This document shows, one piece after another, positions 1-64,000 of a stretch of DNA of 64,000 nt. Position 1 is the stretch's first letter, and each line of letters starts with the position of its first letter. Source of the stretch: Crambe crambe (taxonomy: Eukaryota > Porifera > Demospongiae > Poecilosclerida > Crambeidae); NCBI GenBank assembly GCA_963924555.1, contig OZ004583.1, forward strand, positions 744,001 through 808,000, read 5' to 3'. The notes under the pieces were generated by a model. The model was not told the origin of the DNA, did no database searches, and saw only the letters and a list, made by a program, of their open reading frames with translations. Made by a program: the position numbers and the translations under genes.

Positions 1-440
1 GATGTTTTTATTGACTTCTCTGGAGTGTGCTATCATTTTTGCATTCTCAGTAACTAATAATGAGCTAGCTAAGTGCTGGAGGTCAGAGCACAACTGCATG
101 GTGTCATTGCAAGAACCTCCGGAGAAAATAACTCCAACAACGTCTCCATATCCACTTCTGGAAACTGTCACAGCAGTCCTCTCCTCCTGAGCCAATAGTT
201 TAGCAAACATTACACTCAATATCACCAATGCCGTGAGTAATCAATTCAACCAAATAAATCTCTTTCTTCAGATTGTTAAGTTCAGTTGGTTCCTTGACTT
301 GCCAACACATTTACTACTAGCTAGTATGTAGCATCTCTTCCTTGCTGGTATATAATTATGTAGAGTAGGACGTTGACGTCTTAAGGTGATCAGAAGAAGG
401 ATGCAAGCTACTCAGATAGATCACAGTGGATTCCCTGTTA
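1..440 (+). pseudogene. Receptor pseudogene copy 1 with inverted exon 1
   Basis: This is the first of four copies of a broken type A receptor gene. The start codon region is in plus orientation (bases 3-16), but the rest of exon 1 up to base 232 is the reverse complement of a type A exon 1. The splice donor GTGAGT at 233 and the exon 2 remnant from 272 are again in plus orientation. Exon 2 carries a stop soon after its start and has lost its middle. The left edge is cut by the window. Sister copies start near 10,787, 22,998 and 32,789. Confidence 0.7.
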
Positions 441-765
441 TAATGTTTCTTATTCACAGTAGAGCCACAGAGTAGCTAGATATGAGTACTAAAACTCTGT
501 CACAGACAAACATATTGTACCTGCTAATTGAGTCTGCTGGATCATGCATCGTTAAGTAGAGAGAGAGAGAGATCATTATCTGTATGATAGCTTGTAGCTA
601 GCTAGCTAGCTGGATCATTGACAAGTTTGTGAATTCTGGCTGAGAACTCCCTGTAGCCAAGATAAATCCTCCACATGTACAGTTATAATTATATCTACTC
701 ACCAACACAAAATAATTGACCTGTATAGCTACATGTATAAATACAGTTAGCTATTTCAAAAGTTT

Positions 766-923
766 TCAGATCCATAGTAAATCTAACTCTTCCTGATTAT
801 GGACTGTACAATATGTTTTTTTTATTGCTTTCAGTGCATGACTCACATATGCTGGGTTCACCTGAGTCCTGCATTGTGTATGACTCACGTATGCTGGGTT
901 CACCTCAGTCTTACAGTGTTGTT
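766..923 (-). CDS. Tail exon of interrupted type B receptor B0 with two NPAY motifs
   Basis: Read on the minus strand, an acceptor (CCCAG at 924-928) opens a frame that contains the tail unit T-E-V-N-P-A-Y-V-S-H twice and stops at 766-768. The same exon occurs once-repeated in B2, B4 and B5. The matching TM/tail exon lies at 4,940-5,218. The 3.8-kb gap between them is an insertion, a TIR element carrying a LINE. The gene is truncated at about 5,219, so B0 is a remnant. NPxY is a known PTB-domain binding and endocytosis motif; its use here is inferred. Confidence 0.55.
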
Positions 924-999
924 CTGGGACGGCATAAATTACAGAGCAAAAATTACCACATGCAATCCTGTCGGTAGCTATCTCATTCCATTGGCTATA

Positions 1000-3900
1000 C
1001 CGTATGGGTAGATATTTTCGAGGGATTTTAATTTCGTGGTTTTCGCGGTCACTTATGATTTCACGGAATTTTTACTCGAATAATAATTATAATATGATAT
1101 TTAGCGCATGCGCATTAGTCATTACGCTCATCAAAAGCAAACATGTGAAAGCTCTATTGCTATGGCCACCTGGAATTGTAGGGGAATGGGTACGAGTGAG
1201 CCCTACCTGAAGGTTCTGTCACGAACTGCGGATGTGATCTTGATCCAGGAACACTGGCTTTGGCCATACGAACTACACAAGCTATCATCTTACCTGTCAG
1301 AGTTCGTGGCCTTAGGCAAGGCAGACCACAGGCTAACGGAGGTGTCTGATCTCAATCGAGGGTGTGCTTTGGAGAAAATCACTTGATGTCACTAACTCTA
1401 GTAAGTCCACCACTTCGGATCGCATTTGCTGTATTGATATATCAATGAAGCATAATACCCTAAAATCACTTGTTATAGTTAATGTTTATTTCCCATCTGC
1501 TGATCACGATCAGGCAGAGTTTGTACAATGCCTTGAGGACCTGGAGGAGCTAGTATGTGGCTTCGACTGTGCTGAACATGCCCTTGTTATTGGGGGTGAC
1601 TTCAACGCTCATCTGGGTACTCTAGCTGGTCCCAGAGGTTCTGGTACTCCAAACCAGAGGGGACTATTGCTCAAGCAGTTTATTGATCGTAACTCCCTCT
1701 TTGTTGCCTCACATTCCCAATCTTCCATGGGTCCTGACTATACTTTTCACTCAGGGAATCACTTCACTACTATTGACTATATCATTACTAATCCCCTGGC
1801 TGCCGAGTTCCTGGTAGGGGCTGACTGTCTGGCTGAGCACCCGTTGAATGTGTCGGACCACCTGGCACTTACTGTCTCAATGTCACTCACCTCACATCCT
1901 AATCCTCGTTCAGAGCAGAATCCGAAGATTGATTGGAAGAAATCAATTGAAACTGGGAAGCTATCTGATTATGAGGCAGCGATCAAAGACATAGTGATAC
2001 CCCTATTGGACGCCACAAATGATACTGTGACGAAACTTGATGACGAAATCTGTCATGTCAGCAAATCGATCATCCTGGCTGCGGACAACGAAGGTAAAAC
2101 AAGGGAAAAGGAGTAGAAAAGATTACTTCAAGGATGATCACTTACGAGAACTTTGTAATGCAAGTAAGGCTGCATGGGGAGTCTGGCAACAAGCAGGCAG
2201 ACCACGCGAAGGCAAACTATGGGAGAACTGGAAGGCTGCTAAAAAGGAAGTACAGAAGAGACTAAACACATTACGTGCAAGACGGACCGACTCAAAAGTG
2301 AAAAGCTGGATGACAAATTCCGGGAAAAGGACAGCAGGAGATTCAAACTGCCCAGGACTGGCACTACTCAAGGATTAAAGGTAAATGTAAATGGAACATC
2401 CTCACAGATAAAGACGAGGTTATGAATGCATGGGTCAATCATTTCAAACACCTCAGTACATCCAAGGCATCTGGATCTCTAACCCTCACGAACCTGCGAT
2501 CAGTTATTTCATCCTACAGGCGTGCATCCTTTGACAATGAAGACTTGATTCTCGATTGTGATGTCACCATTGAAGAGATTCAAGGTTGTATCAGATCGAT
2601 GAAGAAAGGAAAGGCATGCGGTCCTGATAGAATCTTGTCTGAACATGTTATCTATGGAGGTGACTACCTGGAGTTGTGGCTGAAAAAGATCTTCAATGAG
2701 ATTATACGTCTGGAAGGAATACCTCCCAGTTTCAAGGACACGATCATTATCCCTATCTACAAGGGTAAGGGCAGAGACCCACTCCTGACGAAGAACTATA
2801 GGGGCATTTCACTTTCATCCGTGATCGGAAAACTATTTGAACGAGTACTACTATTGAGGATTCAACCCATACTTGAAGAGAAAGGAATCCCACACCACAC
2901 CCAGACGGCATACCAGGCTGGCCTGTCCTGCAATGATGCAACAGAGGTGGTACAGGAGGTGATAAGAAGCTATATTGATGGTGGTGCAACAGTCTTCCAA
3001 TGCTTCTACGATCTGGAAAAGGCGTTCGATTCCATTGAGCACAACGTATTGCTCAATCATTTGTACAGAGCTGGTATCAATGGTAAGGCATGGAGGATCA
3101 TTGGGGCCTTCTACGACGATGCCACAGCCAGTGTCCGTCTTGGGTTGAATTACTCCGAGGCATTCCACCTTGGGCGTGGTGTGAAGCAGGGGTCAGTCTT
3201 GTCTCCGCTATTATTTTTACTTGTGATAGACTCTCTCCTTGAGGAGCTAGAATCTACAGGATTGGGAGTCTCGATCCATGGTCACTATCTGGGCTCCCTT
3301 GGCCATGCAGACGATCTGAGAGGCGTGGCTCCAAACTTAGATATCTTGGAACAACAAGCCTCTATTGTAAGGCAGTTCACAGTTGATAATGGCCTCCGAC
3401 TGAATGAAGATAAACTGGAGCTTCAAGAGTTCTCCATACGTAGACCTCAGCCAAGTACTATGTCCATAGGTGAGACAACCATTGCATCTGCGAGTTCTTC
3501 TACCTGCCTGGGTGTAAAGTGGTCACATGACCTCTCTCCAACAGAGTCAATTAATCACAACATTGCTAAGGCACGACAAGCCTTCTTCGCCCACCGAGCT
3601 AATGGCATAGCTTATGGTGAGCAGAACCCGCTCTCGTCCAGTGAACTATTCGAGGTCTGTGTCTTACCTGTCTGTCTGTATGGCTCAGAAAACTGGATTT
3701 TAACAGAGCCAATGATCTCATCGCTGGATCAGTTCCAAGGTGAACTCGGCAAGAAAATCCTAAACCTTCCAAAACATCACTCCAATCTCATCCCACTAGT
3801 TGCACTCCAGTGGCCTACTATGAGACTTCGTATCCTTCACCGCAAGATCAGTTTCCTCTGGCGTCTCCTACACCCCAAAAAGGTGTCCATCAGTGTGGAG

Positions 3901-4822
3901 GTATTCAACTGTCTGAGGGAGAAAGATTCTGAGCCACTAGTGATTCAGCAGTGCAAGTTCCTGGAGCAGGTTTATAAGACCAATCTGACAGAAGTTATTT
4001 TGCAGCAAGAAGAGAATTTTGAAAATCATCTCACCCTGAGAGCAGTTAAAGACAAACTCCAGGCTGCTGATCGTGACTACATTTGGTCCCTAGTGTCTTC
4101 ACGTGAGAACCTTGCTGCTCTCTCCCGTGATATTAGTTGGATGAGACTATGGGATGAGGCCAGGGAGCAAGGTATTCGAGGCGCCAGGGCAATTGCCACA
4201 GTCCTTCGCGTTATCACCATCCCAGTGTTCACAGATGACTTTGCCTGTCCTGTGTGCGGGCACAAGTACGGCAGGAGCAACCTTCCTGCGGACCACATCA
4301 CCAAGGTTCACCTCGGCTGCGAACTCAAGCACCTGCTGCACCTTCTCACAACTCCTTGCGAGGAAACCTTTGAAAAGGCACTATCACTTAGAACAATATT
4401 GCACACAACTCTATAGCAAGTTATTGTATCATGTCACATCATAAGCCTGGTTATTTCATATTATGTTCTCTCTGTATGTATCCCTTGCGGGCTTTACAAT
4501 GAAATTTTGAATTTACGGAGTACTTCGACCTCAGATGGCTCTCTACAAGTATTTCAAGTTGCCACTATCGTCTTCTGTACCAGCTGAAATGGTCAAAGAA
4601 GTTCTGAAGCTTCCCAAATTTCTCTATAAATGTGAAATCCATTAACCATTGAAGGGTAACTAAAATTCCAGCTGCTCACGATCGCCTGTACTGCGCGCAC
4701 ACGTACGCGCGAGCGATATATTGCAACACACGAAGCGAAATTAAAATCCTCGAATTTTTAAAATCTAGCTTGGCACTGGTATTCACGAAATTTTAATCCC
4801 TCGAAAATATCTACCCATACGG
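1000..4822. mobile_element. TIR element with TA target duplication, carrying a LINE
   Basis: The left end reads CCGTATGGGTAGATATTTTC and the right end at 4,803-4,822 is its reverse complement; matching continues for about 40 bases. The element is flanked by TA (998-999 and 4,823-4,824). The uninterrupted site can be read in paralogous sequence at 14,960 and 33,770. The short end regions look like a MITE into which the non-LTR element at about 1,100-4,515 inserted. Superfamily was not assigned beyond the TA target, which is typical of Tc1/mariner-type elements. Confidence 0.75.
1108..4416 (+). mobile_element. Decayed APE-type non-LTR retrotransposon (LINE)
   Basis: Broken open frames encode an APE-like endonuclease and a reverse transcriptase. 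The endonuclease runs from about 1,155 (T-W-N-C-R-G) to 2,090 with G-G-D-F-N-A-H, T-I-D-Y-I-I and S-D-H-L-A-L. The RT part from about 2,340 to 4,416 is open. It contains the finger motif N-Y-R-G-I-S-L, the catalytic Y-D-L-E-K-A-F-D, the G-V-K-Q-G-S-V-L-S-P motif, the H-A-D-D box, and a C-terminal C-x2-C...H...H knuckle (4,247-4,310). Frames shift near 1,364 and 2,095 and again before 2,340, so the copy is inactive. Clade was not assigned. The element lies inside the TIR element at 1,000-4,822. Confidence 0.85.
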
Positions 4823-4939
4823 TAACTAACTAATGATTCATGTACAAAATTTAGCACCCTGGGATCTAATTTTCACAACATATATAGAAGAGAGAAATTG
4901 CTGTATTTTTTTAATTTTTACATAGAGTTGTGGAACTAG

Positions 4940-5219
4940 CTAGCTTTACCTTCTCTCAAACTCCTAACCACTGTGACATTTTCAGACTCCAAATTCGGAA
5001 GATTAGCAATATTGTCTTCTTTATCTGCATGTATAATAATATCAGTGATGCATGCATGCAAAGATCTACTTCATTTTTTATAGTTGGCAAACTTGACTCA
5101 CTGGTCTTCCTGGAGCATTTGTAACAAATTAATCCGATGCACAGGGTTGAGATGAGAGAGAAGACCAGTCCTATATCAAGATGTATTCTAGGATTTTATC
5201 ACCACCAAGAGGTCCCGTC
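4940..5219 (-). pseudogene. 3' part of type B receptor B0 TM/tail exon
   Basis: On the minus strand this matches the membrane-proximal tail of type B genes (C-Y-K-C region, then P-T-I-K-N-E-V-R-S-L). The A-tract has six A residues, so the frame stays open into the longer tail, unlike B2, B4 and B5. The copy ends abruptly at about 5,219, where unrelated sequence of the D module starts. The upstream ectodomain exons are missing. Confidence 0.6.
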
Positions 5220-5229
5220 GTCATAAAAA

Positions 5230-7015
5230 AAGTTAAATCATAAACCAAATCAGATATAGTAAAAGGAGCCTTTGTTATTACAATAAATTTTATCTCTTTT
5301 CTAACTCTAGCTAACTATTATCAATTCTCCGTCAGATTTGCACCCATTGACCTCTGAATATCTGATTGTATTGTTACAAGTATTTCAGGGGAAAACATTG
5401 ATGAATGATGTAGGGATGACTTAGATCAATGCTCATACATATGAAAAAGATTAGGAACAAGGGATGAATGGATAGGATTATGCTAGGATGAAGTTGAATA
5501 TGCCATGGCATGTTGCTTGATAATAATATCCTTGCATTCCCACATGAGGTCATCTCTCACTATTCTCAGATCACAGCTAGTGTGTTCTTGCTTGTGGTTG
5601 TTCATAGAAGAACCAGAACAGCTTTTAGTAGCTATTGAACTCCATGCAGCAGCTAATGGAGTCTGCATCATTGCATAGAGAGAGAGTAGCAGCTATAAGT
5701 GCTCTATCTGACAGTTATTGTTATTAGCTACTATCACTATCATATAGCCTAGCTGTTGTGTTATTCCAGCATAATTTTGAGAATAATAGACCTTTGTAGC
5801 ATAATAGAATAATTGGAAAGTTTGGGGGAATAATTAGCTAAATTGGCTTGGCTATTTTGTTGGATCATCTTCACAGGTAATGTTTACATGTGCCAGAATA
5901 ATCAGAGGTTTTGGGAGAATAATTAGCTACCAAACTTTTTGAGAGAATAAAAGGGAAGAAATTGGGAATAATAATATGGCAGGGCCTACTATGTAGCTAG
6001 CTGGATATAGCGCAGATGAGAACTCGTATAGATATCTATATAGAACTGTACAATGTGTTAATGTCTTTTTCTCTGTTCCTTTCAGCATGTGACTCTCATA
6101 TGCTGGGTTCACATGTTGTATGACTCAGTCCTGCATGGTGTAGCTATGACTCTCATATGCTGGGTTCACCTCAGTCCTGCATGGTGTATGACTTATATCA
6201 GTGACTTCATCATTCAAATCCAGTCGTCCACTGCATGTATATAGAGAGTATAGCTATGAAAATTGGCTGGCTTACATACCTATGGTTAATTGTCCATTAG
6301 CTATTAATATTCATAACATGCATGCATACCTTCGCTGGAGCTTGTTCATCTTGACTTTCATGCAGAAGATCACAGTTAGCAGCAAAATGACTACCAGCAG
6401 GAGCAGAAGAATGGCCACTCCAGTGGCTATTATGGATCCCTTGGCTATAAGTACTGTGCAACAAAAATCAGGGAGGCCACATGTCATCTCACAATCATCA
6501 TTATTGCAAGTACTGAAAATTCTTGAAAGAACATCTGTTATATTTTTATTTTTACATTCCATGGTTGGGTTTATACTTCTGCAGCTGGTTGCACATTGAA
6601 TTGCTTGAACCTAGTTGGTTGGCTCTCACTAACTAACGAAAAGACACAGTAGGTACGAATACAGCTAGGATAGCTATAATATTCGATCATGTAGCTAGCT
6701 GCTAGCCGGCCGACTGGGTTTGAAGTGCAGCTATAGCACCTGTTAAACTAGCTTGACTGCTGCTATAGCCAGATAGATAGCTAATATAGTTAGGACTGAC
6801 ATTGATCAACACATGAACAGGATGCATGCATTGAGGAAGAGTGAGTATAGTCTTTATAAAGTAAACATGGCTAAGTGCTATTACAAACATCCATACATTA
6901 GAAGTGATACTTAATTATTGCTATCAGAAACATCCATACAAATGCATATATGTGTGTCTAAGTTGAATGATCTTCCCAAATGACTCCATTTGGAAGTTTA
7001 GAGTTTGCGCACAGT
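5230..7015 (-). CDS. Module D1: small membrane protein gene, incomplete
   Basis: A minus-strand exon at about 6,325-6,560 encodes a short Cys-containing extracellular piece (C-N-N-D-D-C-E-M-T-C-G), a strong TM helix rich in Leu/Ile/Val (about 25 residues), and a basic stop-transfer sequence ending at a GTATGC donor in phase 2. A tail exon at about 6,085-6,185 restores phase and holds T-E-V-N-P-A-Y before a stop. The first exon was not found. The whole block is duplicated at 30,375-32,280 (D2). A frame at 5,483-5,671 is open but the D2 version is frameshifted, so it is probably untranslated. Function unknown; the NPxY tail ties it to the receptor family. Confidence 0.45.
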
Positions 7016-7036
7016 AAAAACATGCAGTTTCTATAT

Positions 7037-7066
7037 CCAAGCCGTAGTCTCGCAACGGGTCTGGCT
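7037..7066. repeat. Short inverted repeat AGTCTCGCAA...TTGCGAGACT
   Basis: Ten-base arms flank a ten-base loop. It marks the start of a roughly 250-base segment (7,016-7,300) that is absent from the other B/D junctions, so it is probably the end of a small mobile element. No coding content was seen in it. Confidence 0.4.
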
Positions 7067-7908
7067 TGCGAGACTAATCACTGTCATAATAATCACTGTC
7101 TGACCTGACATAGCTACCACAGTGCGCAGGTTCCCTGATCTACGTCATCAATAAGCCCCGCCCAAAACAGGAAGTGTGTATAATGTGTAACTTGAGTTGC
7201 CCATAAGTCAGGGAAAATGACAGTGAGAATTTTTCCCCTGTATAAACTGACTTAGACCTACCTGAAAATGCTGAAAAGAAAAAAAAAGAAACGATTTCAG
7301 TTACCCTTTAATGTTGTACTGTAGCGATGTTGTCTTCTTTATCTGCATGTATAATATCAGTAATACAAGCATGCAAAGATCTTGCTTTATTTTTTATAGT
7401 TGGAAAACTTGACTCACAGGTCTTCCTGGAGCATTTGTAACAAATTAATCTGATACACAGGGTTGAGATGAGAGAGAAGAGCAGTCCTATCCCACACCCA
7501 GCCCCTATCAAGATGTACTCAAGGATCTGATCAGGTCCACCACCTGTTCTGGTTGCTGTGACTGTGAAGGAAGAGACAGTTTTCATGGAGGTAGAAACCA
7601 TTGTTGTGCTTGATGGCTGTGCTGTAGAAGAGGTGAGGCAGTAGTTGCTTGAATTGAGTGGTGACACCAGCCCATCAAATTTCTCTATAAAATATGTAAG
7701 TTAGTAACAGTTTTCTCATGTATAATAGCTAGCTACCTTTCCTGAGATCAGTGGTTCCATTCAACTTAAAGAAGACACAGTCCACTTTTGTATTGGCATC
7801 ACACACTATATTCATACGGAACACTTCCCCATCATAATCCGTCCGATTGTATGTAAGGTTATCAGTGACCACCTGCAAGTAAGAATCTTGTAATTTAGGC
7901 ATGCAGTT

Positions 7909-7944
7909 CAGTGGCGGCTGAGGGCGGGGGCGAGAGGGGCTAGA

Positions 7945-7975
<31 letters not shown>

Positions 7976-9099
7976 CTTTTGGACCCATTGGACATTATAT
8001 AATTGACTAACTGCAGCAATAAACTCTACTGTCTAGTCACTAATGATTGCATTATTTCAAGTCATAAATGATGTTACACATTAGGCCGAACCAATTAAAT
8101 TTCCTGTTTCTCATCAGAAAAATCCAATGCTGCGTGCGAAAACAAAACCAAAACAAAAAACACAAGGACTTTCCAGCTGCACTGAGTTATGTAGCTCAGT
8201 GGCGGAGCAACTGGTCAGGTTAGTCAGGTTTCAACCTGACCACTATTTTTTTTTTCAATCAATCTATTTAGGCCATTGTGGCATAAAATTTTACCTTGTG
8301 TGACCACTTCATATTAACATAAAAGGGTGTGGTTAGGCAAAAGTGGGCATGGTTAGGAAAAAATTTTCCGCGCACAAGTGCACAGATATTTTCCCATGCA
8401 AACAACCTGACCACTTCAGTTTTTGTCGCTCCGCCCCTGTAGCTAGGTATATTTAATAGCTAGCCAGCCTAGTTAACTTGGTCTACATAAGCTGCTAACT
8501 AGCTAGTGTGTGTGCCATTAAAAAGAGCAAATTTTTTGTTGCCTAACTCCTTACTTGAGCATCTGTCACAAATTTCTCACAATGAGTCTCTCTATTATCT
8601 ATGATTAGACTGGCACAACAAAGTTAAAGTTTTGTTTGTGTTTTTCAATTTGGGAAAAATCAATGAGGGAGCTGATGAGAAACAGGAAATTAAATTGGTT
8701 TCGCCTTAGCAGGGTTTCATCTACTGGGGGCCGGAGGAGTGGGGGGAAGCTTCCCCCCTCCCCCCAAATTTTTTTATGTTCATAAGGTTTATAGTTATAG
8801 CTATACTTATTGATTGAAAGAAATGTAATCCTCTCCCTAATAGAGTATTGGAATTTGTGGAGAATTAGCAAACAATGAGTCCTCCAAAAAAAGTAGAGTC
8901 CTCCAAAAAAAAGTAAAATTTTCTTTCGTGCTCTGCGCGAGAGGGGGCACATCTCCCTCCCACACCCTCCCCCTCACTGTTGCCTATGGCCACATGATCA
9001 GTGAGCTTCCTCCCTCCCCCCCCCCCAAAGTGAATCGTTGATTCGCAATTTTGAGCCCCCCCCCCCCCCCCCACTTTTTGGAGTCCTCAGCCACCCCTG
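7909..9099. mobile_element. TIR element CAGTGGCGGCTGAGG with 5-bp target duplication
   Basis: The left end CAGTGGCGGCTGAGG pairs with the right end CCTCAGCCACCCCTG. It is flanked by the direct repeat CAGTT (7,904-7,908 and 9,100-9,104), and the empty site is seen in B2 intron 2. The element holds poly-C runs (7,946-7,974; 9,053-9,072) and a second element (8,197-8,439). No transposase frame is evident, so it is probably non-autonomous. Confidence 0.75.
8197..8439. mobile_element. Nested 243-base MITE, TAGCT target duplication
   Basis: Ends are CAGTGGCGGAGC and GCTCCGCCCCTG. The flanking repeat TAGCT lies at 8,192-8,196 and 8,440-8,444. It is nested in the element at 7,909-9,099 and shares its CAG...CTG end style and 5-bp duplication, suggesting the same transposase type. 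No coding content. Confidence 0.75.
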
Positions 9100-9239
9100 C
9101 AGTTACACTCACCCTGATGGTGATTCCCATAGAACTAGTCATAATGGAAAATCCACTGTGATCTATTTGAGTAGCTTGCATCCTTCCTCTGATCACTTCA
9201 AGACTTCCTACTCTACACTCTCCTCCTCCAGAACCCTGT

Positions 9240-9690
9240 AAGTGGTATTCATCACTACTGTGGTGGATCACTGGTGGTGGTTTTAGTGGGAGCTTTGCTG
9301 ATAGCAAGTGGACCATTTGATCAACTATCAGCTCTGGAGGAGGTGGTCACCATCAGCAGAAGTGGAGATGGAGATCTATTTGAAGTCAGAAAGCTCTTGC
9401 TTTAATGAGAGTTGTGCTTGAGATTTCAGCACTTACTTAGTGGAGGAGAGGGAGTGTGAAAATGACACCACACTCCAGAAAAGTGAGTAGCTTACAGTAG
9501 CTAGCTATAATATTCATTTCTACAGTTATATCATGGACTTATAGATTGCTCAGTTCAGCTGGTCCCCAGAATTCCCCTCACATTTACATTTACTACTAGT
9601 AGCATATCTTCCTTCATTGCTGATGATGGGGCTCTGATGGTGCTGGACTCTGTCACTAATGAGTATGGTGTAGGCAGAGAACCCATTATC
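9240..9690 (+). pseudogene. Inverted exon 1 and half of exon 2 of B1
   Basis: Exon 1 of a type B gene is in plus orientation at about 9,270-9,486 (signal peptide, then S-A-L-E-E-V-V-T-I-S-R-S-G). A one-base change shifts the frame near 9,385. Exon 2 starts at 9,541 and stops at about 9,680. The missing half of exon 2 is the minus-strand piece ending at 9,236. The segment is therefore a local inversion within B1, followed directly by a LINE insertion. Confidence 0.65.
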
Positions 9691-9703
9691 ATCTATCTCC
9701 ACA

Positions 9704-10587
9704 TTTTTTTTATTTTATTTTTTATGAAAATTTTGCAAAAAGCATGGAGACATAAAATAGCATAGCAAGCTAGCTAACATGTATATAATGCCCCCTACAC
9801 AGTGAAATTACAGAACAAAAACACACACACACACACACACACAAAAAAACAACAACAAACAAACAAACTAAAAGAAACTATTCAGATGACGTTTAAAGGC
9901 TAATAATGATGAACTCGAGTTCATATCCAGAGGCAGGGCATTCCACATAGTAGTGACATTGGGGTAAAAGGAAAATTCATAAGCCCTGGTCCTTGAGATT
10001 GGGACTTGTAAGGTTTCTGAACTGTAACTCCTCAAACGAAATTGAGGCAGTTTGTGAGTTACATGTACTGTACCATGCATCACTTGTCCAAATAGACTCA
10101 GTTTTAGTATTTTCCTCCTGCTTTCTAAAGTGTGCAGGCCTGATGACAGTAGTAGCGAATCATATGGTTCCTGCCATTGCTTGCTACTCATCCTCAGAGA
10201 GAACTTCTGAACCTTCTCCAAGGCCTTACACCGTGTCATTAAATGAGGATCCCAGACAGTCAGACTGGTGCAGCATATTCCACAAAATGGTCTCACATAC
10301 CTCAAGTATAGCTGTAACAACGTGTCCGAGTCACATACTCCATAGAAGCATCTATAGATCAACCCAGCTTGTTTGGTAGCTTTCATGGTGACAATATCGA
10401 TATGATGTGACCAACTAAGATCATCACTAAGCCATACACCCAAATATTTAAAAACAGACACTCTCTCAATTGGCTCATCTAATAGCATTAACTGCACATC
10501 TGACCACCACTTTGAAGTTTTCCTTGATACTACCATGAACTTGCATTTCTTGGCATTAAGATGATGTTTATTGATCCACTTTCCTTA
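9704..10587 (-). mobile_element. 5'-truncated LINE fragment
   Basis: The minus-strand frame 9,868-10,585 encodes the C-terminal thumb region of a non-LTR reverse transcriptase (F-K-Y-L-G-V-W-L-S-D-D-L-S-W-S-H-H-I motif). It ends H-L-N-S-F-F-stop, typical of CR1/L2/Jockey-like elements. The 3' tail contains a CA repeat (9,820-9,842) and A-rich sequence. The 5' end is cut at 10,587, where receptor upstream DNA resumes. It differs from the LINE at 1,108-4,416. Confidence 0.8.
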
Positions 10588-10856
10588 ATAGCTAGCTGAA
10601 TATAATAACTCCTCTAGTGTGCTTTAGTATGGCCACATACATCAGTCGATACATGTTCTTCCCAAAATCATATTTGAATAGTCTGTTATGATAGCTACTA
10701 GCTGTAGTCCAAGTTATGACTATCTTGCATAGCAACCATAACAGAGGCATTCTTACTATTGTACCAGCTAAAGTCAATGAGTCAGTTATGATGCAGATGT
10801 CTTTATTGACTTCTCTGGAATGTGCTAGTCTATCATTTTTGCATTTTCAGTAGCTA

Positions 10857-12937
10857 GCGTAAGTCCTCGACTATCGGCCATACTTTGCTCCTCGCACCAT
10901 ATTTCCCTCATCGATGGTCGTCAAAGTTTCAAACAACAACCATAGGAAAGATCAATTCATCCTCTATAACGTCATATAAATTATTTTCCTCACAATTGGA
11001 TAGAAATTTCGGTATGCTGAATCTACTACGTCAACTAAAAAATCATTGATCGACCACCGATCGCGATACCAATTTTCGGCCACCCGTTGAAAATCATATC
11101 AATCATCGTCGGTTCCATTCTTTTCTTTCATTTTTGCTCCACTACATGTTAGGGCCCTTAAAAAGATACTTTTATACTATTTTATGCTATAAGTAGTGAT
11201 ACCGGATGCTATGGTGGGCGGGGTCAATTTTTTATACGTAAAAATAATACTGCAGGACGGCACCAAAAGTGACCAAGATATAACCTGGCTGCGAAGGTCC
11301 AGATCCAAAGAAATCCAGGAAAAAAACATATCAACAGAATCATAATATTCTAGAGAATCTAACTGTGACAGTTTCTTTTAGATAGAGTGCTAAATTTAGA
11401 TTTGATGTTCAAAAACATATTTAAATTTCGATTTTCTTATGATATAACACTTGAACAGGTCATGAAACCATATTTTTTGGAAACTGCATCAAAAACTGAT
11501 CCTGGTACCTTGGATAACTTCTTGTATCAAGCGGAAAAGAAGGCACGCAAGAAGGATAAGGCATTCAACTTATATAACTGATGGGTCAAAGTTCATGACC
11601 TCAACCCTTTCCCACTAAATTTGAATCTGTGCTGCCTCAGGTGAATAGCCTAACCCCCCTCACCCCCATAGTACATATTTTAATGTAAAATGAAAGTGAT
11701 GAAAAATGCTTGAATTCTGAATCAATCTCTGAACAACATAAATCAGTTCTGGCTGTGGAGTAATGCTGCAGTCTGTTCCTTAATAACAGCAAAGCTCCCA
11801 GATCCTGTACATGACTTTGAACATCAATCACTGTCCACTGCAAAGCTTGGCAGCATAAATTGCAGACTTAATGCCACAAATTCTAAAATATAGCAAAGCC
11901 GTAATACAGTAAATTTGAAATGAGCAATCAAAAACACGTTTTACATGGGGAGGGTAGGTCTACTGAAGTTCCTAACTTTGTTAATGTTGTGTACATTCAA
12001 AATAGAGACAGACTCTAGGACAACAATTGTACAACAGTTCCTACTAGTCTGGTGTTATCCAGACTACATGGCCTATTTTTTTAAATTTACCCTTAGTTCT
12101 ATAGTAATTTTCTTACTCTTCCATATGAACTTTGTTTAAAGAAAATCCATCTAGTAGATCCTAAGATACGAGCAAAAGATTGCAGTACTATTAGCCATAA
12201 TGACCTTTAACCTACTTTGGAAAGGTGCCGTTTTCTTAATTAAAAGAAAGTAAAATTTTCCTGTACAATTTCAATTGTAAAATGTTACGTATCTCTGCTT
12301 CTACTGGATGGATTTTTATCGGATAAAGTTTATCTGGCTGAGGAAAAAGAGCTTAATATTTTTAAGAAATGGATTTATAGTTTCATAGTATTTTTAAAAA
12401 TAGCCCGGTATCACTACTATAAGATACATCATCATAACAAATTATATAAAAAATGAACGAAGCATTTCTACCATAAACTGCTTCATAATTTAACAGTGGA
12501 ATGGAACTGCTGCAGAAGCTCTCCTTTTCGTTGGATTCAGATGATACTTCTCGGACACAGTCTTCATTGGTCTGTGTTCCATATTCCTACAGAATCCAGT
12601 CATAATCTATCGTACAGTCCTCACTAAAGAAGCACCAACTTTGACTTTAAGTCGATAGCTTTCGTACCTTTTAAGCGATCATCCAGAACCATGGCGATGG
12701 GTAACATGAGCTAGTAACTTATTTTCATGCTGCAGTTGATAAATACGTACTATTGAAGTCCTGTTTTCTCTCTAGAGCTTGTAAGTTTTTCCCATACATT
12801 TTTTAATGCAGCCATTTTCTTAGACTCCGTTTACGTTTGTTTACTACCGTAGACTTTCCGTATACTAAGTAGCCGATAATTGGTGCTGCGACGGTCGACA
12901 ATTCAATTGATGCTGGTCGATAATTGAGGACTTACGC
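10857..12937. mobile_element. Tc1-like TIR element with TA target duplication
   Basis: The left end GCGTAAGTCCTCGACTATCG matches the reverse complement of the right end (GCGTAAGTCCTCAATTATCG). TA flanks both sides (10,855-10,856; 12,938-12,939). Paralogues at 22,998 and 32,789 show the empty site. No intact transposase was recognised. A second inverted-repeat element (about 11,190-12,420) is nested within it. Confidence 0.75.
11190..12420. mobile_element. Nested element with AGTAGTGATACCGG inverted repeats
   Basis: AGTAGTGATACCGG at 11,192 is repeated in inverse at about 12,405-12,418, with ATA on both flanks. Inside is a 64-codon frame (11,387-11,581) that I do not recognise and that has no clear domain. 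Exact ends are uncertain by a few bases. Confidence 0.5.
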
Positions 12938-13357
12938 TAATAATGAGCTAGCTAAGTACTGGAGTTCAGAGCACAACTGGTATACTTCCAGAGAAAATAA
13001 CTCTAATAATGTCTCCATATCCACTTCTAGTAACTGTCACAGCAGTCCTCTCCTCCTGAGCCGATAGCTCAGCAAACTTTCCGCTCAATATCACCAATGT
13101 CGTACGCGTGAGTAGCTAATCAATTTAACCAGATAAATCTCTTTTTTACTTGCCAACACATTTACTACTAGTAGCATCTCTTCCTTCATTGCTAGTGTGT
13201 GTGCAATAGGAAGTCTTGAGGTGATCAGAAGAAGGATGCAAGCTACTCAGATAGATCACAGTGGATTCTCTGTTTCAATGTGCATGTCCACACAAAATTT
13301 CAGTTCCAAGGCAACCATCATGGTGTGAGAAAGTGGCCGAAATGAATGTGCAATATA

Positions 13358-14342
13358 GAGTAACGGAGGTAGTAAACGGACAGTTAACAAAGTTGTGGTT
13401 TTTCCCGGCGGGTTAGCGAATGCAAGGAAGATTGCAGGGGGGCTTTGGATAGCTATGGGCCTACCTCGCTCTATCCAGGCAGGAAGCTAAGCAAGTCCTA
13501 TTATGCTGATTTCTGGGAGAGATTTAGAGTAGGCGCCTACTGGAGGCAGTTAACGGACAATAGAGGCAGTTGGCGGACAGCTCTTAAAATGAAGGTAAAA
13601 TGGCTGCACATGTGCTTATTATTGTAAGAAATGATAATGATAATGATAATAGAAGATAACATGATTCAGTTTCTTCTTCTATCATTAACACAGGAGATGG
13701 TCCAGGACTTGAAACTTGCTTAACCTTCAAGCTGGAGTGATCATGTACCATGCTCTTTGGTATACAATACAATATTTTGCTGCTGCTTCTCTGATAGACA
13801 CCTTCCCCTCTCTAACTTCCTCTGCAGCTCTCTCCAGATCTTCAAATTTCCAATTTCTCCGCTTCCTTGCTGTTGCCATGGCCTATTATAAAGATCATTA
13901 CCCATTATTATTCACTGTCCAGTAACTGCCTCCACAATAAGAATGTATTTACGCCAAAATTGCTGATACTGTGTCAGTCATGTTATTTTATGAAGGGTAC
14001 ATTTGGAAAGAGCAATAAATTTGCTCTTTATTGATATATAATGTTTTGTGTTTACATGTAGTTTTTTGTTTACTATGTGCAGTTATAAAGTTGGTTTTTC
14101 TTACAGTCATTTTTTCCATGCCTCATTATTTGACCGAGATACTAACTATGATCATTCAAAGCAAAAATTGAGCAGGAAAAAACTACGCAAATTTACTGAA
14201 TTAGCTGTAGATTCTTACTCTTAAAAAATCACTACTGTCAGCAAAATTTGAAATCTCCCGCCTAATTGGTACCAATTTTACCATGGGTCAAAGTCTAAAG
14301 TGTCCGTAAACTACCGCTGTCCGTAAACTCCCATCGCTACTC
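13358..14342. mobile_element. TIR element with imperfect 24-base ends
   Basis: The left end GAGTAACGGAGGTAGTAAAC resembles the inverse of the right end (GAGTAGCGATGGGAGTTTAC), followed by a shared ACGGACAG. TA lies at both flanks. The motif TAAAC..GGACAG is repeated near each end. No transposase frame was seen; small frames at 13,445-13,627 and 13,716-13,925 have no recognisable domain. It separates pseudogene copy 2 from its downstream sequence at 14,449. Confidence 0.55.
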
Positions 14343-14793
14343 TAGATTTCAATATTACATCATAACATCACATGAAATAGCAAAGATACTGGGGAGGGGG
14401 GCCCACTATTTGAGCCTGAGATACCAACATGGCATATTAGTCACAGCTGTTTCTTGTTCACAGTAGAGCCACAGTACTCTGTCACAGAGAAACATATTGT
14501 ACTAGCTAATTGAGTCTGCTGGGTCATGCATCATTACGTATATAAAGAGAGTGTGAGTGATGATAGCTAGCTAGCTAGCTGGATATTGACAAGTATAACT
14601 GGATTCTGGCTGAGAACTCATATAGATATTAAGATAAATCCTGTTATATGGAATAATTCCACATGTACAGTTATAATTATCTACTCACCAACACAAAATA
14701 CGTAATTGACCTACATGTATAAATACAGTTAGCTATTTCAAACAAGTCAGAAGTTTTCAGATAACTCTTCCTGATTATTGACTGTATAATGTA

Positions 14794-16372
14794 TTAATTA
14801 GTCTCTTTTTCTGTTGCTTTCAGTGTATGACTCACGTATGCTGGGTTCACCTCAGTCCTGCACTGTTGTTCTGGAATGGCACAAATCAGAGAGGGAAAAA
14901 ATTACCACCTAATCCTCTCAATGTCATTCTTACAGAAGTTAGCTATCTCATTCCATTGGCTATAGCTAACTAATGATTGATGTACAAAAATTAGCAGCCT
15001 GGGATGTATTTTTCACACCATAGAGACAATGAGAGAATTGCATATGCTGCATTCTTAATTTTTCCATAGAGTTGTGGAACTAGCTAGCTTTACCTTCTCT
15101 CCAACTCATATTCTCTGTGACATTTTCAGACTCCAAATTTGGAAGATTATTAATGTTTTCATAGTATACCGTAGCGATGTCGTCTTCTTTATCTATAATA
15201 TCAGTAATGCTGGCATGCAAAGATCTTACTTCATTTTTATAGTTGGCAAACTTGACTCACTGGTCTTCCTGGAGCATTTGTAGCAAATTAATCCGATGCA
15301 CAGGGTTGAGATGAGACAGAGGAGCAGTCCTATCCCACACCCAGCCCCGATCAAGATATATTCTAGGATTTTATCACCACCAAGAGGTCCACTGCTGCCA
15401 CCTGTTGTGGTTGCTGTGACTGCTGTGAAGGAAGAGACTGTTCCCATGGAGATAGAGGCCATTGTTGTGCTTGATGGCTCTGTTGTAGAAGAGGTGAGGC
15501 AGTAGTTGCTTGAATTGAATAGTGGAGTGGGAGACACCAGCCCATCAAATTTCTCTATAAAATAAGTTAGTAACAGTTTTCTCATGTATAATAGCTAGCT
15601 ACCTTTCCTGAGATCAGTGGTTCCATTCAACTTAAAGAAGACACAGTCCACATTTGTATTGGCATCACACACTATATTCATACGGAACACTTCCCCATCA
15701 TAATCCGTCCGATTGTATGCAAGGTTATCAGTGACCACCTGTGGGTAAGAATCTTATAATTTAGGCATGCAGTTACATTAACTAGTACTCACCCTGATGG
15801 TGATTCCGATAGAACCAGTTATAATGGAGAATCCACTGTGATCTATTTGAGTAGCTTGCATCCTTCCTCTGATCACTTCAAGACTTCCTACTCTACACTC
15901 TCTTCTAGAACTCTGTCTGATTCCATCATTACCATGCACTCTGCCCACACCATACTCATTAGTGACAGAGTCCAGCACCATCAGAGTCCCATCACCAGCA
16001 ATGAAGGAAGAAATGCTTCTAGTAGTAGGCCTAAATGTGTTGAGAATTATGGGGACCAGCTGAACTGAGCAATCTATAAGTCCATGATAATGTGTTCAAG
16101 GTAAGGGAATCAGTTAGCTATTGCTACTCACTTTTCTGGAGTGTGGTATCATTTTCACACTCCCTCTCCTCCACTAAGTAAGTGGTGAGGTTTCCAGCAC
16201 AACTCTCATTAGAGCAAGAACCATTAGAGGAACTGACTCTATATGTATCTTTATCTCCACTTCTACTGATACTGACCACCTCTTCCAGAGCTGATAGTTG
16301 ATCAAACTGTCCACTTACTATCAGCAAAGCTCCTACTAAAACCATGTTATGCAGTGATCCACCACAACCCAT
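14794..16372 (-). CDS. Type B receptor B2 (type I membrane protein)
   Basis: Exons on the minus strand: 16,132-16,372; 15,793-16,073; 15,603-15,738; 15,094-15,554; 14,794-14,870. The ectodomain has a signal peptide from M-G-C-G-G, the segment S-I-S-R-S-G with paired Cys, exon 2 beginning N-C-S-V-Q, and exon 3 with Y-D-G-E-V-F and two Cys. A short Ser/Thr stalk precedes a TM helix (Y-I-L-I-G-A-G-C-G-I-G) and a C-Y-K-C juxtamembrane motif. The A-tract after P-T-I has five A, so translation stops at P-T-I-K-M-K (15,226), giving 328 residues. With six A the frame would run through Y-Y-E-N-I to the NPAY exon. Ligand and role are unknown. The gene is head-to-head with A1. Confidence 0.7.
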
Positions 16373-16662
16373 TATCTATCTCCACATCCACTATCATGTA
16401 GCTATAAATAAACTCCTTGATGAGATTATAGCTTCAGCAATACCAATACTCCACTAAATACTCAACTATAGTCCTGTATTAAAACTCTGTATGGCCACAC
16501 GTTCACATGCATCAGCCGATACGTGCACATGTTCTTCCCAAAATAAGATTGTTATGATAATAGCTGTAGTCCATATTATGACTATATCTTGCATAGCAAC
16601 CATAAACAGAAGCATTCTATTGTACCAGCTAAAGTCAATGAGTCAAGGTATATGCAGTTATT
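16373..16662. promoter_or_regulatory. Shared divergent promoter of B2 and A1
   Basis: This 290-base spacer lies between two start codons facing away from each other. The half next to type A is conserved at 25,374-25,633, 35,177-35,412 and upstream of the inverted-exon pseudogenes. It includes TTGCATAGCAACC (about 16,590-16,602) and TGAGTCA (16,639). TGAGTCA is the consensus AP-1/bZIP site; factor use here is inferred. Confidence 0.45.
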
Positions 16663-18035
16663 ATGCAGATGTCTTTATTGACAGCTTTGGTGATATTGAG
16701 TGGAATGTTTGCTGAACTATCGGCTCAGGAGAGGACTGCTGTGACAGTTACCAGAAGTGGATATGGAGATGTTATTAGAATTATTTTCTCTGGAGGTTCT
16801 TGCAATGATACCAGTTGTGCTCTGAACTCCAGCACTTACTTGGTGGAGGAGAGAGAATGCAAAAATGATAGCACACTCCAGAGAAGTGAGTGACTGATTA
16901 AATCTTTTTGCTAGCTGCATGATGTTAATTAAACAAGATGAATCTCTTTCTTCAGATTGTTCAGTTCAACTGGTCCCCATAATTGCCAACACATTTACTA
17001 CTAGTAGCATCTCTTCCTTCATTGCTGGTGATGGGACTCTGATGGTGCTGGACTCTGTCACTAATGAGTATGGTGTGGGCAGAGTGCACAGTAATGATGG
17101 AATCAGACAGGCTCCTGAAGAGTGTAGAGTAGGAAGTCTTGAAGTGATTAGAGGAAGAACACAAGCTACTCAAATAGATCACAGTGGATTCTCCATTATA
17201 ACTGGTTCTATGGGAATCACCATCAGGGTGAGAAGAGATACCTATAGCTACTTATAGCATTGCTGTGTTGTATGGTGGCTCTCAGTGGTACCTATCGTAG
17301 TGACTGTGCATGGATCTCAAGCAATTGACTTTTTTAATAACCGCTATGTATTAGGTGGTCACTAATAACCTTACATACAATCGGACGGATTATGATGGGG
17401 AAGTGTTCCGTATGAATATAGTGTGTGATGCCAATACAAATGTGGACTGTGTCTTCTTTAAGTTGAATGGAACCACTGATCTCACAAGAGGTATACAGCT
17501 AACTATAGAACATATCAAACATGCCATGTAACTTCTAGCTAATGATAAATTGTGACTCTAATAGGGAAATTTGGTCTGGTGCCTCCTATTCGACCCCTTG
17601 ACATCAACAATTACTGCCTTGTAGCAACAACACAACCACCAAGCAGCACCACACCCTCTGATACTCCAACAACCGATGATGACCCAACATCAGCGAGTAC
17701 AGATGATATGACTTCAGAACCCTTTACCTTCTTCAGCTCGGGTGATGACGAGTCAGTCATGTCAACAGAAATGATAGGAGGTGATGAGAATATGACAGAT
17801 TTCTTGGATGCAACAACCACAACTGATGGCAGCATCATCAGCAGTGATTCTCTCCTCATGTACATCCTGATAGGAGGAGGGTGTGGTATAGGACTACTGG
17901 CCGGCCTTATCTTTTTGACATGCATTATACAATGTCGGGTTGCTTACAAGAAATCAAAGTTAAAAAAATCTCGTACTTTGGAGCTTTGGGAAAATAGCCA
18001 AGGATTATCAACTGGTCATCCAAGACATAAACAAG
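16663..18035 (+). CDS. Type A receptor A1, tail exons missing
   Basis: Exons: 16,663-16,885; 16,956-17,227; 17,355-17,490; 17,565-18,035. It encodes the signal peptide (M-S-L-L-T-A-L-V-I-L), T-V-T-R-S-G-Y-G-D, the N-C-S-V-Q segment with cassette H-S-N-D-G-I-R-Q, the Y-D-G-E-V-F segment, and a stalk of about 90 residues rich in Thr/Ser/Asp. A TM helix (L-M-Y-I-L-I-G-G-G-C-G-I-G) and a basic juxtamembrane region (K-K-S-K) follow, up to a GTATGT donor. Complete paralogues A2 and A3 continue with two tail exons. Here a fold-back (18,079-18,137) and a transposon (18,328) follow instead, so A1 is 3'-truncated and may be non-functional. Confidence 0.7.
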
Positions 18036-18078
18036 GTATGTAGGCTGTTCAAGTACATGTATCTAAAATCCCATTATG

Positions 18079-18137
18079 CTGGTTAGCTATCCATCATAAT
18101 AGTTATTTATTATCTATTATGATGGATAGCTAACCAA
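18079..18137. repeat. Perfect inverted repeat (fold-back), 22-base arms
   Basis: GGTTAGCTATCCATCATAAT and its reverse complement are separated by about 15 bases. In A2 and A3 only the left arm exists, followed by the next exon. The right arm therefore marks a rearrangement breakpoint at which A1 lost its tail exons. Confidence 0.7.
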
Positions 18138-18327
18138 CATCAGCAATTGCTCATCATTGCTCAGGTTTTTGATGGCTTCTTTTCCCTAGCTATACAAGCT
18201 ACTGTATTGGCAGTCAATCTACAGAAGTCCATGCATGCACTTTCTGAATTATTAGCTATTGTTGTCTACTCTTTGATATTGAGGAAGGTGTAAATCTGAG
18301 TCCTGCAAGCCCATGCAGTCTCTAGTA

Positions 18328-20951
18328 CGGTCAAAAATGGCAATTCCGTGACCACTCTTTGGCTAACATGTTTTGATGATTGATTTCACTTCTTGGGGTC
18401 ATTTATTGAAATTTAGCTCCCAGGTCCCTCCCAAAAGTCCTGGCATTTTTGCTATGGCGCGAAATTTAAATTGCTGCTAGCGCAACCTAAAATCGGGGTA
18501 TGCTGTGTACAATAGTGCACTAAGACACTTCTTAGGGTAAATAAACCTCAAGGATTTCAATTCTGACATTAGTTTCATGCTATGACCTTTATTAGACCCA
18601 ATAATCAATAATAGTTGCAATTGGAAGAGCGAAAAAAGCATAAAAATTTTAGAACTATACATGTAGAAACTTGCATAAGGCAAGATGAAACTTCCACATT
18701 TGATGAGGTAGCAGTATGTGCATGATCATGCAGGAAAATTGAGATTTGGTATAAATACAGAGACTTTTGTGCCACTAGTTCAGTCAGTTTAAATCCAAGA
18801 ATTTGCTGTACTAACTGCTATACTCCTAGCCCTCTGATCGATCAAATTTAGTGGCAAAGAATCACCATTCTTTTTTGCAGCTGCATCAAGAAAAGGTATG
18901 TGGACTAAATGGTTATTTTTGTACTATAGTTAAGCCCACTTCGGCCATAAACATGTAGATTATATCAAGAATAATGGAGACAGCCGAAGTACCATGCATG
19001 CTTCAGTGTGGTGAGCCTTGTAATCCAGCATGAATGTGTAGATTGGGTGAAAGGTCCAGTTGGACACTTTGTGCATGATTCCTGTAGATTGACGTTTAGT
19101 AATACCAAGAAGCTAGAACAGGCTCAAAAGAGATAAAATAAACTAGCATGAGCTAAGGTCACTGCAGAGCCTACTCCAAGATTATTGCTCGACCATTTCT
19201 CAGTTTGGGTTTCCAACAGCTGGTGTCCGGTCATCATTCATCAAAGAGATTCTTTGTAGAGAGTTTAAAGGGAGAATAGGCTTCCACTCCCATCCAGAAA
19301 AAAATCATAGTGAACTTGTCTATGATGTGTCTGGGGGTGGTTCCTATGTTGAAGTGGCACTATCCTCTATTGGGATCAGCACTGAGCAACTAATACACAA
19401 TGTTGCTGAGCGGCTCAGAGAAGATATCAAGCAAATTAAACTTGTTCTGTGGCCACCAAGAGTAGAAAAGTTGGAAGAGGAAGAAGAACTTTCTCCTCTT
19501 GTACTTAGCTAAGCTGCTTTCTGCTTTGCGGGGGAAGAAGGGGTAGATCTTTCTCCATGTACTCTAACACTCACTTCTCTTCTTATGCAGTACGTCATGA
19601 CAACAACTTCCATCAATGCCAGCATCACTCTTCATGGGATGACTCGCAGCAAAGAGCTTGTTGATTCATTTCATAAGCTCGGCATGGGGATCAGCTACTC
19701 AAATGTCCTTGTATTACGGGACGCATGGACCCTGCATGACCTTGATCGTTGTTCCGTGTGTCCTGATGCGATTGCTGAGGGACAGCCAAGTATCAGTATT
19801 ATCGATAATGACGATTTTCTTAGTGACACTCTTACAGGAGGGGGCACTTCACATTGCTGCAACTGGATGTTTCTACAGCACCTAGAATATTTAAACAAGT
19901 GCTAGAGTACGAGGCAAATGTTCAGGAGCTGCACTCTTGCATCAAAGATGCGAAGACAATGTCTCTAGCATTGAGTGAGAAGGTGTCTGAAATGCAGGCT
20001 GTGACACCATACAAGACCACTAAGTGTGGCGAACCACCACTTCTGTCCTGAGCCAGCTACGTTCTCAGCAAATACAGAGCCTCAGCAAAAGCGCAGTATC
20101 ATTCATGCACTTGCTCGTGTGAATACTGACAGTGATCGTCCTGATGCAGCTGAGCAGACTATCCCATCCTACAATGGTTTTCACGCAGGTTTGAGTCCGG
20201 AGCAGGGGAAGAGCAAGGCTTACTTTCATATGTCATATAATCAGCCACCAAGCAAGTCAGTTGTGAATGACATCATGGACAAGCTAACCACTATCATTGC
20301 TACAAAGCGTATGCCCTTCGCTTTCTTGCCATCACCACTGGGTCATGGCTGGGAGCTAGCCAGCGGTCGCTGTCGTCCTGTCCGCCACACACGTCCCGCT
20401 CTCCCAACACATCTTCCAGAACCGGAGCTATCAGAAGACAGTGAGGAAGTTGAAAGCGACAAAGATAATGATGATGAGGAAGACAATTGTGTACCATGGT
20501 GGTGTGATGACTCTTCAGAATCTAGTGATACAGACTCCATAGACTCTATAAGTGATGCAGAATGCTAGAGTACTGATTTTACATCAAACAAAATATGTAT
20601 TGTGTAGTCTTTCACCACGAGCATCCATTATTTACTGTTATTTTCGCTCTTCCAATTGCAACTATTATTGATTATTGGGTCTAATAAAGGTCATAGCATG
20701 AAACTAATGTCAGAATTGAAATCCTTGAGGTTTATTTACCCTAAGAAGTGTCTTAGTGCACTATTATACACAGCATACCCCGATTTTAGATTGCGCTAGC
20801 AGCAATTTTAAATTTCACGCCATACCAAAAAATGCCGGGACTTTTGGGAGGGACCTGGGAGCTAAATTTTCAATAAATGACCCCAAGAAGTGAAATCAAT
20901 CATCAAAACATGTTAGCCAAAGAGTGGTCACGGAATTGCCATTTTTGACCG
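18328..20951 (+). mobile_element. DNA transposon with about 310-base terminal inverted repeats
   Basis: Left TIR 18,328-18,635 and right TIR 20,641-20,951 are nearly identical inverse copies beginning CGGTCAAAAATGGCAATTCC. TA lies on both flanks. The interior carries the remains of a spliced plus-strand gene (19,143-20,568). The TIR length is unusual for short MITE-like elements. Superfamily was not identified from the sequence. Confidence 0.85.
19143..20568 (+). pseudogene. Unidentified gene carried by the long-TIR transposon, decayed
   Basis: An exon at about 19,180-19,500 reads I-S-Q-F-G-F-P-T-A-G-V-R and continues through S-G-G-G-S-Y-V-E-V-A to a donor before the Glu-rich end. After an acceptor near 19,590 the frame runs Y-V-M-T-T-T-S-I-N-A-S-I and L-R-D-A-W-T-L-H-D-L-D-R-C. 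It is frameshifted near 19,890 and again near 20,030, then continues to 20,568 with an acidic end (D-S-I-S-D-A-E-C). I know no function for this protein and see no DDE transposase motif. It may be a cargo or an unclassified transposase. The final section seems shortened by an internal deletion. Confidence 0.5.
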
Positions 20952-21539
20952 TATTACTCAGTCTATATAGCTATAGCTAATGGAGTCTGTATCACTCATA
21001 GAGAGAGAGTAAGTGCTCTATCTGATAGCTAGCGTAATAATCAATGAACCATTAAATGTACGATATCTAGATACAAAATATTTATAGTTCGGTAGGTAGT
21101 TACTTCAAACAAGTCAGAAGTTTTTTACGTAGCTCTTCCCAATTGCTGACTGTATGATGTGTTAATTAGTCTCTTTTTCTGTTGCTTTTATCATATGATT
21201 CACGTATGATGGGTTCACCCGAGTCCTGCAGTGCCGTTGTTCTGGAACAGCAAAAATCACAGAGCAAAAATAAAATTTACCACCTAATCCTGTCAACTAT
21301 TAATTTAGCAGCCTATAGGATTGAATTTTCGCACCACAGAGCTATAATATAAGAAGTTGAGTTGTGCAGGCTGCATTTTTGATTCTCCATAGGGTCAGTG
21401 AGACTAACTATATCATGTACATATAATTATATTAGCTGTACCTCTACGACTCATACCCACTGCGATATTTTCAGACTTCAAATTTGGAAGAGTGTTTTCA
21501 TAATATACTGTAGTGATATTGTCTTCTTTATCTGCATGT

Positions 21540-21660
21540 GTTATTACACCAGTAATCTCACTTCACTACACCAGTAATCTCACTTCGCTACACCAGTAAT
21601 CTACACCAGTAATCTCACTTCTCACTTCATTGCACCAGTAATCTCACTTAATCTCACTTC
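21540..21660. repeat. Tandem repeat CACCAGTAATCTCACTTC in B3 tail exon
   Basis: About six units of CACCAGTAATCTCACTTC with small variants lie where the other B genes have single-copy tail sequence. On the minus strand, the reading frame of B3 enters the repeat and stops at 21,622 after S-E-I-T-G-A-M-K. Confidence 0.75.
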
Positions 21661-22775
21661 ATTATCTGTAGTTGGAAAACTTGACTCATTGGTCTTCCTG
21701 GAGCATTTGTAGCAAATTAATCTGATGCACAGGGTTGAGATGAGATAGAGGAGTAGTCCTATCCCACACCCAACCCCTATCGAGATGTATTCAGGGATCT
21801 GATCACCACCAAGAGGTCCATCACCACCACCTGTTGTGGTTGCTATGACTGTGCTTGATGGTTCTGTTGTAGAAGAGATGAGGCAGTAGTTGCTTGAATT
21901 CAGTAATGAAGTGGGAGACACCAGCCCATCAAATTTCTCTATAAAATAAGTTAGTAACAGTTTTCTCATGTATATAGCTAGGTACCTTCCCTGAGATCAG
22001 TGGTTCCATTCAACTTAAAGAAGACACAGTCCACATTTGTATTGGCATCACACACTATATTCATACGGAACACTTCCCCATCATAATCCATCAGATTGTA
22101 CAGAAGGCTATCAATGACCACCTGGTAAGAATCTTATAATTTAGGCATGCAGTTACATTAACTATTACTCACCCTGATGGTGATTCCCATAGAACTAGTT
22201 ATAATGGAGAATCCACTGTGATCTATTTGAGTAGCTTGCATCCTTCCTCTAATCACTCCAAGACTTCCTACTCTACACTCTCCTCCTCCAGAGGTCTGTC
22301 TCTCTAAATTATCACTCTTTTTGCGCACTTCGCCCACACCATACTCACTAGTGACAGAGTCCAGCACCATCAGAGTCCCATCACCAGCAATGAAGGAAGA
22401 GATACTACTAGTAGTAAATGTGTTGAGAATTATGGGGACCAACTGAACTGAGCAATCTATAAGTCCATGATAATGTGTTCAAGAGAAATGAATCAACTAT
22501 TGTACTGTAAGCTACTCACTTCTCTGGAGTGTGCTGTCATTTTCACACTCCCTCTCCTCCACTAAGTAAGTGCTGAAGTCTCCAGCACAACTCTCATTAA
22601 AGCAAGAACCTTCAGAGGAACTGACTTCAAATAGATCTCCATCTCCACTTCTACTGATAGTGATCACCTCCTCCAGAGCTGATAGTTGATCAAATGGTCC
22701 ACTTGCTATCAGCAAAGCTCCCACTAAAACCACCACCAGTGATCCACCGCAACCCATTATCATCTGTCTCAGCAT
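21622..22775 (-). CDS. Type B receptor B3
   Basis: Minus-strand exons: 22,520-22,775 (or start at 22,757, M-G-C-G-G as in paralogues); 22,173-22,456; 21,986-22,121; 21,622-21,938. The lengths give an intact frame of 330 (or 324) residues. Domains are as in B2. Exon 2 carries the cassette R-K-K-S-D-N-L-E-R-Q, shared with type A gene A2 rather than with B2. The stalk is shortened by about 20 residues. The TM is followed by C-Y-K-C and S-S-F-P-T-T-D-N-E-V-R, where a tandem repeat ends the frame. A downstream tail exon with N-P-S-Y remains at about 21,150-21,240 but would not be reached. Role unknown. Confidence 0.7.
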
Positions 22776-22997
22776 CCACTATCAATGGTCATGTACATAT
22801 AAAATCTCTCCTTAATAGCTAATAACTCCTCTAGTGTGCTTTAGTGGGGCCACATGCATCAGTCAATACATGTTCTTCCCAAAATCAGATTTGAATAGTC
22901 TGTTATGATACTAGCTGTAGTCCAAGTTATGACTATCTTGCATAGCAACCATGACAGAGACATTCTTACTATTGTACCAGCTAAAGTCAATGAGTCA

Positions 22998-23440
22998 GTT
23001 ATGATGCAGATGTCTTTATTGACTTCTCTGGAATGTGCTATCATTTTTGCATTCTCAGTGGCTAATAATGAGCTAACTAAGTGCTGGAGTTCAGAGCACA
23101 ACTGGTACGTATCATTGCGAGAATCTCCAGAGAAAATAACTCTAATAATGTCTCCATATCCACTTCTGGTAACTGTCACAGCTAGCAGTCCTCTCCTCCT
23201 GAGCCAATACCTCAGCAAACTTTCCACTCAATATCACCAATGCCGTGAGTAATCAATTCAACCAGATAGCTAGCTAAATCTCTTTCTTCAGATTGTCCAA
23301 TTCAGTTGGTTCCTTGACTTGCCAACACATTTACTACTAGTATGTAGCATCTCTTCCTTCATTGCTAGTGTGTAGAGTAGGACGTCTTGAGGGGATCAGA
23401 AGAAGACTCAGATTACAGTGGATTCTCTGTTGTAGCTAAT
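22998..23440 (+). pseudogene. Receptor pseudogene copy 3 with inverted exon 1
   Basis: A type A start (ATGCAGATGTCTTTATTGAC, 23,007 onward) is joined to the reverse complement of exon 1, ending at 23,243 before GTGAGT. The inverted exon is open for about 80 codons from the original ATG (M-S-L-L-T-S-L-E-C-A-I-I-F-A-F), with a signal-like start. Exon 2 stops after H-C-P-I-Q-L-V-P. The same frame is broken in copies 1, 2 and 4, so no selection for the antisense frame is evident. Confidence 0.7.
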
Positions 23441-23803
23441 GTGTGTCTGTTTCTTGTTCACAGTAAAGCTACAATAGCTAGCTAGTTATGAGTACTAAAC
23501 TCTGTCACAGAGAAACGTATTGTACTAGCTAATTGAGTCTGATGGGTCATGCATCATTATATATATAGAGAGAGAGACCTTTATCTGGATGATAGCTAGC
23601 TAGCTAGCTGGATCATTGACAAGTTTATGAATAACTGGATTCTGGCTGAGAACTCCTGTAGTCAAGATACACTTATAATTATATCTACTCACCAACACAA
23701 AATAATTGACCTACATGTATAAATACAGTTAGCTATTTCAAACAAGTCAGAAGTTTTCAGATCCATGAATCTAACTCTTCCTGATTATTGATTGTATAGT
23801 GTG

Positions 23804-25373
23804 TTAATTAGTCTCTTTTTCTGTTGCTTTCAGTGTATGACTCACGTATGCTGGGTTCACCTCAGTCCTGCAGTGTTGTTCTGGAATGGCACAAATCAGA
23901 GGGGGAAAAAATCACCACCTAATCCTCTCAATGTCATTCTTACAGAAGTTAGCTATCTCATTCCATTGGCTTTAACTAACTAATGATTCACGTACAAAAT
24001 TTAGCAGCCTGGGATATATTTTTCACACCATAGAGACTATGAGAGAATTGCATGTGCTACATTTTTGATTTTTCCATAGAGTTGTGGAACTAGCTAGCTT
24101 TACCTTCTCTCCAACTCCTCTCCACTGTGACATTTTCAGGAAGATTATTAATGTTTTCATAGTACACTGTAGCGATGTCGTCTTCTTTATCTGCATGTAT
24201 AATAATATCAGTAATGCAAATGTGCAAAGATCTTACTTCATTTTATAGTTGGCAAACTTGACTCACTGGTCTTCCTGGAGCATTTGTAATAAATTAATCC
24301 AATGCACAGGGTTGAGATGAGACAGAGGAGTAGTCCTATCACACACCCAGCCCCTATCAAGATGTATTCCAGGATCTTATCACCACCAAGAGGTCCACTG
24401 CTGCTACTTGTCATGGTTGCTGTGACTGTTATGAAGGAAGAGACTAGTCCCATGTTGGTAGAGGCCATTGTTGTGCTTGATGGCTCTGTTGTAGAAGAGA
24501 TGAGGCAGTAGTTGCTTGAATTGAGTGATGAAGTGGGAGACACCAGCCCATTAAATTTCTCTATAAAATATGTCGGTTGTTAGTAGCATTTTTCTCATGT
24601 ATAATAGCTAGTTACCTTTCCTGAGATCAGTGGTTCCATTCAACTTAAAGAAGACACAGTCCACATTTGTATTGTCATCACACACTATATTCATACGAAA
24701 CACTTCCCCATCATAATCCGTCCGATTGTATGTAAGGTTATCAGTGACCACCTGTGAGTAAGAATCTTGTAATTTAGGCATGCAGTTATGTTAACTAGTA
24801 CTCACCCTGATGGTGATTCCCATAGAACTAGTTATAATAATGGAGAATCCACTGTGATCTATTTGAGTAGCTTGCATCCTTCCTCTGATCACTTCAAGAC
24901 TTCCTACTCCACACTCTCCTCCTCCAGAACTCTGTCTGAATCCATCATTATTGTGCACTCTGCCCATACCATACTCATAAGTGACAGAGTCCAGCACCAG
25001 CAGAGTGCCATCACCAGCAATGAAGGAAGAGATGCTACTAGTAGTAAATGTGTTGGGAATTATGGGGACCAGTTGAACTGAGCAATCTATAAGTCCATGA
25101 TAATGTGTTCAGAATCAACTATTATACTGTAAGCTACTCACTTCTCTGGAGTGTGCTGTCATTTTCACACTCCCTCTCCTCCACTAAGTAAGTGCTGAAG
25201 TCTCCAGCACAACTCTCAGAGCAAGAGCCATTAGAGGATCTGACTCTCTATGTATCTCCTTCTCCACTTCTACTGATGGTGACCACCTCCTCCAGAGCTG
25301 ATAGTTGATCAAGTGGTCCACTTACTATCAGCAAAGCTCCCACTAAAACCACCACCACATTACCACAACCCAT
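23804..25373 (-). pseudogene. Type B receptor B4, nonsense mutation in exon 1
   Basis: Minus-strand exons: 25,142-25,373; 24,806-25,086; 24,616-24,751; 24,104-24,560; 23,804-23,880. All splice sites are kept. Exon 1 has TAG where paralogues have TAT (after G-E-G-D-T, near 25,250). The tail A-tract has four A and stops at P-T-I-K. The tail exon with V-N-P-A-Y is intact in sequence. B4 is therefore recently dead unless the stop is an assembly error. It is head-to-head with A2. Confidence 0.7.
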
Positions 25374-25633
25374 TATCTATCTCCACATGCACTACATGTA
25401 GCTATAAATAAACTCCTTGATGAGGTTATAGCTTCAGCAATACCAATACTCAACTAAATACTCAACTATAGTCCTGTCATGGCCACACGTACGTGCACAT
25501 GTTTTTCCCAAAATAAGATTTTAATAGTCTGTTATGATAATAGCTGTAGTCCATATTATGACTATATCTTGCATAGCAAGAAGCATTCTATTGTACCAGC
25601 TAAAGTCAATGAGTCAAGGTATATGCAGTTATT
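25374..25633. promoter_or_regulatory. Divergent promoter between B4 and A2
   Basis: The 260-base spacer is homologous to 16,373-16,662 and retains TGAGTCA (25,613). The AGCAACC part is shortened here by a small deletion. Confidence 0.4.
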
Positions 25634-27592
25634 ATGCAGATGTCTTTATTGACAGTTTTGGTGATATTGAGTGGAACATTTGCTGAATTATCGGCTCAGG
25701 AGGAGAGGACTGCTGTGACAGTTACCAGAAGTGGATATGGAGACATTTTTAGAGTTATTTTCTCTGGAGGTTCTTGCAATGATACCAGTTGTACTCTGAA
25801 TTTCAGCACTTACTTAGTGGAAGAGAGAGAATGCAAAAATGATATCACACTCCAGAGAAGTGAGTGATGATTAAATCCTATAGCTATAGCTGCATGACAA
25901 CAAGATGAATCTCTTTCTTCAGATTGTTCGGTTCAGCTGGTCCCCATAATTGCCAACACACTTACTACTGGTAGCATCTCTTCCTTCATTGCTGGTGATG
26001 GGACACTGATGGTGCTGGACTCTGTCACTAATGAGTATGGTGTGGGCGAAGTGCGCAAAAAGAGTGGTAATTTAGAGAGACAGACCTCTGGAGGAGGAGA
26101 GTGTAGAGTAGGAAGTCTTGAAGTGATTAGAGGAAGAACACAAGCTACTCAAATAGATCACAGTGGATTCTCCATTATGACTAGTTCTATGGGAATCACC
26201 ATCAGGGTGAGAAGAGATGCCTATAGCTACTTATAGCATTGCTGTGTTGTATGGTGGCTCTCAGTGGTACCTATCGTAGTGACTGTGCATGGATCTCAAG
26301 CAATTGACTGTATTTATAACTGCTATGTATTAGGTGGTCACTGCTAACCTTCCATTCAATCGGACGGATTATGATGGGGAAGTGTTCCGTATGAATATAG
26401 TGTGTGATGATAATCATTTGGTGGACTGTGTCTTCTTTAAGTTGAATGGAACCACTGATCTCAGGAAAGGTAGGTCAGGTAGCTAACTATAGAACATATT
26501 AAACATGCACATGCATAACTTCTAGCTAATGATAAATTGTGATTCTAATAGGGAAATTTGGTCTGGTGCCTCCTATTCGACCCCTTGACATCAACAATTA
26601 CTGCCTCATAGCAACAACACAACCACCAAGCAGCACCACACCCTCTGATACTCCAAACCCAGCATCAGCGAGTACAGATGATACGACTTCAGAACCCTTT
26701 ACCTTCTTCAGCTCGGGTGATGATATGATGTTTGAGTCAGTAAACTCAACAGAAATGATAGGAGGTGATAAGAATATGACAGATTTCTTGAATGCAACGA
26801 CCACAACTGATGGCAGCATCAGTGGTAATTCTCTCCTCATGTACATCCTGATAGGAGGAGAGTGTGGTACAGGACTACTTGCTGGCCTTATCTTTTTAAC
26901 GTGCATCATACAATGTCGGGTTGCTTACAAGAAATCAAAGTCAAAAAAATCTCGTACTTTGGAGCTTTGGGAAAATAGCCACGGATTATCAACTGGTCAT
27001 TCAAGACATAAACAAGGTATGTAGCTAGGCTGCTACATGTGTCTATAATCCCATTATGCTATGCTACTTTATTATACTGGTAGCTATCCATCATAATAGT
27101 TATTATAAACTCAAATGTTTTCAATAGATGTTGACACACGAGCTTACGAAACGGTTGTCTTATCTTCCCAACAACCTCAGCCAGAGCAGTCTAGCCTAAA
27201 GGAACATGGGAGACATGCCAAAGGTATAATTTGAACTACGTAGCTAGCAAAGCTAACCTGCAGCTAAAATAGTACAGTGGCCCTTTCGAACATGGGCACC
27301 CTTGGGACCCAGCCTTTTAGAGAGGTTATTGGATAACTCTTTTGGAAGTTATTTATAATACAAAGGTTTTAGATCATCCTCTGTTGGGAGATTTGAACTT
27401 CAGATGGTTGGAGCTTACACTGTTAAAAATGCTTTCATGATACAATAATGCTTTTGTCCTGCAGATAAACATTACATAACTCAAGAGAACCCAGCGTACG
27501 TGAGAACCGGCAGTTTGGGAGCAGCAAGAGAGGTGGAATCTGGTGAGAGTGAATTGGAGGATTACACATATGTACGTGTGCATCGTCATTAA
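25634..27592 (+). CDS. Type A receptor A2, complete (444 residues)
   Basis: Exons: 25,634-25,859; 25,923-26,206; 26,334-26,469; 26,552-27,016; 27,128-27,223; 27,465-27,592, with an intact frame throughout. Order: signal peptide; Cys-containing segment (residues about 25-75); N-C-S-V-Q segment with cassette R-K-K-S-G-N-L-E-R-Q (75-170); Y-D-G-E-V-F segment (170-215); Thr/Ser/Asp-rich stalk (215-308); TM helix (about 311-336); cytoplasmic tail of about 108 residues. The tail holds R-A-Y-E-T-V-V, Q-E-N-P-A-Y-V and D-Y-T-Y-V-R-V. NPxY and YxxV motifs bind PTB or SH2 domains in known receptors, so a phosphotyrosine signalling role is inferred. No known family was recognised for the ectodomain. Confidence 0.8.
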
Positions 27593-28165
27593 CTTTGCAG
27601 GAACCAGAATCTTCATGCATGCTATGTGTTCTAAATACTATAGCTACAGCTAGTTGAGTGCCACAACTAATTGTTAATATGTAGACATTTGCACTAGATC
27701 ATTCCATGGTACCAAAGTAGCTCATACATCATGAAATTGTTTATAATTATGTATATACAAGCCAATCTTCCCTATAGGTCTTCTGTATGAGGTAAAGGGT
27801 CCAGGAAGGACCCTGGAGGTTAGCTATTATAAATTATGCTACTAGAATGTGGTAAAATAGCTGAAGGAGGTTATGCTATGAGGCATAATGTATAGCTAAT
27901 TATTCTCTATCATAATAAATTATGGAGCATGTTAGTAGGTAACTATAATAATAATTGCTTAGCTTACCTCCTTGGGATCATGTGATTAGTGAAAAGTACA
28001 CAGCCTGCAGTGGAGCATCCTTTTTGGGATTCACTATCACATCATGTTTATGTAAACTGCTGTGAGATGTGTGTATTAAAAGTCACGACATACTGTAATT
28101 TAAGGATTGGTAGAGAGCTTCAAGTCTTGTGTGGTAACTGGCAAGCTAGCTAGTAGCTAGCTAAT
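27593..28165. other. Spacer and promoter region upstream of P1
   Basis: No coding signal is seen. The region is homologous to 37,271-37,816 upstream of the type C gene. It therefore marks the end of A2 and the promoter of the C-type copy at 28,166. Confidence 0.5.
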
Positions 28166-28675
28166 ATGATCATGGATTCTGGTAGACTCTCATGGAGTGT
28201 GGTAGCTTTAGTGACAGCATTACTGATGCCAAGTGGAAGTTTTGTTGAAGTGTCAGCTCTGAAGGAGGTGGTCACCATCAGTAGAAGTGGAGAAGGAGAT
28301 ACATATAGAGTCAGATCCTCTGATGGCTCTTGCTCTGATGAGAGTTGTGCTGGAGACTTCAGCACTTACTTAGTGGAAGAGAGGGAGTGTGAAAATGACA
28401 GCACACTCCAGAGAAGTGAGTAGCTTACAGTATAATAGTTGATTCATTTCTCTTGAACACATTAATATTATCATGGACTTATAGATTGCTCAGTTCAACT
28501 GGTCCCCATAACTCCCAACACATTTACTACTAGTAGCATCTCTTCCTTCATTGCTGGTAATGGGACTCTGATGGTGCTGGACTCTGTCACTAATGAGTAT
28601 GGTGTGGGCAGAGTGCGTAAAAAGAGTGGTAATTTAGAGAAACAGGATTCTGGAGGAGGAGAGTGTAGAGTAGGA
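28166..28675 (+). pseudogene. P1: truncated C-type receptor copy
   Basis: Exon 1 (28,166-28,412; M-I-M-D-S-G-R-L-S-W-S) is intact and splices in phase 1 to exon 2 (about 28,485). That exon is cut at 28,675 just after the cassette R-K-K-S-G-N-L-E-K-Q and G-E-C-R-V-G. Sequence beyond is unrelated. Its promoter and signal peptide match the type C gene at 37,817, so it is a broken paralogue. Confidence 0.65.
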
Positions 28676-29280
28676 ATAATCTGGCGCAGCCAGCCCCGAG
28701 CGCCGAAGGCGCGAGGGTCTGGAGACACATAATACTTGGACTTGTTCATTTAGCAAGAAATCTGCTAATTGTCTGTCTGTCACGCCTTGATATCTAGGAG
28801 CTAGCGCACTTACCACAGTTCAAACAGCTACGAGCACACAGCAGCTGAAAAGTTATTCATTTAAAAAAAGCGAAATCCTTCAATTCCGTGCCGTCTTTGA
28901 AAAAAACGTGCATTCCTATACTATGACTGCCTATACTCCATATAATGCACACTCCATACTGCCGACCATTACCTACTTTATGTTCAGGCTTAAGGGTGAG
29001 CTGATCTGCATCTGTTTAGTGTAGAGCAACAGTATAATTAGCTGGAGTGTCTTTAGTGACAAGTTTACGATGGTGTTCAAGCTTTATGTAGCCATTAGCT
29101 ACCTCTCCAAGCATGTGGACTCTGTAGTAGAAACATGCTAGCTAGCTCAACTGCTTTATAAATGATTGGAAATGAATGATAATACCTCCTGCTCATCAGT
29201 TATCTACTCAATATCTGTCAATACTTGCTATAACTAAGCATTTTCAGTGTGTGCTGAGGGTTAGCACTTTAGTGCTTTTC
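28676..29280. other. Unrelated inserted segment
   Basis: The segment starts with a GC-rich stretch (CCCCGAGCGCCGAAGGCGCG) unlike its surroundings. It contains no frame above about 60 codons that I can support. It joins P1 (plus) to B6 (minus) and is probably mobile or rearranged DNA. Confidence 0.35.
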
Positions 29281-29302
29281 ATTTAGGCATGCAGTTACAT
29301 TA

Positions 29303-29536
29303 CAGGGGTGTATCCACAGAATTTTGAGTGGCCCGGTGTGCTTGTACATGGGATCACCATGCCCACTTTATCCTTTACCCACTTATCAGAAGGATGCTAA
29401 TGTGATCATGATTCTTGAAGGTTCATATAATCACTTAGCTAACTCTGCAGGCATGGGATGAAATTATAATTATTAATTGGATAATAAAAGTGGTCTGGTG
29501 AAAACTGGACCAACCGGAGTGGTGGATACACCCCTG
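29303..29536. mobile_element. 234-base MITE CAGGGGTGTATCCAC, CATTA target duplication
   Basis: Ends CAGGGGTGTATCCAC and GTGGATACACCCCTG are exact inverse copies. CATTA is duplicated at 29,298-29,302 and 29,537-29,541. It is inserted in receptor intron 2 at the same intron as the element in B1. Non-coding. Confidence 0.85.
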
Positions 29537-29544
29537 CATTAACT

Positions 29545-30139
29545 AGTACTCACCCTGATGATGATTCCCATAGAACTAGTTAGCTATAATGGAGAATCCA
29601 CTATGATCTATTTGAGTAGCTTGTGTCCTTCCTCTAATCACTTCAAGACTTCCTACTCTACACTCTCCTCCTCCAGGAGTCTGTCTGATTCCATCATTAC
29701 TGTGTACTCTGCCCACACCATACTCATTAGTGACAGAGTCCAGCACCATCAGAGTCCCATCACCAGCAATGAAGGAAGAGATGCTACTAGTAGTAAATGT
29801 GTTGGGAATTATGGGGACCAGCTGAACTGAGCAATCTATAAGTCCATGATATAGCAAGCTCTTATAATGTGCAAGAGAGATGAATGAGAATTAGCTAGCT
29901 ATACTACTCGCTTCTCTGGAGTGAGTCTGTGTGGTGTCATTTTCACACTCCCTCTGTCTCCTCCACTAAGTAAGTGCTGAAGTCTCCAGCACAACTCTCA
30001 TTAAAGCAAGAACCTTCAGAGGAACTGACTCTAAATATATCCCCATTTCCACCTCCCCTTGAGCTGATAGTTCAACAAATCTTCTACTTGCTATCAGCAA
30101 TGCTGTCACTAAAAAAGCTACCACACTACAAGACTCCAT
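29545..30139 (-). pseudogene. B6: receptor remnant, exons 1 and 2 only
   Basis: Exon 2 (about 29,561-29,838, minus) is nearly intact with cassette H-S-N-D-G-I-R-Q. Exon 1 (about 29,915-30,139; M-E-S-C-S-V-V-A-F) has lost the block encoding V-T-I-S-R-S and is frameshifted, with small insertions near its end. Exon 3 and the TM exon are absent downstream. Pseudogene. Confidence 0.65.
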
Positions 30140-30374
30140 GATCTACCTACAAACCCCAATATAACTACTGAGAAACGGCTCTGCTTATAGTGTTATTAAA
30201 GTATGGAAATGTGGAAATTCCCAAAGATGAAATTATAAAATATCAATATCAATTAAGCCGCCGCCTCAAACCCAACATGATGATGCCTAGTCAATTGATT
30301 CATCAATCTATCAACAAACTAATAGAAAAGTACTTCCAATTAAAACATGCCCCCTGTGTGCACCTGTTGTCATA

Positions 30375-32280
30375 AAAAAAGTCAAACAATAAACCAATCA
30401 GGTATAGTAAAAGGAACCTTTGTTATTACAATAAATTTCATCTCTTTACTAACTATAGCTAACTATTACCAATTCTCCATCAGATTTGCACCCATTGACC
30501 TCTGAATATCTGATTGCATTGTTACAAGTAGCTATTTCAGGGGGAAACATTGATGAATGATGTAGGGATGACTTAGATCAGGTATGAAAAAGATTAGGAA
30601 CAAGGGATGAATGGACAGGATTATGCAAGGATGAAGTTGAGTATATGCCATGGCATGTCGCTTGATAATAATATCCTTCATTCCCACATGAAGTCATCTC
30701 TCACTATTCTCAGATCATAGCTAGTGTATTCTTGCTCGTGGTTGTTCATAGAAGAACCAGAACAGCTTTTAGTAGCTACTGAACTCCATGCAGCAGCTAA
30801 CGAAGTCTGCATCGTTAGAGAGTAGCAGCTATAAGTGCTCTATCTGACAGTTATTGTTATTAGCTACAACTAAGCCATCACTATCATATAGGATTGGCCT
30901 AGCTGTTGTGTTATTCCAGCATAATTTTGAGAATAGTAAACCTTTGTAGCATAATGGAATAATTCTAGAATAATTGGAAAGTTTGGGGGAATAATTAGCT
31001 AAAATAAAAATTGGCTTGGCTATTGATATTATTATTTTGTTGGATCAATTTCACAGGTAATGTTTACATGTGCCGGAATAAACGGAGGTTTTGGGAGAAT
31101 AATTAGCTACCAAACTTTTTGAGAGTATAAAAGGGAAGAAATTGGGAATAATATGGCAGGGCCTACTATGTATGTAGCTGGATGTAGAGATAAATAGTGC
31201 AGATGAGAACTCGTATAGATATCTATATAGAACTGTACAATGTGTTGATGTCTTTTTCTCTGTTCCTTTCAGCATGTGACTCTCGTATGCTGGGTTCACA
31301 TGATGCATGACTCACATATGCTGAGTTCACCTCAGTCCTGCATGGTGTATGACTCGCATATGCTGGGTTCACCTCAGTCCTGCATGGTGTAGGACTTATA
31401 TCAGTGACTTCATTCAAATCCAGTCGTCCACTGCATGTATATAGAGAGTTAGCTATGAATGTTGACTGGCTTACATAGCTATGGTTAATCGTCCATTAGC
31501 TATTAATATTCATAACATGCATGCATACCTTTGCTGGAGCTTGTTCGTCTTGACTTTCATGCAGAAGATCACAGTTAGCAGTAAAATGACTACCAGCAGG
31601 AGCAGAAGAATGGCCACTCCAGCAGCTATTATGAATCCCTTGGCTATAAGTACTGTGCAACAATAATCAGGGAGGCCACATGTCATCTCACAATCAGTAT
31701 TATTGCAAGGACTAAAAAATTTTGTAAGAACATCTGCTATATTATTTTCACACTCCATGGTTGGGGCTACACTATGCAGCTGGTTGCACACTGAATTGAT
31801 ATAACTAGCTTGAGCCTAGTTGGTTGGCTCTCACTAACTAACGAAAAGACACAGTAGGTACAAATACAGCTAGGATAGCTATAATATTCGATCATGTAGC
31901 TAGCTGCTAGCCAGCTGACTGGGTTTGAAGTGCAGCTATAGCACCTGTTAAACTAGCTTGACTGCTGCTATAGCCAGATAATATAGTTAGGACTGACATT
32001 GATCAATACATGAATAGGATGCATGCGATAAGGAAGAGTGAGTATAGTCTTTATAAGGTAAACATGGCTAAGTGCTATTAGAAACATCCATACAAAATGT
32101 ATTATTAGAAGTGATAGTTAATTAGCTATTGCTATCAGAAACATCCATACAAAAGTATAAAATATGTGCATCTAGAATGATATTCCCAAGTGACTCCATT
32201 TGGAAGTTTACAGTTTGTGTTGTAGAGCAACAGTAAAGTATGAGAGTAAAAACATTTCTTCTAAATGAAAGAGTGATGTA
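30375..32280 (-). CDS. Module D2: small membrane protein gene, incomplete
   Basis: This is a duplicate of D1. The exon at about 31,520-31,791 encodes C-N-Q-L-H, E-C-E-N-N, C-N-N-T-D-C-E-M-T-C-G-L-P, a TM helix and K-V-K-T-N-K-L-Q-Q-R, up to a GTATGC donor (phase 2). A tail exon to about 31,223 restores frame. It reads R-T-E-V-N-P-A-Y-A-S-H, then T-E-V-N-S-A-Y-V-S-H, and ends L-Y-S-S-I. An upstream signal-peptide exon was not found. The tail unit is repeated here more often than in D1. Function unknown; likely a shorter relative of the receptors. Confidence 0.45.
31270..31395. repeat. Tandem tail-motif repeat (about 43 bases)
   Basis: The unit around TGACTCACATATGCTGGGTT is repeated three to four times. 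In D1 (6,085-6,185) there are three looser units, in B0 (840-910) two, and in B2, B4 and B5 one. On the minus strand each unit encodes a T-E-V-N-P-A-Y-like motif. Confidence 0.7.
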
Positions 32281-32427
32281 GGCTTGAGTACATGACTATA
32301 AAAAGTACGGAAACAAGGTGCTGGCTATGTACTGACCCTACATCGCTGCATGGACTGCTCTGCTAACTGTCATAAAATTGACATAAACCCTACATTGCTG
32401 CAAGGTGTAGCCAAAAAGGATAGTATG

Positions 32428-32515
32428 GCAGCTGATAGTTGATCAAATGGTCCACTTGCTATCAGCAAAGCTCCCACTAAAACCACCACCAGATATCCAC
32501 CACAACCCATCATCA
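32428..32515 (-). pseudogene. Fragment of type B exon 1
   Basis: Only the signal-peptide half of a type B exon 1 remains (M-G-C-G-G-Y-L ... S-G-P-F-D-Q-L-S-A). No donor or further exons adjoin it. It is head-to-head with pseudogene copy 4, echoing the B3/copy 3 pair. Confidence 0.6.
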
Positions 32516-32788
32516 TCTATCAACATGCACTATCATTAGCAATTAGCTTGAGCAATGGTCATGTACATATAAAATCTCTCCTTAATAGCTAGCTTAATAT
32601 AATAACTCCTCTAGTGTGCTTTAGTGTGGCCACATGCTTCAGCCCATACATGTTCTTCCCAAAATCATATTTGAATAGTCTGTTATGATAGCTACAAGCT
32701 AGCTGTAGTCCAAGTTATGACTATCCTGCATAGCAGTCATAACAGAGGCATTCTTACTATTGTACCAGCTAAAGTCAATGAGTCAGTT

Positions 32789-33260
32789 ATGATGCAGATG
32801 TCTTTATTGATTTCTCTGGAATGTGCTATCATTTTTGCATTCTCAGTAGCTAATAATGAGCTAACTAAGTGCTGGAGTTCAGAGCACAACTGGTATACGT
32901 ATCATTGCGAGAATCTCCAGAAAAAATGATTCTAATAATGTCTCCATATCCACTTCTGGTAACTGTCACAGCTAGCAGTCCTCTCCTCCTGAGCTGATAT
33001 AACTCAGCAAACTTTCCACTCAATATCACCAATGCCGTGAGTAATCAATTCAACCAGATAAATCTTTCTTCAGATTATTCAGTTCAGTTGGTTCCTTGAC
33101 TTGCCTACACATTTACTACTAGTATGTATGTAGCATCTCTTCCTTCATTGCTAGTGTGTAGAATAGGATGTTGACGTCTTGAGGGGATCAGAAGAAGAAT
33201 GCAAGCTACTCAGATAGATCACAGTGGATTCTCTGTTGTAGCTAATGTGTGTCTGTTTCT
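32789..33260 (+). pseudogene. Receptor pseudogene copy 4 with inverted exon 1
   Basis: Same inversion boundaries as at 22,998. The antisense frame from the ATG stops early at 32,929. The exon 2 remnant follows a cttcag acceptor near 33,072 and lacks its middle. Confidence 0.7.
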
Positions 33261-33588
33261 TGTTCACAGTAGAGCTACAATAGCTAGTTATGAGTACTAA
33301 ACTCTGTCACAGAGAAACGTATTGTACTAGCTAATTGAGTCTGATGGGTCATGCATCATTATATATATAGAGAGAGAGACCTTTATCTGGATGATAGCTA
33401 GCTAGCTAGCTGGATCATTGACAAGTTTATGAATAACTGGATTCTGGCTGAGAACTCCTGTAGTCAAGATAAATCCTCCACAACTAGCTATACACTTATA
33501 ATTATATCTACTCACCAACACAAAATAATGACAGTACATGTATAAACACAGTTAGTTATTTGAAACAAGTCAGAAGTTTTCAGATCCA

Positions 33589-35176
33589 TTAATCTAACTC
33601 TTCCTGATTATGGACTGTTGCTTTCAGTGTATGACTCACGTATGCTGGGTTCACAGCAGTCCTGCAGTGTTGTTCTGGAACGGCATAAATCAGAGGGGGA
33701 AAAAATTACCACCTAATCCTCTCAATGTCATTCTTACAGAAGTTAGCTATCTCATTCCATTGGCTATAACTAACTAATGATTCATGTACAAAATTTAGCA
33801 GCCTGGGATGTATTTTTCACACCATAGAGATGATGAGAGAATTGCATAAGCTGCATTTTTTATTTTTTCATAGAGTTATGGAACTAGCTAGCTTTACCTT
33901 CTCTCCAACTCCTCTCCACTGTGACATTTTTAGACTCCGAATTCGGAAGATTATTAATGTTTTCATAGTACACTGTAGCAATGTCGTCTTCTTTATCTGC
34001 ATGTATGGAGTAATGCAAGCATGCAAAGATCTTACTTCATTTTTATAGTTGGCAAACTTGACTCACTGGTCTTCACGGAGCATTTGTAACAAATTAATCC
34101 GATGCACAGGGTGGAGATGAGACAGAGGAGTAGTCCTATCCCACACCCAGCCCCTATCAAGATGTACTCAAGGATCTGATCACCAAGAGGTCCACCATCA
34201 CCACCTGTTGCGGTTGCTGTGACTGCTGTGAAGGAAGAGACTATTCCCATGGAGATAGAGGCCATTGTTGTGCTCGATGGCTCTGTTGTAGAAGAGGAAT
34301 GGAGTAGTGGAGTGGGAGACACCCGCCCACTAAATTTCTCTATACAAATATGTAGCCATAGTTAGTAACAGTTTCTCATGTATAATAGCTAGCTACCTTC
34401 CCTGAGATCAGTGGTTCCATTCAACTTAAAGAAGATGCAGTTCACCAAATCATTGTTATCACACACTATATTCATACGGAACACTTCCCCATCATAATCC
34501 GTCCGATTGTATGTAAGGTTATCAGTGACCACCTGTGGGTAAGAATCTTATAATTTAGGCATGCAGTTACATTAACTAGTACTCACCCTGATGGTGATTC
34601 CCATAGAACTAGTTATAATAGAGAATCCACTGTGATCTATTTGAGTAGTTTGTGTTCTTCCTCTGATCACTTCAAGATTTCCTATTCCACACTCTCCTCC
34701 TTCAGGAGTCTGTATCTCTGAATTACCACTCTCTCTGTGCACTCTCCCCACACTATACTCATTAGTGACAGAGTCCAGCACCATCAGAGTCCCATTACCA
34801 GCAATGAAGGAAGAGATGCTACTAGTAGTAAATGTGTTGAAAATTATGGGGACCAGTTGAACCGAACAATCTATAAGTCATATGATAGCAATGTGTAGAG
34901 AAATAAATCATCTAGCTATTCACTTCTCTGGAGTGTGGTGTCATTTTCACACACTCTCTCCTCCACTAAGTAAGTGGTGAAGTTTCGATCACAACTCTCA
35001 TTATGACAAGAGCCGTCAGAGGAACTGATTTTAGCAATGTCTCCTTCTCCACTTCGAATTCTGCTGATGCTGACCACCTCCTTTTGAGCCAATAGTTCAA
35101 TAAAACTTCCACTTGCTATCAGCAATGCTGTCACTAAGACCACTACCATGTTATGTAGTGATCCACCACAACCCAT
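33589..35176 (-). CDS. Type B receptor B5
   Basis: Minus-strand exons: 34,924-35,176; 34,587-34,870; 34,397-34,532; 33,898-34,339; tail exon 33,589-33,674. The ectodomain differs from other B genes (S-R-I-R-S-G-E-G-D-I-A-K; cassette H-R-E-S-G-N-S-E-I-Q; C-D-N-N-D-L-V-N-C) and is almost the same as type C gene 37,817-41,269. TM and C-Y-K-C are as in B2. The A-tract has five A and translation stops at P-T-I-K-M-K; a further 4-base deletion lies beyond. The tail exon contains V-N-P-A-Y but is out of reach. The truncated product is plausible as a short-tailed receptor. Confidence 0.65.
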
Positions 35177-35412
35177 TATCAAGAAATAAACTCCTTGACG
35201 AAATTAGCAATTAGTTTGAGTATTAAACTCTGTATGGCCACACATTCACATGCATCAGCCGATATGTGTTCTTCCCAAAATTAGTCTGTTATGATAATAG
35301 CTGTAGTCCATATTAATATTATGACTATATCTTGCATAGCAACCATAAACAGAAGCATTCTATTGTAGCTACCAGCTAAAGTCAATGAGTCAAGATTATA
35401 TATGCAGTTATT
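35177..35412. promoter_or_regulatory. Divergent promoter between B5 and A3
   Basis: The 236-base spacer has the conserved TTGCATAGCAACC (about 35,333) and TGAGTCA (35,387). Layout is the same as for B2/A1. Confidence 0.45.
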
Positions 35413-37270
35413 ATGCAGATGTCTTTAGTGACAGCTTTGGTGATATTGAGTGGAACGTTTGCTGAACTATCGGCTCAGGAGGAGAGGACTGCTGTGACAG
35501 TTACCAGAAGTGGATATGGAGACATTGTTAGAGTTATTTTCTCTGGAGGTTCTTGCAATGATACCAGTTGTGCTCTGAACTCCAGCACTTACTTGGTGGA
35601 GGAGAGAGAATGCAAAAATGATATCACACTCCAGAAAAGTGAGTGATGATTAAATCCTATAGCTATAGCTGCATGACAACAAGATGAATCTCTTTCTTCA
35701 GACTGTTCGGTTCAACTGGTCCCCATAATTCCCAACACATTTACTACTGGTAGCATCTCTTCCTTCATTGCTGGTGATGGGACTCTGATGGTGCTGGACT
35801 CTGTCACTAATGAGTATGGTGTGGGCAGAGTGCACAGTAATGATGGAATCAGACAGACTCCTGAAGGAGGAGAGTGTAGAGTAGGAAGTCTTGAAGTGAT
35901 GAGAGGAAGGACACAAGCTACTCAGATAGATCACAGTGGATTCTCCATTATAACTACTTTTACAGGAATCACCATCAGGGTGAGAAGAGATATAGCAACA
36001 TTGCTGTGTTGTATGGTGGCTCTCAGTGGTACCTATCGTAGTGACTGTGCATGGATCTCAAGCAATTGATTATTTTTTATAACCGCTATGTATTACGCAG
36101 GTGGTCACTGCTAACCTTACATACAATTGGATGGATTATGATGGGGAAGTGTTCCGTATGAATATAGTGTGTGATGCCAATACAAATGTAGACTGTGTCT
36201 TCTTTAAATTGAATGGAACCACTGATCTCACAAGAGGTAGGTCTGGTAGCTAACTATAGCACATATTAAACTGTGATTCTAATAGAGAAATTTGGTCTGG
36301 TGCCTCTCCTTCACATCAACAATTACTGCCTTGTAGCAACAACACGACCACCAAGCAGCACCACACCCTCTGATACTGCAACAACAGATGATGACTCAAC
36401 ATCAGTGAGTACAGATAATACGACTTCAGAACCCTTTACCTTCTTCAACTCAAGTGATGATATGATGTTTGAGTCAGTAAACTCGACAGAAATGATAGGA
36501 GGTGATGAGAATATGACGGATTTCTTGAATGCAACGACCACGACTGATGGCAGCATTAGTGGCAATTCTCTCCTCATGTACATCCTGATAGGAGGAGGGT
36601 GTGGTACAGGACTACTGGCTGGCCTTATCTTTTTGATGTGCATTATACAATGTCGGGTCGCTTACAAGAAATCAAAGTCAAAAAAATCTCGTACTTTGGA
36701 GCTTTGGGAAAATAGCCAAGGATTATCAACTGGTCATAAACAAGGTATGTAGCTAGGCTGTCACATGTGCTATCCTAGTTATTATAAACTCAAATTATCT
36801 TTTTCAATAGATGTTGACACACGAGCTTATGAAACGGTTGTCTTATCTTCCCAACAACCTCAGCCAGAGCAGTCATTGACAACTAGCCTAAAGGAACATG
36901 GGAGACATGCCAAAGGTATAGTTTGAACTAGCTAGCTAGCTAACCTGCAGCTAAAAATAGTACAATGGAACCTTCGAATAATGGACACCCTTCCTTGGGA
37001 CCCAGCCTTTTATCCTTTGTAGAAAGGTTATCGGATAACTCTTTGGAGGTTATTTATAATACTTAAGGTATAGCTATATACTGAGATTTGAACTTTTGGA
37101 GCTTACACTGTCAAATGATACAATAATGCTTTTGTCCTGCAGATCAACATTACATAACTCAGGAGAACCCAGCGTACGCAAGAACTGGCAGTTTGGGAGC
37201 AGCAAGAGAGGTGGAATCTGGTGAGAGCGAATCGGAGGATTACACATATGTACGTGTGCATCGTCATTAA
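35413..37270 (+). CDS. Type A receptor A3, complete (443 residues)
   Basis: Exons: 35,413-35,638; 35,702-35,979; 36,101-36,236; 36,286-36,744; 36,811-36,915; 37,143-37,270. The frame is intact. Domain order is as in A2. Exon 2 carries cassette H-S-N-D-G-I-R-Q (as in A1 and B2), and the TM-proximal stalk is slightly shorter at its start. The tail has R-A-Y-E-T-V-V, Q-E-N-P-A-Y-A-R and E-D-Y-T-Y-V-R-V. The strong match of the tail to A2, with stop and splice sites kept, suggests it is functional. Ligand unknown. Confidence 0.8.
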
Positions 37271-37816
37271 CTCTGCAGGAACCAGAATCTTCATGTGTCC
37301 TAGATACTATAGATTACAGCTAGTTGAGTGCCACAACTAATTGTATAGACATTTGCAATGGATCATTCAGTACCAAAGTAGCTAATCGCGAAATTATTTA
37401 TAATTATGTGTATATATAGTTACAAGCCAATCTTCCCTGGGTCTTCTGTATGAGGTAAAGGGTCCAGGAAGGAGGTTAGCTATTATAAATTATGCTATAG
37501 GTAATGTGGCAAAATTTACTGAAGGAGGTTATGAGGCATAATGACTTTACACAGTAATGTGGTCCTTAGCTTTGGTATTCTCTATCATATGGACCATGTT
37601 AGTAGGTAACACTCTGCTTAGCTCATGTGATTAGTGATTGGAAAGCACAAAAGTACACAAGCTGCAGTGGAGCATCCTTTTTGGGATTCACTATCGCATC
37701 ATGTTTATGTAAACTGAGAGATATGTGTGTATTAAAATATTAGCTATACTGTAAGGATTGGTAGAGAGCTTCAAGTCTTGTGTGATAACTAACTGGCTAG
37801 CTAGTAACTAGCTGAC

Positions 37817-40800
37817 ATGATTATGGATTCTGGTAGACTCTCATGGAGTGTGGTAGCTTTACTGACAGCATTGCTGATAGCAAGTGGTGAACTATTGGCT
37901 CAAAAGGAGGTGGTCAGCATCAGCAGAATTCGAAGTGGAGAAGGAGACATTGCTAAAATCAGTTCCTCTGACGGCTCTTGTCATAATGAGAGTTGTGCTG
38001 GAAACTTCACCACTTACTTAGTGGAGGAGAGAGTGTGTGAAAATGACACCACACTCCAGAGAAGTGAATAGCTAGATGATTTATTTCTCTACACATTGCT
38101 ATCATATGACTTATAGATTGTTCGGTTCAACTGGTCCCCATAATTTTCAACACATTTACTACTAGTAGCATCTCTTCCTTCATTGCTGGTAATGGGACTC
38201 TGATGGTGCTGGACTCTGCCACTAATGAGTATAGTGTGGGGAGAGTGCACAGAGAGAGTGGTAATTCAGAGATACAGACTCCTGAAGGAGGAGAGTGTGG
38301 AATAGGAAACCTTGAAGTGATCAGAGGAAGAACACAAACTACTCAAATAGATCACAGTGGATTCTCTATTATAACTAGTTCTATGGGAATCACCATCAGG
38401 GTGAGTATTAGTTAATGTAACTGCATGCCTAAATTATAAGATTCTTACCCACAGGTGGTCACTGATAACCTTACATACAATCGGACGGATTATGATGGGG
38501 AAGTGTTCCGTATGAATATAGTGTGTGATAACAATGATTTGGTGAACTGCGTCTTCTTTAAGTTGAATGGAACCACTGATCTCAGGGAAGGTAGCTAGCT
38601 ATTATACATGAGAAACTGTTACTAACTATGGCTACATATTTGTATAGAGAAATTTGGTGGGCGGGTGTCTCCCTCTCCACTACTCAATTCCTCTTCTACA
38701 ACAGAGCCATCAAGCACAACAATGGCCTCTATCTCCATGGGAACAGTCTCTTCCTTCACGGCAGTCACAGCAACCGCAACAGGTGGTGGTGGTGGACCTC
38801 TTGGTGGTGATCAGATCCTTGAGTACATCTTGATAGGGGCTGGGTGTGGGATAGGACTGCTCCTCTGTCTCATTTCAACCCTGTGCATCGGTATATGCTG
38901 CCTCTCTCTCAAGAGCAAGCACCAAAGAGAATCGGTACTCAACATGGAGATACCAGCAGTCCAGGAAGAAAGTGAGTTTTCCAACATTAATTTTCTTTTA
39001 GAGTTTTAGAGTTTATGCATACTCAACTGACAGAGATGTTTTGGGAATTACTGTGTAAGTAAATTGTTCACAACACAAAATCATAGCAGACATAGCAGTT
39101 TATACAAAGTGTAGCTACACATCTGCTCAATTAAAGGGGGGAAGGCTAATAGGTAATAGCTTATTATAATTAAAGAACTATAGGTTAGCTAGATCACTAT
39201 GTCCATGTTTTCTTGGAAGTTTTAGGAGAAAAAAGGTATCATGATTATTTATACACAGCTATACATGATATGAGTATTTAACAAAATCATAACATGCTAA
39301 ATCTAAGCAGAACATTACATAGCTAGTATACCATTCACTTTCAATATGCTGTAAACTCCCAGTATGTGTATAATCCTATGTAACTTGTCTATATGGGGTT
39401 GATATATCAGTAGTGTTTTGTTAAGTAGGTAGCTACATTACTACATAATCATTACACAGTTGTTGATTAGGAGGAGTAGCTATAAGATCATGCCTTAAGG
39501 CAAGCAGGGGTATATTATTATACCAATTGTGTACCATTTATGGGAACTTGGTTATAACTACTGCCTTAGGAGCAAGCAAGCATGGATGCCTATAGGAGCC
39601 CTGGAGTATAGCATGCAGGAACAGTATGGTCCATAGCCATACGGGAGTTAAATTATAGCCTATACTCCATGGTACTTGTGTCATGATGGTATTTAGCTAT
39701 ATAATGCGCATGGTAAACTTTCAGGTCACTACCAGATGCAGAATCCGACCTACACTCAGAACAACGAGACCACCTCAGCCGTTGGTGCAGAAACCAACAC
39801 AGAACAGCCCACAGAAAGAGAAGGAGGAGGAGAAGAAGAAGGAGGAGGAGGTGAGAGGGATACTGCCTGATACTGAGTTAGTCTATAGGGGAATTAGACC
39901 TACAACTCCACACCATATAGTTATCATGAAACATGCCTCAATAGCTTATGCATATTATCATGAAACATCCCTTAATAGCTTATACATATTATCATGAAAC
40001 ATCCCTTAATTCGTGACGATATTGGCTAATAAGTGTTATGGTGTGCAGTAAGCTACCCTGGGATCAAGAAAAGGAATGAAACAGTGGAAAGTTCAGATTT
40101 GGGTTTGGTAAAATCTGCGGGTGTATGCTTAGCCAGTTTTAAAAAATCAGCTCCAAAAGGTCAAAGATCAGACCAATCCTTTCTTTTTATTAGATCACAT
40201 GTATGCCATGGTTGAAGACGCTCAAGCTGAAGTTGCAGAGGTGAAACGTAAGGAAGAGAGGCAGAGAAAGTTCCAGTACGCCAGCATTACCTTTGATACC
40301 TTTAAACCAACAGAAAAACGCACTCCTTCTGTTTACCAGCCTGAACCAGACTGTGAGCACCAAGAACATGGTCGTCTCTCAAGTTTTAGGACGAGTGACT
40401 ATAACCCCTCAGCCGATCGTGTTGAGCTGGCTCGTAGCTATGAAATTGTTTCACTGATCCCTATAGCAGATCAGGCCAGGAAGAAGGATGAGTGGAGAGA
40501 TGCTGGTGGTCAAGAAGAATATCATAAACTGACTCGGCAGGGGAGCAAAATGAAGGGATATACTCAGAGAAATTTCTCTATTTCGAATACGAATCATCCC
40601 GCAAGCAAAGATTATGCCCAACTTCAAATGCAGATGAAACCACTGCCACGGGAAGAAGAAATAAAACTACCTCCACGCACAACATTGCAGGGAGAAGAAA
40701 TAAAACCTCCGCCACATGCACTTCAGGAAGAAGTAGCCACTAATAAACCTCCGATTATGAAGAGGTCGTTCGTACAAAAGAAGGAGCAGCGAACAATGAA

Positions 40801-41269
40801 TAAGTTCCCGTCTTATTCAGAGGTGCAGAAAGCCAGAGGGCCACCCTTACCTCCTCGATCCGATCCCATCATCATGGTAGACAATGGAGGAGGAATGGAA
40901 GAGGAACATTATAAAGTTCCGTCAGTAAGACGCAGCGTTCATGATGCCGATATGGAGCAGGGTATGGATGCTGACGCACAAGGTCACTACGATCATCCTT
41001 CCAGTTTGGTGAGAGTGGCATGGTCGTGTGAAAACCTGAAGAAGAAGAGCAGCAGTCAAGAAGGTGGTACTAGCAAGACAATAGTTGTGGGAGGGACCAT
41101 CTATGATTCTCCTTCCTCCACCCTCATGGTTCGTAGCCAATCGTCTATGATGCAGAACGGGATGCAGGCACCAAGTCAGAGCAATTTGTCCGAGCGCACG
41201 ATTTCGCAGGATTCTTACATCGAGATGACAGGGAGTCAAGTGAGTTATGAACGACAAAACTATAGCTAA
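37817..41269 (+). CDS. Type C receptor with long tyrosine- and proline-rich signalling tail (730 residues)
   Basis: Exons: 37,817-38,063; 38,117-38,400; 38,455-38,590; 38,648-38,971; 39,725-39,850; 40,194-41,269. Phases agree and the total is in frame. The signal peptide and three ectodomain segments match B5. A short Ser/Thr stalk and TM (about residues 277-302) follow. The tail of about 430 residues starts C-C-L-S-L-K-S-K. Exon 5 gives Q-N-P-T-Y plus a Glu/Gly run. Exon 6 gives Y-E-I-V, Y-H-K-L, D-Y-A-Q-L, H-Y-K-V-P, H-Y-D-H-P, I-Y-D-S-P, S-Y-I-E-M and the SH3-type P-P-L-P-P-R. These motif classes recruit SH2, PTB and SH3 proteins in known receptors; signalling is inferred. No kinase domain. 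It appears to be the only intact long-tailed member. Confidence 0.75.
38972..39724. other. Type C intron 4
   Basis: A 753-base intron between the TM exon and the NPTY exon. It has GTGAGT at the start and TTTCAG at the end. Nothing else was recognised in it. Confidence 0.6.
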
Positions 41270-42449
41270 TCAGTAACCACGTGTGCATCATAATAACTCA
41301 CTTGTGTCCCAAACAGCAGAGATAGTCAGTAGCTAGATCTTCAAAGTTTAATATTTTTATGCTGTGTTGTCATTATAAGTATTTGTTTTCAATGATATAA
41401 CAAGAGGAGCAACATGTTGTCAATACTCAGTATCCCCAAAAGAGGTACTTTCGAGTTTTAAAAGTTTACTGAGAAAAGCAACAGAGACAAGGTTAAACGT
41501 TAAAGAACTGATCTGTGAGCTGTGTCATGTGACATCAAATCTAAGTCATTGATCTCGTGGTTTGAAGCTGATCAGTCTAGTGGGGGAAGGCTGGTCACTC
41601 AGAGAAGGAGGCTGGTTGGGTATTTCCTGCAAAATAACAAGTGTTGCACATACTAACAGTGTGCAGCATAGTATACTAGTAGTATGAGCATAGTATACAA
41701 GTGATACTAGTAGTATGAGCATAGTATACAAGTGTTATACTAGCAGTGTGCACCTACATGTTATACTATGTACCAAGTTTGGCTTGTAGATATTGTGGAC
41801 TAGTGAAGCTCCAAGGAATGTAGATAAAAGTGCTGAGGCAGCAAAAGTGAGATATCTGGACCATGTCATTCCAGCCGGCATGGTGACCAGTTGGAGAGAG
41901 ATTATTTAGCTTGTAAGAACTTTAAATGGTGGGTTGATAATTATTATGTGCTATGTGTTAGCTCCTTTGACGTCGTCTGTTTCTTCAGACTGTTGTATAG
42001 AAACAGAGTCAGTAGAATTCCTTCTTGCCAATGATCTCTTTTCAGCCTCTAATCTCACAACTGTCTCATCTAAAGTGACACGAAACATGTTTATTATAAG
42101 TCCAGACTATCCAGCACTGATACAGATTTCCCCATGCACTCATTTACTCACAAAATGTCTCTTTTCCAACTCTGACATTAATCATGAACCACTCTATGGC
42201 GGCCCCACACGCAAAGAACAAGGGAAGACTCTTAAACACACCTAATCTTCTCCACCTCTCCAATAAGACATTCATTATTTTTTTTACATTTCAATATTAC
42301 ATAAAATTCACATAAATAGAAAACATCTCATGTGAACATAGTACTGATGACTGTAGATTGCTTGACCTTTTAAACAGAAAAAAAACAAAAATCTACATAA
42401 CAACACATGATGACAAGAACAATATCATGAACTGCTTTGGTTCGAGAAT
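41270..42449. other. Spacer between type C receptor and GRIP
   Basis: Convergent 3' regions of two genes. It contains a tandem repeat of about 33 bases around AGCATAGTATACAAGTG (41,650-41,750). The open frame at 41,934-42,245 has no known domain and no coding support. Confidence 0.5.
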
Positions 42450-52778
<10,329 letters not shown>

Positions 52779-53164
52779 ACCCTTAAAGTTAAGTTACTCC
52801 AGTCTATCAGATCTGGACCTTCAGCTAAACCACCTTGGGCTAGGAGGCTGGCTAAGCCTCAAGAAGAGTTCGACATGGTCCTAGGATAAAAAAAATTGCT
52901 TTTTTAGAGTAGGCTAGACCGTATTCGTGGCACGTTACACAATGACAGAGGCTCTTTTTACCTCCTATGGCCTACCAATCTTCCAGAGATGTGTAGTCAG
53001 CTGGGCACACTCTGTGTCAACAGTCCGTAGGAGCTGCTTCTGGGCTGAGCTTAGTTACTTCAACGCATGAGTCTGTTATCCACCTACACAAAGCTAATTT
53101 CATATTCTAACCAGCAAAACAACTTGCACTGTCTTCCTAACGGAGATTTTGTATTAGTATCCGT
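52779..53164. promoter_or_regulatory. Divergent GRIP/ANAPC4 promoter region
   Basis: About 390 bases lie between the start codons of two genes transcribed away from each other. I see no TATA box or CpG-rich stretch. Exact transcription starts cannot be placed. Confidence 0.4.
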
Positions 53165-56126
53165 ATGATATCCAAGAGTAAACGGAGCAAGTATCCTGTG
53201 CGCACATGTACAGTGCTGTGTATGGAGGGAGAAGATGAGAGTTCAGCTGATTCTGAAGGTCCCCAGACACTCTGTTTCAAGCAGAGGTTGGAGAAATCCA
53301 CAGGAGGTGAAGTGATGCTGATGGAATGGTCACCAACCATGGACCTGCTGGCAGCAGTTTTCAAGGACCACTCTGTGAGAGCCACAGCCATTGCAGTGCT
53401 CAGTTTAATGTGTGTGTGTGCATTTGAAGGTGGCTTTGTATCGGTTATCTTGGCAACGGGTTTGGATGGTTGCACCTGCTAATACCCTCATAACAGCCAT
53501 TGCTTGGAGACCAGATGGAAAAGGTATAACATTTGCTCTACCCTTTCTTCAATCTGCATCTCTATTACCCTCTCCTTCCCTCCCTCCCCTCCCCCTCCTC
53601 CTCTCCCCCCTCTCCTCTCCTCCCCCTCTCCTCCCCTCCCTTCCTCCCTAGTATTGGCTGTTGGGCATAGGGATGGTGTGGTAGGACTGCATGACGTGGA
53701 AAATGGCCACACCCTCAATGAATTTGCAGCTGGTGCTGCGATTACCAGTCTGCATTGGACCAAACTCACTGAAGAAGGAGAAAGGTGATTAACCAGTTAT
53801 AATAATTATGGCTAAATAAGGTGTCTGTCTGTCTGTCTCTCTCCTGTTGTTTGTCTGTCTATCTGTTCGTCTAAACAAAAACCAACTGCATATGCCTTTG
53901 TAGTTCATTAACTTAACACTGAGTTCTAGACAAGTTCTTATTTTGCAGCAGTACTTCAATGGAAGGTGTGTCTTACAAGGAGAAGTGGTCTCATTTCCTG
54001 CCTCCGCTTCCCTCAGTAGAAAACAGGTATAATAAACAAATTATATTAGGTTTCTGTTGTGTTGATTACTTGCATCATTGAGCGAGTTTTGTTCAGAGTT
54101 GCACATGCTCAGTAGCTTGACATAGCTATATATGGTCAAGCATAATAAGCGACAACATTAACAACAACATTGACAACCACATTAACAACAACAATAACAA
54201 CAGTAACAACAACAATAATAAATATGTCAAGTTGAAGTACGTAAAATAACATACAATACGTGTGATATAACACAGCACAAAATAATACCAAATAGTAAGA
54301 AAATGAAAAGTGCACCTGCTAAGACCCAGAGGCATATATACATAGTGAGGGGGTTGCTTGCTTGACATTGTACTTTTAACTGTTGCACTTCAATTTCATA
54401 TTTCATTTCCACGTCATACTCTTCATCTTCATCTTTGGTCAAAGCTAGAACCATGTCCTGCGACTGCGCGATGGTCAAGTTGCATTTATTTGTTCCTTTT
54501 CCTTTATCAGGGACAGAACAGGACACTGGATAGTCACTTCCGTCGTAATAATACTCGGTGCCGTTGATACGATAGGATATAATGGCGTCTTCTTCTTGCA
54601 GCGTAGTATTCACCACTGTAAATTTGTAGGATTGTGAGATGTCGGAAACTAATGGGTGTGGTTGGCCATCTGGTGTTATGCATAAGCATTGGGGCAGTCT
54701 GCAAGGATTTGCATGCTCAAATTCACTCAGGTTCTTTAAAAAACTCGTGAAAGACTCGTGAGTGTTGAATAGGTATACCTCCACCAAGCAATCCATGTTT
54801 TTTTTTCGTTGTTTAGAGTTGTAAGCGGTCACATTGACAGTAATATCCAACTTAGTTCCATTAAGCACATATCGTTTATCCAGTAGATGCAACCTATCAC
54901 TGTCTCCAATTGACACGTGTAATGAATCACTGACATTCACTGGTCTGGATTTGGCTGGCAGAGTTTTACTCACTTTATACAAATCGATCTCCTTAAGGTT
55001 AATTTTTGAAGTTGGATAAATTATCAAGTTAATGATGTCAGAACCAGGATAAGGTTCGTTGGGAACGATTACTGTATCATTAGCCGATATGGCGAACTCA
55101 TCACTATAATTCATCAAATTGACAGGGATGATATTTATATCACTATGGATGTTAATTTTTTCAAAAATTTCCTTGAAGTTGAAGGAGATCAGGACTATTA
55201 ATGTTACAGTTAAAGATGTTGCTATTATCAAGGTAGCTCCCAAGACAATGAGCATGACACACATGCAACACATCTTCTTGCTATAACGATTCATGCCAGG
55301 TGTAGTTAGGGATTCATTTCCATTGCCTAATGAGTTCATAAATATCATCATGCAATGAATTATGTGCAGCATAGGAGAGCTAAAGTCTATTCGCATTCAC
55401 CTTGACCTTCTTATATCCGCGATAACTTACTGAATTCTCAAAATTTCAAACACCAGCAGCTAGCTAATTATCTGAGATTTATGATGGTGCTTTTTATAAG
55501 GACTCATTCCTTACCAGTAAAAAGTTAGCTGTATGTCCCATAAGCAAAGTATGGAGCTGTAGTGCACGCGCATTGTGCGCAATAGAGCAACAACAATGGC
55601 TGCCATGCCAGGTGCTACTGATTCTCAAGTAAGTTAGCTAGCTTACGCGAGTAACTGCTGGTTAAAACTAAGAAATATGAATTATAGAATAGTTCAGCTA
55701 ACTAGAAAACTGAATCACAGAATATTTTAGCTAACTAGATTGATAGAATCAATGAGAAGTCACATTTTCAAGTTTAACTACAATATTCAAATCACTGCTA
55801 AACTTCCCAGCAGTTTAGCTTATACAAAACACACAAAATAATCATTGCTAAACCCTCCCGGAGTTGCTGGGATCAGGAAAGGAAGGAGCAGGCTTGAGAT
55901 GTCAGCTGAACCACCCTACCTCTTTGGGGATTGTCCAGTAGAAGAACAGGGCAGAAGTCCAGGAGAGTCATGGCAGGCATGACAGAAAGTCACGCAGAAA
56001 CGAGAAAAGAACTTGATAACACATGGCTTGGCTCCAATTACCCACGCATACCTCTAGCCATAACTATGGTGGCTAATTAGATTAACATGCGTTCTTACAT
56101 AAGCTTACTGTATACCACAGCTACTT

Positions 56127-56167
<41 letters not shown>

Positions 56168-59100
56168 AGGTGAACGCGAATAGACTAGATAAAGATGAAC
56201 CTAGAGAGTATACAGTTAACTGAGAGAGGGATGGATAGTATATTGTAGTTAACTGAAATTGAAGTATATATCTATACATGCAGTATTCAAGGGCCCTGAG
56301 CAACATACCAAGTGATGTTGTAACTTTTGATTTGTCATCGGGTGTACTTTTGAGACGTTCTTCCTTTATTTTCCGAGCAAGGTTTTTTTCTCCCACGCTA
56401 CTTGCCTCCAGTGCCTTGACTATCTTTAGCCATGTTTCTTGATCACAGGATTTTATCTTGAAGAATTCTGTAAGCATTCCCATCAAACATTTTTCAGCAT
56501 CTCCATTGTCACTTTTTATGATATCCAACTTGCTAGAAGGGATCTTTAGCTGTATCCCTATCTCACGCCACTTGTGAGCAGCATCGGTCAAGTAGTTCAG
56601 TGCATCACTTAAATCGATGTCTTCAGCCATCTTGCCTTCACAGCTCTCACTAAAATCATTCATTCAAAGTAGAAAATCATTCAGGCCTGCAACCATTGTT
56701 CCCTAGTTGGCTTTGTTTATTTCAATCATGTGATTTCATTATACTGGCGACAGTATTCATGACCAGTTAGTATCACATGCCATTCATGGATCCAATAATT
56801 ATGTCATAGTGAATAACTATTATATTGTTCATACAATATGCACTCAAAAAACAGATAATTATATAGCTACATAGATGCACGATGATAATAAGCTGAATGC
56901 ATAGTGAATCCTATTATCATGTGGAAACACGGCTAGTACACGTATTGATGGACAAGGTATGATAATAGGTAGCTACCAAGTTGTACAACAAACAAACAAA
57001 CAAACAAACAAAGACAACAACAACAACAAACTGAAAGTATACCTGCTAAGAACTATTTATACTCGATGATGAGGTTCATTATTTCTGGTATTGAGCTTCG
57101 TCTTAATTTTAACAAAAGTCAAAATAATGAAGCAAATAAGAAATGTACCAGCTAAGGCCCAGAAGCATATATACATAGTGAGGGGGTTACTAGCATGTAT
57201 GCGGTGAACTTCTGTTTCATATTTCAAATCCACTTTGTAGTCTTCATCCGGATCTTTGGTTAAAGCTAGAATCATGTCCTGCGACTGTGCGATGGTCAAG
57301 TTACATTTATTGGTTCCTTTGATAGAACAGGACACTGGGTAGTCACTTGCGTCGTAGTAATTCTCAGTGCCATTGATACGATATGATATAATGGCACCTG
57401 CTTGCAGTGCAGTATTCACCACTGTGAAATTGTAGGATTCTGAGGTGTCAGAAACTAATGAGTGTGGTTTGCCATCTCCTGCTATACAGGAGCATTTGGA
57501 TTGTCTGCTGCAAGGCTGATTAGCAAACTCACTCAGGTTAAAGCTTGCAAAAGACTTGTCATGAATGTCGAATGCATAAACCTTAACCAAACAGTCCTGT
57601 TGTTTTGAAACATTGTGAGTGGTCACGTTGACAGTGATATCCAGTGAAGTGTCTTTCAATACATATCGTTGATCCAGCTTAACACCGTCTCCAGTTGACA
57701 CTTTGAGTGATTTGTTGACTGGTCTACTTAGAGATTGTAGAGTTTTACTCACTTTATATAAATCGATATTCGTATGGTTAATTGCCGGAGTATGAATTAT
57801 CATGTTGATGATGTCAGAATCAGAATCAGTCTTATTGAGAACGATTACTGCATCATTGGCCAATATGGTGAACCCATCGGAGCCTTTTGTCGTCATGTCG
57901 TCCTGGATGACAATCTTTTCAAACACTTCTTTGTAATTTAAATAAGTGAAGGAGATCAGTAATAGGATTGTGAGTATTGCTACTATCCAGATAGTGAGTA
58001 TGCAACAATTCTTCCTGCTATAAGGAATTATGTGACGAAGAGTGAGAGTACGGTGACGAGGAGTGAGAGTACGGTCACGAGGTTGTTCAGCAGAAGCTTC
58101 TGAATACCATCATGCAGTGAATTTGAATGTTATGGTTGGTTAAGGCAGTTCCTTTATTTAATGGATTTTTCTCCTTTCTTATAGGCATGCAGGCAGGACA
58201 AAATAAACTTAAACATAAACAACCCCAGTATACTACTCTCTTTGAGTTTATATGGTCATGTATTCAGGTATACTGGGATTCTATAGTATACAAAGATAAA
58301 CAGCAGTATACTGAGGATATACAAGTTTAAATTTATTTCAACTCTGTCAAAATAGGGCAGGGAAATCCATTAAACAAGAACTGTCTTAGTATAATATGCA
58401 AACTGTGGGGTCCATAGCTACACAAAGGTCTCTTTATCTCTTTGTGTTCACCTGGCCACTGGAGCATTAGAATTAATTCTTGACTAGATTTAGACCAGTA
58501 GATGGTTAATCATACATATGGTTCTGATCATAGGACTCTGCAGGTTCTATATTTAAAAAAATACCAGTCAAAAGGTTACATCTATCTCAGTTGCATCTAT
58601 AGATGCCAAGTGAACTCAAACAGACACTATGCATATTTATAGGAAAGAGGTTATAAGATGAAGAGCTCTAATGAGGGGCATGCACATACATGCATGTGAT
58701 TGGATTTCAGAGCTATGGGCTATATGGTAGCTATTTTGAAATATATTCATACCTAGAAGAATTTCTTTTTCGTTTCGTCTACCACGTGTACGTTTATTGA
58801 CTTTAAGTTTTCTTTCTTCCCTTATTTGCCGAGCAATGTTCATTTCTCCCACGCTACTTGCCTCCAGTGCCTCTATTATCTTCTTCCATGATGTTTTGTC
58901 ATCACAGCATTTTGTCTTGAAGAATTCTGTGAGCATTCCCACTAAGCATCTTTCAGCTTTATCTCCATTGTCAATTCGTATGATATCCAACTTGCTAGAA
59001 GGAATCTTTAGCTGTATGCCTATCTCACGCCACTTGTGAGCAGCATCGGTCAAGTAGTTCAGTACATCACCTAAGATGTTATCGTCCATTTTGCTGGGTT

Positions 59101-62100
59101 TTTTTTTTTTTTTAATGTATGAACTGAATTGCCCAAGGGTTAGAGGTTACTATATCAACACAGAGTGGTTACTATAATACTATCAGCATCAATAGAGTGG
59201 TCACTATACTGCTAGGTTTGCAGTCTAGCATAAATCTTCTGTGGGGTAACAGATTTTCGTGATTTTAATACATCATGATAAGATATCTTCAGCCATCTTG
59301 CTTCCAAATCTGTTTAGGGTTATAAAAATATTAAGCTGATGTAAAGAGTGTGATTAGAATGTATCTGTAAAAGTTTCCAATAAAGTCATCATGGTAGCTA
59401 TGAAGTGTAAACCTTTTGTGGGATAAAATTTTAGCAAATTTCGTGGTTTTGACATGCTAAACAATTATCTCAGGCCAATACTAAAGTACATGTAGCTATG
59501 ACGTTTTGGTTCAAAATATACTGACAGTGTGTTATTACTAAAAAGCACGTCGTGCTGTACAATCTTATTAACTGGAATCTCATGGCATGTGACCCTTTCC
59601 ATTGTGTTTAAACTTTAGGGAAGAAGCATATCCAGTGGATCCCAAGAAGCTGCAACCCACGGACTCTCTAAAGTGAGCTGCTAAGCTGAATTTGTAATAA
59701 TCCCTTAGTGAGCAATGAACACACAGTTGTTCCCTTTCTTGCAGGTCTCTCCACATGTTGCTGGTTGGTGATGTGGTACGTATGCCAACAATTAATCATG
59801 ACATAATGCACTTAAAATAAAATTGTGTTACCATATAGCGCAAATTTTTCGTGGGTCAAATTTTTCATGGTTTTGCAAATATTGATGTGTGAACCATATA
59901 AATTCCCTTATTCTCGTGTATTATTTTTTCAAAACCACGAAATCAACACGAAAAATTTTACCCATGAAAATATCGCGCTATTATCTATTTGCTATAATAG
60001 GTAGGGAAGGTCCATTTATGTGTATTGGGAGTATTCCGCATTGCTGCTATGAATACTGTGAGTAATTGTGACGTATATTTTCATTAGCAAGCACTTTGCA
60101 CTTTGATACTGTGAGTAGTATAGTCATGATTCAGTTTGTCATCTATAGTACTCATTATGCAGAGTGGGGATCATGTGATGATCTCTAGAATGTCACATGA
60201 CTTCAAACAGGTGTTCAATCTGACACTGACACGCACACAAGCACCATCACCTTCAACCAATGTCACTTTACAAACAGTAAGTCAAAAAAATTGGCTCTAT
60301 AGTTCTGCATTAATTAACTTGGTTTTTATAAGTCCAATACTTCCCTCATCTATCTGCGATCACGTGAGCTACAGCACATGGCAATAGAATTTGGTCATGT
60401 GAGCTGTCACCTTGACTACATGAACTCTGCCCTCAAGGCCATGTATGAGGCCTGGGATGACCTGCTCTTCAACATGGACAGTCAGCTAGCCGGTTACTCG
60501 CAGGTCAGTGCTACGTATGGACTGGTGGAATTCTTTCAGTGAAATTTCCCTCTCATGGTTGTACAGACCCTGCCAGAAGGGAGGACAGTGAGTGATGAAT
60601 TTTTAGTCCTTTTGGCATGCGGGCAGGCCAGGTGAGCAGTGTGTACACTCAACTGTTGGTAGGTAGAGCTGTAGTTTTATACCGAGTGATTTCTCTGCTG
60701 TAGTGTTAGAATATTATGTCAATTCCCTCAATTAATCCACTTAGCCAGAAACTTCAGGACTTCCTCATTACAGAACTTACTGCAAAGGTGAACTATATTG
60801 ACAGCAATCTAGTTTATTACATCTATAGTAATATTAATGTAGAAATATAGTTGGCTTATAGATAGCTACAATATCATATACTTGATAGTCTGATATTTAC
60901 ACTCGTAGGGAGTGCAGAAACTTGGTTTGTCTCTGGAGCATTCCTACGAGAATATCAAGAAGTTCCTGCTCCACCACTTCCAGAGTGGTCTGCAGGGACT
61001 GCAGCTCCATCTGGGGGAGGTCCTGGCCATGTCTCGCTGGTACGACCGCTTTGGGATTCTAGGCTTGTCGGAGGACGCTGTGCAGAAATGCATCAATGAA
61101 GCAGGAGCACTGTCACTCAAGTCTCAGGAAATGCCGCTGTAAGAGAGAGCTAGAGAGAGAGAGAGAATACAGGCAGGTAATTCACCTTACCTCAAATTCT
61201 TTCTTGTAACTCCATGCAGCGTTATTGATCACTCTCTTCAAAGTATCAAGGTCTTCTTTCAGTGGCTTTACGTGGGTAAGTGAAGGAACAGTGTTACCTA
61301 TTACTGTTCGTATGATGATGGTCACCCTTTAATTAACTAAAACCCTTTTCCATTCTCATGCAGTGATCTTGAAGCTCTCCCACAATCAAGCTATGCCTAA
61401 ATCTCTCAGAGAAGTAATTTGTGTTACACACGCATGTACATTCTAGTGACCTATGTACTTTGTTATATATGATGCAGGATCTTACTCCCGATGAACTGAA
61501 GCTTATCATAGACTTCCTTAAAAAGAGGCTGACCAAGGTGTGTGAGCATTATTTTCATTTATCAGTCATGTCCATACTGTCGTCAATCCCCTCAGGCCAA
61601 GGAAGGTGAACATGCATTCAACTTGGAGACAGTTGGACAGGTGAGTATGTGCATGCTGCTCAGTCGTGAAATTGGCTAACCTTTCCTTTCAATGCATGTA
61701 TGAATGCAGTATCTAGATAACAAGGACTTGAAGTATGTTGAAGTAAGTCAATGTCACAAATGTAGATATTAACACATAACACATGCATTATGCACATGTA
61801 CAACACATGCACATGCCATGCATATGCATGTGCATGTACAGCACATGCACATGCCATGTACACACACACACACACACACACAAACATATGCACATGTATA
61901 CACTCACATGCACATGCACATTTTATATGTACATCCACATGCATACTAGGAGAAGGCTCCGAGTTTCTGGGAGCAGCTTTTGAAAGAAGCCAAGTTGGAG
62001 GGTAGCACTGTGCCATGGTTGTTCCAGCCCAGTGTTACAAAGTCTTTGGTCCAGTTGTACAAGTCACTGCACAGTGTTGTGGATGAAGCATTTGCTACTC

Positions 62101-63221
62101 CTGTGGTGAGGGACAACAATGTGCATGTTTCTATGTATCACATTATCTTATCTCTTGTTCTAGGCATCTATCCTCCAATCTTTCACTCCTCAACTGAATA
62201 CTAGTATTACCAGTACAAGGTACCTACAAAATTATTACATGCACCAGAGCTGTTATCACATGCACCAGAAACTAGCTAAGCTATTATGTACATTTCTGCT
62301 ATGATTTAGGTTGGAAGGTGCTGCAGCAGAAAAGATTCATCCATTGATGTCAGTTAATCACATGCAGTCATGATATTCAGTAGAAACTATTGCACTAGCA
62401 TTGATGGCCATTGTAAGTCATCGTCTTATTTTAGGTGTTACTTTGCTAAGGGAGACACTTGCTTCATTTGTCTACCAACCTCCATTGATGGTGGAACTTC
62501 AACGCATACCACTTGCAAAGAAATAGTCCTCCTGAGTTACCTCAGTGGTCAGGAAAATGGAGAGTGAGTCGGTTGTTGAGCTAACAGTTTTAACATATCC
62601 TAGCAGGGTATAATGTAACTTAGTGTGATATGTGAGAGTCATTACACTAGCTATCATGTTTATATAGGGTGACTGAGAGATGCAAATTTTGCATTCAAAA
62701 TGTTAAAGAACTGACTGAAAAGGATTCTGATCAAACGTAAGATATATTTTAAATTAACTAGCTTACCATTTTATATTTGCTTTTCTGAAGTTGTTCAATC
62801 TTGAGTCTTCAATTTTATGATGACGACAATCTCTCCATCCTCCTGCAATATTCTTACAAAGTGATTGAGGAGGATCCTGAATCTGAAGGACATTCAAAAA
62901 CTGTCACAGTGACTCGCTGTGCTGTTGCTCAGCTGTCCATTGTGGGTGTGGCTTCATTGTCACATGACTGCTCAGTGGCCGAAGATGTAGGTTGCTTGCT
63001 AAGTCAGGTGCACTGCCTGGGGGCGTTCAAGGCAAGGGAGTTGGCAGTCAGTGCCAGCAGAAAAGTAGCTGCTGTGGTGAGTGAACTGCTGCAATCAATT
63101 TACAGATTTCAGTACAGCCTGCTAGCTGGGCTTCAGTTTTTTTGGTTTTTCATATGAATTTCAGGTATCATATGATGGAAAGAAGATCAGGTTTTTTGAT
63201 GTGGATTCAGAGGAGGACTGA
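53165..63221 (+). CDS. ANAPC4: Anaphase-promoting complex subunit 4
   Basis: Twenty-four exons: 53,165-53,374; 53,430-53,523; 53,652-53,784; 53,949-54,026; 59,619-59,672; 59,744-59,774; 60,001-60,057; 60,163-60,276; 60,333-60,503; 60,567-60,631; 60,745-60,787; 60,909-61,138; 61,220-61,275; 61,364-61,413; 61,478-61,537; 61,596-61,640; 61,710-61,742; 61,950-62,105; 62,164-62,219; 62,310-62,348; 62,435-62,563; 62,668-62,736; 62,791-63,076; 63,165-63,221. The sum is in frame, giving 771 residues, or 752 from the Met at 53,222; human has about 808. The N-terminal WD40-type start (E-W-S-P, then A-W-R-P-D-G-K), the long helical domain (A-M-Y-E-A-W-D-D-L; F-F-Q-W-L-Y-V) and C-terminal Q-F-Y-D-D-D are family hallmarks. 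APC4 is a platform subunit of the nuclear APC/C ubiquitin ligase. Intron 4 (5.6 kb) hosts two antisense genes. Confidence 0.92.
54227..56663 (-). CDS. Death-domain two-pass membrane protein 1 (484 residues)
   Basis: Exon 1, 56,309-56,663; exon 2, 54,227-55,326, joined in phase 1 with the sum in frame. Exon 1 is a death domain (about residues 15-105; A-A-H-K-W-R-E-I-G-I-Q-L, D-I-I-K-S-D, A-R-K-I-K-E-E). Exon 2 encodes a basic stretch, TM1 (about 140-167), an extracellular loop of about 280 residues with roughly nine N-glycosylation sequons and several Cys, then TM2 (about 447-472) and a short tail. Death domains assemble apoptotic or immune signalling complexes, so a receptor or channel-like sensor with a cytosolic N-terminal death domain is inferred. 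It lies antisense in ANAPC4 intron 4. An alternative is two separate genes, but the donor/acceptor phases match in both paralogues. Confidence 0.75.
55596..55628 (+). CDS. Possible first coding exon of an unknown plus-strand gene
   Basis: A CpG-containing stretch (GTGCACGCGCATTGTGCGC, 55,563-55,581) precedes ATG. The frame M-A-A-M-P-G-A-T-D-S-Q ends at a strong donor GTAAGT. No matching downstream exon was identified, though 55,890-55,975 has an open stretch. It lies in the intron of the death-domain gene on the other strand. Weak evidence. Confidence 0.25.
56129..56165. repeat. 37-base poly-G run
   Basis: An uninterrupted G tract lies inside the intron of the minus-strand death-domain gene, 144 bases past its donor, so it is poly-C in the transcript. 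The length may be unreliable in assembly. Confidence 0.85.
57057..59089 (-). CDS. Death-domain two-pass membrane protein 2 (459 residues)
   Basis: Exon 1, 58,753-59,089 (death domain, residues about 5-100, start M-D-D-N-I-L-G-D); exon 2, 57,057-58,099. They join in phase 1 with an exact in-frame sum. Read alone, exon 2 has no Met before TM1, which supports the splice. Layout: death domain; Arg-rich linker with a duplicated R-T-L-T unit (58,035-58,080); TM1 (about 145-167); glycosylated loop; TM2 (about 421-443); basic tail. The loop matches protein 1 in S-Y-R-I-N-G-T-E and T-I-A-Q-S-Q-D-M. Together the two genes form a tandem duplication on one strand. Function inferred only from the death domain. 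Confidence 0.75.
59834..59983. mobile_element. 150-base MITE in ANAPC4 intron
   Basis: Inverted ends ATAGCGCAAATTTTTCGTGG and the reverse complement of the right end (ATAGCGCGATATTTTCATGG) match imperfectly for about 35 bases. It fills most of the intron before the exon at 60,001. Non-coding. Confidence 0.65.
61745..61945. repeat. CATGCA/CA-rich simple repeat in ANAPC4 intron
   Basis: Alternating ACATGCACATGCC-like units and a (CA)n run. Frames drawn through it on both strands are repeat artefacts. Confidence 0.7.
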
Positions 63222-63333
63222 CTTGTAGCTATTTGTTACTGTACTAAACATCAATTTCAGCACGAGTAGTGCGCACGCGCATCGCATGACCCGTGCATTG
63301 TATACGCATGCGCGAACGCCGGACGCGGCGAAA
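63222..63333. promoter_or_regulatory. CpG-rich promoter of the last gene
   Basis: The 112 bases between the ANAPC4 stop and the next ATG contain GTGCGCACGCGCATCGC and TACGCATGCGCGAACG. The latter resembles the NRF1 site GCGCATGCGC. Neighbouring DNA is AT-rich, so this block stands out. Confidence 0.45.
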
Positions 63334-63876
63334 ATGAACAATGTTTGTAGTTGTGTTTGCCTGCTTGCCGGATTCACCATGCTAGGTGGAGTGGCAGTAG
63401 TCAACGTGTGTATGACTTATTGGAATATCAGACAGGTAAAATGTCAAATAAAATCCATCAATGAACTTATCCTGCAGCAGATTTCGATTCTTAATACAAG
63501 TAGTAATGGTTCAAATCAAATAGCAACCCAACCTCGATTGCTAGAACCTAGTGTATCTGACCCAGAAGCATGGAACACCACACTTTTTGATTCACACATC
63601 ATGTTGCTTCTGCAACTTGCTAATGAGACCATTTTTGAACTGGAGGAAGAACTGAAGGAAGGAATACTCAAGCACCACAATTCTATGATCAACGACACAA
63701 ACTACTTGACATCAAGACTTGATCTTCATTATGTGCCCTATGGCGGTCAGTCTGAAAGGTATCCTGCATTATCATGTGAACACGTCACTCGGTTTTATGA
63801 TAAAGCCCCATCTGGTTATTACTGGATCACTTCCTCCAATGGCACAGTTATGCTCAAGCACTGTGACTTGGAATAG
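63334..63876 (+). CDS. Type II membrane protein with start of a fibrinogen-like C-terminal motif
   Basis: A single exon of 180 residues. Start chosen at AAAATGAACA (63,334), after a CpG-rich promoter. A short Cys-containing N-terminus is followed by a TM helix (about residues 8-33), then an extracellular region with several N-glycosylation sequons and a Glu-rich helix (F-E-L-E-E-E-L-K-E). The end S-C-E-H-V-T-R-F ... S-G-Y-Y-W-I ... K-H-C-D resembles the opening of fibrinogen-like domains (S-C...G-Y-Y-W-I...V-Y-C-D). It stops there (TAG 63,874), so only the first part is present. It could be truncated, or it may splice just before the stop to an exon beyond the window. Confidence 0.55.
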   Translation: MNNVCSCVCLLAGFTMLGGVAVVNVCMTYWNIRQVKCQIKSINELILQQISILNTSSNGSNQIATQPRLLEPSVSDPEAWNTTLFDSHIMLLLQLANETIFELEEELKEGILKHHNSMINDTNYLTSRLDLHYVPYGGQSERYPALSCEHVTRFYDKAPSGYYWITSSNGTVMLKHCDLE

Positions 63877-64000
63877 CTGGCGTAGCAAGACTTCCATGCA
63901 TGCCAGGACCATGTGACACCGACAGATGAAGATTTGCTATATTTCTATACAGATTAAGACTTTTAGGTTCATGTATCATGTATGTGTACTTGTGCTTTTT

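Follow-up and report, generated by a model that had tools for sequence, protein, structure and literature searches.

The Alr genes of Hydractinia encode type I receptors with an Ig-like ectodomain and show allelic polymorphism. The self-recognition candidates of sponges include the aggregation factors, which are large extracellular complexes, not small transmembrane (TM) receptors, and are reportedly polymorphic, going by the title of one study. The Sp185/333 genes of sea urchins are not known to have alternative signaling tails. Immune genes that lie in clusters, they have two exons, undergo gene conversion, form mosaics of elements, and include almost no pseudogenes; the Alr genes, from an animal lineage that branched early, lie in a region that holds both duplications and pseudogenes (PMC5103432).

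The closer published parallel to the locus described here, nearer than Alr, is the paired receptors of vertebrates. In Xenopus ceacam paired receptors, conversion is limited strictly to the exon, introns are poorly conserved, and orientation is opposite (PMC5112662). With mammalian CEACAM, they have in common receptors of the same cluster that carry unlike tails and a near-identical binding exon, to which conversion is confined and whose flanking introns have diverged (PMC5112662, PMC2832619). A search of an open-access library found no paper joining activating/inhibitory paired receptors of invertebrates with gene conversion.

Here, we analyzed a window of 64,000 nucleotides from the demosponge Crambe crambe (contig OZ004583.1, positions 744,001 to 808,000). 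Gene anatomy, tail classes, exon-limited homogenization, and gene orientation are established by this sequence analysis. Our preferred reading, to which we assign a probability of roughly 0.55, is that the cluster is a paired-receptor-like system whose exon 2–3 module is matched by exon-limited gene conversion. Its likeness to the vertebrate systems would lie in conversion confined to the binding exons, in diverged introns, and, as in Xenopus, in opposite transcription of partners. It differs from them in that two consecutive exons are homogenized and in that tyrosine-rich tails are set against nearly absent ones, rather than ITIM against ITAM. That sponges evolved paired receptors independently, in an undescribed and apparently non-Ig family with conversion limited to two exons, is a more tentative claim that we hold at less than even odds.

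A cluster of repeated receptor units

Using tblastn with exemplar exons, we counted 16 relatives, whole or broken, of one single-pass receptor at positions 1–41269, more than the minimum of ten claimed in an earlier note on this DNA. The receptor consists of three ectodomain exons and a stalk/TM exon, followed by a short (B), medium (A), or long (C) tail. Copies of these four exons are spread between about position 14 and position 38970; the C tail, which is long, reaches 41269. Eight copies are gene-like and eight are broken. The gene-like set (labeled by class and approximate kb position in the window) comprises six intact models, all with GT..AG at every intron, plus A17 and B25.

The only intact C gene, C38 (37817..41269, plus strand; splice model), has six exons, five GT..AG introns, and 730 amino acids, comprising a signal peptide, the ectodomain of exons 1–3, the stalk/TM exon, an NPTY exon, and a 358-aa tail exon. 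Two A genes are intact on the plus strand, A36 (35413..37270; 443 aa) and A26 (25634..27592; 444 aa); both have a medium tail with NPAY, and that of A36 also carries DYTYVRV. A17 (16663..18043, plus) retains an intact ectodomain and TM region but has lost exons 5–6, so that its 369-aa product terminates in a former intron. On the minus strand, B34 (34032..35176; 326 aa, tail of about 18 aa), B16 (15226..16372; 328 aa), and B22 (21622..22757; 324 aa) are intact and short-tailed, and B25 (24159..25373) is a pseudogene in this haplotype, with an in-frame stop in exon 1.

Every A gene in the window (3/3) has a B copy head to head at 236–290 bp, one of these B copies being the pseudogene. The start codons are separated by 290 bp in B16/A17 (16373..16662, a candidate shared promoter), 260 bp in B25/A26 (25374..25633), and 236 bp in B34/A36 (35177..35412).

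The broken copies include a B copy (7308..9268, minus) in which a stalk/TM exon and exon 3 survive along with a part of exon 2, and about 1.2 kb separates exons 3 and 2; adjoining it are an inverted exon 1 and the 5' half of exon 2 (9301..9678, plus). Further tblastn matches are a TM-exon fragment (4999..5215, minus), a broken exon 1 with most of exon 2 (29579..30071, minus), and inverted-exon pseudogenes at 12987..13274, 23022..23341, and 32856..33246. Another inverted-exon pseudogene, at 14..442, has exon 1 pieces on the minus and exon 2 pieces on the plus strand. Positions 2314–4416 hold a long ORF for a reverse transcriptase.

Within a repeat unit, a pseudogene is followed by B on the minus strand and then by A and C on the plus strand. 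These units, proposed in the earlier note, are real: 22677–28676 matches 32430–38308 at 83%, and 14476–18107 matches 23499–27104 at 87%. No C copy was found in the first unit by tblastn with the exemplar exons, and that of the second (28166..28675, plus; tblastn and unit match) is truncated: besides exon 1, two thirds of exon 2 remain. The cluster continues about 10 kb leftward beyond the window. Outlying copies occur elsewhere in the genome (L22a, L22b, L23a, L23b, L24, and L25, with L24 and L25 on other contigs), and there is a very diverged copy, D. The earlier description as a family of type I receptors that is clustered and duplicating, with tails of three types and many pseudogenes, is borne out.

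Similarity confined to exons 2 and 3

DNA identity between A and B copies is 72.5% in exon 1, 90–92% in exon 2, 91.7% in exon 3, and 63% in exon 4, and it is 58%, 48.5%, and 57% in introns 1, 2, and 3. The corresponding silent differences (pS) are 0.417, 0.121, and 0.069 for exons 1, 2, and 3. The relatives had been said to share the same ectodomain exons and TM exon; this needs correcting for the stalk/TM exon of A, which is strongly diverged (63% versus B and 61% versus C, DNA, 330 bp).

The introns of A17–L23a, A17–B16, and A26–B16 are all (9/9) at the level of shuffled sequence (z of −0.2 to 1.0), whereas the within-class pair A17–A26 gives z of 4.4–9.5; intron 1 of A17–L25 gives 3.4. Between A17 and L23a, about 138 kb apart, identity extends to the limits of exon 2 on either side and to the point where exon 3 begins, but is gone in the introns; the final few bases of exon 3 are unlike. 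Exon 1 pS exceeds exon 2+3 pS at p < 0.01 (Fisher) in 28 of 30 pairs, themselves not independent, of an A copy with another copy, and the difference is significant in none of 13 pairs with L25. The signal is weaker for L23b (p = 0.011 versus A17 and 0.019 versus A36). The gene tree of exon 1 conflicts with that of exons 2+3: A copies form a group on exon 1 (support 100/99), and an A clade is rejected on exons 2+3 (p-AU 0.0005), where A17 and L23a are sisters (92/88), a relationship rejected on exon 1 (p-AU 0.0001). From these patterns, we infer that exons 2 and 3 are kept alike by gene conversion.

Could the likeness instead reflect extreme constraint on exons 2 and 3, silent sites included, with no homogenization at all? 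These are the exons in which D is still recognizable (about 40% identity, best E 0.0012). However, L25, which is diverged, unlinked, and without homogenization, has pS versus A and B of 0.48–0.50 in exon 2 and 0.68–0.69 in exon 3, so that silent sites are free. The conflicting trees, and an exon 2 that differs more than the introns in B34–L24, also count against constraint. The L25 comparison largely refutes this explanation, unless L25 was itself released from constraint, and we consider it extremely improbable.

Of the two copies on other contigs, L25 is the only one to escape homogenization; L24, which has B34-type introns, is homogenized. In B34–L24 and C38–L24, the signal has the opposite sign: introns differ by 3–4% and exon 2 silent sites by 17–19% (p = 0.002 each), which looks like a replacement of exon 2 by itself. 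Among the 24 same-class pairs, this sign is significant in three and absent in 21. When B34, C38, and L24 are compared with other B copies, exon 1 pS (0.26–0.37) exceeds the intron difference (0.11–0.18). Therefore, exon 1 is an imperfect clock and may itself have undergone exchange, and it is the introns that carry the argument.

Homogenization limited to exons might also be templated by spliced RNA, by way of a reverse transcript that recombines into the gene rather than by DNA–DNA conversion. Its edges sit at splice sites in A17/L23a, identity is raised to about 86% in the last part of exon 1 (alignment columns 211–270) too, and the window holds the reverse transcriptase ORF. Yet the end of exon 1 is nearly as similar versus L25 (78.6 and 86.7%), so its rise may be constraint, and unlike introns would halt DNA conversion as well. 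In B34–L24, pS is higher in exon 2 (0.172) than in exon 3 (0.071), which is not what a single spliced tract would produce, and no intronless copy was noticed among 58 genome matches, mostly exon by exon. A cDNA template is, in our judgment, improbable.

Across 91 pairs drawn from 14 copies, among them pseudogene B25 and the distant L25, pooled pN/pS is 0.56, 0.63, and 0.56 in exons 1, 2, and 3. The overall value of 0.59 indicates no overall diversifying selection, and a reading of the family as positively selected and rapidly diversifying was dropped on this ground. The label "fast-evolving" given in the earlier note is likewise not supported as worded: exons 2–3 are homogenized between copies, and variation there is limited to small patches. 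The ratio rises above 1 in small windows, to as much as 3.3, but few sites lie behind these values.

These results bear on an Alr-like allorecognition locus, in which polymorphic self-markers would probe tissue contact and conversion would spread allotype patches among copies. Tandem clustered copies with pseudogenes would fit, as would variable patches in exon 2 (codons 131–150) and exon 3 (codons 191–200 and 211–220), whose versions are common to different tail classes. Allograft responses are under study in another demosponge, Amphimedon (PMC5450542). The overall pN/pS argues against such a locus, and homogenization cuts rather than raises diversity between loci. The cluster further differs from Alr in its homogenized core and is represented by one haplotype only. 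We regard allorecognition as unlikely.

Ectodomain, tails, and the case for pairing

The ectodomain of exons 1–3 spans about 200 cysteine-bearing residues on a Ser/Thr-rich stalk. The earlier note recognized no named family in it, and our searches agree: for the ectodomains of A26, C38, D, and L25, no Pfam family scored above cut-off and no Ig domain appeared, in contrast to CEACAM, and a PDB sequence search with exons 1–4 of C38 returned no match with an E value of 5 or below. AlphaFold predictions had very low confidence (mean pLDDT 32.0 and 37.4). Pattern scans of prokaryote and virus contigs returned no relative (45 and 19 pattern matches).

Both A and C tails contain NPxY, a motif widespread in receptor tails, and YxxL/I/V/M motifs; C adds YxxP and PPLPPR. 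The 358-aa C tail exon is tyrosine-rich, matched only itself in a genome search, and has no Pfam family above cut-off. B tails have about 18–33 residues, in which no NPxY or YxxL/I/V/M-type motif was noticed, and L23a, L23b, L24, and L22b are also short-tailed as modeled. The NPVY tail of L22a, whose model stops at the TM exon, and the NPNY tail of D are open frames only.

Two features of paired receptors are present or suggested. Outer regions are near-alike on unlike tails, both between B34 and C38 (97% DNA identity over 37859–38891, with the match stopping in the TM region) and between A and B (about 90–92% in exons 2–3), and the putative binding exons are homogenized, probably by conversion. 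A third, opposition of ITIM and ITAM or a charged-TM partner, was not found in the C and A26 tails or the C38, B34, and A26 TM cores: a motif scan of both tails returned no strict ITIM/ITAM, and the 19-residue cores are uncharged in C38 and B34, with one Arg near the end in A26. Consequently, activating and inhibitory roles are not assignable, and the contrast is one of signaling-type versus nearly tail-less receptors.

Alternatively, the cluster may consist of ordinary receptors, serving adhesion, the uptake of microbes, or development, that evolve by birth and death. In that case there would be no functional pairing, B would be decaying, and conversion would hit exons 2–3 as the sole stretch still alike. 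Many copies are broken, and dN/dS is near or above 1 in some B pairs (among them B16–L22b, 1.67, and B16–B22, 1.09). B25 is broken and the tail of A17 is lost, which speaks against pairing, and decay could account for part of the tail contrast. Against this account, B16, B22, and B34 are intact, with open frames and GT..AG introns, the short tail recurs in the modeled outlying copies, and exons 2–3 are common across classes without exon 1, the introns, or exon 4. We find birth-and-death alone rather unlikely.

Under the preferred paired-receptor reading, each gene encodes a single-pass surface receptor, and the tyrosine tails of A and C could recruit PTB, SH2, and SH3 proteins. Introns, exon 1, and the stalk/TM exon diverged long ago between A and B, and ectopic conversion confined to exons 2–3 would keep that module alike in A, B, C, and L22–L24. 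The module would be the putative ligand-binding part, although its likeness is no proof of a common ligand. B would then bind the same ligand without signaling, as decoy, competitor, or dimer partner, thereby setting the threshold of A and C, and the B and A genes of a head-to-head pair may use a common promoter region.

The homogenized exons beside randomized introns are a clear natural example of splice-site-bounded conversion. The origin of paired receptors would become testable with a sponge cluster that carries the genomic signature of the vertebrate systems and whose ectodomain belongs to no named family, and the cluster gives a concrete candidate locus of about 50 kb for the long-standing question of how sponges recognize self and non-self or microbes. 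If sponges did evolve such receptors independently, the balancing of signaling against non-signaling receptors for one ligand is older than the immune system of vertebrates or runs parallel to it, and this locus could encode a Crambe receptor complex that senses self and non-self or microbes.

A shared gene plan with three kinds of tail

The receptor genes share one plan, in which exons 1 to 3 encode the ectodomain and exon 4 the stalk and transmembrane (TM) segment, followed by a tail that is medium in class A, short in class B, and long in class C (numbers after the class letter give the approximate kilobase position in the window). Exon 1 encodes the signal peptide and, as read from the gene models, three cysteines, with two in each of exons 2 and 3; an additional cysteine in the stalk/TM exon is present in A, B16, and B22 and absent in C, B34, and L24, a copy on contig C1. 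From exon lengths, introns 1 and 3 are in phase 1 and intron 2 in phase 0. Every intron is bounded by GT..AG in the C gene (C38; 37817-41269; six exons, 730 aa), in B34, B16, and B22 (326, 328, and 324 aa, respectively), and in A26 and A36 (444 and 443 aa, respectively). For L25, a diverged copy on contig C21, intron 2 (within C21:193001-203000) would have a GC donor (GCAAGT) if the model is right; the other modeled copies have GT donors. Each of eight models examined by hydropathy has a single N-terminal segment and a single TM segment.

A17 retains its ectodomain and TM segment and terminates after 369 aa, having lost tail exons 5 and 6, and exon 1 of B25 is interrupted by a stop. An inverted repeat of about 326 bp (18323-18644 and 20631-20956; 96% identical) brackets ORFs at the site of the missing A17 tail exons; the ORF at 20005-20568 between the repeats has no Pfam match. 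The element may be a DNA transposon responsible for loss of the A17 tail.

C-terminal to the TM core, we counted 422 residues in C, 104 in A26, 18 in B34, B16, and L24, 33 in B22, and, in two genes to the left of the window, 41 in L23b and 34 in L23a, the last value being model-dependent since splicing to a different short exon is possible. The A tail (exons 5 and 6) carries the motifs YETV, NPAY, and YVRV; the C tail consists of an NPTY-bearing exon and a 358-aa exon whose sole genome match is itself. The 425-aa C tail contains 17 tyrosines, one PPLPPR, and, judged by shuffling, seven YxxL/I/V/M motifs versus 2.9 expected (P = 0.014) and three YxxP motifs (P = 0.096); no strict ITIM or ITAM was found in it. 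In the B tails, read by eye from the models, none of the A- or C-type motifs was seen. The NPxY tail may be old, because L22a, a copy 5-6 kb left of the window, has an open frame with ITQENPVY (compare ITQENPAY of A) and the diverged copy D has VANPNY in its putative tail.

Start codons of the head-to-head pairs B16/A17, B25/A26, and B34/A36 lie 290, 260, and 236 bp apart, respectively. B34 and C38 lie 2.6 kb from each other in opposite orientation; their match, 97.2% over 1042 bp and introns included, ends in the TM region, past which C runs on into its long tail and B34 ends about 18 aa beyond the TM core.

Exons 2 and 3 are homogenized across tail classes

We compared 14 copies, eight in the window and six outside, with D and eight fragments set aside. 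DNA identity between A (three copies) and B (six copies) averages 72.5% for exon 1, 90.1 and 91.9% for the two parts of exon 2, 91.7% for exon 3, and 63.1% for the opening 330 bp of exon 4, versus 58.2, 48.5, and 56.8% in introns 1, 2, and 3. When five pairs were tested against shuffled sequence with splice ends trimmed, all nine introns of A17-L23a, A17-B16, and A26-B16 were at the shuffled level (z, -0.2 to 1.0); those of A17-A26 are 91-96% identical (z, 4.4-9.5), and A17-L25 introns 1 to 3 gave z of 3.4, 0.7, and 0.1. Separated by about 138 kb, A17 and L23a share about 97% identity across exons 2 and 3; apart from the final few bases of exon 3, the likeness stops at the splice sites.

Silent differences (pS) between A and B are 0.417, 0.121, and 0.069 in exons 1, 2, and 3, versus 0.39-0.43, 0.48-0.50, and 0.68-0.69 when copies are compared with L25. 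High values against L25 combined with low A-B values show that silent sites of exons 2 and 3 are free in themselves and homogenized within the cluster. Of the 30 A-versus-other pairs, which share history and hence are not independent, 28 have a higher pS in exon 1 than in exons 2 and 3 (p < 0.01); the two others both involve L23b (p = 0.011 and 0.019). No such excess appeared in the 13 pairs with L25 (lowest p = 0.37).

The trees differ in topology. For exon 1 (222 columns), A forms a clade (100/99) and L23a groups with B copies; for exons 2 and 3 (414 columns), monophyly of A is rejected (lnL 42 worse, p-AU = 0.0005), A17 and L23a are sisters (92/88), and C38 and B34 join A26 (85/91). Forcing A17 and L23a together in exon 1 is also rejected (lnL 101 worse, p-AU = 0.0001), a p value that is descriptive because the pair was chosen after the data were seen.

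Replacement of exon 2 from outside would be expected to leave it, in some pairs, more diverged than its flanking introns. Among 24 same-class pairs, this excess was found at p < 0.05 in three and not found in 21. The signals of B34-L24 (introns 3.2%, exon 2 pS 0.172, p = 0.0018) and C38-L24 (3.9%, 0.188, p = 0.0019) probably reflect a single event; A26-A36 gave p = 0.014. Exon 1 has its own history and serves as a rough clock only, because in B34, C38, and L24 versus other B copies it is more diverged (pS 0.26-0.37) than the neighboring introns (0.11-0.18). In these three copies, exon 1 looks as if it derived from another lineage.

Pooled pN/pS over 91 pairs is 0.56, 0.63, and 0.56 for exons 1 to 3 (overall 0.59), and dN/dS to L25 is 0.30-0.38. 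Among 13 copies, variation peaks at codons 131-150 of exon 2 (mean entropy, 0.76-0.96 bits) and 191-200 of exon 3 (0.76), with a lesser patch at codons 211-220 of exon 3 (0.43). In these patches, divergence among the A copies is as great as that between A and the other classes. The A26 version, KKSGNLERQTSGGG, recurs in B22 and L23b with one change each, as expected if conversion moves versions between tail classes.

Extent of the family and its neighbors

Searching the genome with exon 2 gave at least 19 matches at E ≤ 0.001. They include the cluster on contig C5, of which the window covers positions 744001-808000, reaching 782 kb; L23a and L23b at C5:622-625 kb; L24 at 7.573 Mb of C1; and L25 at 198-199 kb of C21, the only old unlinked copy, with 56-65% identity to C, by exon. 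D, at the cluster's left end (C5:734641-736631, in the region C5:734621-737020), has the family's exon order and cysteine pattern with only about 40% identity in exons 2 and 3 (best E to another member, 0.0012), and it stands apart from the homogenization of the remaining copies. L24 has probably moved recently, because it has B34-type introns and homogenized exons yet lies on a different contig. Adjoining it are pieces of exons 1 and 2 in the same orientation, whereas in the window's units such pieces are inverted; L24 probably traveled within such a unit.

Non-LTR retrotransposon ORFs (1337-4416, plus strand) with endonuclease (Exo_endo_phos_2, E = 1.7e-11) and reverse transcriptase (RVT_1, E = 4.7e-23) matches lie amid broken receptor copies at the window's left edge. 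Exons of a multi-PDZ protein (43067-47879, minus strand; three ORFs, PDZ E = 2.9e-5 to 2.2e-14) directly adjoin the cluster. Farther on, a two-gene unit is duplicated in tandem (54227-59146, minus strand): an unnamed membrane protein (54227-55396 and 57057-58109; DNA 73% alike), each copy beside a short ORF whose Death-domain match is weak and below the Pfam cut-off (56121-56663, E = 0.0047; 58637-59146, E = 0.073).

Comparison with vertebrate paired receptors

Searches of an open-access library found no work on invertebrate paired receptors with gene conversion and, among the papers listed and judged by title, neither sponge ITIM or self-nonself receptors of this type nor such a sponge immune receptor family with gene conversion; for fusion or chimerism in Crambe crambe, they returned only work on another sponge's rDNA. 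The family may be undescribed. Membership in the Ig/CEACAM family is not supported by the present evidence, and the activating/inhibitory division of paired receptors is not seen in the sponge genes.

The sponge genes and vertebrate paired receptors are alike in genome signature and probably alike in working. Gene conversion would be the process behind the homogenization, acting on exons 2 and 3 as the putative ligand-binding part. Head-to-head pairs would share a promoter; B would bind ligand without signaling, and A and C would signal via phosphotyrosine adaptors.
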